Below, in pieces: positions 1 through 64,000 of a stretch of 64,000 nt of DNA. How positions within the stretch are numbered: position 1 is the stretch's first letter; every line of letters starts with the position of its first letter. A program made the position numbers and the translations under genes. This DNA comes from Chitinispirillaceae bacterium (GTDB taxonomy: Bacteria; Fibrobacterota; Chitinivibrionia; Chitinivibrionales; Chitinispirillaceae), in assembly GCA_016929595.1 (NCBI GenBank), contig JAFGIN010000113.1:62001-126000 (forward strand), given 5' to 3'. The notes beneath the pieces were generated by a model, which saw nothing but the letters and a program-made list of their open reading frames with translations, ran no database searches and was not told where the DNA came from.

Positions 1-3000
1 CCATCGATAAACCGATATAAAGTCAATATCACTTCCCGATGCTGTAATGATCTCCTCCATTCGTACACCGAACGGGTAAGGCATCGATATGTCGGTCCAC
101 TGTTTTGCCTGTAGACCAAGCGTCAATGTGTCTCTGAGTGATATCGTATACCCGGAACCCATGTGCATCGGAACATTCTCCCGCGTTTTCAGCCAGTACA
201 TTCTTCCCGGTTCGAACGTGAATAGAGGATGTATGCTCTTGTTGTAAGAATCGTATTCCACCCATTTATCGCTTGCGGTACTGTTATCTGCCGTACTCAA
301 CCATTGGAACAACCTGAAATACTTGTTGTTATACGTTTTGACATTGAAGTACTTCATTAATGGATCAAGAATGGAATCTGGATCTTTACTATATAAAACT
401 GCAGTTGAATATACAGGGTTCCACCTGTTTGCAGTGATAGTCATTGTATCTGATTTAACTCTGTAAACACTACGGGATAAGTTGATTGTATCGTAATGGT
501 TTCCATCATCGATAAGAAGTAGTATTCGTAATCCCGACCATGAACAGATCGCTGCAGCTGTATCTGGAATAGTAATGGAGAGAATTGTTCCGTTAGAATC
601 AGTTACCCCCTGCCTGTATAATACCGGAAGTGTATTCCCGCTTCCGCAAAAATATTTCCATCGAACATTGGTTATGTTATCAGTGATGCCTATCACATCG
701 TTAACTTCAGCCCCAGGCATAACAGGTATTGCAGGATTGCTGTAAACAGTTATTTTCGGAGCTACAGTATCGATCATAGGAATAAACACCCTCTCATGCC
801 CGTCAACTCTGGCGTATACCATTCGCTTGATTGAATCGAACTGACTTGTGTAGTTGACATAAAATTTGCTTCCATTATAACTGTAGATCTTTACGTTACT
901 TATTGATGTTCCTTTTGGTAGCGAGTCAATATGAATGCCGACATAAAAAGGGACCACAATAGCGTTTGTCATGATAGAAAGTGGTAAGCCGACAGGGACC
1001 ATACCCACAGGTAATGAGGTAAATGAAATAGTTACAAGAGTATCAGTGTTGTTCCCTGTACCTGAATAACTGCTGTCTTTTTTCCAAAGCGACACCCTGC
1101 CGCTGAAAGCGCTAATGGTATCATCAACTTTATTCGAATTAAAAAAGGTGATAATCTCCTGATTTATCTCATTACTATAAACATGCACGGAATCTGTTTT
1201 GATAAGCGTGTTGGACCCTTGAGAACTGGTGACTACCAGGCTTACAATATAAATGCCGGGCTTCGTATAAGTATGCTTTGGATTGATATCCGTGCTTGAA
1301 CTGCTGTCACCAAACATCCAGAGTCGCGAAGTAATATCTCCGGTTGAATTATCGGTAAACACAACGTTTAATGGAGCCAGTCCATTCTTCGGAGCGAAAG
1401 AAAATGCTGCAGCGAATGTATTCGGTTGTACTGTCAGATGGACAACGAAGCTTTTACAGCTGCCTGCTGGATTACTTACAATACAATAATAATCGCCACT
1501 ATCGCTGAATGTTGTTGCTTTAATGGTAAGTAATCTGAGCCTTCCAATCTCAGAATCACTTCCTACCTTGCGCCAGCTGTAAATTGTCTGTATTGTATCT
1601 TTTAGCGATATCGAGAAAACCGCATCGATTCCAGCGGCAACACTTGTGTTCTGTGGTTGCAGTACTATACGCGGTGTATCTATGACCGTAAGCACTGCCC
1701 ACCTGGATGAATCTATTACCGCACGGTCCCGGACAACACAACGGAAACAACTTCCGTTATGTGCTATCGTAACCGGTCCGGTAGTATAAGATGGCATATT
1801 GCCAACTGAATCAGACGGAGTCCTGATCCACTTGTAAATCAGTTGATTTCCCCCTGATGTCTCAACCGAAAAAAAAGCAGCCGTCCCGACTGGTACGGTG
1901 GTATCGTTCGGTTCCGTTTTTATGAGTCCATCAGAAAAAACAGCATCGACATATCCATCACCATAAATCAGTTTACAATCTAATCCCGGGGGTATTGAAC
2001 CAGTTTTGAGTGTATTGTTAATCAGAGTCCCCGAATACGTGATAATACGACAGGTATCTAAAGGTAATCCTGTTACCGATGAAAAATTGACCGTACCATC
2101 AAGAACAAGCATACCATCGACTGCAATTGTATCGCTTTCTATACCTAAATCAAAATTCAGAATCGAATTTTCGTCCAGTCTGAGCTCTCCTATCGTGAGT
2201 TTGCCACTTTGCACACCACCCGGATCCACCATTCCATCATTAACTATTACTACACCGGAGCAGATACCCGTTCCGCTTAAAACAGCTCCAGCAGTGACCG
2301 AAACAGAAGAGCTTTTATTAATTGCCCCATTGACAACGAGTCTCCCGGAGGCAATCGTAGTCGACCCAGTGTAGGTGTTGGTGCCATTTAGCGCTAAAAT
2401 TCCTGTTCCCTTTTTCAGGAATTTTCCAGGCCCGCTGATAACCATACCGAACGAATTGGTATCGTTCCTGTTATCAAGAAGTGTTCCCTCATTGACAATA
2501 GGGCCATCAATACCACCAGTACTCCCTCCATAACCTATTTCAAGTGTTCCATCATTAATGAACATTGTACCTTTAAAATCAGTGTTCCCTGCCAACACCA
2601 GAGTACCTTCACCATATTTCGACAAGCTTTCAGCACCCATTAGTATTGTTCCTACAATAGTAATTTTATCTGCAGCTACATAAATTCCATTTTTAGTTCC
2701 AACGCTTATTGCTCCACCGATGATAGAATAGGTACCGTTTAGAAATGACATACTGTCAATGGACTGCGTGTCCTTGACAGTGATGGTATAATTACCGTCG
2801 GTTCCCTCAAAGGTCGCACTGTTACCGGCTCCCGGCCATGCATAGAAAGCTGATCCATTATCTCCTGATGGTGTCCAGAAGTTGTCAATTCCCCAGACTC
2901 CATTACCAGCCTGAACCCCGGCATTTCTCGATACGTCCCAGGAATAGTTACTGTTAGCGTCTATCCAGGCGGAAGAGTCGTATTTAACATATGGATTTGG

Positions 3001-3642
3001 AAGGTCGTCATATGCATAACCAACCGAACCACTCATATTAGTTGTATCTGTTACCTGACCAATACTGTCACCGTTGAGCCAGAACGTATAGGTTGGACCA
3101 GTTAATTGTATTTTAAGTGTATATACACTGTTACAATTATAAAAATCAAGACCGCTGCCAATTATCGTATAACCGTTCTTTACATCAGTGCTATTCGTTA
3201 AGAACATCAACCTGTTATCACTTGACTGACCCGATGAATTGGCTTCGGCAATAGTAACAAAATAATAATGCGACATATCGGTAAATCTGAAAACAACTCC
3301 GCCATCCAGACTGTTGAGATCTCCACTCCCATTCAACCTGCAAATAAAAACACCATCCCTTGTACATAAATGATCATTAATTAGAAATCCCTTATACCAT
3401 TGATCACTGTTGCCAGGCACTGCAAATCCATCTATTTCACTCCAGGTTCTCTTTCCCAATGCTGTCCAGTCGGTTAAAACATTATCATTGTGATCATCAG
3501 AACAGGATCCACCACTGGCAGGATACACCGAAAAAAGTATCGTAACTATAAGGAAAAACAAAATTGTAGGGTACTGTGTCTCTCTCTGAAAGGATTTTAA
3601 AAAAGCACATATGAATGGAAATGTTCCGTCTGACAGATACAT
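1..3642 (-). CDS. Secreted multidomain surface protein (LamG-like, autotransporter-type beta repeats, Ig-like, PKD), C-terminus outside window
   Basis: One minus-strand reading frame stays open from about 3780 to the left edge, so at least 1214 residues are present and the C-terminus is missing. A hydrophobic stretch near residues 26-42 looks like a signal peptide. In order I read a concanavalin/LamG-like domain (about 45-210), beta-strand repeats like those of autotransporters (about 270-450, with GTLVLAGN- and GTGILALNGTNTYTG-type units), two Ig-like domains with paired Cys (about 560-715) and a PKD domain (about 715-790, ending in HTYTKPGIYIVSLVV). A long beta-rich part without a recognised family follows. 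Such architectures suit cell-surface adhesion or carbohydrate binding; no catalytic domain is visible. Start is uncertain: ATG at 3642 has a weak ribosome site, and an in-frame ATG at 3687 would add 15 residues. It is co-directional with the NRPS operon but separated by about 570 bp. Confidence 0.75.
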   Translation of the reverse strand, partial: MYLSDGTFPFICAFLKSFQRETQYPTILFFLIVTILFSVYPASGGSCSDDHNDNVLTDWTALGKRTWSEIDGFAVPGNSDQWYKGFLINDHLCTRDGVFICRLNGSGDLNSLDGGVVFRFTDMSHYYFVTIAEANSSGQSSDNRLMFLTNSTDVKNGYTIIGSGLDFYNCNSVYTLKIQLTGPTYTFWLNGDSIGQVTDTTNMSGSVGYAYDDLPNPYVKYDSSAWIDANSNYSWDVSRNAGVQAGNGVWGIDNFWTPSGDNGSAFYAWPGAGNSATFEGTDGNYTITVKDTQSIDSMSFLNGTYSIIGGAISVGTKNGIYVAADKITIVGTILMGAESLSKYGEGTLVLAGNTDFKGTMFINDGTLEIGYGGSTGGIDGPIVNEGTLLDNRNDTNSFGMVISGPGKFLKKGTGILALNGTNTYTGSTTIASGRLVVNGAINKSSSVSVTAGAVLSGTGICSGVVIVNDGMVDPGGVQSGKLTIGELRLDENSILNFDLGIESDTIAVDGMLVLDGTVNFSSVTGLPLDTCRIITYSGTLINNTLKTGSIPPGLDCKLIYGDGYVDAVFSDGLIKTEPNDTTVPVGTAAFFSVETSGGNQLIYKWIRTPSDSVGNMPSYTTGPVTIAHNGSCFRCVVRDRAVIDSSRWAVLTVIDTPRIVLQPQNTSVAAGIDAVFSISLKDTIQTIYSWRKVGSDSEIGRLRLLTIKATTFSDSGDYYCIVSNPAGSCKSFVVHLTVQPNTFAAAFSFAPKNGLAPLNVVFTDNSTGDITSRLWMFGDSSSSTDINPKHTYTKPGIYIVSLVVTSSQGSNTLIKTDSVHVYSNEINQEIITFFNSNKVDDTISAFSGRVSLWKKDSSYSGTGNNTDTLVTISFTSLPVGMVPVGLPLSIMTNAIVVPFYVGIHIDSLPKGTSISNVKIYSYNGSKFYVNYTSQFDSIKRMVYARVDGHERVFIPMIDTVAPKITVYSNPAIPVMPGAEVNDVIGITDNITNVRWKYFCGSGNTLPVLYRQGVTDSNGTILSITIPDTAAAICSWSGLRILLLIDDGNHYDTINLSRSVYRVKSDTMTITANRWNPVYSTAVLYSKDPDSILDPLMKYFNVKTYNNKYFRLFQWLSTADNSTASDKWVEYDSYNKSIHPLFTFEPGRMYWLKTRENVPMHMGSGYTISLRDTLTLGLQAKQWTDISMPYPFGVRMEEIITASGSDIDFISVYRW

Positions 3643-4213
3643 TTTACTTTGAAGTTGCTTACGATGGGAACTGAATTTCAGGTACATATTATCCAATATA
3701 CCCTTCAAACCTGAATCGGACGATTTTTTAACGCGATCTGGATCAAATCCTATCGCCAGACAATCGAGCAAATCGGGTTAATAATGAATTTTGATTGTCG
3801 AACATCTTTTTCCTGCAGGAATCTTACATGTACTAATTGATGATCCCAAAATAATTGAGTAATCGTTCCTTAAATTTTTAATATAAGCTTTTTTGTTATT
3901 TTAAGCCTGAAAATATTAAATTGATACTTGAATTGAATGGAGACAACAGGGCAAAATTCACAGAGAATGGTCAAACAGGATTGAGTTATTAAAAAACGCA
4001 GTCTCGGGTGGTTCATGGAGTGATTCAGCGGATATAACCTGTGAATGCTCATTATCGAACCAGGTAAAGAGCCATCCGGAAGTTGAAACAACTGTAGTAC
4101 TCATTCAGAGAACCAACGCATTTCTGATGAATTTTTTGGGAAATCAGCAACCGTTTTTTGAAAAGCACCTCCTAGTGCCCCCTGAAGTGTAATGTCCGGT
4201 CGATAACTACAAA
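3643..4213. other. AT-rich intergenic stretch between the thioesterase gene and the surface-protein gene
   Basis: No convincing gene. It presumably carries the promoter of the surface-protein gene and the end of the NRPS operon transcript, but no hairpin with a T-run was found after the thioesterase stop. A 48-codon minus-strand ORF (3958-4104, beginning MSTTVVSTSG) has no recognisable homology and no good ribosome site, so it is not called. The GC-richer tract near 4170-4200 stands out from its surroundings and could be a relic of inserted DNA; this is only an impression. Confidence 0.5.
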
Positions 4214-4951
4214 TCAGAGCATCGCCAGTATGGCATCCATATACTCTGAGATAAAATGGTGCCCTCCTTTGAAAATTATTTGTTCAAAACTGTTACTTGT
4301 CAAATCTGCCCATCGGTTGATCAATGCCTTTGAAACATACTCATCCTCATCCCCACCCAGAGCAATAATCGGACAATTCAGTTGATACCGATGCTGGTAG
4401 GTGTAGGTTTCGTGCAATTTAAAATCAGACCGGCCGATTGGCAGAATAAGTTGCATCAGCTCCTCATTTTCAAAAACCTCCTGTGGCATGCCACCCAGTT
4501 TTTTGAGCTTTTCTTTAAAAATATCATCTGGCAAGTTATGATATGTCTCATCTGCTCTATCAACCTGAGGTGCGTGGTAAGCAGCGACAACTAATCTTAG
4601 TGGTTCAGGCATCTCCTGCTCCTGCAAAAGCATCGCGCATTCATAGGCAATTAGTGCACCCAGACTATGACCAAAAAAGGTAAACGGTTTGTCAAGAAAA
4701 GGCAGCAAGGCTGACACCAATTCCGGTACCAGATCTGCAATGTTCTCTATGCATGGTTCGCTAAAGCGTAATCCCCTACCGGGTAATTGAATTGGCAGAA
4801 AATCGATAGATGGATCTACTTTTCCCAACCAACTCCGGAAAAAAGTAGCATTGGCACAAGCGCAGGGAAAAGCAAAGCACCGGCGTTGTGCTAGCGGATT
4901 TAGCGGTTTATTAGCTAACCAGATATTGCTGCTCAGGGTTTCAATAAACAC
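4214..4951 (-). CDS. Type II thioesterase of the NRPS/PKS operon
   Basis: This 245-residue alpha/beta hydrolase is the length expected for external (type II) thioesterases, which hydrolyse wrong or stalled acyl groups from carrier domains of assembly lines. Visible features are the early FAFPCACANATFFRSW segment typical of the family, the nucleophile motif GHSLG with Ser96, a GGDEDEYV segment near 199-206 that offers the acid (Asp201 or Asp203), and GGHHF with His231 as base. The start is a GTG directly after the NRPS stop codon (TAA then GTG, no spacer), with an AAAGG about 12 nt upstream, so translation is almost certainly coupled to the NRPS. It is the last gene of the PKS-NRPS-TEII operon. 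Function as an editing enzyme is inferred from family and position. Confidence 0.93.
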   Translation of the reverse strand: MFIETLSSNIWLANKPLNPLAQRRCFAFPCACANATFFRSWLGKVDPSIDFLPIQLPGRGLRFSEPCIENIADLVPELVSALLPFLDKPFTFFGHSLGALIAYECAMLLQEQEMPEPLRLVVAAYHAPQVDRADETYHNLPDDIFKEKLKKLGGMPQEVFENEELMQLILPIGRSDFKLHETYTYQHRYQLNCPIIALGGDEDEYVSKALINRWADLTSNSFEQIIFKGGHHFISEYMDAILAML

Positions 4952-7900
4952 TTAGTACAACCTTTCAATAAATAATTTTATATGTTCACTGCAATTTTTT
5001 ACATAAGGGTACAATACCATGTTGGCATGGGTACCAGATACTGTTTGGACTGTAATATTACCAGTTGTAACCATGGTCCATCCCAGCAAACCGTCATCAT
5101 GGCTCAAGGCCGGTTTAAACTCTTCATAGCAGCGATTCAATTCTTCACCGGAAATCCTGTTGATTTTATAATCTTTCACCAGACGCTCGACAAGAAGACA
5201 TCGTTCAAGCCATTCAACATACTCAGTCCCAGATTCCGGGCTGGCTTGCGGACGCAACAAGCAGGCATTATAATGCAGCTTTTTCGGTTTATAGTTCAAA
5301 ACGATCTTAAGATGGATATAGGAAAGCTGTAGAAATCTTTTAAAATCTTCCCGGTTATGATAAAACTCCAGATCTCTGCTTTTTTGCAAAGAATCAATAA
5401 TACGGTTCTTCAAATCAGATTCATTCAAATCTGCCAAAAACTTTAAATTCTGGTTCTGTTGTTTCAGATCGTCAATAAATGTTGCAGCTATGGGTATAAA
5501 GCTGATATCATGGTAACAGCCTTCAACCTTTACGGGGGCCACCGAATCCAGGAAACAAACAAATTCGACCATCTCTCCCCCAGCCTGGAGTTGATTGATC
5601 ATCTCATGCACCACCACACCGCCAAAGGACCAGGATAACAATCTATATGGCCCCTTTGGCTGACGTCTTTTTATCAAATCAATATAATGGGTTGCCATAG
5701 CTTCAATATTCTCATATTGTTCAACCAAACCCAGGCGAATAGGTGATTCGATGGCATAAACCGGCATAACACCCTTCAATTGCAGGGCTAATGGTTTATA
5801 ACACATAGCCGATCCGTCCATGGGATGAATGCAGAATAAAGGATTACCTGTAGTTTGAACTTGCAAGGGCACCAGTGGATCTTGGGGTTCGGTCAATAAC
5901 CTGCTGCCTTCCAGTTGGGTTTGTAATGCAGTAGCCAGACTACCAAGTAATGGTTCATCCAATATCAGCCGATGTGGAATTTTTGCATTAAACTGGTCCC
6001 TCAGTTTTGAAATGACCTGGATAGCCAATAAGGAGTTGCCACCGATTTCAAAAAAATTGTCAGTGAGTCCAACCCGCTCCAACCCAAGCACATCCTGCCA
6101 CACAGCAGCCACTATCTTTTCCAGATCTGTTTTGGGTGCCTCATAATTTTTCCTGTCAACCCATTCCGGTTGGGGCAGGCGACACTTGTCAATCTTTCCA
6201 TTGGCAGTTAAAGGAATCTGATCCATTGCCACCAATGCAGCCGGTATCATGTAATGTGGCAGTATTTGCTCTAGTGCCTGCCGTAAATCATTGTGCGAGG
6301 TCTTCTGATCGCTTGTATAGTATGCCACCAACCGTTTATCCCCTGGAAAATCTTCCCGAACAACAACTATCGCCTGTTTAACTGTTGGCAAATCCATTAA
6401 TGCCGCTTCAATTTCACCACATTCGATTCTGAATCCTCTGATCTTTACCTGATCATCCGCACGGCAGATAAATTCAAGAATACCCTGATTATTCCATCGA
6501 ACAATATCCCCGGTTTTATAAAGCCGGCCAGGTTCAAATGGATTATCTACAAAAAGCTTTCGGGTAAGCTCTGGCTGATTAACATAATATAAAGCCAGAC
6601 CATCACCGCCAATAAATAATTCTCCGGGAACTCCGACCGGAACCAGATTAAAGTTTTCATCCAGCACATAGCAGGTAGTATTGCTTATCGGAAAACCGAT
6701 CGGTAATGTCCGTTCACAGCTGGTCACACCATTAATTTCATACATGGTAGCAAATGTAGTGCTTTCAGTAGGCCCATACATATTTACTAAATGCCGGGGT
6801 TTTCCATTGACCACCACAGCCTTAACCCACTTTGGGTCAGCAGCTTCACCACCAAAAAGCAGATAATCCAAATACTCAAAGGCAGCCGGATGATGAGCTG
6901 CCATTTGATTAAATAAAGCCGTAGTAAGGAACATAGTGGTAATTTGTTTTGCTTTTATGATCCCGGCGAATTGATCCAGATCCAGAACCTCCAGCCTGTT
7001 AAAACCAACAATTGTGGCACCATTCAACAGTGCACCCCACAGTTCAAATGTAGCAGCATCGAAAGACACATTAGACAAATGCGAAACACGATGCTCTGAT
7101 GTTATGCTGATGTAGTTGGTTTGTTTAACAAGCCGCGCTACAGCCTGGTGGGGAATGGCGGCTCCTTTTGGTTTTCCGGTCGAACCGGAAGTAAACATTA
7201 TGTACAAAATCTGGTCGCTGCAGCAGCTCATGCCCGGATTGGCAACTGGTTGTCGGGCAAGCTCAGTGCCAATCTCCACCAGTGCAATTGTTTTTATGGA
7301 GCCTAATGAATTATCGTTTTTAGTGATCACACATCTGGCTTTACTATCATCAATCATCATCCTCAAACGTTCTTTCGGATAACCCGGATCCAACGGTAAA
7401 TAAGCAGCTCCAGCCTTGACAGCCCCGAGGATGCATATAATCATATCCATCGAGCGTTCCATCTCAATAGCCACAACCTGGCCTGGTTCAATCCCCAGCT
7501 TCCCAAGATAGTGAGCTAACTGATTAGCCTTCTTATTGAGCTCCGCATAGGTCAATGAATCAGGACCAAATTCAACAGCTACTTTATCCGGTGTCCGGGC
7601 AACCTGCTTTTCAAACAGGGATTCCAGTCGATTTTTGCCGGGATAATCGGTCCGGGTGTCATTCCAGTCGTGAACCATGACCCTGGCCTGGCGCTCATCA
7701 ATAATGGAAATCGCCGGTAACAACAGTCCCGGGTTCTGCGTCAGAGCTTCCAACAACGTAATAAAGGCATCAGCCATTCGTTCAATAGATGCCGCTTCAA
7801 AAAGATCCGTATTATATTCAAAAATCGCACAATGCTCCTGAGCATAGTCTGCTATAGTAACGGTCAAATCATAATGACTGATGCAGACATCATAGGCCAA

Positions 7901-10900
7901 TGGTTCAATCTGTAAATATTCTTCCACAATGGCCGTTTGCATATGGCTTATCATATTGAATATAGTCTGAAAAACCGGTGAACGACTCACATCTCTTGGG
8001 ATCTGTAAATGATCAACCAGGTTTTCAAATGGCAAATCCTGATTGGCGTAAGCCTCAAGCAATACTTCTTTAACAGAAGACAGTAATTTTCCAAAGGATA
8101 GGTGATGTTCCAGTTTAGTCCTGATAGCCAGCGTATTAACGAAAAATCCCAACATGGACTCTACCTGCTTACGGTTACGGTTTGCAATCGGCACACCAAC
8201 AATAATATCGCGCATCCCACTAAACTTACTCAGTAATAAATTATACGCGGCAAATAACACCATAAATAATGAGGCGTCATACTGTTTAGCCAGGTCTTTC
8301 AAAGAATTCAACAACACCGGTGACAGCACTTTTGTGAAAGTATGCCCATTAAAGGTCTGAGTCATTGGCCTTGGTTTATCCAAAGGTAATTCCAGTACCG
8401 GTAAATCATCACCAAGATGGTCTTTCCAAAACTTTAATTGTTTTGTCAAAACCTCACCCTGCAGCCATTTCCGTTGCCACAGGGCATAATCGGCGTATTG
8501 TATTGCCACTTCGTCCCGGAGAGATACAGTGTTCATGGCCAGGCATTTATACCGGAAAGCCAATTCCTTGACAAACAAATTAATTGACCAGCCATCAGTA
8601 ATGATATGGTGCATATTATAAATAAAAACATGGTCCTGTTCGTTCAACTTAATTAATTGCGTCCGTAATAGCGGGCCCCCATTCAAATCAAAAGTCGTTG
8701 CCGCTTCCATCCTGACCATAACCATGGCATTATCCAGATTATGCTCTATTCCAGATAAATCATGCACTATAAAATGGGCTTGTCTGTCCTTGTGGATAAT
8801 CTGCACTGGTTGATTATCAACTTCGGCAAAGGTGGTCCGCAGTATTTCATGCTGCGCCACCATCTGATCCAGGCTGGTTTGTAATAAGAGCGGTTTCAGG
8901 TCACCTTTGAACCTTACTGCAAAAGACAGATTATAAGCGGTATTCCCCGGTTCCAGTTGGTCAATAATCCATAACCGCTGCTGAGCATAGGACAACGGCA
9001 GTAATTGATTGCGGTCTGCACGGCTGATTTGATCGACCTCTTGCCTGCAGTCGTTCTGAGCAATGACGCCTGCCAGCAACCTGATTTTCGGACATTCAAA
9101 TAATTGCCGTACCGTAACAGTTATACTCAGGTCAGTATAAATTCTGGAAACCACCTGCGTTGCCAGAAGGGAATGTCCGCCGATCTCAAAGAAATGATCG
9201 TCAATACCGACTTTATCAAGACCAAGAACATCCTGCCAAATCTCCACCAATTGTTTCTGTAAATCATTGTGCGGACCTTCATAAGATAAGTCACTCATTT
9301 TGACATTAGGTACAGGCAAGGCTTTTTTATCGATTTTCCCACTGGGAGTAAAAGGCATGTTTTCCAGCACCTCAATATGTGCAGGTATCATATACTCCGG
9401 TAGATCCCGACTCAAAGCCTTTTTGACTCCGTTTTCATCATAAGCCAGTTTGTCATGCAGAATGACATACGCTATCAGTTGAATCCGATTATTCTGATCC
9501 TTGACACCTTTGACTACGGTAGTTCTAATATTTTCCAATTGATTGAGTTTTGCTTCTATCTCTTCAGGTTCCACCCTGAATCCGCGAATCTTTATCTGCT
9601 CATCACCTCTCCCAATAAAAGCCAAATCCCCGTTTTCCAGCCAACGCACCATATCACCGGTACGATAACAGCGTTCATCCTCCAAAACAATGAATCGTTC
9701 TTCTGTCAATTGCGGTTGGTTAACATATTTTTTAGCAAGACAAACCCCTTTAATCAGTAGTTCACCGGCAATTCCCGGGGGAACCGGTTTTAATTGTTTA
9801 TCCACTACCAGGCATTTCGTATTAGCAATCGGTTTACCAATAGGCGGATGATATGGCCATCTACTACTGTCTCCACTCAAATGATAGCTGGTAACCACAT
9901 GAGATTCGGACGGACCATAATGATTAAAACATTCACATTCCGGCAATGATTGAAAAAAGGTAGTTACTGCCGGCGTCATTTTAAGCACGTCACCTGCTGT
10001 GATGACTTCTTTTAAGGATGCAGGATAAAGTTTCATGACGATTGCCTGTTCCGCCAGATAATGCAACGCTATGGCTGGTAAAAAAAGGCGGTTCACCTCT
10101 CTGTGCTGCATCAGCTGTATTAATTGACGAAAATCTTTTCTATCATCTTCACTTGTCATAACGAGTGTCAGACCACCTGCCAGAGTTGAGAATATTTCCT
10201 GAAATGATACATCAAAATTGATTGATGCATATTGCAAAACCTGCTTACTTGGACTGTTTTTAAACTGCTCCAATTGCCATTCAATTAAATTACTCAACGC
10301 CCGGTGGGACATTTCGATGCCTTTTGGCCTACCTGTGGAACCGGAAGTAAAGGTAATGTAAACAGACTCATTCAATGTTACAGCATTATCAGGGTTGAAC
10401 TCTTTTTGATCAGCCAGTTCAGTGGTAATCTTATCATAGAGTACCAGTTCGGTCTGGTCCGCAGGTACTATTGATGCCAATGCGGATGTAGTTACCATCG
10501 TTTTGACCTGTGCATCTTCTATCATACCCTGAAGACGCGCTTTGGGATAATGATGATCAAACGGGACGTAAGCTGAACCACTTTTTAAAATGGCCAGTAA
10601 TGCAATCACCATAGAATTACTGCGTGGCATGCATAAACCAACAGGCCCCGGCTTTTTCGTTATCATTAGATAATGCGCCAGCTGGTTGGCCCTGACATTC
10701 ATTTGTTTATAACTCAATTCTTCATGATCATCAAGAAGAGCCACAGCATCAGGATTAAGAACTACCTGGTGCTCCACCAATGCATGTACAGAATGCCTGG
10801 GATACTGGATTATGCTCGTCGTATTCCATGCAGCCAATCTAAGTTCATCCTGCTTTCTCAATAATGAAAGTTGATCGATCATCATGTCGGGACGACTGGT

Positions 10901-13900
10901 CATCTGTTCCAGTATCATAATGAGGTAATCCAACATAGACTGTATCGTAGATGCCTTGTATAAATCAGTATTGTATTCAAAACTGCCAGTAAAACACTCC
11001 TCCTTTTCCTGCATACTTAAAAGTAACTCAAAATGTGTTGTTTGAGTTACCAGGTTATACGGAGATAACAACACCTGATCATGTTTCATATTATAATCAG
11101 GATTATTCTGTAAAACAAACATGGTCTGGAAAACAGGTGAACGGCTCATATCACGGACAGGCTGAATTTCGTCAACCAGTTTTTCAAAAGGCAAGTCCTG
11201 GTGAGCATAGGCACCCAGACAATATTGTTTAAGCTGTTTGAGATAATACTGGATCGTTTGTTTTTGATAAAATTCACTACGTATAGCCAGTGTATTAACG
11301 AAAAATCCGATTAAGGTTTCTATTTCTGCCCGGTTGCGATTGGCAATTGGTGTTCCGACAATGATGTCTTCCTGACCTGTGATCTTATGTAACATCAACT
11401 GGTAAGCACCCATGAGCACCATAAATGGTGTTAAATCAAGCTGTCTGCCCAATCTTTTAACTGCCTGGCTCAGAGCAGGAGTCAATGTTACATCCTGGGT
11501 TCTTCCTTTAAAGGTCTGAACTTTGGGCCGTTCATAGTCCGTTGGGCATTCCAGCACCGGTAAGGACCCTTTTAAGCATTCTTTCCAGTATGTTAGTTGT
11601 TTTTCCATACCTTCGGCCTCTAACCATTCACGTTGCCATTTACTAAAATCGGCATATTGAATTGGCAGCTCTTCAAGGTATTTGTTATCATAGCCATCCA
11701 TTAATTCCTTTACCAATATCCCGACAGACCATCCATCGCTCACAATATGGTGCATGACCAGCATAAAAATGTATTCTTCTTTTTGCAGTTCCAGTAAATA
11801 GGCCCGTAAAAGCGGTCCGTTTATCAAATCAAAAGGTTTCTTTATTTCTTTCTGCAAATACTCCTGCGCCAGATTTTCTGATATGTCGTTCTGGATTTGA
11901 GCCATACAGTTATAATGAATTGATAGTTGCAAGTAGTCGGCAATAGCCTGATATGGTTGATTATGTGCTATCTTAAATGACGTGCGCAAGACTTCATGCC
12001 TGGCAATAATGCGGTTAAGGCTGGCTTCCAGTTTTACTAATTCCAACGGTCCATTAATCCTGACTGCCAACGGTATGTGATAAGCCGTATTCCCGGGTTC
12101 CAATTGTTCAATAAACCATAAGCGCTGCTGGGCAAAGGATAATGGTAAATACTGATTCCGTGATACTTTTGTAATCTCACGATAATGTTTTGCTTCAAGA
12201 GTGGCAATAAAATCAGCACAACCGGCAATGGTGGGTTTTTCAAAAAACAGACTGACCGGCAGATCCACAGCCATTTCCTTTTTAATTCTGGAAATGACCT
12301 GTGTGGCCAGCAAGGAATGTCCACCGATTTCAAAAAAATTATCATCCGTACTTATCAGATCTGTCCTGAACACATCTTTCCATATAGTAACCAGTGCATC
12401 TTCGGTTTCTGTCCGCGGTTTAACAATAGTTCTAGTCTGCTGCCAATCCGGCTGTGGCAGAGCCTTATAATCGACCTTTCCATTAGCCGTCAGCGGAATA
12501 TGGTCAAGTTGCACGATCTGAGAAGGTACCATATTGACGGGCAGTTTTTCTTTTAAGGCACCAAGCAATTGCCGGCAATCGATATCCTGTTCTTCTTTTG
12601 CGGTCACATAAGCGGTCAATTGATCCTGGTCAAGCAGATCCTTTTTCAGGCATACAATCGCTTGACTGACTGAATCATGGGCTTTAATGACCACTTCAAT
12701 TTCACCGGGTTCAATGCGAAATCCCCTGATTTTTATCTGGCCATCCAACCTGCCCACATAGATTAATTTCCCAAGCTTATTCCATTTAACCAGGTCACCG
12801 GTCTTGTATAGTCCTGACAAATGCATGTCAATAGGATTATTGATAAATGCCATACTGGTTTGTTCTCTATTATTTTTATAACCAAGAGCTACACCATCGC
12901 CACCGACATATAACTCTCCCACCACTCCAACAGGTAAAAGATTTAAATGCTGATCCAGTACATAACAGCTTGAGTTGGCAACCGGCCGACCGATGGGAAT
13001 ACCGGCTTGATCATCTGACAATATATCGATCTCTTCGTACGATGAGATAACCGTATTTTCAGTAGGACCGTACGCATTAATCAAATGGCAGGGTTTGCCA
13101 TGGTATAAAATGTTTCGTACAGCATGTGGATCCGCTTTTTCACCTCCAAAAAGAACCGTCTCCATGTCAGAGAAAACAGAGGGAGATATAGCAGCCATTT
13201 GATTAAAAAGTGCTGTAGTAGGCAACATGGCAGTGATTTTATCCTGTTTCAGCCTGGTGGCAAATAACTCTATGTTCAGCACGGTTACTTTGTCATAGAT
13301 CACCAAACTGGCACCATTCAATAAGGCCGACCAGATTTCCCAGGTAGATGCATCAAACGCCGGATTGCCAATATGAGCAATACGGTCTTTTTCTGTAATG
13401 GACATATAATTGGTGTTTACAACTAATCGGCTGATCCCCTGATGAAGGATCTGAACTGCTTTAGGTTTACCAGTAGAACCTGAAGTAAACATAATACATG
13501 CCGGATGAAGCAAATTTGCCGGTAAGTCCAGATTGTCCGAAGGACATGCCGATAGAGATGCACTCAATTCATTAAGATGGACTGACAGCATTGAATCCTT
13601 TACCCCTATGTCAAGCCCTGATTCTGTAATAACAACTTCTACTCCGGCATCTTCAAGCATACTACCCAGACGCTCTCTGGGATAACCGGGATCAAGCGGC
13701 ACATAACTGTTATTGGTCTTTAATACCGCCAGCAGAGAGACAATCATATTGAGGGATCGCTCCATGCAAAGGGCAATTGCACCGCCTTCACATACACCCT
13801 GTTCCCGTAAATAACAAGCCAGCTGATTAGCCCGGGCATTAAGGGTTTTGTAATCCATTTTTGTATCACTGTACTGCAGGGCTAAGCGATCAGGCCATTT

Positions 13901-16900
13901 AGCCGCTGATTCCTCCACTAATGCCTGCAACGTTTTCTCTTTTGGATATATCCTGGCCTGGGCTTGCCATATGGTTAATTGCAAGTCTTTTTCTGCTTCC
14001 GTCACTACATCGATACAGTTAACTGTCAGAGAATCGTTTTGACAAATAGTTTCAAGTATGCGGACATACGTCAGGGCGAACCGTTCGATGGTCAATTGTT
14101 CAAAAAGATCGGAATTGTATTCCAGTGATCCCTGCAAATTATTATCGTGGCCTTCAATGATGGCACACGTTAAATCAAAATGAGCAATCCCCATATCAAG
14201 ATCGTGCATGGCTACTTTAACTGCACCGACGTTCACTTCCGGCATAGGTGTATTTTGTAGTACAAACATTGTCTGGAATAAAGCAGAGCGACTGGTGTCG
14301 CGTTCCAGGTTCAAAGCCTCAACAAGCTTTTCAAAGGGTAAATCAATATTGGCATAGGCATCCAGTAATGTAGCCTTGGTCCGTTTCAACAAGTCCTTTA
14401 TCTCCATGCCTGGATCTATCTGGGTTCTTATGGCCAGGGTGTTTATAAAACAGCCGATCAGCGGTTCCAATTCAGTCCTATCGCGATTGGCAACTGGTGT
14501 ACCCACAACCAGATCGTTTTGATTGCTGAATTTATTTAACAAAATATTATACGCTGTCAAAAGTACCATATATATAGTCGTTTCTGTTCGTTCTGCCAGC
14601 TGGTGAAGCGCTGTAGTTAAGCTGGGTGCTATATTGAGTGATACAAGACTGCCATTGAAAGTCTGGTTACGGGGGCGAGGAAAATCAAGTGGCAACTCCA
14701 ATACCGGGCACTTACCACTGAATTGTGTTTTCCAGTATATCAACTGTTTTTCATGTTTCTCCTGCTGAAGCCATGCTTCCTGCCAGACGGCATAGTCGAC
14801 ATACTGGACAGGTAATTGCGGTAACGGCCGGTTATCCAAAAGGTGCATCAGTTCTTTAATAAAATTACTGTTAGACCAGCCATCGGTGATAATATGGTGC
14901 ATACAAAGCAGAAATACATACTGCTGTTGACCGGTTTTAAATAAATAACTTTTAATCAACGGCCCCAGTTCGAAGTCAAAGGGTGCTCTGGCAAGGTCAT
15001 TGATTAATTGATTTTGTTTACATTTAGACAATTCCGAGATATTTCTCTGTTCCAATGCTAAATAAAAATCATCCCGAATAACCTGCATGACCCGATCATC
15101 CTGCATGGTGAAAATGGTACGGCAACTCTCATGACGGCTGACAATAATATTCAATTTTTCTTCAAGTACATTAGCATCAACTTCACCGGTCAATTTTACA
15201 GCCAGAGGAACATTATAAGCACCAGAACGTGGATCGAAGCGCTGAATAAACCAAAGCCGTTTTTGTGAATAGGATACAGGCATATACCGATGACGCATTG
15301 CTTTAGGGATAATTTCATAATCCTGCTTTTGTTTTTGTTCCATGCAGGCAGCCAATTCGGCAATACTGGGATGTTCAAAGATCGTGCGAATAGCCAGATC
15401 CTGTTTTAAACGGCTTCGAATTCTAGCCATAAGCTGGGTGGCCAAAATGGAATGACCACCGATCTCAAAGAAATTATCATGAATGCCAACCCTGGGTACA
15501 CTTAAAACATCCTCCCAGATAACGGCCAGATTTTTTTCCAAGTCTGTTCGGGGTGCAACAAAAGTAACCTGTTTTTCCCAAGCCGGTAGCGGTAATGACC
15601 TGCGATTGATTTTTTTATTATTGGTCAAAGGCATCTGTTCCAGAAAAACAAAAGCAGAAGGCACCATGTAATCAGGCAGGCGGGATTTCAGATGATCTCG
15701 AATAGACGTTTTTTCATCTTCCTGAGGGCCAACCAGATAGGCCACCAGTTGCTTATTCCCCGGCCGATCTTCTCTGACCATGACCACTTCCTGGTTTACA
15801 CCGGAGTAATCATGCAACACAGCTTCAATCTCGCCCAATTCGATTCGATAGCCGCGTATTTTCACCTGAGAATCAAGACGCCCGATAAATGCTATACGTC
15901 CGTCTTTCCGGAAAAAACCAGCATCGCCGGTCCGGTAAAACAGGCCCTGATGAAGAGTTGAGAATCCAGGTTTGACAAAGCTTTTTTCCGTTAGTTCCGG
16001 GCGCTTCAGATACCCGCATCCCACACCCAAACCTCCTATCATTATTTCGCCGGCCACTCCAATGGGCAAAGGGTACAGGTTTTTATCCACCACATAAATT
16101 TCCGTATTCGCAATCGGCCGCCCGATAGTAAGCTCATCACCAAGCACCTGTTCAGCAGCTGACCAGACAGTTGATTCTGTGGGCCCATACATATTCCAAA
16201 CTTCCCGGGTCAATGACTGCAAGCGTTTGGCCAGCCATTTAGGGAAAGCTTCCCCTCCGCAAAGCACTTTCAGGTTCTTTTTGCCTCTCCAGCCCGACTG
16301 CTCCAGCATAGCCCAGGTTGACGGAGTCGCCTGCATAAAGGTAATATCACCCGTCTCTAGCGCCTCAATGATTTTTTCCGGCACCATAGCATCCTCTCTG
16401 CCAATTACATAAATGGTACCGCCACAGAATAAGGGTAAGTACAGATCGGGTACAGACAAATCAAATGAGGCCGTAGTAGGATTAAGCAAGCGGTCATCCT
16501 GGCTGAAACCTGGACATGCCTGCATAGAAAACAGTAAATTAACCACATTGGAATGCGCAATTTGAACCCCTTTCGGTACTCCAGTAGAACCGGAGGTAAA
16601 CAGCACATAGCACAGGTTTGAAGGATCAACTGCAAAGCCCGGGTTCTCAACCGGCTGGTTAGCCAAAATGTTCAAGCTATTATCAAGAACAATAGATTTT
16701 ACAGAGTCTGCAGAAGAAATTGATGCCATATCAAACTCCTCCGTGGTCACCATGACCTTCAGCCCTGCCTCCTGCACAATTGTCTTTAACCGCTCTGGCG
16801 GAAAAGATGGATCAAGGGGAACATAGGCGGCTCCGGTTTTTAACACACCCAACAGGGCAATCCATAATCGTTCCGTGCGATTCATGTATAATCCAACCAA

Positions 16901-19900
16901 ATCGCCCTGTCCGACACCCTGAGTCGACATATAATACGCCAGTTGATTCGCATGTTTATTCAACTCACCATAGGTCAATTGTCTTCCGTAAAAACATACT
17001 GCCGGCTTCTCTGGTGAAAGGAGTACTTGTTTTTCAATACACTGATGAATGCATAGCGATCGATCATATGGAACTACAGTCTGATTCCAGAGCCGTAATT
17101 GCTTTATATCATTCTCGGTGAGAACAGTTACATCGGCTATGGTCCGCTGAGGATTATCAGTTAGCAGATTCAGAATATGGGAATAGGCTCTTATCAACTC
17201 TTCAATAAATGAATGGCTGAACAAAGCCGTATTATACTCAAATTCTCCGATCAATTTCCCGCTTACTTCACCCATGATCAGAGTAATATCAAAATGAGCT
17301 ATTCTGGTCGGGTAATCGAATCTGCTTACGGTTAACCCGTTGGCCATCAGCTCCGGCATAGGCATATTTTGCAAAATAAACATGGTTTGGAACACTGGGC
17401 TCCGGCTTAAATCACGTCTGCTGATCAGTTCATCCACCAGTTTTTCAAAAGGCAAATCCTGATGCTCATAGGCACCCAGCATGGTATTTTTAACCTTGTT
17501 AAGCAAAACCCGAAATGTGGGATTGCCGCTAAGATCGGTTCTTATTACCAGTGTATTTACAAAAAAACCAACCAGCGGTTCCAATTCCTGCCGATTGCGA
17601 TTAGCAATAGGCGTACCGATAATAATATCTTCCTGATTACTATACTTGTGCAACAGTACGGCATAGGCAGACAACAAAATCATATATAGTGTTGTTTCAG
17701 TGTTTCCTGCCAATGTCAACAAGGCATTTTTGACATCGGATGGCACGATGAATGACCGGGTGGTTCCGATAAAACTCTGTATAGCCGGTCGTTCACCACT
17801 CAGAGGTAATGATAATAGAGGTAATTCACCATCGAGTTGTTTTTTCCAATAGTCCATCTGACGAAGTAGACGCTCACCCTGTAACCAGTTCCTCTGCCAG
17901 ATAGTAAAGTCAGCATATTGAATGGGCAGTTCAGGTAACGGCAGGTCCTGATGCAGCAATATCAACTCTTTTAATAGCACCGACTGCGACCAGCCATCTG
18001 AAATGACATGATGCATATTCATTAAAAAGATATGATCCTGTTCATTGATTTTAAACAAATATGTTCTAAATAATGGCCCCAACTTCAAATCAAAAGGCAG
18101 GTAGACAGTTTCACTTACTTTTTCCAGCAATACTGATTCTGACCACTCGCTGGCATCGATAATGGTAAGTTGGTGGTGCATGGGAGTATCAATCACCTGA
18201 ACCGGATCAGAATCGTTCTGAATAAACCGGGTACGCAATGATTCGTGACGCTTCACCAGTGTGTTAAGGTGTTCTTCCAGTTGGCCAGCATCCAGGGTTC
18301 CCTGCAGACGCACAGCCATGGGCACATTATACGCCACGTTTCCGGGATCCAGTTGTTCAATAAACCAGAAACGCTGCTGTGCGAATGATAAAGGCAGAGG
18401 CATCTCACGCTTAACTGGTCTGATTGATGTGGTTTCATTGACATTTACGTCTCCCAGAACAACTGCCAGAGCTTTAACTGTCGGTTTTTCAAAGAGCAAC
18501 CTGACAGGTATGCTTTTACCCCATTCCGTTTCAATACGGGAGATAACTTGGGTAGCTAGCAGAGAATGGCCTCCCAATTCAAAGAAATTATCGTCAATCC
18601 CTATTTTATCCGCACTTAAAACCTCCTGCCAGATCGCTACCATTTTCTTTTCCGTATCAGTTACAGGTGCTTCATAGGCAGTCTGAACTGACCAAACCGG
18701 GGCCGGCAATGCCTTTCTGTCAATTTTTCCAGTAATCGTTAAGGGCATTTCATCCAACACCACTACAGTCGCTGGAATCATATAATCTGGCAGTTTTGTC
18801 CTGAGATGGTTCAGTATTTCATCTTTTTTCTCTGCCAGATCTCCGATCACATACGCCACCAGTTGCTTATTACCAGCCTGGTCTTCGCGCACGATGACTA
18901 CTTCCTGCTGTATACCGGAATAATTATGTAATACGCTTTCTATTTCACCCAGTTCAATTCGATAACCCCTTATCTTTACCTGGTGATCCATGCGGCCGAT
19001 ATACTCAAGGCGACCGTCCGGCAAAAAGCGACAGCAGTCTCCGGTACGGTATAACCGACCGTTATACCGGCTTTTTACTGGACTTTTTAAAAAAGATTTA
19101 TCCGTCAATTTCTGATTGTTTAAATATCCCTTTCCCACACCATATCCACCGATAACCAGTTCACCAGCAACACCGATCGGTAATTGTTTTAAATTATGAT
19201 CGAGAATATGGAGTTCTGTATTAGCGAGTGGCTTTCCTATTGTCAATAAACTATCACCATCAATTTTCTGAGCCGTAGACCAGACGGTGGTCTCGGTTGG
19301 GCCGTACATGTTCCAGACTTCTTTGCATTTACCTGCAAGTGTCTTAGCCAGCCATACCGGAAAAACCTCGCCGCCACACAGAATTTTTAAATCCTCCTTG
19401 CCCTTCCAGCCAGCGTGTTCCAGCATTGTCCAGGTAGATGGAGTGGATTGCATAAAAGTGATAGACCACTTATCAAGACAATACATGATTTTCTTTGCAT
19501 CCATCGCGCCATCTTTACCTAACACAAAAACGGTACCGCCAACAGTTAGCGGCAGGTACAGATCTGGAACTGATAAATCAAACGATGCTGTGGTGACATT
19601 GAGTAAATTATCATGCTCGCTCATACCAGGTCGCTCTTTCATGGACAGCATTAAATTAACCACATTACGATGGGCGATCTTGACACCTTTAGGCACACCA
19701 GTTGATCCTGAAGTAAAGAGCACATAGCATAAAGCAGCAGAATCGACATTGAGATTGGGATTGGCCACAGACTGGTTATCCAAAATACAGAGCCTCTCAT
19801 CCAGAATAATCGGTTCTGCAGAACAGACAGGATCAGGGTAAGTATCTGCTGTTGTCAACACCACCTTCAACCCTGCCCCCTGTACGATCGTTTTCAGTCG

Positions 19901-22900
19901 TGCTTTAGGAAAGGCAGGATCCAAAGGCACGTAAGCGGCACCAGTTTTCAATACTCCCAATAATGCAATCCACAGTCTCGGATTGCGGTGCAGGTACAAT
20001 CCGACCAAATCGCCTGAGCCGACACCCTTACGCATTAGGTAGTGGGCCAATTGATTGGCTTTCTGATTTAATTTATCATACGTCCATAATTCTTCTTCAT
20101 CGGCAACAGCGATATGCCCGGCCCGGCGAAGTACCTGCTGCTCAAAGAGATGATGGATGCACAATGTGTTATCAAGCGGCATTTCAGTGGCATTCCATTG
20201 ATCCAGCAAAAAATGCTCTTCAGAGGTTAATACCACCATCTCTGCCATGCGGCTATCAGGGCTGTAAGTAAATTGTTGCAGTATAGCCAGATAAGATCGA
20301 CTTAACTGCTCGATAAAATCGCGGTTAAACAAGTCGGTATTGAATTCCATTTCGCCAATCGTTCTGCCGTTCAGATCGTAAACCGCCAGTATCAAATCAA
20401 GATGAGTTGTTTGAGCAGGATAATCGAACTTACTAATGATCAATTCATTACTTTTCATTTCCGGCATGTCGGTATTTTGTAGAATAAACATCGTCTGAAA
20501 GATAGGCGAACGGCTCAAGTCCCGCTTTCCCACCAGTTCATCCACAAGTTTTTCAAAGGGTAAATCCTGATGATCATAAGCACCCAGCATGGTATTTTTT
20601 ATCTGCTTCAGTAAGGTGATAAAATTGGGATTACCGCTCAAATCGATCCGGATCGGTAATGAATTGACAAACAATCCGGCAATGAATTCCAGTTCTACAT
20701 ACCTTCGATTGGCAATCGGGGTTCCGATTATCAGATCTTCCTGGTTTGTATAACTATTTAACAAAATAGAATAAGCGGCCATATAGATCATAAACACTGT
20801 CGTATCGGTTTCTCGGCTTAATTGCTCCAGACGGGTCTTTAACGGAGAGGGAATTTCGAATGTAAATGTGCACCCATGATACGTCTGACTCGACGGCCGT
20901 TCATTACTGAGTGGCAGTTCCATTACCGGCAGTTCGCCATCCAGTTTTTTCTTCCAATAGTGAAGTTGTTTTTCCAGAAATTCACCCTGCAGCCAAGAAT
21001 GCTGCCATACGGCGAAATCTGCATACTGAACAGTTAAGGGCATCAATTCTCTGCCCTGTTGCAGGGAGATCAATTCTTTTAATAACAATGACAGTGTCCA
21101 GCCATCACTGATAATATGATGCATATTCATTAAAAAAACATAATCATCATTCTCCCGTTTAAAAAGTGCGCATGTAAAAAGCGGACCCTGTTGCAGGTTA
21201 AAGGGGGTATTGACGCTCCTGCTTACCAGCTCTTTCAGAGCGCGGTCGTTCAAGCCTGCTACATCAACTATCTCAAGGCTTCGCTTCTCCGGTGCATCAA
21301 TGACCTGAACCGGCTGGTGGTTGCGCTTGAGAAATCGGGTGCGCAATGATTCATGACGTTCAATCAGAGTATTAATGTTCTGCTCCAGCAACCTGATATC
21401 AAGATTACCTTTGAGTTCCAGGGCCAGTGGAATATGGTATGCCGTGTTATCCGGTTCAAGCTGATTGATAAACCAGAAGCGTTCCTGACTGAATGAAAGC
21501 GGCAGCGGTCTGCTGCGATCAGTTTTTTCAATAACAACAGAAGTTCGTTGTTCAACTGTTTCGATCTTTTTGGCTAAAGCTGCGATAGTTTTGTTTTCAA
21601 ACAGACATCTTAAGGGCAGGTTTATACTGAATACTTTATTTATTCTGGCTATAACCTGTGTTGCCATCAGAGAGTGTCCGCCGATTTCGAAGAAATCATC
21701 ATCTATTCCGATTTGTTCTAATGACAGCACCTGTTTCCAGCATTCAACCAGTTTGGCGTCGGTTTCATTTTGCGGTGCCCGGTAAACACGGCCGCATTTC
21801 TCAAACCCGGCTTTCGGTAATGATTTTTTATCAACCTTTCCGCTCGGTGTAAAGGGCAGTTCCTGAAGGGGAACAAATACTGAAGGCAGCATATATTCCG
21901 GCAACAGTCTGGCTAACCAGGCTTTCAAAACCTGCGTCTCTACTTCTTGCCTTCTGGTCACGACATATGCCACAAGATACTTATTGCGTTTGTTATCCTC
22001 ACCAACAGTCACTACACAAGTTTTAACATCAGGATGATCATTGAGCTGATGTTCAATTTCTCCTAATTCAATACGATACCCTCTGATCTTGACCTGATCA
22101 TCTTTGCGTCCAAAAAACTCCAGTTCATGATCATAGTTCATCCTCACCAGATCACCGCTGCAGTAAACCACATCTTCAGTTCTGCCGTTAATGGATAATC
22201 GTTTGAACCGCTGAAGCGTTAACTGATCCTGGCCAATATAGCCATCCGCAAGAGAGGTTCCACCGATCAGCAGTTCCCCAACTAGTCCCTGGTCGACCAT
22301 CCTGCCCTGACTGTCAACTATGTATAATTGCGTATTGGCGATGGCTTTCCCAATGGGCGGATAAACAGGCCAGCTCAGTTGATCATGGCTTAAGGTGTAA
22401 CTGGTCACCACGTGACTCTCCGATGGCCCATAATGGTTGTAAAGTCTGCAATGAGGTAATTTTTCAAAGAACGCAGTAACAGCTGGTGTGATCTGCAATA
22501 CATCGCCGGCAGTTATTACCTCCCTGAGTTCTTTCAGGGCCAGGTGGCTTTCATTAATATACTCCGACAGGAAGTGCAAGGCAATGGCCGGCAGAAACAG
22601 ACGGTTTACATTAAAATCAGCCAGGACCTTAATCAATTCGGAAAAATCCTGATGCTGCTCTTCGGTAATCATGACCAGGGTTTTTCCTGATGCTAATGTC
22701 GAGGCAATCTCCTGGAATGACACATCAAAGTTAATGGAAGCATATTGCAGCACCCGCTGAGTTTGACTAAGACAGAAGTCACTATTCTGCCAGCTGATCA
22801 GGTTGGCAAGAGCCCGGTGAGGCATTTTGATACCTTTTGGCCGACCGGTGGAACCAGATGTGAAAATGATGTAAAGCGGCATGGTAATGTCCACTGCCGT

Positions 22901-25900
22901 TTCAGGATTAGCCTTCGATTGATTACGCAACACATCTGTGAGCTGATCGAGCAGTATAGTTGCTTTAAATTTTATAGCATTACTGTTTTTTGTGCTGATA
23001 ACCGTTTTTACTTCAGCTACCTCCAGCATCATACGCAAACGCTCTCCCGGATAACCAGGATCCAGCGGCACATAAGCGGCACCAGTTTTTAATACGGCCA
23101 GCCAGGCTACAATCAGATGATACGACCGCTTCAAGCACAAGCCTACGTAATCACCGGGCTTTATGCCCTGGGATATTAAGTAATGAGCCAGCTGGTTAGC
23201 GTGTTGATTCAATTCGGTATAGGTAAGCTGGTAAGCTGCATCCAGAACTGCCAGATTTTCTTTATGGTGTATCAGATTGTTTTCAATTATACGGTGAACT
23301 GGTTGTAGTGATTGTATATCAGTTTTTTCTCCGGCCAGTAGACTGGTTATGACATCACACTCGTTACTATTAAGCATCTCCAGTTGACCAACAGTCTTGT
23401 GGCTGTTCTCCAGCAGCTCATTAAGAATTTTGTAAAAGTGCCGGATCATATTTCTTATGGTTCCGGATTTAAACAAACCGGTATTGTATTCCAAACGCCC
23501 GGCCAGCCCCTGCTCATCCTCCATAAGGGACATAGTAATGTCAAATTGGGTTACTTTTACCGGAATCTCAAACAGCTTTACACCCACCCGCTTGTCAAAA
23601 GCCGGAAGCACGGTTGCGTTTTGTAAAATAAACATTGCTTGAAAAAGTGGCGACCGGCTCATATCACGCTCTGGTTGAACCGCATCCACCACCTGCTCAA
23701 AGGGCACATCCTGATGATCATAAGCTTTCAGCAAAGCCCGTCGAATATTTTCAATCAGAGCTTCCATACTCAGATCATCGCTAATCCTGGTGCGGATAGC
23801 CAGTGTATTTACAAAGAACCCAATCAGTGACTCAACATCCTGATGATTGCGGTTGGCAATCGGTGTACCCACCACAATGTCATCCTGGCTGCTGTAGCGG
23901 TTTAATAACAGGCTGAAGGCTGCCAGCAAGATCATATACGGTGTAGTTGATGTCTGTAGACTCAATTGCTGGATTTTATCCAAAGTTTCCCTTGAAATAT
24001 GAAACAGCTCAGCATCACCAAAAAATGTTTGTTGACGAAATCGGATATAATCAGTTGGCAGCTCCAGTACAGGAACCGATCCACTGAATTGAGCTTTCCA
24101 ATAGTCCAGCTGTTTGCTCATGCGATCACCTTGCAGCAGCTCTTTCTGCCATTTCGCAAAATCGGCATACTGAATAGCAAGTGGAGGCAATGCCCCTGGT
24201 TGATTGGTTTCAATCGCCTGATAATTGGCCAGCAGTTCCTTGACAAACAGTCCGGTCGACCAACCATCGGAAACAATATGATGAACAGTGTAGGCAAACA
24301 CATAATGCTGCTCAGCCAGTTCATAAATAGTTGCCCGCAGTAATGGCCCTTTCGAAAGGTTGAAAGGTTTGACAGCCTCGCTGGCAATCAATTCAGGCAA
24401 CCGCCCCAGTTCCTGTTCAGTTACCATAACTTTATCGAGCGGAATACACTTTTCATCAAGTATCACTTGAATAGGTTTATCATCCTGCATGGCAATTACG
24501 GTCCTTAAAACCTCATGCCTGGCTATGATCTTGTTGATGCTCCTTTCAAGTACATCCAAATCCAGAGGACCTTTGAGTTCCACTGCCACCGGAATATTAT
24601 AAGCCGGATTGCCAGGATCAAGCTGATCAATAATCCATAATCGCTGCTGGGCAAAAGATAATTCCAACGGTACCGATCGATCTGCTGGTACAATAACAGC
24701 TTTATCATTCTGCGTTTCCAGGCAATCCATTGCGGATGCCAGTACGGCAATAGTGGGATATTCGAATAGATGTTTTATCTGGGCCGGTTTTCCTAAATCA
24801 CTTTTTATCCTGGAAACAATCTGGGTTGCCAATAAGGAATGTCCACCAATTTCAAAAAAATTATCCTGAATACCCACTATGTCTAGTTCCAGTACATCCT
24901 GCCAGATTTCGGCCAGTTTTTTTTCAGTTTTACTTACCGGTGGCTGATAGGCAGCGGTGACCCCATATTCAGGTATAGGAAGCGCCTTACGGTCAATTTT
25001 GTAATTGGCCGTGAGAGGCAGTGCATCCAGCGACATATAAACCGTGGGCACCATGTAATCAGGAAGCGTTTTTTTAAGAGCGTCACTTATTGACTTGTAA
25101 TCCGCTTTCTGTCCCCCAGCAGTAACAATATAAGCCACCAGGCGATTTTTACCGGGATGGTCTTCACGTACAATAACCACTGCCTGTTCAATCTTTGGAT
25201 AGTTCTTTATAGCACTTTCTATTTCCCCCAATTCAATTCTGAATCCCCGAATCTTAACCTGATTGTCCATACGACCTAAATAATCAATTTTCCCGTCTTC
25301 CGTCCAACGACAACAATCACCGGTCCGGTACAGTCTGCCTTTACCAAAGGGATTTATAATAAATTTTTCCGCTGTTAATTTTTCCTGATGCAGATACCCC
25401 CGGGCAACACCTTCTCCACCAACATACAATTCCCCCCGTATACCAATAGGAACCGGCTGCAGCTTTTCATTCAATATGTAAAGAAGTGTGTTTCCAACAC
25501 CCTTGCCAATGGTAATTTTTTCGTTGCCCTTAATTTCTTCAATAGAAGAATAAACAGTTATCTCCGTAGGTCCATACATGTTCCACAATCTGCCAACCCG
25601 CTCCAGTAAAGCCCCAGCCAGCCAGCTTGACATCGCTTCACCACCGCAAAAGGCTTTGAGCCTTTTGTTTCCTTTCCAGTTGTTTCTAAGCAGGATCTCC
25701 CAGGTAGCCGGTGTAGACTGGAAAATCGTAACCCCATAGGTTTCAATAGCCACATCCAAAACTTCCGGATCCATACTATCCTCTTTGCTCATGAGTACCA
25801 CGGTGGCACCACAGATAAGCGGCAGGAATAACTCTACTACCGACATATCAAAAGATATGGTGGTAACCGCCATAAACACATCTTCTTCACTGCAACCAGG

Positions 25901-28900
25901 GTCTTGTTTTAATGATTCCAACAGATTGATCACATTCCGGTGCTCAATCTCCACACCTTTGGGTCTCCCGGTAGAGCCGGAAGTAAAAAGTACATAGGCA
26001 CGATCGGCTGACGAATGCACTGCCGGGAACTCGGTGTGCGGTTGTCGCTCTATTTCGTTAGCCTCAATATCAAGTAAAACAGGTTTTACTGATCCAGTGT
26101 GACTTACAAGATCGATTAATTCCTGTGTGGTGATAATGTACTTCAGTCCTGCCTCTTCAATGATCATAGTCAGGCGATTTTTCGGGAAATAGGGATCAAG
26201 CGCGACATAAGCACCGCCGCTTTTAAAAATACCCAGCATAGCAATTAACAGCTGGGGACCCCGATGAAGACACAGGCCGACTAACTCATTCTTCAGTATT
26301 CCCTGTGCCTGAAGATAATACGCTAGACAATTCGCTTTTTGATTGAGTATTTCATAAGTCAGAGTTAGTGATTGATATTGCAGAGCAATAGCCTGCGGTG
26401 TCCGCCTGACTTGCTTCGTTATCAACTGATCTATTGTTGTATTCCTGGGATAATCCATACCGGTATCATTCCAGGCTACTAACAACTGTTCTTTTTCTTT
26501 ATAGCTTAACATGGATATGCTATCAATACCAACGGTCCGATCTTTGACTACTGCGCGAGCAATGGCCTGATAGTGCTCAACCAGCCGGGCAATGGTCCCG
26601 ATCTTGAACAGATCTTTCCGAAACGTCACTTTACCTTTCAGGGGGTGAATACCTTCAGTTAACTCAAAAGTTAAATCAAAATGGGATAGGCCAATATCCC
26701 TTTCCATAACCGTGGCGGTCGCCCCTGGCAGAGATAAGTCGGGCATAGTTTTATTCTGCAGCGAAAACATCACCTGGAATATGGGATTTTGGTTTAATTG
26801 TCGATCCGGCTGCAGCTCGTCAACCAGCATATCGAAAGGTACATCCTGGTTCTGGTAGGCTTGCAAAGCAGTCTTCTTGACAACACTAAGATATTCTTTG
26901 AAGGATTGCCGTCTGTTTATCTGTGTACGGACGACCAGTGTATTTACAAAAAAACCGATGAGCTGCTCCGACTGTCTGTTATTCCGGTTTGCAATGGGTG
27001 ACCCCACCAGAATATCTTCCTGACCGGAATAAAAATGAAGCAGTACTTTAAACAGGGCAATAGTTAGCATATAGAGGGTAACACTTTCCTGCTTCGCCAG
27101 GTCCTTCAATTCCTGACAAAGTAGCGGATCCAATTCAAAAAAATAAGTCGCCCCCTCATAGCACATTTGCTGTGGCCGTTTGTAATCATAGGGCAATTCA
27201 ACCGGAGTCAAGGAACCACCTAATTGCTGTTTCCAGTAGGAGAGTTGCTTTTGCATCAGCTCACTTTCAATTGCCTGCTTTTGCCAATAGGCAAAATCAT
27301 GGTACTGGATGCTTAATGGCGCCAATGAAGGCACACGGCCGGCCGCCAGCTGGCCATAGAGCAAAGAGAGTTCATTTAGAAAAATACTAATAGACCATGC
27401 ATCGGAAACAATGTGATGCATGGTAAACATTAAGTAATGGGTATCTTTACCGGCATTTATCAAGTAACTACGCACAAGCATGTCCTGCGACAGATCAAAT
27501 GGCTTTCTGGCTTCTCCCATGATAAATGCCGATAATTGATCTGCATCTGTTATAATGCGCTGTTCCAGGATGGTATCCGCCATTGGTCGTTTCTTTACTA
27601 TTGGCATACCGTTTTGTTCAACGAAAACAGTATGCAGGCCCTCATGCCTGCTGATAATCGTCGTAATCGCGGTTTGCAACCAGTCGGCTTGTACAGAACC
27701 GTCTAATCTGATAACATACGGAATATTATAGACGGGGTTATTTGGTGCCAGCTGTTCGATAAACCATAAACGCTGCTGAGAAAAAGAAAGTGGCACAGCT
27801 TCGGTCTTTGGCATCGGACTGATTAGTGCGGCTGCTTGTTTGACTTGCTGTATTTCTTTCTCCAAAGCTCTGGCCAGCGCTGCAATGGTGGGATGCTCAA
27901 AAACCATCACCAGTGGCAGCTCCAGTCCCCATTCCACGCGGATTCTCGAAAACACCTGCGTCGCCAGAAGGGAATGACCGCCGATTTCAAAGAAATGGTC
28001 ATCAATACCAATTTGTTCGTGATCCAAAACCTCCTGCCAGATTGTGACCAGTTTTTTCTCAATGGTGGTTTGTGCTGCTTTGTAATGATATTCCGACTGG
28101 AAAGTCGGTACTGGTAAGGCCTTCCGGTCTGTTTTTCCATTAATGGTCAATGGCATTTTATCCAGATGAATGATGGCTGCCGGTACCATATAATCAGGCA
28201 ATTTGGTTTTGATAAAACGACGTAGTTCATCATGATTTAATACTGTTTCGCAGATGTAATAAGCGGCAATTTTCAAATCACCATGTTTATCCTTAACAGC
28301 CGTAACAGCCGCTTCACTGATAAGCTCGTGTTCCAATAAGCGGGATTCGATTTCCCCCAACTCAACCCGAAAACCCCGCAACTGGATCTGATTATCTATG
28401 CGGCCCATATAAATCATCTCTCCACCAGGCAAGCGTTTGGCCAGATCGCCTGAACGATAAAGCGTTTCCCCTGATCTGTAAGGATTATCTACAAATTTAC
28501 CTATTGTCAACTCTGGACGATTTAAGTAACCCCGACCCACACCAGCCCCTCCGACACATATTTCTCCAGCCACACCGATCGGTAATAGTTGCTGCATTTC
28601 ATCCATTATGTAGGTTTTTGTGGTTGGTATCGGAAGACCAATGGTATTTACATTCTGGTCGATTTCTCGCTCAGTGATTTCTTTATAAGTCACATGTACA
28701 GTGGTTTCGGTAATGCCGTACATATTGATCAGTTTGACTTTGGAATAACGCTTGCGCCAGGCCTGCAACTGAATAGGTGTTAGAGACTCCCCACCAAAAA
28801 TGATCATTCGCAGTGCTAATTCCTGCGTGCCACTGAGTAGCACCGGTATCAACTGATAAAAAGCAGATGGGGTCTGATTGAGAATGGTCACCCGCTCTTG

Positions 28901-31066
28901 TTGTAAAATCTGGCCATAGCGATTGGGGTCAATAGCATCGGCCTTGGGTATAATCACCAGCTTTCCACCAAAAAGTAATGCACCGTACATTTCCCAAACC
29001 GAAAAATCAAAACAGGGTGAATGAAACATGGTCCAGACATCATGCTGATTAAAATCAAATAAACTTTTTTCATTGAACAGCAGGCGTACCACATTGCGGT
29101 GTTCAATCATAACCCCTTTGGGATTCCCGGTGGTTCCGGAGGTATAGATGATATAAGCCAGATGCTCCGGAGCGATGGCCGCAGTCAATGCAGCTGGTTT
29201 CTTCTCCAGTTGCATAGGCTCATCCAGGTTGATGATGGCCTTTGAAAAACTCACTTTAAACTGATAACTCCGCCTGGTGATAAGCAGAGCCGCCTGACTG
29301 TCATCCAGCATATACTGCAGACGCTGATCGGGATAATCCGGGTCAAGCGGCATATATGTACATCCTGCTTTCAAAACCGCCAGCATGGCCACCACCATAT
29401 CAATTGAACGGTCAAGCAACAATCCCACAATGGTTTCAGGCTGGAACTGATATTCATTAATTTGACTGGCCAGTTGCATTACCTTTTTGTTTAAGGCATG
29501 ATACGTCAGGCTTTCCTGGCCGCAACACACTGCAGTTAGTTCTCCATAACAGGCAACTGCTTGCTCAAAGAAATCACAGATGGTTGCATTATGGGGATAA
29601 TCGCAATCTGTTTTATTAAAGGTGTTGAGCAGGTGTTCCAATTCCACATCATCACTTAAGCTGATAACACGGAGGGGTTGCTCAAGCATCGGTATCAGTC
29701 CTCTGATAATATGCAAGAAGTGCTTCTTAAATTGCTCCATACTTTCGGGTTTATATAGTGATGTGGCATATTTTAGCTTATAACTGATCTGTGTCCCGAT
29801 TTTGCATCCTTCCAGTACCATATCAAACGGAGTGGTTTCCAAATCCATGTCATAAGCTGATAATCTGAGATCTTTCATTTCTACGGATACCGTATCCGTA
29901 CTCTGCCACACCATCATCACGTCAAATAACGGATTTCGGCCCAGATCACGGTTGGCTTTGACAGTTTCCACAAGGCGACTGTAGGACAGATCCTGATTAT
30001 CCAGAGCACCTAAACATTGCATCTTTACATGGTCAAAGTAATCTTTTAGCATCATATCTTTTTGAGGAGATATCCTGAACACCAGATTATTCACAAACAT
30101 ACCAAGCATCGTCTGCATTTCCGGTAAAGGACGGCCCGCAACTGGTGACCCGATACAGATATCTTCCTGACCACTATACTTATGCAGTAAAAGCCCCATT
30201 AAGGCCAGACTGCTCATATAATGTGTCAATCCGAACATACGATTGATCTGCTCGATTACGTTAGTCTCCTGATCCGTCAGGCTAATCATCAGTGTTCGTC
30301 CGGAAAAAGACTGTCGCTCAGGACGAGTGTAATCGGATGGAAATTCCAGCACCGGCGGATTTTTCAGTTGCTTTTTCCAATATTCAATCTGAACCCGGAC
30401 CCGTTCACTCTGCTCTAATTGTTTGCTCCACATCACCACATCACTGAATTGGTAGGTCAAAGGGACTAAGGTCAAACCCTGGTAGGCCCGAATAAAGTCA
30501 TTCAGCAGCAATCTTACCGACTGGGCATCAGCTATCAAATGATGGATATCAAAAAAGATATAATGCAGTTCATCTGTTACATGGAGCAGTTTCATTCGGA
30601 GTAAGGGAGGTTCTGTTAAATCAAACGGCCGGATAAAGGAGCGAATCGCAACGGGCAACATATCCACACTGGCAAGCTTGCCTTCTTCCATGATCCGGGG
30701 GGCATGGTCATGCACCACCTGTACTGGTTGCCCATCTTTCATCCCGATTCCGGTACGAAGCAGAGCATGCTTGGCCAAAAGCTGATTGTAAGCACTGTCT
30801 GCCCTTTTTTTATCCACCCGACCCTCTACCTTGTAAACTGCAGGAAGATTGTAAACCGTTGATGAAAAGTTTTCAATAACCTCCAGCAGGTATAACCGGT
30901 ATTGTGCCGAAGATAACGGATAATAACTTTTGTTGTGGCTGACTTTCAATTCAGGATAAGTCAATGATTGTTTGGCAGTTTGAGCTGCCCGTTTTTTTTC
31001 AAGAAGATTTTTAGCTAATATCTTTTTTTCTTCCAGTGTCAATTCTGTGGTGCACTTGATATCCAT
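4952..31066 (-). CDS. Giant eight-module non-ribosomal peptide synthetase, (C-A-T)x8-TE
   Basis: A single polypeptide of about 8700 residues that should assemble an octapeptide on carrier domains and release it by a C-terminal thioesterase. Eight repeats of condensation, adenylation and carrier domains are readable. The C motifs are HHxxxD followed by G (A in C1 and C2). The A motifs YTSGTTG/FTSGSTG, Y(R/K/C)(T/S)GD and the A10 Lys are all present. Seven carriers have GGHS and the last has GGNS. No epimerisation, methylation or cyclisation domain was seen, so L-residues are expected. The first C domain sits at the N-terminus right after the PKS gene, so it should accept the PKS-bound acyl chain. 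I chose ATG 31066 because AGGAA stands just before it; ATG 31096 lies in frame three bases after the PKS stop but has a poor ribosome site. Gene size and packing imply translational coupling to the PKS. No MbtH-like gene, phosphopantetheinyl transferase or exporter is in the window. Confidence 0.97.
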   Translation of the reverse strand: MDIKCTTELTLEEKKILAKNLLEKKRAAQTAKQSLTYPELKVSHNKSYYPLSSAQYRLYLLEVIENFSSTVYNLPAVYKVEGRVDKKRADSAYNQLLAKHALLRTGIGMKDGQPVQVVHDHAPRIMEEGKLASVDMLPVAIRSFIRPFDLTEPPLLRMKLLHVTDELHYIFFDIHHLIADAQSVRLLLNDFIRAYQGLTLVPLTYQFSDVVMWSKQLEQSERVRVQIEYWKKQLKNPPVLEFPSDYTRPERQSFSGRTLMISLTDQETNVIEQINRMFGLTHYMSSLALMGLLLHKYSGQEDICIGSPVAGRPLPEMQTMLGMFVNNLVFRISPQKDMMLKDYFDHVKMQCLGALDNQDLSYSRLVETVKANRDLGRNPLFDVMMVWQSTDTVSVEMKDLRLSAYDMDLETTPFDMVLEGCKIGTQISYKLKYATSLYKPESMEQFKKHFLHIIRGLIPMLEQPLRVISLSDDVELEHLLNTFNKTDCDYPHNATICDFFEQAVACYGELTAVCCGQESLTYHALNKKVMQLASQINEYQFQPETIVGLLLDRSIDMVVAMLAVLKAGCTYMPLDPDYPDQRLQYMLDDSQAALLITRRSYQFKVSFSKAIINLDEPMQLEKKPAALTAAIAPEHLAYIIYTSGTTGNPKGVMIEHRNVVRLLFNEKSLFDFNQHDVWTMFHSPCFDFSVWEMYGALLFGGKLVIIPKADAIDPNRYGQILQQERVTILNQTPSAFYQLIPVLLSGTQELALRMIIFGGESLTPIQLQAWRKRYSKVKLINMYGITETTVHVTYKEITEREIDQNVNTIGLPIPTTKTYIMDEMQQLLPIGVAGEICVGGAGVGRGYLNRPELTIGKFVDNPYRSGETLYRSGDLAKRLPGGEMIYMGRIDNQIQLRGFRVELGEIESRLLEHELISEAAVTAVKDKHGDLKIAAYYICETVLNHDELRRFIKTKLPDYMVPAAIIHLDKMPLTINGKTDRKALPVPTFQSEYHYKAAQTTIEKKLVTIWQEVLDHEQIGIDDHFFEIGGHSLLATQVFSRIRVEWGLELPLVMVFEHPTIAALARALEKEIQQVKQAAALISPMPKTEAVPLSFSQQRLWFIEQLAPNNPVYNIPYVIRLDGSVQADWLQTAITTIISRHEGLHTVFVEQNGMPIVKKRPMADTILEQRIITDADQLSAFIMGEARKPFDLSQDMLVRSYLINAGKDTHYLMFTMHHIVSDAWSISIFLNELSLLYGQLAAGRVPSLAPLSIQYHDFAYWQKQAIESELMQKQLSYWKQQLGGSLTPVELPYDYKRPQQMCYEGATYFFELDPLLCQELKDLAKQESVTLYMLTIALFKVLLHFYSGQEDILVGSPIANRNNRQSEQLIGFFVNTLVVRTQINRRQSFKEYLSVVKKTALQAYQNQDVPFDMLVDELQPDRQLNQNPIFQVMFSLQNKTMPDLSLPGATATVMERDIGLSHFDLTFELTEGIHPLKGKVTFRKDLFKIGTIARLVEHYQAIARAVVKDRTVGIDSISMLSYKEKEQLLVAWNDTGMDYPRNTTIDQLITKQVRRTPQAIALQYQSLTLTYEILNQKANCLAYYLQAQGILKNELVGLCLHRGPQLLIAMLGIFKSGGAYVALDPYFPKNRLTMIIEEAGLKYIITTQELIDLVSHTGSVKPVLLDIEANEIERQPHTEFPAVHSSADRAYVLFTSGSTGRPKGVEIEHRNVINLLESLKQDPGCSEEDVFMAVTTISFDMSVVELFLPLICGATVVLMSKEDSMDPEVLDVAIETYGVTIFQSTPATWEILLRNNWKGNKRLKAFCGGEAMSSWLAGALLERVGRLWNMYGPTEITVYSSIEEIKGNEKITIGKGVGNTLLYILNEKLQPVPIGIRGELYVGGEGVARGYLHQEKLTAEKFIINPFGKGRLYRTGDCCRWTEDGKIDYLGRMDNQVKIRGFRIELGEIESAIKNYPKIEQAVVIVREDHPGKNRLVAYIVTAGGQKADYKSISDALKKTLPDYMVPTVYMSLDALPLTANYKIDRKALPIPEYGVTAAYQPPVSKTEKKLAEIWQDVLELDIVGIQDNFFEIGGHSLLATQIVSRIKSDLGKPAQIKHLFEYPTIAVLASAMDCLETQNDKAVIVPADRSVPLELSFAQQRLWIIDQLDPGNPAYNIPVAVELKGPLDLDVLERSINKIIARHEVLRTVIAMQDDKPIQVILDEKCIPLDKVMVTEQELGRLPELIASEAVKPFNLSKGPLLRATIYELAEQHYVFAYTVHHIVSDGWSTGLFVKELLANYQAIETNQPGALPPLAIQYADFAKWQKELLQGDRMSKQLDYWKAQFSGSVPVLELPTDYIRFRQQTFFGDAELFHISRETLDKIQQLSLQTSTTPYMILLAAFSLLLNRYSSQDDIVVGTPIANRNHQDVESLIGFFVNTLAIRTRISDDLSMEALIENIRRALLKAYDHQDVPFEQVVDAVQPERDMSRSPLFQAMFILQNATVLPAFDKRVGVKLFEIPVKVTQFDITMSLMEDEQGLAGRLEYNTGLFKSGTIRNMIRHFYKILNELLENSHKTVGQLEMLNSNECDVITSLLAGEKTDIQSLQPVHRIIENNLIHHKENLAVLDAAYQLTYTELNQHANQLAHYLISQGIKPGDYVGLCLKRSYHLIVAWLAVLKTGAAYVPLDPGYPGERLRMMLEVAEVKTVISTKNSNAIKFKATILLDQLTDVLRNQSKANPETAVDITMPLYIIFTSGSTGRPKGIKMPHRALANLISWQNSDFCLSQTQRVLQYASINFDVSFQEIASTLASGKTLVMITEEQHQDFSELIKVLADFNVNRLFLPAIALHFLSEYINESHLALKELREVITAGDVLQITPAVTAFFEKLPHCRLYNHYGPSESHVVTSYTLSHDQLSWPVYPPIGKAIANTQLYIVDSQGRMVDQGLVGELLIGGTSLADGYIGQDQLTLQRFKRLSINGRTEDVVYCSGDLVRMNYDHELEFFGRKDDQVKIRGYRIELGEIEHQLNDHPDVKTCVVTVGEDNKRNKYLVAYVVTRRQEVETQVLKAWLARLLPEYMLPSVFVPLQELPFTPSGKVDKKSLPKAGFEKCGRVYRAPQNETDAKLVECWKQVLSLEQIGIDDDFFEIGGHSLMATQVIARINKVFSINLPLRCLFENKTIAALAKKIETVEQRTSVVIEKTDRSRPLPLSFSQERFWFINQLEPDNTAYHIPLALELKGNLDIRLLEQNINTLIERHESLRTRFLKRNHQPVQVIDAPEKRSLEIVDVAGLNDRALKELVSRSVNTPFNLQQGPLFTCALFKRENDDYVFLMNMHHIISDGWTLSLLLKELISLQQGRELMPLTVQYADFAVWQHSWLQGEFLEKQLHYWKKKLDGELPVMELPLSNERPSSQTYHGCTFTFEIPSPLKTRLEQLSRETDTTVFMIYMAAYSILLNSYTNQEDLIIGTPIANRRYVELEFIAGLFVNSLPIRIDLSGNPNFITLLKQIKNTMLGAYDHQDLPFEKLVDELVGKRDLSRSPIFQTMFILQNTDMPEMKSNELIISKFDYPAQTTHLDLILAVYDLNGRTIGEMEFNTDLFNRDFIEQLSRSYLAILQQFTYSPDSRMAEMVVLTSEEHFLLDQWNATEMPLDNTLCIHHLFEQQVLRRAGHIAVADEEELWTYDKLNQKANQLAHYLMRKGVGSGDLVGLYLHRNPRLWIALLGVLKTGAAYVPLDPAFPKARLKTIVQGAGLKVVLTTADTYPDPVCSAEPIILDERLCILDNQSVANPNLNVDSAALCYVLFTSGSTGVPKGVKIAHRNVVNLMLSMKERPGMSEHDNLLNVTTASFDLSVPDLYLPLTVGGTVFVLGKDGAMDAKKIMYCLDKWSITFMQSTPSTWTMLEHAGWKGKEDLKILCGGEVFPVWLAKTLAGKCKEVWNMYGPTETTVWSTAQKIDGDSLLTIGKPLANTELHILDHNLKQLPIGVAGELVIGGYGVGKGYLNNQKLTDKSFLKSPVKSRYNGRLYRTGDCCRFLPDGRLEYIGRMDHQVKIRGYRIELGEIESVLHNYSGIQQEVVIVREDQAGNKQLVAYVIGDLAEKKDEILNHLRTKLPDYMIPATVVVLDEMPLTITGKIDRKALPAPVWSVQTAYEAPVTDTEKKMVAIWQEVLSADKIGIDDNFFELGGHSLLATQVISRIETEWGKSIPVRLLFEKPTVKALAVVLGDVNVNETTSIRPVKREMPLPLSFAQQRFWFIEQLDPGNVAYNVPMAVRLQGTLDAGQLEEHLNTLVKRHESLRTRFIQNDSDPVQVIDTPMHHQLTIIDASEWSESVLLEKVSETVYLPFDLKLGPLFRTYLFKINEQDHIFLMNMHHVISDGWSQSVLLKELILLHQDLPLPELPIQYADFTIWQRNWLQGERLLRQMDYWKKQLDGELPLLSLPLSGERPAIQSFIGTTRSFIVPSDVKNALLTLAGNTETTLYMILLSAYAVLLHKYSNQEDIIIGTPIANRNRQELEPLVGFFVNTLVIRTDLSGNPTFRVLLNKVKNTMLGAYEHQDLPFEKLVDELISRRDLSRSPVFQTMFILQNMPMPELMANGLTVSRFDYPTRIAHFDITLIMGEVSGKLIGEFEYNTALFSHSFIEELIRAYSHILNLLTDNPQRTIADVTVLTENDIKQLRLWNQTVVPYDRSLCIHQCIEKQVLLSPEKPAVCFYGRQLTYGELNKHANQLAYYMSTQGVGQGDLVGLYMNRTERLWIALLGVLKTGAAYVPLDPSFPPERLKTIVQEAGLKVMVTTEEFDMASISSADSVKSIVLDNSLNILANQPVENPGFAVDPSNLCYVLFTSGSTGVPKGVQIAHSNVVNLLFSMQACPGFSQDDRLLNPTTASFDLSVPDLYLPLFCGGTIYVIGREDAMVPEKIIEALETGDITFMQATPSTWAMLEQSGWRGKKNLKVLCGGEAFPKWLAKRLQSLTREVWNMYGPTESTVWSAAEQVLGDELTIGRPIANTEIYVVDKNLYPLPIGVAGEIMIGGLGVGCGYLKRPELTEKSFVKPGFSTLHQGLFYRTGDAGFFRKDGRIAFIGRLDSQVKIRGYRIELGEIEAVLHDYSGVNQEVVMVREDRPGNKQLVAYLVGPQEDEKTSIRDHLKSRLPDYMVPSAFVFLEQMPLTNNKKINRRSLPLPAWEKQVTFVAPRTDLEKNLAVIWEDVLSVPRVGIHDNFFEIGGHSILATQLMARIRSRLKQDLAIRTIFEHPSIAELAACMEQKQKQDYEIIPKAMRHRYMPVSYSQKRLWFIQRFDPRSGAYNVPLAVKLTGEVDANVLEEKLNIIVSRHESCRTIFTMQDDRVMQVIRDDFYLALEQRNISELSKCKQNQLINDLARAPFDFELGPLIKSYLFKTGQQQYVFLLCMHHIITDGWSNSNFIKELMHLLDNRPLPQLPVQYVDYAVWQEAWLQQEKHEKQLIYWKTQFSGKCPVLELPLDFPRPRNQTFNGSLVSLNIAPSLTTALHQLAERTETTIYMVLLTAYNILLNKFSNQNDLVVGTPVANRDRTELEPLIGCFINTLAIRTQIDPGMEIKDLLKRTKATLLDAYANIDLPFEKLVEALNLERDTSRSALFQTMFVLQNTPMPEVNVGAVKVAMHDLDMGIAHFDLTCAIIEGHDNNLQGSLEYNSDLFEQLTIERFALTYVRILETICQNDSLTVNCIDVVTEAEKDLQLTIWQAQARIYPKEKTLQALVEESAAKWPDRLALQYSDTKMDYKTLNARANQLACYLREQGVCEGGAIALCMERSLNMIVSLLAVLKTNNSYVPLDPGYPRERLGSMLEDAGVEVVITESGLDIGVKDSMLSVHLNELSASLSACPSDNLDLPANLLHPACIMFTSGSTGKPKAVQILHQGISRLVVNTNYMSITEKDRIAHIGNPAFDASTWEIWSALLNGASLVIYDKVTVLNIELFATRLKQDKITAMLPTTALFNQMAAISPSVFSDMETVLFGGEKADPHAVRNILYHGKPCHLINAYGPTENTVISSYEEIDILSDDQAGIPIGRPVANSSCYVLDQHLNLLPVGVVGELYVGGDGVALGYKNNREQTSMAFINNPIDMHLSGLYKTGDLVKWNKLGKLIYVGRLDGQIKIRGFRIEPGEIEVVIKAHDSVSQAIVCLKKDLLDQDQLTAYVTAKEEQDIDCRQLLGALKEKLPVNMVPSQIVQLDHIPLTANGKVDYKALPQPDWQQTRTIVKPRTETEDALVTIWKDVFRTDLISTDDNFFEIGGHSLLATQVISRIKKEMAVDLPVSLFFEKPTIAGCADFIATLEAKHYREITKVSRNQYLPLSFAQQRLWFIEQLEPGNTAYHIPLAVRINGPLELVKLEASLNRIIARHEVLRTSFKIAHNQPYQAIADYLQLSIHYNCMAQIQNDISENLAQEYLQKEIKKPFDLINGPLLRAYLLELQKEEYIFMLVMHHIVSDGWSVGILVKELMDGYDNKYLEELPIQYADFSKWQREWLEAEGMEKQLTYWKECLKGSLPVLECPTDYERPKVQTFKGRTQDVTLTPALSQAVKRLGRQLDLTPFMVLMGAYQLMLHKITGQEDIIVGTPIANRNRAEIETLIGFFVNTLAIRSEFYQKQTIQYYLKQLKQYCLGAYAHQDLPFEKLVDEIQPVRDMSRSPVFQTMFVLQNNPDYNMKHDQVLLSPYNLVTQTTHFELLLSMQEKEECFTGSFEYNTDLYKASTIQSMLDYLIMILEQMTSRPDMMIDQLSLLRKQDELRLAAWNTTSIIQYPRHSVHALVEHQVVLNPDAVALLDDHEELSYKQMNVRANQLAHYLMITKKPGPVGLCMPRSNSMVIALLAILKSGSAYVPFDHHYPKARLQGMIEDAQVKTMVTTSALASIVPADQTELVLYDKITTELADQKEFNPDNAVTLNESVYITFTSGSTGRPKGIEMSHRALSNLIEWQLEQFKNSPSKQVLQYASINFDVSFQEIFSTLAGGLTLVMTSEDDRKDFRQLIQLMQHREVNRLFLPAIALHYLAEQAIVMKLYPASLKEVITAGDVLKMTPAVTTFFQSLPECECFNHYGPSESHVVTSYHLSGDSSRWPYHPPIGKPIANTKCLVVDKQLKPVPPGIAGELLIKGVCLAKKYVNQPQLTEERFIVLEDERCYRTGDMVRWLENGDLAFIGRGDEQIKIRGFRVEPEEIEAKLNQLENIRTTVVKGVKDQNNRIQLIAYVILHDKLAYDENGVKKALSRDLPEYMIPAHIEVLENMPFTPSGKIDKKALPVPNVKMSDLSYEGPHNDLQKQLVEIWQDVLGLDKVGIDDHFFEIGGHSLLATQVVSRIYTDLSITVTVRQLFECPKIRLLAGVIAQNDCRQEVDQISRADRNQLLPLSYAQQRLWIIDQLEPGNTAYNLSFAVRFKGDLKPLLLQTSLDQMVAQHEILRTTFAEVDNQPVQIIHKDRQAHFIVHDLSGIEHNLDNAMVMVRMEAATTFDLNGGPLLRTQLIKLNEQDHVFIYNMHHIITDGWSINLFVKELAFRYKCLAMNTVSLRDEVAIQYADYALWQRKWLQGEVLTKQLKFWKDHLGDDLPVLELPLDKPRPMTQTFNGHTFTKVLSPVLLNSLKDLAKQYDASLFMVLFAAYNLLLSKFSGMRDIIVGVPIANRNRKQVESMLGFFVNTLAIRTKLEHHLSFGKLLSSVKEVLLEAYANQDLPFENLVDHLQIPRDVSRSPVFQTIFNMISHMQTAIVEEYLQIEPLAYDVCISHYDLTVTIADYAQEHCAIFEYNTDLFEAASIERMADAFITLLEALTQNPGLLLPAISIIDERQARVMVHDWNDTRTDYPGKNRLESLFEKQVARTPDKVAVEFGPDSLTYAELNKKANQLAHYLGKLGIEPGQVVAIEMERSMDMIICILGAVKAGAAYLPLDPGYPKERLRMMIDDSKARCVITKNDNSLGSIKTIALVEIGTELARQPVANPGMSCCSDQILYIMFTSGSTGKPKGAAIPHQAVARLVKQTNYISITSEHRVSHLSNVSFDAATFELWGALLNGATIVGFNRLEVLDLDQFAGIIKAKQITTMFLTTALFNQMAAHHPAAFEYLDYLLFGGEAADPKWVKAVVVNGKPRHLVNMYGPTESTTFATMYEINGVTSCERTLPIGFPISNTTCYVLDENFNLVPVGVPGELFIGGDGLALYYVNQPELTRKLFVDNPFEPGRLYKTGDIVRWNNQGILEFICRADDQVKIRGFRIECGEIEAALMDLPTVKQAIVVVREDFPGDKRLVAYYTSDQKTSHNDLRQALEQILPHYMIPAALVAMDQIPLTANGKIDKCRLPQPEWVDRKNYEAPKTDLEKIVAAVWQDVLGLERVGLTDNFFEIGGNSLLAIQVISKLRDQFNAKIPHRLILDEPLLGSLATALQTQLEGSRLLTEPQDPLVPLQVQTTGNPLFCIHPMDGSAMCYKPLALQLKGVMPVYAIESPIRLGLVEQYENIEAMATHYIDLIKRRQPKGPYRLLSWSFGGVVVHEMINQLQAGGEMVEFVCFLDSVAPVKVEGCYHDISFIPIAATFIDDLKQQNQNLKFLADLNESDLKNRIIDSLQKSRDLEFYHNREDFKRFLQLSYIHLKIVLNYKPKKLHYNACLLRPQASPESGTEYVEWLERCLLVERLVKDYKINRISGEELNRCYEEFKPALSHDDGLLGWTMVTTGNITVQTVSGTHANMVLYPYVKNCSEHIKLFIERLY
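4955..5889 (-). other. C-terminal type I thioesterase domain of the NRPS
   Basis: About 310 residues after the last carrier form an alpha/beta hydrolase release domain. It opens with PLFCIHPMDGS. The nucleophile motif is SWSFGG near nt 5625, with Ser where the first Gly of GxSxG usually stands. A FLDSVAP segment offers the acid, and GTHANM close to the end supplies the His. It should release the chain by hydrolysis or by ring closure; the sequence alone does not decide which. Confidence 0.88.
5890..9001 (-). other. NRPS module 8 (C-A-T), predicted Ile or Val
   Basis: HHIITDG lies near nt 8603, the A core FTSGSTGKPKG near 7168-7203 and the carrier, with GGNSL instead of GGHSL, near 6033. The code D-A-F-F-L-G-M-T-F-K matches the isoleucine code DAFFYGITFK at eight positions and the valine code DAFWIGGTFK at seven, so a branched-chain residue is expected as the last one incorporated. 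Confidence 0.8.
9002..12149 (-). other. NRPS module 7 (C-A-T), predicted Pro
   Basis: HHIVSDG lies near nt 11745, the A core FTSGSTGRPKG near 10325-10360 and the carrier near 9175. The code D-V-Q-F-I-A-H-V-V-K is identical to module 3 and one residue from the classical proline code. The A domain is strongly similar to that of module 3, which suggests that module or A-domain copying shaped the gene. Confidence 0.85.
12150..15283 (-). other. NRPS module 6 (C-A-T), predicted Leu
   Basis: HHIITDG lies near nt 14890, the A core FTSGSTGKPKA near 13463-13497 and the carrier near 12318. The code D-A-W-L-L-G-A-V-I-K matches the leucine code DAWLYGAVMK at eight of ten positions, with hydrophobic substitutions at the other two. 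The A3 motif ends in Ala (PKA) instead of Gly. Confidence 0.8.
15284..18398 (-). other. NRPS module 5 (C-A-T), Gly-like code identical to module 4
   Basis: HHVISDG lies near nt 18005, the A core FTSGSTGVPKG near 16575-16612 and the carrier near 15450. The code D-L-P-Q-L-G-M-V-W-K is the same as in module 4, and the C domains of the two modules are also very alike (shared MNMHH.ISDGW, LSGNP.F, KNTMLGAY). A tandem module duplication is the simple reading. The A10 motif is NKKINR instead of NGKIDR; the Lys remains. Confidence 0.78.
18399..21506 (-). other. NRPS module 4 (C-A-T), Gly-like code
   Basis: HHIISDG lies near nt 21110, the A core FTSGSTGVPKG near 19690-19727 and the carrier near 18570. 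The code is D-L-P-Q-L-G-M-V-W-K: six of ten residues match the Gly code DILQLGLIWK and three of the other four are conservative changes, but Pro at position 239 is unusual. The code is identical to that of module 5. A small residue is the best guess, held weakly. Confidence 0.78.
21507..24667 (-). other. NRPS module 3 (C-A-T), predicted Pro
   Basis: HHIVSDG lies near nt 24265, the A core FTSGSTGRPKG near 22840-22876 and the carrier near 21677. The code D-V-Q-F-I-A-H-V-V-K differs from the classical proline code DVQLIAHVVK at one position. The segments FDVSFQEI and HYGPSESHVVTSY are typical of proline-activating domains and recur almost unchanged in module 7. Confidence 0.85.
24668..27800 (-). 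other. NRPS module 2 (C-A-T), substrate unassigned
   Basis: The C motif is HHIVSDA near nt 27400; the A core FTSGSTGRPKG is near 25965-26000; the carrier GGHS is near 24842. The code read by eye is D-M-V-Q-F-G-M-V-Y-K. It has the shape of the glycine-type family (Q at position 278, G at 301, the TPATW and CGGE surroundings) but shares only four residues with the Gly code DILQLGLIWK. The A10 motif reads NYKIDR instead of NGKIDR, with the Lys kept. I do not assign a substrate. Confidence 0.8.
27801..31066 (-). other. NRPS module 1 (C-A-T), predicted Thr
   Basis: The C domain has HHLIADA (Gly of the motif replaced by Ala) near residue 177 counted from ATG 31066. The A-domain core YTSGTTGNPKG lies near nt 29120-29160. 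Aligning by eye to GrsA-PheA gives the ten-residue code D-F-W-N-I-G-M-V-H-K, which equals the classical threonine code as I remember it. The carrier GGHS is near nt 27978. A Thr directly after the acyl chain offers a hydroxyl that could serve in ring closure; that is inference. Confidence 0.85.
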
Positions 31067-31070
31067 TGTG

Positions 31071-31075
31071 TTCCT
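31071..31075 (-). promoter_or_regulatory. Ribosome binding site deciding the NRPS start
   Basis: AGGAA lies four bases before the ATG at 31066. The upstream in-frame ATG at 31096 has no comparable purine stretch, so the shorter N-terminus (MDIKCTTEL) is preferred. Confidence 0.6.
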
Positions 31076-31099
31076 ATTTTCCCCGGGTCGTCCCATTTG

Positions 31100-34000
31100 T
31101 TACTTGCTTAATTCTTCCGCCAATAAAGCATCCAATGCGGCTTCATCCATTTCATCGATTTGCTCCATAACTATCTGATCAAAATATGGAGACAGTTGAT
31201 CCATCAGTTTACTGCTCAGCTTACTAACTGATGGACCATTCATAAGCTCCATCATACTTAATTCCAGACTGAGTTCCGATTTTAATCTTCTTGACAAATC
31301 AAGTGCCATCAACGAGTCTACACCATAGTTCATAATATTTTCATTACGTTGAATGCTTGTTTCAGGCATATTGGCGACCTGGCCGATGACTCCGGTTATT
31401 TTTCCTTCTATACTTTTCAATCGTAGTGCTTTGTCCATAGGAGCAAGTTCTTCCAGATAAGCTGACACCTTCTCATTAAACCGATTAACAGTCCTGGAAA
31501 AATGCGCAAATAAAGGTAATACTGCTTGTTTAGAATTCTGTTCAAACCAGGTGCCCCAATCCACATCGAAAACACCTGCCTGGGTTAAATCAAGTGCCAG
31601 CGCACAATCCAGTGCACGTAAAGCTTGCTGGTTGCTAAAGCCCTTGAGCCCGGTATGTTTGAGAACCATTGCTACTTCCCTGTTTCTTGTTAATACTCCG
31701 GTTTGGGCCAGTACCCCCCAGTTAATTGTTGTTGCCGTTTTGCCTTGCTGTCGCCGAATCCTGGCCAGGTCATCCAGGAATGCATTGGCAGCGGCATAGG
31801 CTGCCTGACCCGGATTCCCAATCAGGGAAGTAATGGATGAAAACATCACAAAAAAATCCAGATTGAATTGGGTTGTAGCAGCATCCAGATTAAGGGCCCC
31901 TTTAATTTTGGGATCCATAACATGCTGCAATTGCTCATTGGTGATATTCTTTAAATAAGAGTCTTCCAGTATCATGGCACTATGGATAATACCTTTTAGC
32001 GGCTTACCCGTATTGTTGCATGTCTGAATCATGTGCTCTACCGCTTTTTCATCACTCACGTCCACAGCCATTACCGATACTGATAATCCTTGACTAAGCA
32101 TACATTCTACTGCCTGCTTAATTTCCAACCGTTTATCACCGCTGCGGCTGGCCAGCAGCACGTGACCAGCCCCCTTTTCGGCAAGCCATCTCGCTACCTC
32201 CAAACCAAAGCCGCTGGTTCCACCGGTTACGATGTAACTACCCTGGCTATTTACAATCGACATCTGCTTTTTAGCTATTACTGGCAACATATTATCCATG
32301 GTGATCAGAATTTTATGTATGTTATCAGAATCATTCATTTGAGCTATGGCTTCATTCAATTTAGAGAAGGGAAATACCTGCATCGGCAAAATCAGATTTT
32401 TCTGTTCAATTACAGCAGCCATATTCTCGATAATTTTTCGTCCATCCTCAGGGTGCTCCTCCAGCAACCATTTGAGATTCAACAAATGCAACGATCCATT
32501 TTTCCTGGCCAGATTAAGCGGAGCAGTCATCCCTATCAACTGTTTTTCATGAATGACATGCACCACTTTTCCAAACGGCCGTAAAGCCGCTATCAGCTTG
32601 TCATCCAGTTGATCGGGATGACAATGAATAATCACATCAGCATGGCCCCAAACATGCGGACGGTGCCTTTCGGCAAAAGTAATACCATCTATTCCGCTAA
32701 AATATCGTTTCTCATCATCATGACTGATAAAAGCTGTTATTTCTGCACCTGATAATTGACCAATATAAGCCGCTGCCACACCAGTATCAGTGGCCGCGCC
32801 GGTAATAAACAGCTTATCTCCAGCTTTCAGTCTGGCGCACTCCAGCAGTCCGTAAGCTGCCATCATCATTGACATGCTAAAAGGTTGCCTGTTTTCTATT
32901 TTGTTTACTACTTTACATACGTAACAACATGGCACATTTATAAATGTTGCAGGACTGCAGGGGTAAAATACGCAGACTTCATCTCCTATTGTCAGTCCAG
33001 TCACCTTGCTGCCAACAGCGGTGATGGTTCCGGTGAATTCGCTACCAAACCTGTACGACTTTTCATCCCCCGACTGCTTATCCAGGGTGAAGCTTGCTAA
33101 TTTAACTTCAACTTCATCATCGGAGGGCAGGATACGCTCAGCGGACTTAAAGTACAGCTGTTTGGATTCTGGCTGGTCAACCAATATCAATTGCTGATCC
33201 CTGGAAATCATTTTTATTTCTTCATCCCTTTCCACTGATTGTTGCAATGGTTTCAGGCGATGAACCAGGCGCATGTTTTTTCTGAGGATGACTTCCTCAT
33301 TCAATACCGGCTGTCTTAACTCATCCCACAGCTGCTCCAGTTGTTCTTTTTCATCCATGTCACTATCAAGATCAATCAATTGACAGGATAGCTTTTCGAA
33401 TTCACTTCGCATTACCCGAATAAGCCCCCAAAGCGGAGAACCTGCTAATGCAGTGACAGAGGCTTCTTTCGAACTATGCAAGCCGATGGTAACCACCGAG
33501 AGTTTGGCAGGCATATCATTATTAGCTTGTATATAATTGTGAAGCCAGTCAATAACCTGCTGACAGCCGCTGACCATACGATCATACAAACTACCGGGTT
33601 GAAGTTCCCTTGTTGCCTGTCCAATCAGCAGAATTGTGTGATCTGTAGCCTGCGGCGGATTACTTTCCCGGAGAGTATCCCAGCTTGCCCGGGTTAAATC
33701 CGATTGAATGAGTGCTTTTATCATTACATTCTCTGCATTGCCTTTTCTGATCAGTCCGTGCCCCAGCGCTGTATCCGAATGGATTAACAACCACGCCTGA
33801 TTATCGGCTTTTACCTCCTGCTGAGGCCGTTTTTTCTCCTGCCATGTCCATTCATAGAACCATTCCTGCGACAATGCCTTTTCTTCCTGATGCTCCTGCT
33901 TCAAATGCTGACAGGTAATACCAAGAACTTCTGCAGTAACCCGACCCTGTGAATCGTAAAGCACAGCATTTCCTTTTAGAGCCTTGTCATTTTTCCAAAG

Positions 34001-37000
34001 TAAGGAGGTCCAACCGTATGCCGGCAGAGATGGACGTCTATATAAAATTAATCGATCAATAGCTACCGGAATAAAGGTTTTGTTTTCCGAATCCCTGCCC
34101 TGTTCTTTTTCAACCACAATTAGTGATTGAAATAATGCATCCAATAAAGTGGGGCCAAAAAGATAACCATCCTTCTCATCTGGAAGAACTGATGGTTCCA
34201 GTCTGATCAATACTTCCCGATCTCCCCGGTTAATGGCTTTAATAGGTTTAAAAAAGGGCCCGTAGTTCAGTTGACGGGTCGATAGTTTTTCATAAAAGTT
34301 TTCGACATTTAACTGTTCCCGGCAGCGACCTATGATATTGTCAAGTAAACCCTTGCTTTCAGGTACCTGAATCATTTCAGTGTTCAGGTCAAGTGTAGCA
34401 TGATGAAGCCAGGGCGCCTGTTCCTCCAGGGTGGTGCTGTAAAGTTCTACTCTTCTTGTTAACCTGCTGTAACTTATATGTAGTCGCTGCACACTTTCCT
34501 CATTCAGACTTAACACCTGATGAAAGTGGATGTTTTCCAGAGCCATAGGCCATTGCCGGTTAATCTGCTCAGCTACTGCCAACCCAGCTTCCACATACAT
34601 GGCACCCGGAACAACCACATGGCTACCTATACAATGATCATTTAAATAGGGTATCTGATGCTCATTAAGGTCTATCTCCCAGGCTGGCTGAGGCCCAAAA
34701 ACCTTCCGATTGAGAAAGCGATGACCTTTCTGTCCAAAACGGTAATTGCTCAAAGCTTCGGATTCAAACCAGTAATGCTCACGCTGCCAGGGATAGGTCG
34801 GCAGTGCCAGCATTGGAGCATCCGGGTTGATCTGATGCTCCCAGTTAAGAGAATACCCTAATTGATAGAGCGTACCAACTGACTGAAAAAAACTTTCCAG
34901 CTCCGGTTTTTTCCGGTTTAGAGTGGTAATTAACTGCCCCTCTTTATTTTCTGATGTTAACTCAGCCTGAATGGACTGCGCAAGCACCGGATGAGGCCCA
35001 ACCTCCAGAAAATGAAAATAGCCCGCACCCATTAATGCACGAATGCCCCTCTGGAAATGAACCGGTTTACGAACATTTTCCCACCAGTAACTGGCATCTA
35101 TTCTTTGTCCACCTATCCGACCCCCGGTTACAGTGGAATAGAGGGGTATAGCTTCCTGTTGCGGATGTAATCCCGCCAGAACCGCCTGCAGTTCTTCTTT
35201 AATCGGCTCCATTTGCCTGCTGTGAAAAGCCACTTCGACATTTAACAACCGATTAAACTGTTGGTTTTCCGTTAAATAGGCACTTAATTTATCCAGATCC
35301 GCCTTATTACCGGATATTGTCACACTCCCGGCACTGTTAACGGCTGCCAGATCCAAATCCAGATTAAGCTTCTTGAACAACTCTAATACATCTTTTTCTG
35401 GCATATTAACAGCCAGCATACCACTATCAGGACTGGCTTTAGTCTGCTGCAACCGGCTACGATGATAACAGACTAAAAGGGATTCTTCCAGGCTAAGGAC
35501 ACCGGCAACATGCACAGCGGCGACTTCACCTACGCTATGCCCGATAATAGCATCAGCCCTGATTCCCCATTCTTCAAGACAGGCTGTCAGGGCCACCTGC
35601 AATACAAAATTAGCCGGTTGAGCAACCTGCGTCTCGTGCATGCGCGATGCAGCTACATTTTCCAACATGGCATTTTTGATGGACCACCCGCTGATAGCGG
35701 TAAATAATTCATCACATTCATCCACCTTATGCCTGAACGTTGGCATACTTTCATATAATTTACATCCCATACCTGGCCATTGCGGTCCCATACCCGTAAA
35801 GACCATCACCAATTTTTTATCCTGATCAATGTTTTTGGGATCCGGTCCAAGGCCTTTAGAAATTGCTTGCAATTGTTTAATTAACGTGCTTTTATCCCTT
35901 GCTTGAATAAAACTTCTCACGTTCTGATGACTGCGATGCCTACAGGTTGTCTTTACAATAGTTTCTAATATTCCCTCACCAGGCTGATTACATAAATAGT
36001 CCTGCCATTTTCCGGCCATGGATTTTAACGCCGGTAGGCTTTGGGCTGATATCGGTAATAAAACATCAGTTTCCCGCCCGAAAGCATAATTACTAACTGG
36101 AACCTCGTTATCCTGGGCTGCCTGTAGCAGTATATGTGCATTGGTTCCACCGTATCCGAAAGCGTTGACGCCAGCAAAGCGTTCTTCCTGATCAGGCCAG
36201 TCCATTAACTCGGTTGGAACGTTAAAACAATACTGGTCAAAAGGTATTTCCGGATTAGGAGTTTTAAAATGGAGATTGCCAGGAATCTTTTTATGCTTCA
36301 AACACAAGGCTGCTTTAATGATTCCAGCCATCCCGGCGGCCGCTTCCAGATGTCCCATATTCGTTTTTACCGAACCTACCCATGCTTTTTGCCTGCGTTT
36401 ACCCTGGTCATTTAATACGGCATGTAATGCTTCTGCTTCGGCCCTGTCACCGGCTTTGGTTCCAGTTCCATGCGCTTCGATATAATGAACATCACTGGGC
36501 TTTACCTTTGCCTGCTGATAAACATTTCTTATTAACGTTTTCTGAGCTTCGGGGTTGGGTAATGTTAACCCGGGTGTCTGACCATCCTGATTTACACCGG
36601 TACCACGAATCAGCGCATACACCGGTAATCCTTCTTCCTGAGCTTTTTTCAGTGGCTTGATAAGAATAACAGCCGCGCCTTCACCACGTGCATACCCGGA
36701 AGCTCGTTCGTCAAAGGTCATACACCGTGAATGATCGGATAAAAACTGACCCTTGCTAAGCCCGATGGAATTGGATGAACTGGTCATAACATTAGCTCCG
36801 CCAACCAACACCATATCGCTCTCACCACTCCAGATACTCTGACAGGCATAATGAGTAGCTACCAGAGATGATGAACAAGCAGTATCAATAGTTAAGCTAG
36901 GCCCTTTTAAATTGAAAACATATGATAATCGGTTAGAAAGCAGTGTCAGTGTAGCACTCATTGGAGAATGAGAACTAGCAACAGTAATGTTCAAAGAGCA

Positions 37001-37417
37001 GAACTGATTAATCTGATGATCCAGCCAGAAACCACCTATAAACACACCTGTATTGGATCCGGACAACTGCTCATTGGTAATACCGGCATTTTCAAAAGCT
37101 TCCCAGGCCACTTCAAGTAGCAAGCGCTGCTGGGGATCCATGATCCGGGCTTCACGCGGAGAAATACCAAAAAATAGAGGATCAAAAAGTTCAATATCTT
37201 CCTGCAGGAACCCACCTTGAAAATTGTAGGCTTTCCCTTTTTTGTTTTTATTGGAATCACAAAACTGGCGCCAATCCCAGCGTTTTTCAGGAATATCTAC
37301 CATTGCGTCTCTTTTATTTTTCAACAGATCCCAGAATTTTTCAGAATCGGAGGCACCGCCAGGAAAGCGGCAACCTATACCGATAATAGCTAATGGTTCT
37401 TTTTTCATTCTGTTCAT
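31100..37417 (-). CDS. Type I polyketide synthase, single reducing module KS-AT-DH-ER-KR-ACP
   Basis: A 2105-residue PKS that should extend an acyl starter by one malonate-derived unit (or act iteratively) and pass it to the NRPS. KS (about 8-430) has Cys near residue 182 in DTACSSS, plus EAHGTGT and KTNMGHLEAAAG. AT (about 540-850) has GHSVGE near 628 and a VAFHS motif that fits malonyl-CoA. DH (about 890-1170) has DHCIGSHVVVP, with Ser at the usual Gly position, and LLDALFQ. An ER-like part (about 1430-1710) has an altered nucleotide motif, TGAATDTGVAA. KR (about 1720-1900) keeps GGTSGFG and the Ser/Tyr pair (SSITS, AAYAAAN). The ACP Ser is near 2035 in GVDSLMAL. There is no loading domain. 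The start is ATG 37417 with AGGAG just upstream. It is the first gene of the operon, ending three bases before the first possible NRPS ATG. Confidence 0.95.
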   Translation of the reverse strand: MNRMKKEPLAIIGIGCRFPGGASDSEKFWDLLKNKRDAMVDIPEKRWDWRQFCDSNKNKKGKAYNFQGGFLQEDIELFDPLFFGISPREARIMDPQQRLLLEVAWEAFENAGITNEQLSGSNTGVFIGGFWLDHQINQFCSLNITVASSHSPMSATLTLLSNRLSYVFNLKGPSLTIDTACSSSLVATHYACQSIWSGESDMVLVGGANVMTSSSNSIGLSKGQFLSDHSRCMTFDERASGYARGEGAAVILIKPLKKAQEEGLPVYALIRGTGVNQDGQTPGLTLPNPEAQKTLIRNVYQQAKVKPSDVHYIEAHGTGTKAGDRAEAEALHAVLNDQGKRRQKAWVGSVKTNMGHLEAAAGMAGIIKAALCLKHKKIPGNLHFKTPNPEIPFDQYCFNVPTELMDWPDQEERFAGVNAFGYGGTNAHILLQAAQDNEVPVSNYAFGRETDVLLPISAQSLPALKSMAGKWQDYLCNQPGEGILETIVKTTCRHRSHQNVRSFIQARDKSTLIKQLQAISKGLGPDPKNIDQDKKLVMVFTGMGPQWPGMGCKLYESMPTFRHKVDECDELFTAISGWSIKNAMLENVAASRMHETQVAQPANFVLQVALTACLEEWGIRADAIIGHSVGEVAAVHVAGVLSLEESLLVCYHRSRLQQTKASPDSGMLAVNMPEKDVLELFKKLNLDLDLAAVNSAGSVTISGNKADLDKLSAYLTENQQFNRLLNVEVAFHSRQMEPIKEELQAVLAGLHPQQEAIPLYSTVTGGRIGGQRIDASYWWENVRKPVHFQRGIRALMGAGYFHFLEVGPHPVLAQSIQAELTSENKEGQLITTLNRKKPELESFFQSVGTLYQLGYSLNWEHQINPDAPMLALPTYPWQREHYWFESEALSNYRFGQKGHRFLNRKVFGPQPAWEIDLNEHQIPYLNDHCIGSHVVVPGAMYVEAGLAVAEQINRQWPMALENIHFHQVLSLNEESVQRLHISYSRLTRRVELYSTTLEEQAPWLHHATLDLNTEMIQVPESKGLLDNIIGRCREQLNVENFYEKLSTRQLNYGPFFKPIKAINRGDREVLIRLEPSVLPDEKDGYLFGPTLLDALFQSLIVVEKEQGRDSENKTFIPVAIDRLILYRRPSLPAYGWTSLLWKNDKALKGNAVLYDSQGRVTAEVLGITCQHLKQEHQEEKALSQEWFYEWTWQEKKRPQQEVKADNQAWLLIHSDTALGHGLIRKGNAENVMIKALIQSDLTRASWDTLRESNPPQATDHTILLIGQATRELQPGSLYDRMVSGCQQVIDWLHNYIQANNDMPAKLSVVTIGLHSSKEASVTALAGSPLWGLIRVMRSEFEKLSCQLIDLDSDMDEKEQLEQLWDELRQPVLNEEVILRKNMRLVHRLKPLQQSVERDEEIKMISRDQQLILVDQPESKQLYFKSAERILPSDDEVEVKLASFTLDKQSGDEKSYRFGSEFTGTITAVGSKVTGLTIGDEVCVFYPCSPATFINVPCCYVCKVVNKIENRQPFSMSMMMAAYGLLECARLKAGDKLFITGAATDTGVAAAYIGQLSGAEITAFISHDDEKRYFSGIDGITFAERHRPHVWGHADVIIHCHPDQLDDKLIAALRPFGKVVHVIHEKQLIGMTAPLNLARKNGSLHLLNLKWLLEEHPEDGRKIIENMAAVIEQKNLILPMQVFPFSKLNEAIAQMNDSDNIHKILITMDNMLPVIAKKQMSIVNSQGSYIVTGGTSGFGLEVARWLAEKGAGHVLLASRSGDKRLEIKQAVECMLSQGLSVSVMAVDVSDEKAVEHMIQTCNNTGKPLKGIIHSAMILEDSYLKNITNEQLQHVMDPKIKGALNLDAATTQFNLDFFVMFSSITSLIGNPGQAAYAAANAFLDDLARIRRQQGKTATTINWGVLAQTGVLTRNREVAMVLKHTGLKGFSNQQALRALDCALALDLTQAGVFDVDWGTWFEQNSKQAVLPLFAHFSRTVNRFNEKVSAYLEELAPMDKALRLKSIEGKITGVIGQVANMPETSIQRNENIMNYGVDSLMALDLSRRLKSELSLELSMMELMNGPSVSKLSSKLMDQLSPYFDQIVMEQIDEMDEAALDALLAEELSK

Positions 37418-37500
37418 TATTCTCTCCTATTCCCCTGTTCAATTTTGTATACCGATGGTTGATATTTTTACATTCATTGTCTAACATTATTCAGCTTAAT

Positions 37501-37516
37501 TGCAGAAAAACAGCCG
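37501..37516 (-). promoter_or_regulatory. Candidate sigma54 (-24/-12) promoter of the PKS-NRPS operon
   Basis: Read on the minus strand this is CGGCTGTTTTTCTGCA. The GG and GC pairs that sigma54 promoters keep nearly invariant are present with the canonical ten bases between them; seven of the twelve informative consensus positions match. Transcription would start near 37490, leaving a leader of about 70 bases before the PKS ATG at 37417. The neighbouring gene is a sigma54 activator. Found by eye, so moderate confidence only. Confidence 0.45.
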
Positions 37517-37733
37517 ATTGATTTTTCTGCTCTCAATGATAATTCGTTTACTGATAGGTACTTTGTTTTTTTCCTCTGCGAGAAGAATATAGCATCTTGA
37601 CTTAACCCTTTGCAACCATTACAGCGTAAATCTTCAGGATTATTATGATTTTTTTATTGAGTATTTGCTATTAAAATTGGTAAACGTCCTCATTTTCCAC
37701 GATTTTGGTCAAAGCATCACTCTGCCTTTCAAC

Positions 37734-37749
37734 TGTTATTAATTCTACA
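37734..37749. promoter_or_regulatory. Candidate NifA-type upstream activator site (TGT-N10-ACA)
   Basis: TGT at 37734-37736 and ACA at 37747-37749 are separated by exactly ten bases, the classical NifA enhancer pattern. It lies about 220 bp upstream of the candidate -24 element. The pattern is short enough to occur by chance about once in a few kilobases, so this is suggestive only. Confidence 0.35.
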
Positions 37750-38156
37750 ACGTTATAATAAAACACCCCTTCTTGCTGGCAAAAAGTATTTTACAGCTAA
37801 CAACAACCAAAAAAACTAAATGATACTAATATTCGGGCAAATAAATATTACTCACTGTAATCTCGATAAAGCTTATAATTTTGAATCCTGTCCTTAATAA
37901 CAGGCCACCCTTAAGTGTTGAACGGGTAATATTTAATTGCCGATGTGATACTAAGAATAGAGGTAATAGTGATGACAAAATCCAGCAAGAAGTAACTCGA
38001 TGATCGTAAATTTCCGGCCATCTTAATAAGCTTGTATTGACATAACATAATTTAAAGTTGTCGAAGCCGATACCGGATATGGGAAATGAAAGATAAAACG
38101 CTGCAGTGGTGGTTGACGATTCAAGGTATTACGTTTTTTCTATACTTTTTATACGC

Positions 38157-39704
38157 TTACCTCCATTTAATTACAGGATCTACAAAACCAGTATAATCTA
38201 TTTTCAATTTTTTAATTTTGTACCGGATCATGCGGCTTGTATACCCAAGCTCTTTTGATGCGACAGATACATTTCCATGAGCATGCTTGAGCGCATCGGT
38301 GATTGCATCCTTTTCCAATGAAGAAATTCGTAATTTCAAATTCCCCGGAATAAAAGCCTCTTTACTTCCAGGTATCTGCAATGTAGCAGGAAGATCGTAA
38401 CCATGAATGACCTCTTTATCACTTACGATAACAGCATGTTCAATACAATTTTCGAGCTCTCTGATATTACCAGGCCAGTGATATTCCATAAGCATATTGA
38501 TCGCGGCAGTAGAAATTCTTCGAACAGATTTAGATAGTTTTTGAGAAAACTTGATAACAAAATGGTTAGATAAAGGAAGAATGTCTTCCTTACGTTCACG
38601 AAGTGGTGGAACGTAAACCGGAAAAACATTAATCCGATAATATAAATCACTCCTGAACATCTGACTTTTGATAGCATCTTCCAGATTACGGTTTGTAGCA
38701 GCAATGATCCGTACATCTGATTTAATAGTTCGATTTGAGCCAACACGTTCAAATTCCCGCTCCTGTAAAAACCTTAATAGCTTTACCTGAATGGAGTGTG
38801 ATATTTCACCTATCTCATCTAGAAATAGTGTACCCCCCCCAGCCTCTTCAATTCTGCCGATTCTTGAGGATAAGGCACCTGTAAATGATCCTTTTTCATG
38901 CCCAAAAAGTTCACTCTCCAGCAGATTCTCATTGAGCGCTGCACAGTTTAGTTTAATAAATTTTTGTTCTGATCGAGGTGAACCATAATGTATTGCTGAC
39001 GCAATCAATTCCTTTCCGGTTCCGGATTCGCCTCTGATAAGTACTGTCGTATTTGTTTTACTTACCAAATGAATCTTAAGATATACATCCCTGATCGACT
39101 TTGAATTTCCTATAATATTTTCAGGCTTGAAACTGTCTCCCAGAGCATCTCTCAACCGTAAAATTTCATCTTCCAGGACATCTTTTTCAAGTTTTGAAAC
39201 CCTTCGCATTTTAACATCATTTGCAATCATACCAGAAACAATGGTAAGTACCTTGAACTCATCTGTAAGATTAAGATGAAGTTCACATGGAATATCAATT
39301 GAAAATGTACCGACAATCTCATTTTCGATTTTTATCGGTACACATATAAAACTCCAATCACCACCAGCAACCTGTCTGCGTCGGTGAATTCTGTCCCTAA
39401 ACTGTGGTTCTTCAGAAATATCTGGAATAATAGCCGGTTCACCTGTTGCTACAACCTGCCCGACAATCCCCTCACCACGCATATACAGCACATCTTTATC
39501 TATCCTAATAGCAGAAGAAGAATTCACAGCTTCAATGGTAAGAATACTCTCATCCTTTGATAATAAAAGAATTGTTCCACGCATATAGGATAACTGCTTT
39601 TCAAGTAATATCATAATATCCATAAGCATCTGCTTCTGACCGGTATTTGCCGCAAGAATCTTTGAAACAAGTGATAATGTTTCAATCTGCTGGATATATC
39701 TCAT
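38157..39704 (-). CDS. NifA-type sigma54-dependent transcriptional activator (GAF-AAA+-Fis HTH)
   Basis: A 515-residue enhancer-binding protein that should open promoters bound by sigma54 RNA polymerase using ATP. An N-terminal GAF sensor (about 1-165) is followed by a short coiled linker, then an AAA+ domain with Walker A GESGTGKE (225-232), GSFTGA (272-277, where GAFTGA is usual), Walker [12 protein letters not shown] (290-300) and the [14 protein letters not shown] segment (350-363). The C-terminal Fis-type helix-turn-helix (about 465-505) resembles that of NifA. There is no phosphoreceiver domain, so input should come through the GAF domain or protein contacts. Start ATG 39704 has AGGAG just upstream. 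It lies 114 bp downstream of the enzyme I gene and directly upstream of the PKS-NRPS operon, making it the prime candidate regulator of both. Whether it is true NifA cannot be said; no nif genes are here. Confidence 0.92.
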
Positions 39705-39781
39705 GTCGCTCCTAAAAATATAGTAAAAAGCCAGATTACATTAAGATAATGCATTAGCCCCTTCTCAAACGAGAGAAATCA

Positions 39782-39791
39782 CTTCGCGAAG
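39782..39791. repeat. Short perfect palindrome CTTCGCGAAG between enzyme I and activator genes
   Basis: A ten-base perfect palindrome in the 114-bp gap between the ptsP-like gene and the activator gene. It may be an operator half-site pair or a small hairpin; there is no T-run, so a terminator is unlikely. Confidence 0.4.
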
Positions 39792-39818
39792 CAGCGTTCT
39801 ATCATTCCAATTTAAGAT

Positions 39819-42116
39819 TTACTCCGAAACATTCTGCGTGAGACCTAACAGCCGTGCAATCGTATCGATTGATGTTTCACCAAGTATTTTAGCAGCGCCT
39901 GCCTGCGCCTCGGACAAGACAACAGAAGAGATGCGCTCTTTAATACGCGGAATATACATGCCGTCAATACTCAGTTCCCTGATACCTATACCCAGGAGGA
40001 AAGGAATATATTCTGCCTGATGCGCCATGTCACCACAGACGGAAACAGGTATTTCATGTTTCATGGCAACACGCTGAATCCGGGCGAGCGCCCGGAGCAC
40101 CGCAGGATGATGTGGCAGGTAAAGTGATGCGACTTTTTCATTAGTCCGGTCGACCGCAAGCATATACTGCACGAAATCATTGGTACCAATGGAGAAAAAA
40201 TCCACCTTTTCGGCAAGCCCATCCAGAATTTCGATGATCGCCGGTATCTCAAGCATGATACCCCTTTTGGGAGCATCGTTGAACGGTATACCTTCGGCCA
40301 GCAAACTTTCCATGCAAGAGTCAACAATTATATTTGCCGCATCCAGCTCTTCAACGGAAGTAATCATCGGAAACATGATCCGCAGGTCCGCATCATATCC
40401 AGCACGCAGGATAGCCCGAACCTGCTGGCTAAACAGGTCACTATTACGAAGTGAAAAACGGATGGATCGCAGCCCCAGAAACGGATTATTTTCTGTAAAT
40501 TCCTGGTAATAGGAGAGTACCTTGTCACCCCCGATATCCATCGTCCTGAACGTTATGGGCTTACCGTACATACTGGTCACCAGTTTGCGGTAAATTACAA
40601 ATTGTTCCTCTTCGGTCGGAAAATCGCTTCTTATGATAAAAGGAAATTCAGTCCGGTACAGCCCCACGCCTTCACATTGAAGATCGAGTGCCGTCTTGAT
40701 ATCGCTCAAAAGATTCACATTTGCAAGCAAGGTCACTTTTACACCGTCACGAGTGAAAGTTTCGGGTTGCAGTGTCATCTTTTGTGCAGCCTCTTCCCTT
40801 CGTGCGTTTTCGCGCATCAGAAACGGGGAGCGGACGTTTTCCGAGGGATCAATATACACCGTCCCGGAATCATCATCAAGCAAAATTGGTGTATTTTCAG
40901 GCAGGTCGAGCAGACGCAATTCATCGGCAATAACAAGTGGTAACTGCAGAGACCTGGCCAGTATCGCAAGATGTGACGATGTGCCACCTGAAATAAGAAC
41001 TACACCGGCAACCTGTTGACTTGAGTATACAAGAATGGCTGAAGGAAGAAGTTCATGGGCAATGATTATACGCCCGTGGTTGGATGGCGCAACATGCATG
41101 CTGTCGGTCATATTGGCCAAAAGCCGTAATGACAGATCACAGATATCATCGATCTTTTCACGCAGGTGTTGATTCTTCAACCCTGAAAAAACCGCTACAT
41201 AATGACGAACCGTTTCGAAAATGGCAGTTTCTGCACTTTCCCCTCCGCGAATCAAGCCGGCAATCTTCCCGAAAAACAACTCGTCTTCAAGCAACATCAG
41301 ATGCGCGGTGAATACAAGCGAGGCAACATCCGAAAGCCGTTCTTCAACCGCCTGCTGCAGTTCGTTGAGCTGCTTGCGGGTTACATCTACCGCCCGAAGG
41401 AAATCTTCGAGCCCGTGCCCGGTTTTTTCCGCCTGTACTCTCAATCTCTCCAAAGCACCCCTCTTTTGCTCGACACTTGAATGACCATAAGCGAATCCAG
41501 CCGAAGCGGTTTTCCCTTTGACATGCGTTAACGGTACCGGTTCACCCTGTTCCATAGGGGTGCTTCTTTTTTCGACCATGCTCTTGAGCGTCACGAGCTC
41601 TTTTGCGTTTTCAATAATGTTGGCCAGTTGACTAGACACGACACGCAGCATTGCCATATCATCAAGCGTAAAATCGCACCCTTTCATACGCTGGACAACA
41701 AGAACCCCTATCCGCTCGATGCCCCTTATGATCGGCGCCGCCAGAAATGCATCATATTCCTCTTCCCGTAACCCCTTAAACCATTTGTAATTAGGGTGAC
41801 TGCTAGCATGATTTTCACAAATGATTCTCAGATCCTTGAGGGCGAGCCCCGAGATACCTTCTCCCGGCATGAGCCGCACCTTATTAACCAAAGTATTATT
41901 CAACCCGTGGGTGGCCCTCAGTACCAGGGCACCTTCGTTGTTGTCATACAGATAAATTGAACAAACCCCTGCATTCATATGTCGCGCGGTCATAGTGACG
42001 ACTTTCTGCAAATATCCGTCAATACTGGCATGATCGCTGAAGACCCAGTTCATCTCATTGATATCACAGAGTAGATCCATCCTCGATGTGTTATTGCTCT
42101 TTACTTTTCTTGCCAT
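39819..42116 (-). CDS. ptsP: GAF-containing phosphoenolpyruvate-protein phosphotransferase (PtsP / enzyme I-Ntr)
   Basis: About 765 residues with the domain order of EI-Ntr, the first enzyme of the nitrogen-related phosphotransferase chain, which takes phosphate from PEP and hands it to an HPr-like protein (NPr). An N-terminal GAF domain (about 10-170) is followed by the helical HPr-binding part. The swivelling phosphohistidine domain has GGTSSHLAILAR, in which His is the phosphorylated residue. The PEP-binding barrel has TMDIGGDK, MLEIPA, VDRTNE and CGDMAH, whose Cys is catalytic. NPr and EIIA-Ntr are not in the window. I prefer ATG 42116 because GGAAG precedes it; ATG 42176 would add 20 residues. 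The gene looks more GC-rich than its neighbours. It lies just upstream of the sigma54 activator and may be co-transcribed with it. Confidence 0.93.
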   Translation of the reverse strand: MARKVKSNNTSRMDLLCDINEMNWVFSDHASIDGYLQKVVTMTARHMNAGVCSIYLYDNNEGALVLRATHGLNNTLVNKVRLMPGEGISGLALKDLRIICENHASSHPNYKWFKGLREEEYDAFLAAPIIRGIERIGVLVVQRMKGCDFTLDDMAMLRVVSSQLANIIENAKELVTLKSMVEKRSTPMEQGEPVPLTHVKGKTASAGFAYGHSSVEQKRGALERLRVQAEKTGHGLEDFLRAVDVTRKQLNELQQAVEERLSDVASLVFTAHLMLLEDELFFGKIAGLIRGGESAETAIFETVRHYVAVFSGLKNQHLREKIDDICDLSLRLLANMTDSMHVAPSNHGRIIIAHELLPSAILVYSSQQVAGVVLISGGTSSHLAILARSLQLPLVIADELRLLDLPENTPILLDDDSGTVYIDPSENVRSPFLMRENARREEAAQKMTLQPETFTRDGVKVTLLANVNLLSDIKTALDLQCEGVGLYRTEFPFIIRSDFPTEEEQFVIYRKLVTSMYGKPITFRTMDIGGDKVLSYYQEFTENNPFLGLRSIRFSLRNSDLFSQQVRAILRAGYDADLRIMFPMITSVEELDAANIIVDSCMESLLAEGIPFNDAPKRGIMLEIPAIIEILDGLAEKVDFFSIGTNDFVQYMLAVDRTNEKVASLYLPHHPAVLRALARIQRVAMKHEIPVSVCGDMAHQAEYIPFLLGIGIRELSIDGMYIPRIKERISSVVLSEAQAGAAKILGETSIDTIARLLGLTQNVSE

Positions 42117-42304
42117 ATTCTTCCGGATCCATTCGCTCAGGTTGGTATTACGTCCAAAGCCATATGCAAATACCATACCATAACTGCACCAATTAACGGT
42201 TTGCTCATGGCTTCTTCATCCGTAAAAAAACACAGCATTTCGCTTCAGAAAAATAGTTCAATTACTGGTGGTGAGCTGATGTTTGGGGACTTCAACCAAA
42301 AAAA

Positions 42305-42372
42305 ACGACACAAATGTGTATCATCATTTACAATTTTGTATCGTTTGTTCAAAAATGGCACACGACACAAAT
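42305..42372. repeat. Direct repeat of ACGACACAAAT (two copies)
   Basis: Identical 11-base copies at 42305-42315 and 42362-42372, 57 bases apart start to start (between five and six helical turns). They lie upstream of ptsP, and the second copy lies within the loop of an inverted repeat. Could be paired binding sites; no factor is known to me. Confidence 0.45.
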
Positions 42373-42402
42373 TTCATGAAAATTCTGCCGTTGGTGCCAT
42401 TT
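42353..42402 (-). terminator. Inverted repeat AAATGGCAC / GTGCCATTT, possible terminator of the C25-S8 gene
   Basis: Two perfect 9-base arms (42353-42361 and 42394-42402) enclose a 32-base loop that itself contains the palindrome TTTCATGAAA. On the minus strand the structure begins about 50 bases after the stop codon of the large protease gene, and its second arm ends in five T residues. The long loop makes a classical intrinsic terminator less sure; an operator is the alternative. Confidence 0.4.
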
Positions 42403-42450
42403 ATTTGACTGAAATAAAAATGATACCATTGAGGTACCACTTTTAGCGTT

Positions 42451-45400
42451 CTATTTCTTAAACGTCGCAATTGATATAGTAGTTAATGTATCTCCACCTT
42501 TTCTTTCCACCCCTTGTCCACGTACATCCATGATCACTGTCGACACATTGGAGGCATTTGTTTTTAAGGTAAACAGAGCTGCACCCCAACCGGGATTTGA
42601 TGGAGTGTACGTTGCATCGACAACAACACTGGAGAATGGAGGTATTTTAAATGGCGCAGAAACATTGAGTATGAACTCCTTTGAAGAGCTTTGAGCTTTC
42701 TTAATGGTGGTAGTGTCATTACCATGGTTAATGAGTTCAACTGGCAGAACTGATGAAGTTCCTACAGCGACAGCCCCGAAGTTTAAGTCTTCCGGGAGTA
42801 CTTCAATGAGTTTCTGAGCTTTTACCTTCAATTTGCAATTAACAACAAAAGGTCCGGGTGCCCATCCTTTTTCATGCTCGATGATCAACATCCCGTTGTA
42901 TACACCAGAATATAAACCGGAACATTTAAAAGTAACACCGATCGATGCAATACCGCCATCTTTCGGTACTATACCACTGTTCACAGAAGACTTGAGCCAT
43001 CTGCTTGCATTGACTTCATCAGAAGCTATTCTGTAAGTGTAATCGACATTGATAGAACCAAGCTTATTCCCATTTTCCGGATCCAGGTAATCGATAATTT
43101 TATTACTTGAACCCATCAGCATCCGACTGGTTGCTGAATATGCAAGTGCACTGTAGTAATTGTTCACTTTAAATGAGTTTATCAGTTTTCCATCTTCGGT
43201 GGCAAACTCTTCAATTTTCTGATTATCGTTATTGTACATGAAAAGTGTATTTCTATCGCTACAGTAAGTAAAATCAGACTTGTAGGCGTTCATTGTCCAG
43301 GAATAGAGTATCGTTCCAGATTTTTTGTCCAGAAAATAAACTGTTCTGTAATCTGCTACAATCAGTTTATCATCTGTAACTGCCAGGCCTTCCATGTAAA
43401 GAGGTACTTTCAGCGAATCAACAACCTGTTTCCTGACTGGATCAACAATCTGTATAAGATTATTCCAACCTCCAAGGTATATGTACTTTCCATCGAATGC
43501 GATGCTTGATGCTTCTGCATAGGTAAGAATTGTATCAATAGTAATTCCGGATGACGGATCAATCTTAAAGAGACCATCTTTTCTTAATGAATAAATAGCA
43601 CCCGGAGTGTTATTTCCTGTTTCATCAATAAAGACAGATGCTTTAAATCCATAATCCGCACCACCGGTATTTTTTAAACCCACCGCATAATCCGCCTGTT
43701 GACCAGGCAACAGTTTTACAGAAATAGAAGATGGATTGACCTTAATCTTTGGTGGTTTAACTGTTGTAACTGATACATTCACGGATATGAGGGGATTATC
43801 CCTGGCATTGCTTGTTACTTTGATGATTCCTGTCACGGTACCAACTTTTTTTGGAATACATTTCACTTTAAGAGCTATGCTGTCAAAAGCCTCAATCGTA
43901 AATGCCTTTGTGAATGATGTTGAGAATACTGTATTGCTGGTAATAACAGAAGAGACTGTTGTGTTATCATTACCATCATTTACAAGATAAACAAGGGCGG
44001 AATCACTCCGTCCATTCCAGACTTCGTCAAATGAAAGTGATACAGGATTAATATGCAGACGTTTTTCACCACAGACCGACAATGTACATGGAATTATCTT
44101 ATCAGGAAGCAATCCAAAGGTGTGTGACAGCACAATATTTGCGCTATACGTACCAGCTACTAATTTTCTTGTGTCAAACGATGCTCCAAGCGAAAAACTG
44201 TCTTCGCCAGCTACAACACCATCCTTCGTTACAGGACGCAACCAGTTACCACCAGCAGAAACTTCGTCCGCCGCCAGATACCAGAATGAAGTAGTATTCT
44301 GATACTGCTTGATCACAGCTCCATTTTCTGGATTATAAGCAAACAATTTTCCATTCCAGTCGGCAGCAAAGAGAATATCTGCTGAGCTGGAATACGCAAG
44401 GGAAGACAAATCCTTATCAAATGGAAAACTGCCTATTACTTCGCCTGTAAATACATTCCGTTCTTCGATCGTCATGGCAACCGGGTTTATAGCAAATAGA
44501 GAATTTCTGGATCCGGAATAAGCTATATCAAAAACATAATCAGTATTCCATTTATTCACGATTTCATTACTTTTTTTATCAATCGTCAGAACCTCTCCAT
44601 TATTAGAATTGAAGACAAAAATATTATCTTCACTGACGCCAATGGGACCGAAGTAATAATCGCCATTAAAGGTAATTTCTTTAACGACTGTTTTTGTTTC
44701 GGGATCTCCTACAGTGATCGAATTGTAACGTGTGAAGTAGATATATTCTCCATCAAACGCTAATTCATTTATACCCTTCGCAGAATCCCCCAAATCTACA
44801 GAATCAACTGGTTCACCTGATTCGGGATCAATCTTATAGATCGTATTCCAATCAGCACCAAAGAGAGTTGCATCCCTGATATCACTTAACGAGGTTACTT
44901 CAGGCACTTTCACTTTAGCTTTGAAATGATAATCCGCTTCACCACTGTTACTCATAAGTACTCTTGAAGTATCAACGATTCCAAAGTCAAGTTTTTTCTT
45001 CAGATATTCCGGATTCAGAGAAATTTTCGGTGGTGTAATACCTACCCCGTTCAGTATCACACTCAATGATGGATTATCCTCCGCATCACTCGAAACAGTC
45101 ATATTGGCTGTATATGCACCCGCAACAGCAGGTGAAAACCTTACTGGAATTTTTACATTACCAAACGGCTTTATATATAAGGGTAAAGTAAGATTTGCAG
45201 AATACGCCTGATTATTAAAAACACACTCAGAAATAGTTACCTGATCGTTACAATCATTTATAAGAATCACATTAACCGTTGTATCCCGATTTTCCCAGAT
45301 TCTTCCAAAATTGACAGTATCATTCGATGCTGATATTGATCTGCATCCAGCCACATCCGTAGTGACACTGACCATAACATCTTTATGGAAAGGATCATCC

Positions 45401-48400
45401 GTTTTGAAAATTATATCAGCAGTCCACTGCCCCGCTTCAAGTTTTTCCGGATCAGCAGTAATGGTAAATTCCCGGTTTCCTGATGGAACAATCGAGTCCG
45501 GTGTTTTCGGCGCTACTGTAAGCCAGCCATTACCAGCAAGTTCAAGCATTTTCTGAATGTTAAGCCTTCCTCCGGAAGCAGTTTTTCCCAATAGAGGAGG
45601 TATTTTATCAACGCTTTGAAGAACCGCATTTTTAACTTCAATGCTGCCAAGTGATGGATTGTTACTCCAGAGCAGTGCTACAGCTCCAGTTACGTGCGGT
45701 GTCGCCATTGAAGTGCCCGAGTAGAGTTCATAACCATTGTTGGGCACAGTACTCAATATTTCCTGACCAGGAGCACCAAGATCAACAGAATTCAAACCGT
45801 AGTTTGAGAAATCAGCAAGATGATCATTATGATCTGTAGCAGCAACTGCGATTACGTTATCAAGTGTATAACTCGCAGGATAATAGGGATACATATCATT
45901 ATCTGATTGATAACCATTTCCAGCAGCAGCGATGAATATACCTGATGCGGCAATTGCTTCCTCGAGCGCTTGAGAATACCCGCCACCACCCCAGCTGTTG
46001 TTTGTCACATTAACATTCATGATAGTTGCATAATTAACCGCATCAATTGCATCGGAAATCGCACCGGATCCGGAATCGTCAAGAAATTTGATTGCCATAA
46101 CTTTAGCATCCCACATAACCCCTGTAACACCAATACCATTATTTCCTTTTCCTGCAATTGTACCACTGCAATGTGTACCATGGCCATACCCGTCACTTGG
46201 ATCTTTGTCATCGTAAGCAAAATCCCAGCCATAATAATCGTCAATATAGCCATTACCATCATCATCAATTCCGTTATCGGGTACTTCACCAGGATTTTTC
46301 CAGATATTGTCCGTTAAATCCGGGTGCAAGTAATCAATTCCAGTATCAATTACACCGACAAGAATTTCATCAGGACTCCCTGTAAAGGAATCCCACGCTT
46401 CGACCGCATCAATATCCGCATCTGCTTTACCACCAGTCTGGCCTTGATTGTTCATACCATAGAGCTGGCTGAAATACATATCATTTGGCGTATTAATTGC
46501 CTTAACAATATAATCAGGTTCCGCATATTCAACATTAGGATCTCTGCTCAATTTTTGTATAGCTTTCAGGACAGCGTTCTTACCATTTGCAAACAAATTA
46601 ACTTTTAAAATCACTCTTGTATCAAAAGCCTTTTTCTTTGTAATTGGATTGATCCCTTTTGCTAGTTCTACAACAGACTCTGCTCCAATCTGGTTAAGCA
46701 GATTGGTGATCGCGATATTTGATTTACCTTTTTTCAAGCCAACCAGGACTGTCTTTTCAACAAAGGGATTCATATAATTTCTTTTATTATAAATCAGACC
46801 CTTTTTGACATATGGAGTTGTAGTATGATCATTCCGAAACACAGGTCTGCCAGTCTGGCGTATTCTGATTGAATATCCAAGATCTGCCGCGCCGTTATTT
46901 GACAATACAACGGTTCGATCAGCAGGGACGTCTTTTGGCTGGAATGTAAATGTCAGAGCTTCTGGTGAAACAATTGCATTCGGCCCCTCGGTTGCAGTAC
47001 CATATACAGGAACAGTGATACTGCTATTATCCTCAGCATCACTGACAACAGTGATATTGCCGGAGAAATTTCCAATACCTGAAGGATTGAAGACAAACTG
47101 AACCTTTGATGATTTCCTCGCTTTTACACGGATGGAGGATGATTGAACACAAGAGAAAACACCAACATCTGAAGTGATTGAAGAAACCGTCGTTGCTTCA
47201 CTGCCATTGTTAACCAACGTAACTGCAACTGTATCGGTATTGCCATACCAGATCTGATCAAAAACCACTGATTGAGGTTCAATCGTTAGACTGCGGAAAC
47301 CATCAACTGTCATTGAAACAGGTATGACCTTTGGATTAGCTACTGATGGATCATTATGAAAAAGAGATATCTCACCAATGTAAAGACCGCCTATTAATGT
47401 CAATGAATTCAGTTTTGCTGTAAGTGATTCAGATGCGCCTGGAAGAATCGAAAAAGATGCATTTTCCGGTTCAACCTGTAACCATTTATTCCCGGCTCCC
47501 CATTCAATGCTATTGCTGACCATCTGGATAAGATCTCCACCCCAGCAACCATCAACAGGAAAAACATTAATTACTAAAATTGGGTGGTTAGAATTGTATG
47601 CCGCAGCAATAATATTATTACAACTATAATACCCGAGCGCAACTCCATTACCCTGTACTGAAGCAGAATTTGCTATAACAAAACTACTTAAACTTTTAAC
47701 ATCATTGGAAATTTCATGTTGAATGAAATCTTTAGATGTACATGAATCCTTATAGACATTAGCATTTGCAATTGGCATGTATTCAGGAGTAGCGATCCTG
47801 CCTCTTAATTGATAGTCGCCACCCTCTGCAATTGTGGCGACCAGCAGTATTACCATTTTATCATTATCGACATAATCTGCAAGAACATCTCCCAGAAGAT
47901 CCGGGTCTGCCCAGGAAGAATTTGATGAAAGAATAACACAATCGTACTGCATAAGGTAGTCAAGGTTTGGCGTATTTTTCTCTCCGCTTAGTATATCCAA
48001 TGATGCTATTGACGGAATAGATTTCACCCCTTCTGAAAAATAATCAGTTTCACCTTCCCAAAGAATAGTTGTTAAATAAAGGGCTTTTAAATCTCCACCT
48101 TCTAATTTTCCTGGATTATACACATTGGGAATCAAACCCTTACTATCATTCTTTTTTCCATGAAAATACTTAGTAACAGATCTTTCAGTTTTACTCTTAA
48201 TCAGAAGTGGATTCTTCCTTGCCTCCGGTTTGCGGATCTGCCGATCACGTACTGAAACATCCAGGTTGGCATCACCATTATTTGTAAGAGTAACTTCAAC
48301 ACTCAATGAGTCATCTATCATTATATCTTCGACAACAGCCGATGGGTTAACAGACAACAACGGTCTATACATTCTAAAATCATACTGTACTGCAGGAGGA

Positions 48401-50907
48401 ACAGAAAATTCCATCGTATCAGAGACAAGAAAACCTGATGCATTAGCCCAGACAGAATAGGTTCCTTCAATGAGTTTGCAGCAATACAAACCATCTGCAT
48501 CAGTCGTTACACTTCCGGACATCGGTCCGCAGTAGAAAACTGATGCACCAGGAATCGGTGTATCACCGGTATTCGCAAGGACAACGCCACTGATCGTACT
48601 GGACCTGAACACATTGACTGGAACGTCAAGATTCCAGATACTGTCTCCGGAATTAACTGATAATGTTAAATGCACAGTATATGGTGTTGGACAATCTGCA
48701 CTGACACTTATCTCGAAGGCATCGGACACCGGAACTGCAGCTCCACAACAATTGATTGCCGGTAAATTTGAACTGGCAGATTGTACTGTCACATATTGAT
48801 CATTACCACTGAGAATACAGCTGGCTTCCCGGGAAGCTTCAGATCCAACATTTTGTACAGTAACCGAAAGATCAACTGATTCACCTGGATTGCAGATATG
48901 ATCGCCATTGCCATCATCATCTGCTATCGACTGTCCTGAATAAACAAGTGATGGCGCCTGAATAAGACCTCGCAGCATTGTATATGGATCACCAAATAAT
49001 GTTGTCTCATACATACAGTACCGTATCAACTCTTCATTTAAACACCATAAATTATCTTCATGACTATCGGCATTCAGGTCACCAATCCGGGAGATAAATT
49101 CATTAAAAAAGGCATCCCAGAATTGTCGATCAAAACGTTGGCTGGGTCCGTCAAGGTTTTCTCTTGATTCATTATATGAACCATATCCATAGACGGTATT
49201 AAAAACAACAGCAAACATACCTGAACGAGTAGATGTTGTCAGATGCTCTGCCATACAATCTACAGGAAAATGCCCAGGATAACACCCCTGTGAATAGGTA
49301 AACAGCGGATTTATATTTGTAAGCTTATCAGCTTCATTGTTGTAGAATTTCATCACATATTGTTCATTCGCATGTCCCAGATGATTTACTATTGAATATT
49401 CACCGGAATTAATAATTTTCAGTATACTGTCTGCTCCCCAATCAAACTTTGGTTTGTCATACAGCGTATCCTCAGCAAATGCAGTAAAATCAATAAAACC
49501 TTTTGTTGTATACCCGGATGCTGATGATCCAAGCCTGATCTCTTCCATATACGGAGTTGCATAACTGAATTCACCAGGTCCGAACTGTTCTCCCAGATAT
49601 TCTCCGGCAATACATGCTCTTGTCAAATAAGGTGTACCAGCTGGCAGGTTTTCATATGTAAGAACTTTGTAAATAAAGTTTGCCATCTCTTCGGGAGTTT
49701 CAGCAGAAATTCTTCCTATAGATACTTCAGACATCAAATCGACATCTGTTCCCCCATCTCCATCAGTTGGCTCACCCCAGTACGTGTCTCCATCACTATT
49801 AAAGGGACCATCAAGACACTGGAAATACAGATCACTTGGAATGTACTCCCCTTCACAATACAAATTTCTATATGGTACAATCGAAACATCACCGCCGAGC
49901 ACCACATATTGTGTGTTCCAGTTTGTATAAGCATCGATTATGAAATTCCTTACCTTTTCAGCATCATCAACACCCGTGTAATTGCTCAGAATATCTTCAA
50001 TAGAAATAACTGTTGCACTCAGCCCCTGTGACTGTCTTTGCACAATCAGATCATTAACCGAAGGTGTTGTTTTGGCATCCCGTATCGATTGTGAAGTTAT
50101 CAAAACGTAAGCGTTTGTTTCAGCCGTGCTGCAAAAACCCCCATTTTTATCATTTGTGAGTGTGCTTGCACCATTTTCGTAGGTTTCCAGAGCATCTGGA
50201 TTCTCCACTCCAAGCCCCGACGGATTAAGTTGATCCTTTTTTACGGGAACTGAACCTTTTAATCTCTTATTATCATCTTTCAAAGTTATAAGTAATTCTA
50301 AATTCGAATATATTGTAATTTTACCCGATTTTGGATAATACTGAACCGGATTCAAATTAACAATAGCAATTGTGACCCCTTTCTTTTTTTGAATCGTCAC
50401 TAATGATCCATTTTCTGCTGGGTAGGGATCATCGTTCTGATATATTTCTGAATTTGGTACCGTTTTTTTAAACTTTGCACCTTTAATTAAGGGTATCTTT
50501 GCTTTACCAAATTCGACGAAATTATTCCCCCATAGTGTTGTTTTTTGATTACGTTGAATTTCGATTGAAGCGATTGTTTTTCCAGCTGGCACAATAAACT
50601 GGGCAGGCACTACTGGTAAAACAGGTTTTCCTTCATCACCTGTCAGAGGTGCATTTCCAAGGTATAATCGCTTGACATTTTCACCTCCATACTTTTCTTT
50701 TAATGTAACAAGATCTGCATCAGGTATTTTATAATTGAAAGTAAGTTGTCCTGTGCCTGTAGTACCAACCTCTACCATTACCGGCTTTTTACCCGGAACA
50801 TCCATCATTGCCTCAGCTTTTTTGTACTTCGCCTGCGAAATACCCGTAAACAAAGAAAGAACAGCAAGAAAAACAACCTTGGATTTCAGAACATTTTTTC
50901 TGAACAT
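42451..50907 (-). CDS. Secreted giant peptidase combining a C25 gingipain-type and an S8 subtilisin-type domain
   Basis: About 2818 residues after choosing the ATG at 50907, which has AAGGGG upstream and begins a clear signal peptide (MFRKNVLKSKVVFLAVLSLF, cleaved near ISQA). A propeptide-like region is followed by a C25 cysteine peptidase domain (about 210-640) with His near 512 (NHLGHANEQY) and Cys near 541 (SQGCYPG). Next come a CARDB-like domain, a carboxypeptidase-regulatory-like domain, a ThuA/glutamine-amidotransferase-like segment and a Hydin-type Ig domain. A complete subtilisin domain (about 1440-1790) has Asp near 1521 (VIDTGID), His near 1579 (GHGTHCSG) and Ser near 1732 (GTSMATPHV). 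The remainder alternates Hydin-type domains with two beta-propeller-like stretches. No C-terminal sorting motif is recognisable. The roles would be extracellular protein breakdown or protein maturation; which, is unknown. Confidence 0.92.
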   Translation of the reverse strand: MFRKNVLKSKVVFLAVLSLFTGISQAKYKKAEAMMDVPGKKPVMVEVGTTGTGQLTFNYKIPDADLVTLKEKYGGENVKRLYLGNAPLTGDEGKPVLPVVPAQFIVPAGKTIASIEIQRNQKTTLWGNNFVEFGKAKIPLIKGAKFKKTVPNSEIYQNDDPYPAENGSLVTIQKKKGVTIAIVNLNPVQYYPKSGKITIYSNLELLITLKDDNKRLKGSVPVKKDQLNPSGLGVENPDALETYENGASTLTNDKNGGFCSTAETNAYVLITSQSIRDAKTTPSVNDLIVQRQSQGLSATVISIEDILSNYTGVDDAEKVRNFIIDAYTNWNTQYVVLGGDVSIVPYRNLYCEGEYIPSDLYFQCLDGPFNSDGDTYWGEPTDGDGGTDVDLMSEVSIGRISAETPEEMANFIYKVLTYENLPAGTPYLTRACIAGEYLGEQFGPGEFSYATPYMEEIRLGSSASGYTTKGFIDFTAFAEDTLYDKPKFDWGADSILKIINSGEYSIVNHLGHANEQYVMKFYNNEADKLTNINPLFTYSQGCYPGHFPVDCMAEHLTTSTRSGMFAVVFNTVYGYGSYNESRENLDGPSQRFDRQFWDAFFNEFISRIGDLNADSHEDNLWCLNEELIRYCMYETTLFGDPYTMLRGLIQAPSLVYSGQSIADDDGNGDHICNPGESVDLSVTVQNVGSEASREASCILSGNDQYVTVQSASSNLPAINCCGAAVPVSDAFEISVSADCPTPYTVHLTLSVNSGDSIWNLDVPVNVFRSSTISGVVLANTGDTPIPGASVFYCGPMSGSVTTDADGLYCCKLIEGTYSVWANASGFLVSDTMEFSVPPAVQYDFRMYRPLLSVNPSAVVEDIMIDDSLSVEVTLTNNGDANLDVSVRDRQIRKPEARKNPLLIKSKTERSVTKYFHGKKNDSKGLIPNVYNPGKLEGGDLKALYLTTILWEGETDYFSEGVKSIPSIASLDILSGEKNTPNLDYLMQYDCVILSSNSSWADPDLLGDVLADYVDNDKMVILLVATIAEGGDYQLRGRIATPEYMPIANANVYKDSCTSKDFIQHEISNDVKSLSSFVIANSASVQGNGVALGYYSCNNIIAAAYNSNHPILVINVFPVDGCWGGDLIQMVSNSIEWGAGNKWLQVEPENASFSILPGASESLTAKLNSLTLIGGLYIGEISLFHNDPSVANPKVIPVSMTVDGFRSLTIEPQSVVFDQIWYGNTDTVAVTLVNNGSEATTVSSITSDVGVFSCVQSSSIRVKARKSSKVQFVFNPSGIGNFSGNITVVSDAEDNSSITVPVYGTATEGPNAIVSPEALTFTFQPKDVPADRTVVLSNNGAADLGYSIRIRQTGRPVFRNDHTTTPYVKKGLIYNKRNYMNPFVEKTVLVGLKKGKSNIAITNLLNQIGAESVVELAKGINPITKKKAFDTRVILKVNLFANGKNAVLKAIQKLSRDPNVEYAEPDYIVKAINTPNDMYFSQLYGMNNQGQTGGKADADIDAVEAWDSFTGSPDEILVGVIDTGIDYLHPDLTDNIWKNPGEVPDNGIDDDGNGYIDDYYGWDFAYDDKDPSDGYGHGTHCSGTIAGKGNNGIGVTGVMWDAKVMAIKFLDDSGSGAISDAIDAVNYATIMNVNVTNNSWGGGGYSQALEEAIAASGIFIAAAGNGYQSDNDMYPYYPASYTLDNVIAVAATDHNDHLADFSNYGLNSVDLGAPGQEILSTVPNNGYELYSGTSMATPHVTGAVALLWSNNPSLGSIEVKNAVLQSVDKIPPLLGKTASGGRLNIQKMLELAGNGWLTVAPKTPDSIVPSGNREFTITADPEKLEAGQWTADIIFKTDDPFHKDVMVSVTTDVAGCRSISASNDTVNFGRIWENRDTTVNVILINDCNDQVTISECVFNNQAYSANLTLPLYIKPFGNVKIPVRFSPAVAGAYTANMTVSSDAEDNPSLSVILNGVGITPPKISLNPEYLKKKLDFGIVDTSRVLMSNSGEADYHFKAKVKVPEVTSLSDIRDATLFGADWNTIYKIDPESGEPVDSVDLGDSAKGINELAFDGEYIYFTRYNSITVGDPETKTVVKEITFNGDYYFGPIGVSEDNIFVFNSNNGEVLTIDKKSNEIVNKWNTDYVFDIAYSGSRNSLFAINPVAMTIEERNVFTGEVIGSFPFDKDLSSLAYSSSADILFAADWNGKLFAYNPENGAVIKQYQNTTSFWYLAADEVSAGGNWLRPVTKDGVVAGEDSFSLGASFDTRKLVAGTYSANIVLSHTFGLLPDKIIPCTLSVCGEKRLHINPVSLSFDEVWNGRSDSALVYLVNDGNDNTTVSSVITSNTVFSTSFTKAFTIEAFDSIALKVKCIPKKVGTVTGIIKVTSNARDNPLISVNVSVTTVKPPKIKVNPSSISVKLLPGQQADYAVGLKNTGGADYGFKASVFIDETGNNTPGAIYSLRKDGLFKIDPSSGITIDTILTYAEASSIAFDGKYIYLGGWNNLIQIVDPVRKQVVDSLKVPLYMEGLAVTDDKLIVADYRTVYFLDKKSGTILYSWTMNAYKSDFTYCSDRNTLFMYNNDNQKIEEFATEDGKLINSFKVNNYYSALAYSATSRMLMGSSNKIIDYLDPENGNKLGSINVDYTYRIASDEVNASRWLKSSVNSGIVPKDGGIASIGVTFKCSGLYSGVYNGMLIIEHEKGWAPGPFVVNCKLKVKAQKLIEVLPEDLNFGAVAVGTSSVLPVELINHGNDTTTIKKAQSSSKEFILNVSAPFKIPPFSSVVVDATYTPSNPGWGAALFTLKTNASNVSTVIMDVRGQGVERKGGDTLTTISIATFKK

Positions 50908-51760
50908 ACAATCCCCTTCCTCTGAGAATAAATGGTCTCCAAGAAATGACATCCAGACCTGAATACAGGCCACTATTTTTGAGAACAACAATATTCAGCT
51001 GTTTTGAATAACACGAAAATAACGATTTCACCAATGAAACATTATCATCAGACTGAGAATCACTATTTCAATAAAAAACTGTTTAAAAATGGAAAATCCT
51101 ATGGACGAACTGAGATTCAAAAAGAGCAGCATTTCAATTACATTTTATACATCTATATTGATATAATTAGAATATACCCTTCCCAATTCTATATGATAAG
51201 CCTATGGATAGTAATCTACATCAATCAACTCATAATGTCAAATAGATAGTAATGATTTTTTATCTTTTACTATAAGTTCAGTGTAGTACTTGCATTGAAA
51301 TTTTTCAGATATTAGTAACCTTGAAATTTTAAATGCCGGCAGCAGTGATAAAAAGGTGTTTACAATCCCCCCGTAAGGGAAAACACTCTTTGATAGAAAA
51401 GTTGGGATGGAGTTTTTCAATACACTTTTTGGAATTATTTAGAGATAAGAAATACTGCATTGTGTAGATCCTGTCTGTTTTTTATAATGGTTAACCTTAC
51501 AATGGTTTGAGAGTGATTTTGATCCTTTTATTAATGTATTAGAGTATTCTCCGTATTACGCTTGTTTATTGACCTTATTAGGCAACGAGTTATAGAACAA
51601 AGCGATTCCCCGATTGGAATATCGGGAAATCCGGAATGACTTCTGATGCACATACCTGCAAAGTTTTCCTGACCGAAACGCTTGTAAAATCATGCTCTCA
51701 ACAATTTAACATTCCAATCCTTGTAACATCAGGTATTCAAAGTATGGCCGAGGGGATTTT
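50908..51760. other. AT-rich intergenic region between the C25-S8 and M14 peptidase genes
   Basis: About 850 bp with no supported gene; both flanking genes are on the minus strand. It should contain the promoter of the C25-S8 gene. Two inverted repeats are visible: CCCGAT/ATCGGG with a six-base loop at 51609-51626, and an interrupted GTGTTT/AAACAC pair at 51356-51386. Neither has a T-run. A plus-strand frame (51582-51779) is open but has no recognisable product and overlaps the end of the M14 gene. Confidence 0.5.
50913..50918 (-). promoter_or_regulatory. Ribosome binding site deciding the C25-S8 peptidase start
   Basis: AAGGGG lies five bases before the ATG at 50907, which begins the signal peptide. 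The longer in-frame start at 50991 would bury that signal peptide behind 28 residues. Confidence 0.7.
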
Positions 51761-53500
51761 TTACAACATAGATTCGTCATAAAACCCCTGCTGGATTGTT
51801 CCACGAATTCTTATTGTGCCACTTTGATTAATGTGCATCTGTACTGTACCGGAAGGATCTTTCAGGACAATACCTCCTGTTAAATTTGATGCAGCATTCA
51901 GGAATGATCCTGAATTTCCAATAAGTGAGCTTCGGTTCAGATTACCATATGCGTCAATAGATACTTTAGGTTGACTGGTTTTGAATGCCAAACCATAGTG
52001 AGTACTCGTTTCTTCAACTCCGTGTATATAATTGTTACCGTTTGTTGCGTTTACCACCATCTTTGAAGAATTATTTAATTGGATTGAAATCCTGCTATTA
52101 GTGCTGTTTTTCTGCAACTGAGCATTCAGAAATACCGGCTGAGAAGCTCCAAGTGTTCTATTCGTAAACGTTTGACTTGTATAACCTGTAGAACGTATAG
52201 TTATAGTGTATGTCCCCTGTGGAGCAAACCTGGCAAATATTCCATTGCTGCTTGAATATATTCCGGAACGGACCTGATCATGCCCGGAAAGCTCTATTGA
52301 AACCGGTATTGGCAACCCTGTCTGAGCATCAGTAACTTTTCCTCTGAAACCATTCAATGCTGATTCGATATACCCCAGTAATGCTTCACGGTTGTAGTTC
52401 CAGTGATTTAATAGCTCACTTTCCGGTAAAAATTTTACATCAGACAGCTCTATGGCAGCTTCCCGTGCCCGATGCCAGTAATTGATATAATCTGCTTTGG
52501 TACCATAAGCTATGTAATATGATGCAGCCCAGATAATCCCGTTATTCCCTCCAGTAAAATAACCTGCAGGACTTACATTTTGAACTGTAGATGCATATGT
52601 ACGACCAATAGTTTCATACCAGTCCCAGTCTGCCTGCATTGCTTCAATACCAAACCATGGCCCGACAAAAGCTTCCATTCCGCCATGAATATCTGCAGAG
52701 AGGACAATCCTGTGGGATTCAAGAAATTGCAGATATGCAAGATTCTCTTTTTGAATCTCATTACCATCACCGGTTGTACCCGTCACTGGCTCAGGCATAT
52801 TTCTGTTAAGATCAACACCATTTGCATTCGACCGCCATGGATTACTGATCACATCACCCGACCGATAAGCCCCATCAGGGTTAGCAAGTGGAAAAATGTA
52901 AATATCAAGACTATCAAGAAGTTTTTTGATCCTTGATGACGATGAATAATTCACGAGAAGGTAATCGATTAATTTTGTCAGCACAAACAGACCCACAGTC
53001 TCATCTCCATGAATTGTACCTGTCAGCAGGACGCCGGGTTTGATAGTCAGACTGGACACATTTGAAGTTATCTTTGCAGCAAGTAGTTGCCTGTTGTTTA
53101 CGCTTTTTCCGATCTCCTCAATTTTACATAGTGTAGGAAAGGAACTTTGAAAACCATTCATTGTGGAAACAAACCCAGTGTACGTCGGATAAGTATTGGC
53201 AATACTCCACGCCTTCTCTGTCTCCTTTACGGTATACTGCTCACCGGGACTTTTCAGTATCTGATAGTTATACCCTCTCCCTAAAAACTCTTCAAACTGC
53301 TTCTTGTTTGCATATGCAAACACAGTCCCGTTTTCCACTTTATCGATTGAAACCAATCTTGTTATTGATTCGATCTCCCCGGCATATCGAATGTTGAAAG
53401 AAAAATAGATCTGGCTTGGATCTGTCACGGCAAATGATGAAACTACAAAAATTAAAATGAAAACACTAAAGATTCTTACCTTAAATGAAAAGTATTTCAT
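51761..53500 (-). CDS. Secreted M14 zinc carboxypeptidase with regulatory-like and shared C-terminal domains
   Basis: 579 residues from ATG 53500, chosen because GGAGGG sits directly upstream; a longer frame start would use that site as coding sequence. A signal peptide ends near residue 26. The M14 domain (about 100-380) has zinc ligands His164 and Glu167 (HGDE) and His272 (ADIHGG), the substrate-binding NR pair at 232-233 and a catalytic Glu351 in IELSD. Together they predict an active carboxypeptidase that trims C-terminal residues outside the cytoplasm. A carboxypeptidase-regulatory-like beta domain follows (about 384-455). The last 100 residues resemble the C-terminal part of the clan CD peptidase at 55658-56866, pointing to a shared anchoring, sorting or binding module. 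It faces divergently from the tail-fibre operon. Confidence 0.93.
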   Translation of the reverse strand: MKYFSFKVRIFSVFILIFVVSSFAVTDPSQIYFSFNIRYAGEIESITRLVSIDKVENGTVFAYANKKQFEEFLGRGYNYQILKSPGEQYTVKETEKAWSIANTYPTYTGFVSTMNGFQSSFPTLCKIEEIGKSVNNRQLLAAKITSNVSSLTIKPGVLLTGTIHGDETVGLFVLTKLIDYLLVNYSSSSRIKKLLDSLDIYIFPLANPDGAYRSGDVISNPWRSNANGVDLNRNMPEPVTGTTGDGNEIQKENLAYLQFLESHRIVLSADIHGGMEAFVGPWFGIEAMQADWDWYETIGRTYASTVQNVSPAGYFTGGNNGIIWAASYYIAYGTKADYINYWHRAREAAIELSDVKFLPESELLNHWNYNREALLGYIESALNGFRGKVTDAQTGLPIPVSIELSGHDQVRSGIYSSSNGIFARFAPQGTYTITIRSTGYTSQTFTNRTLGASQPVFLNAQLQKNSTNSRISIQLNNSSKMVVNATNGNNYIHGVEETSTHYGLAFKTSQPKVSIDAYGNLNRSSLIGNSGSFLNAASNLTGGIVLKDPSGTVQMHINQSGTIRIRGTIQQGFYDESML

Positions 53501-53950
53501 AAAACCCTCCAAACTGATTAAATTAGTAAAATTATAATATATCCATTATAAAACCAATATGTCAATAGACATCAAAATAATTTACATACTGTTTATTAAT
53601 TCAGGAGTTGAAACAAATATCTATATATAATGAAATGAAAATAAGGTTGTAATGAAATTATAGTAATCGTCTGGTATACCTTTGTCATGGTTAAAAAATT
53701 AAGCATAATTGATCATACAGTAGTATTCCTCACATTTCCATATCAGTCTTTTTCATGACATTTTTAATATCTTTCATTACCAATTTTAGCGTTCTCGTTC
53801 CTTTTCAGAGTTCTTTGACATAAAAAGAATTATATTATTCTTGATAAAGTATGTATATGATCTTTTAAAAGTTTATACTTTTTTAACCAATTTTAATTTG
53901 TCATATGCGATTATTTCGCCTTGTAACATTATTTCCAAAGGAGTTTTTCA
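53501..53950. other. Divergent AT-rich promoter region between M14 and tail-fibre operon
   Basis: 450 bp between divergently transcribed genes, so promoters for both directions are expected here. A TTGACA hexamer at 53815-53820 points toward the plus-strand operon, but I see no good -10 box at the usual spacing. The 12-base string TTTTAGCGTTCT at 53784-53795 also occurs at 42441-42452. No gene was found. Confidence 0.5.
53505..53510 (-). promoter_or_regulatory. Ribosome binding site deciding the M14 peptidase start
   Basis: GGAGGG lies four bases before ATG 53500. The upstream in-frame ATG at 53512 would place this site inside the coding sequence, so the start at 53500 is preferred. Confidence 0.75.
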
Positions 53951-54826
53951 ATGAATGTACGTTTTGCTTCTTCGCTGGTAGTAAGTGCTGCATTTGCTGC
54001 AACAGTTTTCGCTCAGGGTTGGACTGATGGCGGCACCAAAGTTTACCTGACAACAACAGGTGACAAAGTAGGAATCGGTACTACATCACCAAACTCGACA
54101 TCGAAACTTCATGTAGAAGGAACCATTCGTGTTGATCAGAGAATCATGGCTGATGATGCCGGTGGTCTCGAACTCGCAACCGATGAAGGCACCGTTCGAC
54201 TGAAAATTAATGACAATGGTAATGTTGGTGTTGGAACAACAAGCCCGACGCAAAAATTGCAGGTCTCCGGAGGTGGATTGATGGCTGATTCCGCAATAAT
54301 ACAGAATGCAACATCTCCAGTTGTAAATATACGCAAAACAGCAACCGCTTCTACATATACAAAAATCACCGATAATCAAATCAGGGTTAATGTTACTGGT
54401 ATGGGTGGTGGCGCGTCATCAACAATTACTCCAGGCAATGCTACATTCAATGGTAATGGACCAAACACGGTAATCAGCGGATCTACCATCTCTTGTAAAA
54501 CAGGTCCCAACGCTACAGCAACAACAGTTATCACTCCGGCATCTGTAAAATCACCAAAATTTGAAGTGGGAACCAACGGTTGGTCGATTACTGCGCCTGA
54601 CTACGTTTTTGCTTCGGATTATAACCTCATGCCACTTTCCCAGGTTGAAAAATTCGTCTCTGAAAACAAGCACCTCCCAGGTGTACCAAGTGCAAAAGAA
54701 ATGGAAGAAAAAGGACATGTTGATCTTGTCGAAATGAATCTTACACTTCTCAAAAAAGTTGAAGAACTTACGCTTCATGCAATAACTCTGGAAAAACGCG
54801 TAGTTGAACTTGAAACAACCAATTAA
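53951..54826 (+). CDS. Exported tail-fibre-like protein with C-terminal coiled coil
   Basis: 291 residues with an N-terminal signal peptide (cleaved after VFAQ, near residue 22) and AAAGGAG before the ATG. The middle has repeats of the phage tail-fibre type (VGIGTTSP, VRLKINDNGNVGVGTTSP). The end carries the NLMPLSQVEKFV...HLPGVPSAKEMEEKG segment and a final coiled coil (about 255-288). This C-terminal block is common in Bacteroidota and related bacteria in large surface proteins, where it probably helps trimerise a fibre. The SxD catalytic dyad of self-cleaving S74 chaperone domains is not evident. First gene of a three-gene plus-strand operon with an exported unknown protein and a clan CD peptidase. 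A role in surface attachment is inference. Confidence 0.8.
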   Translation: MNVRFASSLVVSAAFAATVFAQGWTDGGTKVYLTTTGDKVGIGTTSPNSTSKLHVEGTIRVDQRIMADDAGGLELATDEGTVRLKINDNGNVGVGTTSPTQKLQVSGGGLMADSAIIQNATSPVVNIRKTATASTYTKITDNQIRVNVTGMGGGASSTITPGNATFNGNGPNTVISGSTISCKTGPNATATTVITPASVKSPKFEVGTNGWSITAPDYVFASDYNLMPLSQVEKFVSENKHLPGVPSAKEMEEKGHVDLVEMNLTLLKKVEELTLHAITLEKRVVELETTN

Positions 54827-54872
54827 TTCAATTAACTAAAACGGATTCCGGAAATATTTGAAAGGAAAAACT

Positions 54873-55646
54873 ATGCAAATAAAAGCTATTGCTCATTGTC
54901 TTGCGACGCTGTGCCTGCTGAGTTTAGCGGGGACAGGATTTGCTCAGGATGATGAACTGTTAGAAACTGATGTTATCGATCAATATGATGCACCAGAGGG
55001 TAGTCAGTCACTGTTGAAAGGTGACAATGACGAGCTGGTTTCCTATTCTCCTGGTACCACAGATCTCAATATCATTCAAAAGGAGAAGGGAAGGAAAAGT
55101 ATTCCAATGAACTATCGCTGGTCTAAACCCTTCAAAGCAATTACCAGAAACAATGGTACTTATGTTATGCTTGCAGAAAACGGAGACCTGTTTAATTCTA
55201 ATAAATTGAATGGACAGGAAAATAGGGTTATGAATGTAAAAGACAAGCTTTTCAAAAAGGGAAACACAGAAAAAACAGCCGGTACAGTTCAAATGGATAT
55301 GATCGCTGCAGCTGGAAACGATGTATACCTGATCATCAACCAGGGCTGGAGCAGTCGCATCGTATCGGTGAATTCCGAATCGTCTGGCGAAACATTTATC
55401 TCCTATATTGAAGGAATACCTTCAGGAGTCGAAGTAAAAAATGGAACTGTCTACTATGTGTATAACAGCCAGGCTGGAGAATCTTTTATGAAAGCTGTAC
55501 CGTCAGACGGTTCTGGTAAAACCATTTCAAGAGCCAAGTTGCCCTGTAACAACGCGCAGGGTATCAGTGCAGAGAATGGTGTATATTATACTCTCTGCAA
55601 ATCCGAAGGAAAAGTATACAAATTCACTATCAGGGATAAGGAATAA
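54873..55646 (+). CDS. Exported protein of unknown function, beta-propeller-like pattern
   Basis: I do not recognise a family. From the ATG at 54873 (AAGGA eight bases upstream; a TTG 15 bases earlier is less likely) the product has 257 residues. There is a clear signal peptide ending near GTGFAQ, an acidic N-terminal stretch, and then repeated short strands with patterns such as NGTYVMLAENGDLF, NDVYLIINQGWSS and NGTVYYVYNSQAGES. These suggest a small beta-propeller of the kind that reports sequential values along a chain. It lies between the tail-fibre-like gene and the clan CD peptidase gene, 12 bases before the latter, and is surely co-transcribed with it. A partner or substrate-binding role for the peptidase is possible but only a guess. 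Confidence 0.75.
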   Translation: MQIKAIAHCLATLCLLSLAGTGFAQDDELLETDVIDQYDAPEGSQSLLKGDNDELVSYSPGTTDLNIIQKEKGRKSIPMNYRWSKPFKAITRNNGTYVMLAENGDLFNSNKLNGQENRVMNVKDKLFKKGNTEKTAGTVQMDMIAAAGNDVYLIINQGWSSRIVSVNSESSGETFISYIEGIPSGVEVKNGTVYYVYNSQAGESFMKAVPSDGSGKTISRAKLPCNNAQGISAENGVYYTLCKSEGKVYKFTIRDKE

Positions 55647-55657
55647 AGGAGAACAGC

Positions 55658-56866
55658 ATGAATTTAAAAGGAATTTTAGCAGGCGCGCTGATTCTGCTTA
55701 CATCATATTCTGCTTATCCCAGAATATTTGCAATTGTAAGCAGTGGAGGAAGAGCTACATCTGATAATACGATGTATCATACCGAATACTGGATCGATCT
55801 TTTTTCAGCTTATGAAACCCTTATTGCACATGGACTTACCCATGATCAGATAACGGTAGCATATGGAAACGGAACCGACTTTATTTCAAGTACCGACCGT
55901 TTCCGTAATAAATGGACTAACGAAATAGCACAGATCACCGACATGTCCTGTACCAGCAACAACCTCAGGGCAGCATTTGTTAATTTACGAGGAGTAATGA
56001 CCAATAATGACACCCTTCTTTTCTGGTGGGCAATAGGTCATGGAAGTTCAGGTCCTCACGGTTCTGAGCGTATGGATCTATATGAATTTCAGATTCCTGG
56101 AGGCACATCAATCAGGGATGATCAACTGGCAGCCTGGGCTGATACTATACAAAATTACCGATTGAGAATTTTTTTATGGGGTACCTGTACTTCCGGTGGC
56201 ATCAGAGATGACCTGGCGAATAATCGTACGGTTGTACTTACAGCCTGCGAGTTTAACCAATATCATCATTCAACCAGTCTCCCAGCACCGCTAAACGTCC
56301 AACCTACAGCTGAATTCCCCTATTGGGTACGGAATTTTATTGATGGCCACAACACCATTGGAACTGCAACTGATGCCGACAGAATCAGCGGTATATTCAA
56401 CAATAATAGAATCGATCTAACTGAACTGCGAGATTCAATTGAAACGCATTATGTTGCATCATCAGGTAATCATCCCCAAATCGGTGATGCCGGCAGTCAG
56501 GCTACCAATGTGTATCCTATCAATGTAGATTGGAAAAACTGTATCGATATCAAACGGAACACCACCACTAATGGCCGTTTTACACAGTCAGGATATGTCC
56601 AATCGAGAGGTAACTCAGCAACTGGTACACTTGCAGGTCTGATCTTCCAGAAGAGCGGAAGCTCCGGTGCATCATTTGCAACCAGTGGTAACTTTATCAG
56701 ATCTGCACTCTCAACTCAGGATACCACATGGCTTAACAATACTGCAAATCATACCGGAAATTTTGTCATCAAAAGTCCCGCTGGCATAGCAGTAGCTGCT
56801 ATCCAAAGCACAGGAAGAGCTCGCCTTCGTGCCTGGACTGCACCACAACACCCCAGAATGCAATAG
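55658..56866 (+). CDS. Secreted clan CD cysteine peptidase (legumain/caspase-like) with shared C-terminal domain
   Basis: 402 residues with AAGGAG before the ATG and a signal peptide ending near residue 20. The catalytic part (about 22-260) begins with FAIVSSGG and has His128 in AIGHGSSG and Cys177 in GTCTSGG, each after a hydrophobic strand. This is the pattern of C13/C14-type clan CD enzymes, related in fold to the gingipain domain encoded nearby. The closest named family is legumain-like C13, but specificity is not predictable. Residues about 295-395 align with the C-terminus of the M14 carboxypeptidase over roughly 67 positions (GL.F, RS.L, TG..V.K.P.G), suggesting a common targeting or binding module. 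It is the last gene of the operon and is followed by a strong hairpin terminator. Confidence 0.82.
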   Translation: MNLKGILAGALILLTSYSAYPRIFAIVSSGGRATSDNTMYHTEYWIDLFSAYETLIAHGLTHDQITVAYGNGTDFISSTDRFRNKWTNEIAQITDMSCTSNNLRAAFVNLRGVMTNNDTLLFWWAIGHGSSGPHGSERMDLYEFQIPGGTSIRDDQLAAWADTIQNYRLRIFLWGTCTSGGIRDDLANNRTVVLTACEFNQYHHSTSLPAPLNVQPTAEFPYWVRNFIDGHNTIGTATDADRISGIFNNNRIDLTELRDSIETHYVASSGNHPQIGDAGSQATNVYPINVDWKNCIDIKRNTTTNGRFTQSGYVQSRGNSATGTLAGLIFQKSGSSGASFATSGNFIRSALSTQDTTWLNNTANHTGNFVIKSPAGIAVAAIQSTGRARLRAWTAPQHPRMQ

Positions 56867-56896
56867 CTTGCACATGCAAAGTTGATCATTCTACTT

Positions 56897-56930
56897 AGTG
56901 GGACTTCGGTCCCACTACTTTCTTTTTCCT
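56897..56930 (+). terminator. Intrinsic terminator after the clan CD peptidase operon
   Basis: Perfect 8-base stem AGTGGGAC / GTCCCACT with a TTCG tetraloop (56897-56916), followed by a pyrimidine- and T-rich tail. It starts 30 bases after the stop codon. Confidence 0.88.
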
Positions 56931-57103
56931 CTGAATGGTATGATGCTGTAGTGAATAGTGTCCCCTTTCTCCTGCATATTCCAGGTTATCTGAATGTTAC
57001 CGGCTGAACCCATTTCATGAATTGATTTATCCGAATTTTTGATCAGTTTATTAATTGTCTTATTACTCTCCGGGTGCCGAAAGTATTTTAAATAGTACGA
57101 CTG
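56915..57103 (-). pseudogene. Remnant of a secreted-protein C-terminal domain
   Basis: Between a stop codon at 57104-57106 and the TAG at 56915-56917 a minus-strand frame is open for 62 codons, without a usable start or ribosome site. Its middle reads LIKNSDKSIHEMGSAGNIQI, which follows the same pattern as the C-terminal ends of the M14 carboxypeptidase (IVLKDPSGTVQMHINQSGTI) and the clan CD peptidase (FVIKSPAGIAVAAIQSTGRA). The likeliest explanation is the 3' stump of a lost gene of this group, left between two plus-strand genes. It is short, so chance cannot be excluded. Confidence 0.5.
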
Positions 57104-57119
57104 TTAGAAAAATAAGGTT

Positions 57120-58991
57120 ATGGGTCTGAATTCAATATTTTTTTCTCAAATAGTGTATCTCTGCATCAGTATTTTTTGTACTTCTGGAGCAGCAGCCACG
57201 CCTTGCACTCCTTATACGCTTACAGACAATAAAACATTCAGTGTACATTGGAACTATTTCTACTATTTCAAGGATACCTCGAATTCCTGTTCAATAGAAA
57301 CCCTGCACAACTCAACCAATATTCAATTTACCCGATTTCCCTCCGGAGCACCATCTATTACCTGTAAACCTTACACCCACTGGATCAGGATTTCCGCGCA
57401 CAATCCATTTGATGAACCAGTCAGCGGAACGCTGGTGTTTGATGATGCCAATATTTATGATCTCACATTCTTTCACCTGCGTCCTGATACCACAATAAGC
57501 CTCAGTACAGGGACACGCTATCCATATTACCATCGTGACATAAATGATTCCCGTTTTGCATTCAGCTGTCAGTTTCCTCCAAAATGTACTTCAACAATTT
57601 ATCTCAAATGTATTGGTGGTACTTACCTGGGTCTTCCCGTATCCCTTACTGATAATGCCACCTTCAGAAACAATGCGGACAACCGCAATTTATCCAATGG
57701 CCTGGTTTTCGGGATCATTTTGTTTTTCGGCGTTTCAGCTTTATTTTTTTCGATAATATATCATGACATGAATTATCTGTACTTTGCCTTGTTTATTCTT
57801 TTTTATACATTCATGCTTACGATCAGGGATGGGTTTTCCTATCGGTATTTCTGGCCTTTATATCCATTTCTACAGCAGCACCTTTTCCCCTTAGCATTCG
57901 CGATATCCTCTGTTGCTTCGGTTTTATTCTCATTACGTTTTCTCTGCGTAAACAGTCACCAAAAACTGGTTACCCGTATTGCGAATGTTCTCATTGGCGG
58001 TTGGATACTTTTTATTCTTATTTCCATTATCGATCCCCGATATCTCTCCGGTTTAATTCTGAATCCAATGATTGCTGCTACACTAATTTTTATTCCGTTA
58101 CTAGCAGTTCTTAACCATCAGTATCTTGACAAACCCTCACAAATGTACGTTTACATATGGTCTATTTTCATCGTAGTTGTTCTACTAAGAGCAATCTTTT
58201 TTTCATTTGCCTTACAGGGTCCCCCCATGCTTATGCATTTCTTTCATACCGGGTACAATCAGCATTATTTACTGGTTTTTATAGCACTATTCACATCTCT
58301 GGCAATCGGCTTTCGTGTTCGAAAAATGCAAATCGAAAGCAACGCAGCGATACTTGAAGCCTCTATTCTTCGCCAGAAAACGCTCGAACTCCAACTCAGT
58401 AATCTTCAGGCAAGGATACAACCACACTTTCTTTATAATATTCTCAACACCATTGCTAACCTTGTTTTTGTTAACGCGAAAAAAGCTGAAAAAGCCATTG
58501 TCGAGCTTTCCACTTTTTACCGGACAATCCTTAAACATGTTATGTACAATACAATCACCCTCGATAAGGAGATGGATATAGTAATCCGATATCTTTATCT
58601 TGAAAAAATTCGTTTCGGCAAGCGGCTATCTTATTCAATTTCTTTTGATAAGGAATGTCAAAACGTTAAAATTCCGTCAATGGCGATACAGGTTCTGGTT
58701 GAAAATAGCCTTAAACATGGAATTCACCCCAAAATTGACGGGGGCTCAGTTACCATTACCGTGAAAAAAAAAGGGAATCGATGCGAAATAATCGTTGCCG
58801 ATACTGGAATCGGTTTAACCAATGTAAAAAACTGTAACGGTACAGGACTTAAAACCCTGCACGACCGTTTGGATCTTGTTTTTCCCGGCGATTTTCATTT
58901 TGAGATAAAGGATACGATGCAGAATAAGGATACTACCGGTGTGATTGTCACCATAAATATACCCTGTTCCTTTAATCATGCACTCAATTAA
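57120..58991 (+). CDS. LytS-type membrane sensor histidine kinase (7TMR-DISM)
   Basis: 623 residues. A signal peptide-like start is followed by an extracytoplasmic domain (about 27-195) of the 7TMR-DISM extracellular type, thought to bind small ligands such as carbohydrates. About seven transmembrane segments follow (about 198-400), then a coiled linker and a His_kinase/HATPase region. His436 in QPHFLYNILNTI is the phosphoacceptor typical of LytS/YehU-class kinases; VLVENSLKHGI is the N-box and DTGIGL the G1 box. The partner should be the LytTR response regulator at 59983-60741, which is separated only by an opposite-strand gene. ATG 57120 has AAGG close upstream. The ligand and the regulon are unknown; the nearby exported-protein operon is a possible target. 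Confidence 0.9.
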   Translation: MGLNSIFFSQIVYLCISIFCTSGAAATPCTPYTLTDNKTFSVHWNYFYYFKDTSNSCSIETLHNSTNIQFTRFPSGAPSITCKPYTHWIRISAHNPFDEPVSGTLVFDDANIYDLTFFHLRPDTTISLSTGTRYPYYHRDINDSRFAFSCQFPPKCTSTIYLKCIGGTYLGLPVSLTDNATFRNNADNRNLSNGLVFGIILFFGVSALFFSIIYHDMNYLYFALFILFYTFMLTIRDGFSYRYFWPLYPFLQQHLFPLAFAISSVASVLFSLRFLCVNSHQKLVTRIANVLIGGWILFILISIIDPRYLSGLILNPMIAATLIFIPLLAVLNHQYLDKPSQMYVYIWSIFIVVVLLRAIFFSFALQGPPMLMHFFHTGYNQHYLLVFIALFTSLAIGFRVRKMQIESNAAILEASILRQKTLELQLSNLQARIQPHFLYNILNTIANLVFVNAKKAEKAIVELSTFYRTILKHVMYNTITLDKEMDIVIRYLYLEKIRFGKRLSYSISFDKECQNVKIPSMAIQVLVENSLKHGIHPKIDGGSVTITVKKKGNRCEIIVADTGIGLTNVKNCNGTGLKTLHDRLDLVFPGDFHFEIKDTMQNKDTTGVIVTINIPCSFNHALN

Positions 58992-59012
58992 ATTCGACTT
59001 ACAAAATGACGC

Positions 59013-59034
59013 TGCAAATATAATTATTTGTGCA
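59013..59034. terminator. Weak hairpin between convergent kinase and GNAT-like genes
   Basis: TGCAAATA and TATTTGTGCA form an imperfect stem with a two-base bulge and a four-base AT loop in the 75-bp gap between convergent genes. Position favours a shared terminator, but no clear T-run follows on either strand. Confidence 0.35.
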
Positions 59035-59066
59035 AATCAAAACAGTAATGTTTCTGCTGGGTGGAT

Positions 59067-59768
59067 TTACTTAACCCACATCTTTCTAATGTGCCCTAGC
59101 CATGGAAGTAGTTTAATATCTTTAGTAATCATTTTATCGGCACCATTGTAAAATTTTTGAGCAAAAAGCTCAATAGTCCTTCGATAATTATTTTCACCAA
59201 CCCAAATCCGGTACATTCCCGGTGCTATCCCTCTGAATTTATATCCCATTTTAAAAAGTCCTAATTGAGTAACGATATGTATCGCATTAGTCCATGCGAA
59301 GGCCATTTCAACCCCGCATCTACCAATGTATTCATCCAGTGATTTTGCGAATTTCAGAGTAATGCGTGGATTTTTCTTGTCTTTGCTCACCACAACAAGC
59401 CATTCAACATTGCGCATTCTTTTCATCATACGTAAAATGAAACAACTGACAATTTTTTTCTGGTCGATACTTTCTATAACAAAGATTTTATTCTCCCCTC
59501 TATTAAAATTTTCATTGTTTCCACCAGCCATCGCCTGAACGCCATCGGGATCAAAAAGAATATCAAATTCGCTACCTTTAATTACTTGAAATCCTTCCCT
59601 GAACACGAGCGCTGTTTCAATTAAATCCTGTTTTTCGTTTTTTATTTCGCGTAACACAAATTTATCATATTGATAATTATCATAAGGTAGCCAATCGATA
59701 GGCTCTGCCCCCTCTTTCACTACAATATCTTTTGGGATAGCTATCCAGGCATTGTCGACACTACGCAT
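59067..59768 (-). CDS. Putative GNAT-fold acyltransferase
   Basis: 233 residues with AGAGG before the ATG. I see no signal peptide or membrane segment, so it should be cytoplasmic. The central part (about 90-190) alternates strands and helices like GCN5-related acyltransferases: a strand with KIFVIES, the pair VSCFILR and VEWLVVVS, a helix rich in Lys and Asp, and a last unit AFAWTNAIHIVTQLGLFKMGYKFRGI resembling the terminal strand-helix that packs beside acyl-CoA in N-acyltransferases. A canonical Q/RxxGxG/A pyrophosphate loop is not obvious, so the assignment is tentative. The gene lies between the kinase and its presumed response regulator on the opposite strand. Confidence 0.6.
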   Translation of the reverse strand: MRSVDNAWIAIPKDIVVKEGAEPIDWLPYDNYQYDKFVLREIKNEKQDLIETALVFREGFQVIKGSEFDILFDPDGVQAMAGGNNENFNRGENKIFVIESIDQKKIVSCFILRMMKRMRNVEWLVVVSKDKKNPRITLKFAKSLDEYIGRCGVEMAFAWTNAIHIVTQLGLFKMGYKFRGIAPGMYRIWVGENNYRRTIELFAQKFYNGADKMITKDIKLLPWLGHIRKMWVK

Positions 59769-59964
59769 GATTTTTCCTCTTTTTTTGTTAAATAGTTACC
59801 TAAAACTGCTTTATTGGAAAAGATTCAGGATAAGAATCCTACGATAATTTCGGGAGGAAAATATACTATTGACTTCTTTTTCTGCAACAAAAAAAAATTT
59901 TCTGAAAAAATGTAAAATTTCTCACTATGTTAAAATAAACAATTATTATATTTTATTTTTTAAA

Positions 59965-59971
59965 AAGGAGG
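59965..59971 (+). promoter_or_regulatory. Ribosome binding site deciding the response-regulator start
   Basis: AAGGAGG lies 11 bases before ATG 59983. The longer frame start at 59869 is a TTG that would add a Lys-rich tail unlike any receiver domain. Confidence 0.7.
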
Positions 59972-59982
59972 CTGCACAGATT

Positions 59983-60741
59983 ATGGGTTATCGGACTCTG
60001 ATTGTTGATGATGAACCTGCGGCTTCAGACCGTCTCCTTCGCATGCTTTCCCAGATAAACGCACCTTGTGACATAATCGGCAATGCATTGAATGGTTACG
60101 ATGCGCTGATGATGATAAACAGGTCAAAACCCGATATCGTTTTTCTTGATATAGAATTACCGGGAATCAAAGGAATAGAATTACTTCGTCATTGTACCTG
60201 CGATCCATACATCGTTTTTACAACTGCATATGATGACTATGCAATAGAAGCCTTTGAGTCAAATGCTATATCTTATCTGGTAAAGCCTTTTTCAGAAAAG
60301 AATTTAATTGCGGCAATAAACAAACTAATAAAAATTACATGCATCCCAGCCAATAAATATTCTACATTACTTCAACCACTTTCTTCAGAATTGCAAACCG
60401 CCCCCTTGTCTTTACTTCCTGTTAAATATGGTGATTCAATTTTGCTTTTAAAAAAGGAGTTAATCATCTGGATCAGGGCAGAGGGAAGATATACGGTTAT
60501 TATGACAAAAGAAAAGCAGTATGTGAGCAATTACTCCATTACTGAACTGGCGGAGCGTCTGAATTCACCTCATTTTATCCGTATACACCGTAGCTACATC
60601 GTTAATCTTAAACATGTAACTGAATTACGCAAAATAGGCATTGGAAAATTTAAAATTATAACCGATTCAGTCGATACAGAAGAAATGGTAGTTAGTAAAA
60701 ACTACTATGAGGAATTGAAAAAACGTCTTGATATAGATTAA
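59983..60741 (+). CDS. LytTR-family response regulator
   Basis: 252 residues from ATG 59983. The receiver domain (about 3-120) has the acidic pair Asp9-Asp10, the phosphoacceptor Asp56 in VFLDIELPG, a TTAYDDYA segment and the conserved Lys in VKPF. The C-terminal LytTR DNA-binding domain (about 150-250) has WIRAEGRYTVI, the FIRIHRSYIVN core and a final YYEELKKRL. Such regulators pair with LytS-type kinases and bind short direct repeats upstream of targets, often cell-surface or secreted-protein genes. The likely partner is the 7TMR-DISM kinase at 57120-58991. The degenerate phosphatase-like gene follows after four bases and is probably on the same transcript. Confidence 0.92.
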   Translation: MGYRTLIVDDEPAASDRLLRMLSQINAPCDIIGNALNGYDALMMINRSKPDIVFLDIELPGIKGIELLRHCTCDPYIVFTTAYDDYAIEAFESNAISYLVKPFSEKNLIAAINKLIKITCIPANKYSTLLQPLSSELQTAPLSLLPVKYGDSILLLKKELIIWIRAEGRYTVIMTKEKQYVSNYSITELAERLNSPHFIRIHRSYIVNLKHVTELRKIGIGKFKIITDSVDTEEMVVSKNYYEELKKRLDID

Positions 60742-60745
60742 TTTT

Positions 60746-61153
60746 ATGAATATCAATCTGTTCCTTCACGCTCTGTCAGGGAAAACTTCTTGGCTTTATG
60801 ACATATGCCCACCTTTTCATCAAGATTTGTTTCAGACATATACAGTAACCGCCAGAGGATTTGATCAATTGCAACAGCTGGGAATTGTAAGTGAAATTGA
60901 CCTCAGAAACAGCAGTGAAAACCTTCAAATTGTAATAACATGGTTACGTAATTACATTTGTCCCTTCACAAATAACGGAGATGGTATGTATTCATATAGT
61001 TTTGGGTTGTTCAATTCAACCGATATAATTTGCTCTGTTTTTAAAGCACTGGCAGATAAACGCAATTACCCGTTGATTCTTCACTGCAGAATCGGTGCTG
61101 ACCTTACAGACACATTGGTTTCATGTATACATATTGCCCAGATAAAAGAATAG
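60746..61153 (+). pseudogene. Degenerate tyrosine-phosphatase-like protein, P-loop Arg lost
   Basis: 135 residues, much shorter than usual family members (around 180-300). The pattern RGFDQLQQLGIVSEIDLRNSSE and a strand ending in LILHC114RIGADL120TD resemble DSP/tyrosine phosphatases with an HCxxGxxRTG loop. Cys114 and Gly117 are kept, but the catalytic Arg is Leu120 and the Gly after Thr is Asp122. The general-acid region is also short, and the frame ends soon after the loop. Two explanations are possible: a decaying gene, or a binding-only pseudophosphatase. It starts four bases after the response regulator, without a good ribosome site, and stops before a double hairpin. I would not predict phosphatase activity. 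Confidence 0.6.
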
Positions 61154-61196
61154 CAATACCCAAGTTTTGCCCTGAGGCTGCCTTAGAGCCCGTTCC

Positions 61197-61240
61197 CCAC
61201 TCTATTTCGAATAATAGAGTGGCCTGAATTTCAGTTCAGG
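61197..61240. terminator. Double hairpin between convergent genes
   Basis: A perfect 10-base stem CCACTCTATT / AATAGAGTGG with a six-base loop (61197-61222) is followed at once by CCTGAA / TTCAGG (61223-61240). It lies 43 bases after the phosphatase-like stop and about 60 bases from the end of the HEAT-repeat gene, so it probably stops transcription from both sides. Confidence 0.75.
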
Positions 61241-61302
61241 TTTACAACTTTACATTTTGCAATGACATTGCAGAAAATAACACGTCTATATGAAAATTTC
61301 AA

Positions 61303-64000
61303 TTATTCGCTTGCAATTGTCCATCCGATACGGGAATAAACAACACTGCTGGTATCTTTAATTTCATCTTTAATTCTTCGCAATTCCCCGAGCTCTTTAT
61401 TATTTCCATTCAATTCAAGATTCGATAAAATTCCATCAATAGCCCCATACGCAGACTGTTTGAAAAACGGATTTTTATTATTCTTCTTTCGTAAGCGATA
61501 CAGTGTTTTTACCAATTGCGGACGAGCTTGTCTGGATAGCCCGCTCTGCGCTCCAGCCCTTACAGCAGCCAGTTCATGATCAAGCAGTTCAATGCCCTGT
61601 TTACCACTGGTATCGATAGCACTGATAGCGCTGCCAAGTTCATACTCCAGAGCACGTTTTGGCTGGTAAAACGTTAGTTCTTCACGCCATATCTCCATTG
61701 TAGAGTCATCAAATTTATCTGTAGCACGATCGCGTACCTTCCTCCATCTGGAAACCCTTTCATTCTCACGATTCAGAACATTCTGTAAAAACGAAAGAGC
61801 CTCTGAACATCCGGTTTTCTTCAATGCACTGATAGCAGTAAAATGATAATAATCTGATGAATTCTTTAAAATTTCTATCAATGCTCTGCCCGTTTCGGGA
61901 CTCCTTACTGTTCCCAGAGCACGTATTGCTTTCAGCCTTCTTGACATCAGCATTGACGTATCCAATGCTTCACCTTTTAACTGTGCAACACTTTTTTCTG
62001 AAGCACCCATTTCTGGAACCTTTTTTGATGTTGTACGTATTTTTATTTTGGGACACAGGGCTGGCGTATATAAAAAACTGAGTGATGGATCAATCTTTTC
62101 AAGTGCATACTCAATACTTTCTCGTATTTCGTTGTTATTATTATTGTTTAACAGAGCAACCAATGGTTCAAAAGCCATCTCACCTCCTGAAATTCCCAAT
62201 GCATCGATAACCATTATTCGTATCAAATCATCTGGATGCTTAAGATGTTGTATTAGTCGTTCCAGAACTTCTTCACATCCAAGAGCACCAAGAGCACAAG
62301 CAGCATAAATGGATTCCCGAAGATTATTATGTTCCATTTTTAATTTTTTAATCAACAAATCAACATCCTCCTCGTTTCCTAATTCATAGAGTATAAGTGC
62401 TGCACGTTTCCTTATCTCATGATCAGCATCTTTATCAAGAACAATGTCGCACATTGAAGTCATCACTTTTTTGCTGCTCACTTTTATCAGAGCCTCATAT
62501 TTACTTAAATTTATTATTCGTTCATGAAGCAAAACAGTCTTGTTCAAAGAATCCAATGTTTTGCCGCTGAAACTTCTTTCTATTAGCCCATCAGCTTCAT
62601 CATGTATTTTGCCTATCAATGTTGAGCAGGCAGAAAAGATTCCATCAAGATCGCTCACTGAATCAACAGCAGATGCCAGTGCATTAATCGCTTTGATTCG
62701 TAATAGCATTTCAGCCCTGTTGTCATTTGCAAGAGCGGAAAGGACTTTCTTTGAAGTACCCTTTCCAGTTTTTCCAAGGACATCTACAGCCGTCAATCGA
62801 ACTTCCATAGTGTATTTTGTATTACCAGGTATTCCTGATAACAGATCGATCGCCGTTGGAGTTTTTATAGAACCTAATCCCTTTATTGCTGCATTAAGTA
62901 TCTCATAGTCTGTTTTAGTCTCTTTAATAATTTTTTTTAGTGGTACTATAGCTTTTTCACTGCCAATTTCACCAAGTGAAGTTAGCGCTGACAATCGGAT
63001 TCTGTAATCTGTAGCCCGTTTATTCATAATGGTAATCACCGGAATGACCGATTTTTCGTTCTTCAGCACCCCCAGTGCCTTAATACTTGCAGAGAGTGTA
63101 TTTTGATCAATATTTCGTTCAGTAATGAGCTTTAGAAGAGAAACGGCTGCTGAATCACCTCCCAGTTTACCAAGCATCTCAACTGCTCCCAGTCGGACAG
63201 AATGATCATTGCTGTTTAATTGTTTTACCATAGAGTCTGTAATTTCAACATGTTTATCCTTCATGCTTATCAACGCATCAATAACGCGTTTCCTGATCTC
63301 CTGAGATATTTTGTCAGTAAATATACGGATCAAAAAATCAACAGCATTGATACTTCCTAATTCAGCCAGAGCTTCTGCAATACGAATACGTAAATCAATA
63401 TTATCTGAAGTATTATAACGATTTACAAGTTGTTGAATTGCCTTTTTTTCACCACGTAAACATAGTGCATTTATTGAAGCAATCACAATATCAGCATTAT
63501 TATCATTAAGAAGAGCAATCAGTGTCTCTGTAGCTTCAGGAGATCTACTGCAACTCATTGCATTAATTATTGCAATTTTCACATCGGTACCAGAGCTGTC
63601 CTGAAGATGTTTTTGCAAAAAATTATGGACTTTCATTATCTTACTTTGTGCGAGTGTTGATAGTATTCTTTTTTTATACGTATCATTATTACCACCAATT
63701 ATCTCTTCGACCATCTTCAACCCATAATCGATTTCACCTGTTTTTACGTAGTATTTTAAACGGCTTACATTTGGGAGTATCCCAATAAGCTCAGCATTCA
63801 GTTCCTTATGTTTTATTAATGGTTTTTTTTCAAATATTTTGTCAGGTTCAATATGATCTCTTGTATATTGAGTTTCGGCTATAAATTTCTGTATGTTAAG
63901 AAAATTAATTTCGGATACGGAACCTCTGAACAGTTCTACCTGTGAGAATGGTATTTTGTAATTGAGACGCAGGTGGCAATTTGTAATATTAATAAATACA
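61303..64000 (-). CDS. HEAT-repeat protein, N-terminus outside window
   Basis: The minus-strand frame has no stop from the TAA at 61303 to the right edge, so at least 898 residues are present and the N-terminus is missing. Most of the visible protein is a tandem array of roughly 30-residue helical pairs of the HEAT/PBS-lyase type (for example VRLGAVEMLGKLGG, IRLSALTSLGEIGS, IRIMVIDALGISGG), from about residue 100 of the visible part to near 620. A less regular region follows and then further repeats. The first 90 visible residues are different and unrecognised. Such solenoids act as scaffolds for protein binding; nothing indicates an enzyme. No transmembrane segment is seen. The gene converges on the LytTR operon across the double hairpin. 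Confidence 0.85.
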   Translation of the reverse strand, partial: VFINITNCHLRLNYKIPFSQVELFRGSVSEINFLNIQKFIAETQYTRDHIEPDKIFEKKPLIKHKELNAELIGILPNVSRLKYYVKTGEIDYGLKMVEEIIGGNNDTYKKRILSTLAQSKIMKVHNFLQKHLQDSSGTDVKIAIINAMSCSRSPEATETLIALLNDNNADIVIASINALCLRGEKKAIQQLVNRYNTSDNIDLRIRIAEALAELGSINAVDFLIRIFTDKISQEIRKRVIDALISMKDKHVEITDSMVKQLNSNDHSVRLGAVEMLGKLGGDSAAVSLLKLITERNIDQNTLSASIKALGVLKNEKSVIPVITIMNKRATDYRIRLSALTSLGEIGSEKAIVPLKKIIKETKTDYEILNAAIKGLGSIKTPTAIDLLSGIPGNTKYTMEVRLTAVDVLGKTGKGTSKKVLSALANDNRAEMLLRIKAINALASAVDSVSDLDGIFSACSTLIGKIHDEADGLIERSFSGKTLDSLNKTVLLHERIINLSKYEALIKVSSKKVMTSMCDIVLDKDADHEIRKRAALILYELGNEEDVDLLIKKLKMEHNNLRESIYAACALGALGCEEVLERLIQHLKHPDDLIRIMVIDALGISGGEMAFEPLVALLNNNNNNEIRESIEYALEKIDPSLSFLYTPALCPKIKIRTTSKKVPEMGASEKSVAQLKGEALDTSMLMSRRLKAIRALGTVRSPETGRALIEILKNSSDYYHFTAISALKKTGCSEALSFLQNVLNRENERVSRWRKVRDRATDKFDDSTMEIWREELTFYQPKRALEYELGSAISAIDTSGKQGIELLDHELAAVRAGAQSGLSRQARPQLVKTLYRLRKKNNKNPFFKQSAYGAIDGILSNLELNGNNKELGELRRIKDEIKDTSSVVYSRIGWTIASE

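Follow-up and report, generated by a model that had tools for sequence, protein, structure and literature searches.

A three-gene hybrid PKS-NRPS operon predicted to make an N-acylated octapeptide in a member of the Chitinispirillaceae

In the mycosubtilin/iturin-type and cyanobacterial hybrid assembly lines, as generally known, a PKS module hands its acyl product over to C-A-T modules in collinear arrangement, with a terminal thioesterase (TE) at the end and a type II TE alongside. In the fusaricidin class of cyclic lipodepsipeptides, also from general knowledge, an N-acylated Thr1 is able to close a ring. The operon analysed here is built like the former, and its predicted product would share the N-acylated, potentially ring-closing Thr1 of the latter. 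It spans 33 kb (4214-37417) of the window, i.e. the whole stretch of 64,000 nucleotides that was analysed, and consists of three abutting genes:

31100..37417, minus strand: type I PKS, 2105 aa, one module KS-AT-DH-ER(degenerate)-KR-ACP
4952..31096, minus strand: NRPS, 8714 aa, (C-A-T)x8-TE by Pfam and motif counts
4214..4951, minus strand: type II (editing) thioesterase, 245 aa (P0003), a stand-alone Pfam Thioesterase match with GHSLG

Architecture of the operon

The ORFs are separated by 3 bases (PKS/NRPS) and 0 bases (NRPS/thioesterase), as the near-zero spacing over 33 kb of the original prediction had it, and the contiguity of the minus-strand PKS, NRPS and TE ORFs together with their Pfam domains upholds its call of a hybrid PKS-NRPS operon. 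The type I PKS module ends in an ACP, and a C domain comes next within the same operon. The domain matches score too high for chance to matter; neither an exporter nor E or MT domains appeared among the operon's Pfam domains. The NRPS frame runs without a break, on a contig of 132 kb in an assembly of 6.6 Mb (224 contigs, 95% complete), and may well start at the second ATG (aa 11), which is preceded by AGGA. The NRPS is divided as follows:

27737..31096, minus strand: module 1, C-A-T, code DFWNIGMVH, Thr
24617..27736 (boundaries approximate), minus strand: module 2, C-A-T, code DMVQFGMVY, glycine-type clade
21467..24616, minus strand: module 3, C-A-T, code DVQFIAHVV, Pro
18347..21466, minus strand: module 4, C-A-T, code DLPQLGMVW, probably Gly
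15227..18346, minus strand: module 5, C-A-T, code DLPQLGMVW, probably Gly
12092..15226, minus strand: module 6, C-A-T, code DAWLLGAVI, Leu-like
8942..12091, minus strand: module 7, C-A-T, code DVQFIAHVV, Pro
5927..8941, minus strand: module 8, C-A-T, code DAFFLGMTF, Ile/Val
4955..5926, minus strand: terminal type I thioesterase, nucleophile Ser in SWSFGG

Each of the eight slices of the NRPS gave Condensation, AMP-binding, AMP-binding_C and PP-binding matches well above the Pfam cut-off, with a Thioesterase match closing the last one, so that the protein has the repeated C, A, T order, the intact core motifs and the C-terminal TE of a modular NRPS with a type I TE. The HHxxxD, A3 core and GG[HN]S carrier motifs are present exactly eight times each and there is, therefore, no separate epimerase. 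The eight C-A-T modules in a single protein that had been predicted are thus confirmed, and so are the terminal TE and the type II TE, through the Pfam matches at the NRPS end and in P0003. As judged from motifs, the C domains after the first start with LCL-like SxxQxRxW sequences and no dual E/C motif was seen in any C domain of the NRPS; the first C domain is divergent (27-30% identity to the others). Modules 4 and 5 are the closest paralogues in both their A (61% identity) and C domains (56%), and A domains 3 and 7 (51%) form a further such pair, a pattern that suggests duplication of modules within the gene.

Predicted product, substrates and acyl chain

It is fairly probable that the three genes form a collinear hybrid line whose product is an N-acylated octapeptide. 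In this reading the PKS module would accept an acyl starter supplied from outside the operon and add malonyl, and the KR and DH would act next to a degenerate ER to leave a 2,3-unsaturated acyl thioester, which the divergent first C domain would couple to Thr. Modules 2-8 would then add, with no epimerisation step, Gly (or a Gly-type residue), Pro, Gly, Gly, Leu (or a Leu-like residue), Pro and Ile/Val; release of the finished chain would fall to the TE. We infer the substrates, the double bond, the all-L configuration and the collinearity from the domains, motifs and codes observed. The type II TE would remove misloaded groups from the carrier domains. These would be primed by an Sfp-type PPTase encoded elsewhere in the genome, where a single ACPS-family match over the cut-off was found, a 235-aa Sfp-type enzyme; no MbtH was found in the genome (assembly 95% complete).

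If release is cyclic, a Thr1-Ile8 lactone would be expected, since the N-terminus is blocked and the hydroxyl group of Thr1 is the only predicted side-chain nucleophile. For Thr-Gly3-Pro2-Leu-Ile the residue masses add up to 692.386 Da; the predicted lactone would weigh this plus the acyl ketene, and the acid a further 18.011. Release as a linear acyl-octapeptide acid has a substantial chance, short of being probable: for most solved structures the similarity to this TE is confined to its first ~130 residues, and hydrolysing and cyclising TEs are matched alike, whereas the combination of an acylated N-terminus and a nucleophilic Thr1, as generally known, is common in cyclic lipodepsipeptides and speaks for the lactone. 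Taking all predicted features together, we put forward only tentatively, as a possible product, a new, all-L, Pro/Gly-rich octadepsipeptide scaffold Thr-Gly-Pro-Gly-Gly-Leu-Pro-Ile/Val, capped with a 2-enoyl group and cyclised via Thr1, which would be the first lipopeptide-type compound of its bacterial class.

The substrate codes, obtained for all A domains by HMM alignment, agree at the modules with those first read by eye. The code of module 1 is identical to the one for Thr in a cyanopeptolin synthetase (DFWNIGMVHK; PMC2533009), and that of module 8 is one residue off the one for Ile/Val in this cyanopeptolin operon (DAFFLGVTFK; PMC2533009). Modules 3 and 7 match the Pro code of iturin (DVQFIAHV-K; PMC2866473) and carry the V236 and Q239 signature of Pro (PMC12283262). 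What the original prediction assigned as Thr, Pro, Pro and Ile/Val is therefore in accordance with published codes. In a tree of A domains, modules 3 and 7 are sisters (support 100), modules 6 and 8 share one small clade (support 86), and modules 2, 4 and 5 group together as a single clade (support 99) within the DILQLG set; because modules 4 and 5 served as query in collecting the sequences, the sample is rich in Gly-type domains, and some inner forks are weak. The code of module 6, DAWLLGAVI, is one that we take to be Leu-like, from general knowledge and from the clade shared with module 8, and this is the least certain of the branched-chain calls.

Glycine has been reported for DILQLGMIWK (PMC12283262) and for DILQLGVI (PMC5466765), and modules 2, 4 and 5 are read as glycine-type because their single clade lies in the DILQLG group. 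Modules 4 and 5 probably load Gly, as had been guessed and as their position in the tree now makes firmer. Module 2, whose code was confirmed and whose residue had been left as X, is most likely glycine-type, with less certainty than the other two. Our literature search rendered no published substrate for the exact codes DMVQFGMVY and DLPQLGMVW, and the residues at positions 236 and 239 (M-V and L-P) differ from the I-L usual in Gly codes, so that the pocket may be changed. It is nevertheless somewhat unlikely that the three modules load a residue other than glycine, e.g. Ala or a small non-proteinogenic one, given that seven of the nine code positions fit Gly-type codes (DILQLGMVW; DIVQFGMIY) and that the clade falls inside the Gly-type group.

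With regard to the acyl part, the PKS gave Pfam matches for KS, AT, DH, KR and ACP, and comprises the following domains:

36119..37399, minus strand: KS, active-site motifs DTACSSS, EAHGTGT and NMGHLEAAAG present
34880..35806, minus strand: AT, GHSVG and VAFH motif
33884..34723, minus strand: DH, HxxxxxxxxP and DALFQ motifs present
32303..33100, minus strand: degenerate ER, ALNFRD-bearing segment missing, TDTG for GGVG, no PF00107 match
31706..32242, minus strand: KR, active-site Ser, Tyr and Asn present
31214..31402, minus strand: ACP, GVDSL

The AT, with its GHSVG and VAFH motifs, is presumably of the malonyl type. Aligned with three relatives, the ER has lost the ALNFRD stretch, carries TDTG instead of GGVG and shows a second deletion. 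PF00107 gives 67 bits for the intact ER of relative G037 and 82 bits for that, also intact, of a PKS on contig C15 of the genome analysed here, while the operon PKS (P0001) has no match; PF13602 and PF08240 score under the cut-off in the operon ER. The reducing PKS module of the original prediction hence stands as far as the KR and DH are concerned, which look intact, but the degenerate ER, without PF00107 match and key motifs, means that it is not fully reducing. It is because of this combination that we expect an acyl cap with a 2,3 double bond.

There is neither a loading domain nor an acyl ligase in the operon. The lack of a loading domain, the full reducing-type domain set of the PKS and the fact that its two closest full-length relatives of the same order (G035 and G037) adjoin no NRPS or PKS partner would fit iterative action of the kind found in stand-alone highly reducing PKSs, with a whole longer chain being built before hand-over to the NRPS. 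We regard this as unlikely, since iteration with a degenerate ER would yield a polyene and not a fatty chain; a single extension of an external starter remains our preferred reading.

Genomic setting

Directly upstream of the PKS lies a sigma-54 activator gene (38157-39704, minus strand) that encodes NifA, preceded in turn by a gene (39819-42176, minus strand) for a PtsP-type protein (GAF and PTS enzyme I), a component of the nitrogen PTS. An 82%-identical nifA of a relative (G018) is located directly upstream of nifH-nifI1-nifI2-nifD-K-E-N-B (names given from reading the proteins, with nifH by TIGR01287). The genome's own nif operon is on another contig (C77, L178), and no nifA was found in 20 kb of surrounding sequence. 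The PKS-NRPS operon thus occupies the spot beside nifA where G018 (L168) has nifH, which suggests a rearrangement or insertion between the two genes. Control of the operon by the adjacent NifA was considered and rejected as unsupported: four nifH genes have upstream sigma-54 sites with scores of 13-14, located at -65 to -76 (the genome's own nifH at -65), whereas no -24/-12 match ahead of the PKS scores higher than 10.5, which is below the shuffle 95% level of 11.5. NifA is ordinarily a nitrogen-fixation gene and not evidently a cluster regulator. Read-through transcription from nifA into the operon is possible; no terminator-like site was seen between nifA and the PKS on the minus strand.

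A foreign or chimeric contig in this metagenome-type assembly, and hence a wrong host, is very unlikely: the operon has a higher G+C content than its flanks (44% vs 39.8%) and assembly contamination amounts to 3.6%, but high G+C is also found in the neighbouring PtsP gene (47.9%), and the contig carries a TIGR02147 protein as well as PtsP and NifA proteins whose best relatives, 60% and 82% identical, respectively, belong to the same family. TIGR02147, a family that takes its name from Fibrobacter succinogenes, has at least 47 copies in this genome (63 candidates seen) and is present in 30 of 40 members of the class (40 species from a single order) and in none of 14 control genomes. This marker suggests a host in the Fibrobacterota, probably in the class Chitinivibrionia. 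A similarly strong expansion of the family is observed in some relatives, and a genus of small genomes (g5) has no copies at all.

Elsewhere in the window there are a 2846-aa secreted-looking protein with repeats and a subtilase motif set (GHGTHCSG, GTSMATPH; 42451-50991, minus strand), and a membrane sensor kinase (57120-58991, plus strand) near a LytTR-like response regulator (59869-60741, plus strand); the gene that separates the two is unrelated and on the minus strand. Five more NRPS/PKS-type loci were found in the same genome, on contigs C134 (L044-L046), C15 (L047), C199 (L048-L049), C170 (L050) and C116 (L051). Among them are a PKS-NRPS system on C134 whose A domains carry the Gly-type code DILQLGMIW and, on C15, a PKS of 2825 aa that has methyltransferase, ER and TE domains.

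Comparison with known systems

Among 168 genomes of the phylum, only three others have relatives of the PKS beyond E=1e-150 (33-39% identity), and no NRPS lies next to them at the two inspected (G035 and G037); a scan of genome contigs with the entire PKS as query gave no relatives. The PKSs of G035 and G037, from the same order of bacteria, stand alone and are 37-39% identical, with the domain order KS-AT-DH-ER-KR-ACP found here. The G037 ER retains its PF00107 match and that of G035 the segment missing from the operon PKS. Other ORFs with a module 4-like A domain in 40 genomes of the class have at most 2996 aa, compared with 8715 here.

A search of public genomes (84,980 species; 79 loci kept) rendered nearest A domains of the module 4/5 type that are 38-49% identical among the matches listed, and the same module order was not found within the fetched flanks of these loci, again among the matches listed; the best plasmid match was about 40%. 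A counterpart of the entire assembly line was thus absent from the matches listed. The 49% value corresponds, among the matches listed, to a Planctomycetota MAG (L058). The DILQLG glycine A domains of NRPSs from Moorena bouillonii, Anabaena and Caballeronia (L055, L056, L063-L064), among the closest named matches listed, are 43-47% identical to that of module 4, but have other module orders and codes around them. No peptide with Pro-Gly-Gly-Leu-Pro was described in the open literature searched, nor did that search find a lipopeptide with the order of residues predicted here, in agreement with the original prediction; the one lipopeptide that it did retrieve, Gly-Gly-Leu-Pro from Brevibacterium aureum, was discarded as a biosurfactant of the tetrapeptide type.

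According to a 2024 survey, Fibrobacterota are among the cluster-rich phyla, and 48.6% of their clusters from glacier streams were novel (PMC11834409). That the lineage is little explored for such compounds, as had been claimed, holds true: hardly any natural products of this lineage have been characterised, and the operon contributes a large three-gene line that is intact and has clear limits. As it comprises three genes, lacks tailoring enzymes and comes from a genome in which no MbtH was found, it would be a simple candidate for heterologous expression, and its DLPQLGMVW and DMVQFGMVY codes would extend specificity tables.

Set against the mycosubtilin/iturin-type and cyanobacterial lines, the operon is devoid of an acyl ligase, an aminotransferase and an MT in the PKS, and has all eight modules in one protein, another residue order and no epimerases. 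From the fusaricidin class it differs in residue order, length and the absence of E domains, and ring closure is here a prediction. The assembly line as a whole is probably undescribed and its product probably new, its parts being of well-known kinds, and its biochemical logic is standard.

Follow-up and report, generated by a model that had tools for sequence, protein, structure and literature searches.

Two unrelated peptidases encoded at one locus of the window (the whole 64,000-nucleotide stretch of DNA analysed here, from a Chitinispirillaceae bacterium) end in the same C-terminal module, which in this phylum is restricted to the C-termini of peptidases, lies in the neighbourhood of a fibre gene, and in the M14 family replaces a T9SS-like tail. 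We regard the chances as about even that this module is a fibre-partner domain of exopeptidases, serving for docking or co-sorting and taking the place of a T9SS tail. Such a peptidase would be exported by Sec and would then cross the outer membrane, its C-terminal module either docking on the neighbouring, presumably trimeric, phage-tail-like fibre or reaching the surface sorted together with it, and one fibre array would carry several different peptidases. In Bacteroidota, the catalogued C-terminal domain GCX_COOH has an equivalent fibre-gene neighbourhood.

On the minus strand of the locus, 51761–53512 encodes an M14 zinc carboxypeptidase with a hydrophobic N-terminus, a catalytic part recognised by Pfam (Peptidase_M14, E 2.4e-47) and a CarboxypepD_reg domain (Pfam, E 1.5e-10). 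Its copy of the module occupies 51764–52078 (minus strand; profile match E 2.6e-45, the copy being itself a row of the profile's alignment). Divergent from this gene, with 438 bp between them, is the fibre gene (53951–54826, plus strand), whose product consists of a signal-like N-terminus, a VGIGTTSP-type shaft and a helical C-terminal end. The C-terminal domain of the fibre (54530–54817, plus strand; GW.I.APDYVF..HLPGVPSA..LLKKVEELTL) matches the A2 profile at E 9.6e-46 and is itself a row of that profile's alignment. The same plus-strand run continues, across gaps of 31 and 11 bp, with an exported-looking protein (54858–55646; weak DUF5050 match at E 0.0017, below the curated cut-off) and then with a predicted secreted, clan CD-like cysteine peptidase (55658–56866), one gene away from the fibre, which bears its module at 56543–56863 (plus strand; E 8.0e-47, likewise a row of the profile's alignment). 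The sequence-only reading had named the two enzymes M14 and clan CD, and Pfam backs the first of these names. The second draws on the motifs AIGHGSSG and WGTCTSGG, read by eye, and on a weak profile alignment (hhalign, E 0.0059, Prob 6) with three C13-like neighbours of Bacteroidota fibres; Pfam assigns no family to this protein. Within the phylum, relatives of the clan CD-like enzyme number just two, a protein of genome G017 that carries the module and a frame of 297 residues in G030 that lacks it, and an HMM of the enzyme's catalytic domain found no relative in Bacteroidota.

The likeness of the two peptidase ends had been described from the letters as a single-gap alignment of about 67 residues, and it stands well clear of shuffled sequences. 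Local alignment of the M14 and clan CD-like ends with BLOSUM62 scores 98, a value that none of 4000 residue shuffles of the same two ends reached (mean 30.9, s.d. 5.7, maximum 63), which places it about 12 s.d. above the shuffle mean. The quoted stretch, from GL.F to R.R, does contain one gap of a single residue, but the shared part is longer than was described; from the alignment and the later copies, the module measures about 105 residues. The two copies in the window are 31% identical. In searches of the own genome the two window ends recovered each other at E 1.1e-5 and 1.2e-5, and the same searches brought up a third copy at E 0.004. The third copy ends a 1026-aa protein (G000:C55) comprising an M4 peptidase, a pro-peptide and beta-helix domains, and with five more copies in three other genomes the module extends beyond the two enzymes to which it had been assigned. 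The absence of additional copies, which the sequence-only reading had named as a refutation, is thereby contradicted.

By eye, the module is made of three units of 25–30 residues each, in which a strand and a turn are followed by a strand ending like I...G.i..rG. Profile comparison of these units, whose boundaries were picked by eye ahead of the comparison, gave scores of 15.7 for U1–U3 (maximum of 100 shuffles, 9.9), 12.3 for U1–U2 (maximum 9.6, 100 shuffles) and 9.3 for U2–U3 (maximum 8.4, 100 shuffles), the last over six columns only. The repetition within the module is well supported for two of the three unit pairs. AlphaFold, given two sequences, models the module as all-beta, built of seven strands; this model is weak (pLDDT 42) and was kept out of every fold search. 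No match to the module was found in Pfam for the module proteins scanned, in NCBIfam for five of the eight (the window M14 and clan CD-like enzymes, the M4 and C25 enzymes and one S8 enzyme), or in PHROGs. PDB sequences yielded no relative either, the three matches at E 0.76–0.80, all to WD-repeat proteins, being taken as chance.

A profile of the module, widened over two rounds to further families of the phylum, finds three copies in the 6.6-Mb genome to which the window belongs (G000) and eight copies in four of the 167 genomes of the phylum that were scanned. Besides the three in G000, there is one in G017, one on a C25 enzyme in G160, and three on S8 enzymes in G166, of which one was assigned by Pfam scan and the other two by their near-identical ends. 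The copy in G017, an ortholog of the clan CD-like enzyme, was the one close copy found in a first scan of 60 genomes. The carriers represent five kinds of peptidase (M14, clan CD-like, M4, C25 and S8), and nothing but peptidases bears the module in the 167 genomes. The search with an HMM of the ends that had been proposed along with the alignment returned copies at C-termini throughout, the profile match stopping 0 to 18 residues short of the C-terminus in all eight, and each of the eight carriers has a hydrophobic N-terminal stretch. Weak matches in G001, G008, G032, G142 and G103 were discarded as chance, after the proteins of G008, G032 and G142 had been read and internal stops seen in those of G001 and G103; two matches in the own genome, C48 (E 5.7) and C83 (E 0.9), were discarded as well.

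For seven of the eight copies, the same gene cluster holds a fibre gene of the trimeric-fibre type with a MAT-like shaft. The fibre is the next gene in five copies, four of which directly follow it (the M4 copy, the G017 copy and both copies of G166:C199), the fifth being the divergent M14 gene. Two genes separate module gene and fibre gene for the C25 copy of G160, and the eighth copy lies at a contig edge, with 201 bp between its start and the end of the contig. In the own genome, a profile of the fibre end matches only at the same two loci as the module (3 matches, one of them at a contig end). The fibre end itself occurs in 12 of 60 genomes (own included), only two of which have the module; fibres without module precede YD/RHS-type or GCX_COOH proteins. 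The adjacency of fibre genes is compatible, too, with joint regulation or with a common route of export. The sequence-only reading had raised the prospect of a new sorting domain of the lineage. Because copies of the module are few and tied to fibre loci, a general, lineage-wide sorting signal is unlikely: three copies compare with at least 123 matches to the T9SS tail model TIGR04183 in the same genome (150 of 213 candidates scored, at a loose E of 0.01), the module is present in 4 of 167 genomes, and all readable flanks include a fibre.

The window fibre is related to the MAT fibres of Bdellovibrio, which are described as surface fibres that are trimeric and differ in their tips (PMC10769870). 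By phmmer against PDB sequences, it matches the MAT fibres Bd2133 (8ond, E 4.3e-6) and Bd3182 (8ojn, E 5.3e-4) of Bdellovibrio bacteriovorus, and PHROGs assigns it to tail fibre. All of the top ten Foldseek hits of the fibre model are MAT fibres, none of them significant (best E 0.67). The features of the MAT superfamily include a trimeric beta-prism and, behind the signal peptide, a beta-rich domain of about 130 aa (PMC10769870). Judged by sequence, the window fibre has a beta shaft homologous to that of MAT fibres, and it shares their signal peptide-like start. It departs from MAT fibres in its helical C-terminal end, modelled with confidence at residues 229–290. Up to E 1 Pfam matched nothing in the fibre protein, which has neither an S74 domain nor a known NS74 tip, and a profile search of the PDB found no relative of its end among the solved tips or elsewhere. 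Partner peptidases are not part of the MAT fibre description as far as the accessible portion of that source goes (PMC10769870), whereas the window fibre adjoins peptidases. A derivation of the module from the fibre shaft is at most weakly indicated: the visible likeness scores 52, but comparison of profiles gives it Prob 3%, although none of 60 shuffles reaches the profile score.

Searched with the catalytic part of the window M14 enzyme, three other genomes of the order (G013, G024, G030) yield 21 relatives at E < 1e-20. Among the 19 that were read, none carries the module; by eye, the 18 with complete ends all finish in tails of T9SS type A or FlgD-like appearance, and the end of the remaining one (L188) is incomplete. 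Since these relatives end in T9SS-like tails and the own genome has sprA and its many tail matches, the module takes the place of a T9SS-like tail in a protein encoded next to a fibre gene. T9SS is possibly present in Fibrobacterota (PMC11285876), and SprA_N scores above cut-off in all four module genomes (G000, G017, G160 and G166). The suggestion that the shared end is a secretion or anchoring tag survives in part: the C-terminal position, the hydrophobic N-termini and the slot of the T9SS tail agree with it, but a general sorting role does not, and a fibre partner fits better.

The module might instead be a new type of T9SS cargo signal, an export and anchoring CTD read by the translocon or a shuttle, with the fibre no more than a co-regulated cargo. 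We consider this rather unlikely, although in addition to the SprA_N matches and the place of the module in the M14 family, the fold may point the same way. Type A tails (TIGR04183/PF18962) are reported to be seven-stranded beta sandwiches (PMC12618676), and the module is all-beta in its weak model (pLDDT 42); like the module, they are beta-rich, and tails of their appearance end the homologous M14 enzymes where the window enzyme has the module. Type B tails (TIGR04131) are likewise C-terminal domains gene-linked to a dedicated partner, as the module is, but the partner of type B tails is a PorP/SprF outer-membrane barrel shuttle (PMC12618676), whereas that of the module is a fibre; the scan of four window proteins brought up nothing recognisable as PorP/SprF-like. 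A general signal would also be expected to spread genome-wide, yet the three own-genome copies lie at two loci, all near fibres. Further, in the scan of five module proteins no NCBIfam T9SS tail model, TIGR04183 and TIGR04131 included, gave a hit as far as E 1. Docking and a role in secretion are not mutually exclusive, and the type B precedent leaves room for the latter (PMC12618676).

A fibre-independent role, in which the module would be a substrate-, glycan- or cell-wall-binding domain of exopeptidases, is improbable. Small C-terminal beta domains of secreted hydrolases are often substrate-binding, but the module is common to five peptidase kinds and was seen on nothing else in the 167 genomes, and its copies lie near fibre genes. 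One MAT fibre is reported to bind prey glycans (PMC10769870), so enzyme and fibre could have a common target. It is highly improbable that the module acts as an intramolecular chaperone or pro-domain, aiding folding or keeping the peptidase inactive before being cut off; its C-terminal position would suit such a part, which S74 domains at fibre ends do play (PMC10769870), but the same module sits on unrelated peptidase folds, M14 homologs manage without it, and the M4 protein already comes with a separate pro-region (FTP, PepSY). That the beta-rich ends are alike by chance or through low complexity, as the low identity of the window copies might suggest, has a negligible probability in view of the shuffles, the third independent copy on an unrelated enzyme and the extension of the profile to other families of the phylum.

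The reading of the module as a fibre-partner domain has a counterpart in GCX_COOH (NF045639, 3-coathanger stack domain). Most simply, both would be partners of such fibres, docking on them or sorted to the surface along with them. Both are small domains that end, or nearly end, secreted proteins, many of them peptidases, and GCX_COOH genes often come directly behind a fibre gene of the kind to which module genes lie close (the M14 gene divergently). The closeness behind a fibre gene is an association found here and not a published criterion of GCX_COOH. The two differ in size (49 positions versus about 105), and behind GCX_COOH there is often a T9SS type A tail, whereas none follows the module. 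Kinship between them was rejected on sequence, 17 of 60 shuffled controls reaching the profile score. GCX_COOH has no match in the four module genomes; G035, which lacks the module, has GCX_COOH on an S8 enzyme whose gene follows that of a fibre.

Named genomes were scanned with the fibre end, and the best 79 of at least 562 loci were taken, nearly all from Bacteroidota with a few labelled Rhodobacter, Sulfitobacter or Lentisphaeria; the module is absent from their 3741 ORFs. These loci contain 152 fibre ORFs, 26 of them without a usable downstream gene. The last 130 residues were searched in the 68 proteins, complete and no shorter than 150 aa, whose genes immediately follow that of a fibre, and in 68 controls drawn at random out of 167 proteins with a hydrophobic N-terminus. 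TIGR04183 matched 27 of the post-fibre proteins versus 8 of the controls, and GCX_COOH matched 10 versus none, one control (L134) being GCX-like by an HMM built here. Among 67 of the post-fibre proteins, C13 (8), M12-like (4), C25 (3) and C1, M28 and S8 (one each) peptidases were recognised, counts in which families may overlap and from which one 2102-aa protein was left out for its size; none of these families is among the 25 of 98 control families listed. With the HMM built here, a GCX-like domain was found in 35 ORFs of the fibre loci, 27 of which directly follow the fibre gene.

Because fibre-centred loci are biased, all GCX_COOH matches were counted in 13 whole genomes, themselves chosen for holding fibres or modules and not at random. 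Nine of the genomes contain 19 GCX_COOH genes, of which 13 follow a same-strand fibre gene, 12 of them at a distance of no more than 75 bp and the other at 641 bp, and six have no adjacent fibre (four in one genome, one in another, and one at 4.7 kb). Taken more broadly, it is possible, if somewhat short of an even chance, that Bacteroidota and their relatives share a two-part surface apparatus, a trimeric, phage-tail-like fibre together with enzymes attached to it through interchangeable beta-stack couplers at their C-termini, such as the module and GCX_COOH, which would combine adhesion with proteolysis. The fibre gene of such an apparatus would directly precede one or more secreted enzymes, often peptidases.

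Among openly licensed papers, we found none on the coathanger stack domain, and none joining a tail fibre or endosialidase chaperone to T9SS or peptidase sorting domains in Bacteroidetes. What is new here is an unnamed domain that nothing in Pfam, NCBIfam or the PDB matches and that is tied to a fibre gene. The same tie holds in another phylum for the catalogued GCX_COOH and points to a role for that domain. If the coupling is true, it would explain how some T9SS-bearing bacteria put several unrelated peptidases on one surface structure, and it would provide a rule for finding more of them, which is to read the gene after the fibre.

The peptidase locus, in which the trimeric-fibre-type gene lies between the M14 and clan CD-like peptidase genes, is closely followed by genes resembling, by eye, a membrane histidine kinase (window 57120–58991, + strand) and a LytTR-type response regulator (59869–60741, + strand); both products are possible regulators. 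In a multi-part ORF of 2846 aa (42451–50991, − strand), a stretch with weak PorU2-related similarity is joined to one that resembles an S8 protease and to several choice-of-anchor D domains; the C-terminal module of the secreted peptidases was not found in this ORF. Two directly adjoining reading frames of 8714 aa (4952–31096, − strand) and 2105 aa (31100–37417, − strand) are very long for bacterial ORFs.

On locus L051 of genome G160, two features (612–1523 and 2984–4249) lie close to the fibre and the C25 enzyme that carries the module: an additional fibre-like protein, with an S74 chaperone-like end as judged by eye, and a metallopeptidase resembling matrixins (match to PF00413 at E = 4.1e-5, slightly under the cut-off).

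In the order-level relatives G024 and G033 (L056, L057, L059 and L060), a similar fibre gene is followed by proteins of ~740–780 aa in place of peptidases, and the three of these that were scanned gave YD-repeat matches. Paralogs of the M14 enzyme (E < 1e-20) number 11 in G024 and 8 in the relative G030; several of them lie near one another and, by eye, they end in T9SS-like tails.

The C-terminal domain of the fibre recurs in tandem genes on L075, L125 and L149, contigs labelled Rhodobacter and Sulfitobacter, which fall outside the T9SS phyla if they are not contaminants. With that proviso, the fibre itself may therefore not need type IX secretion.
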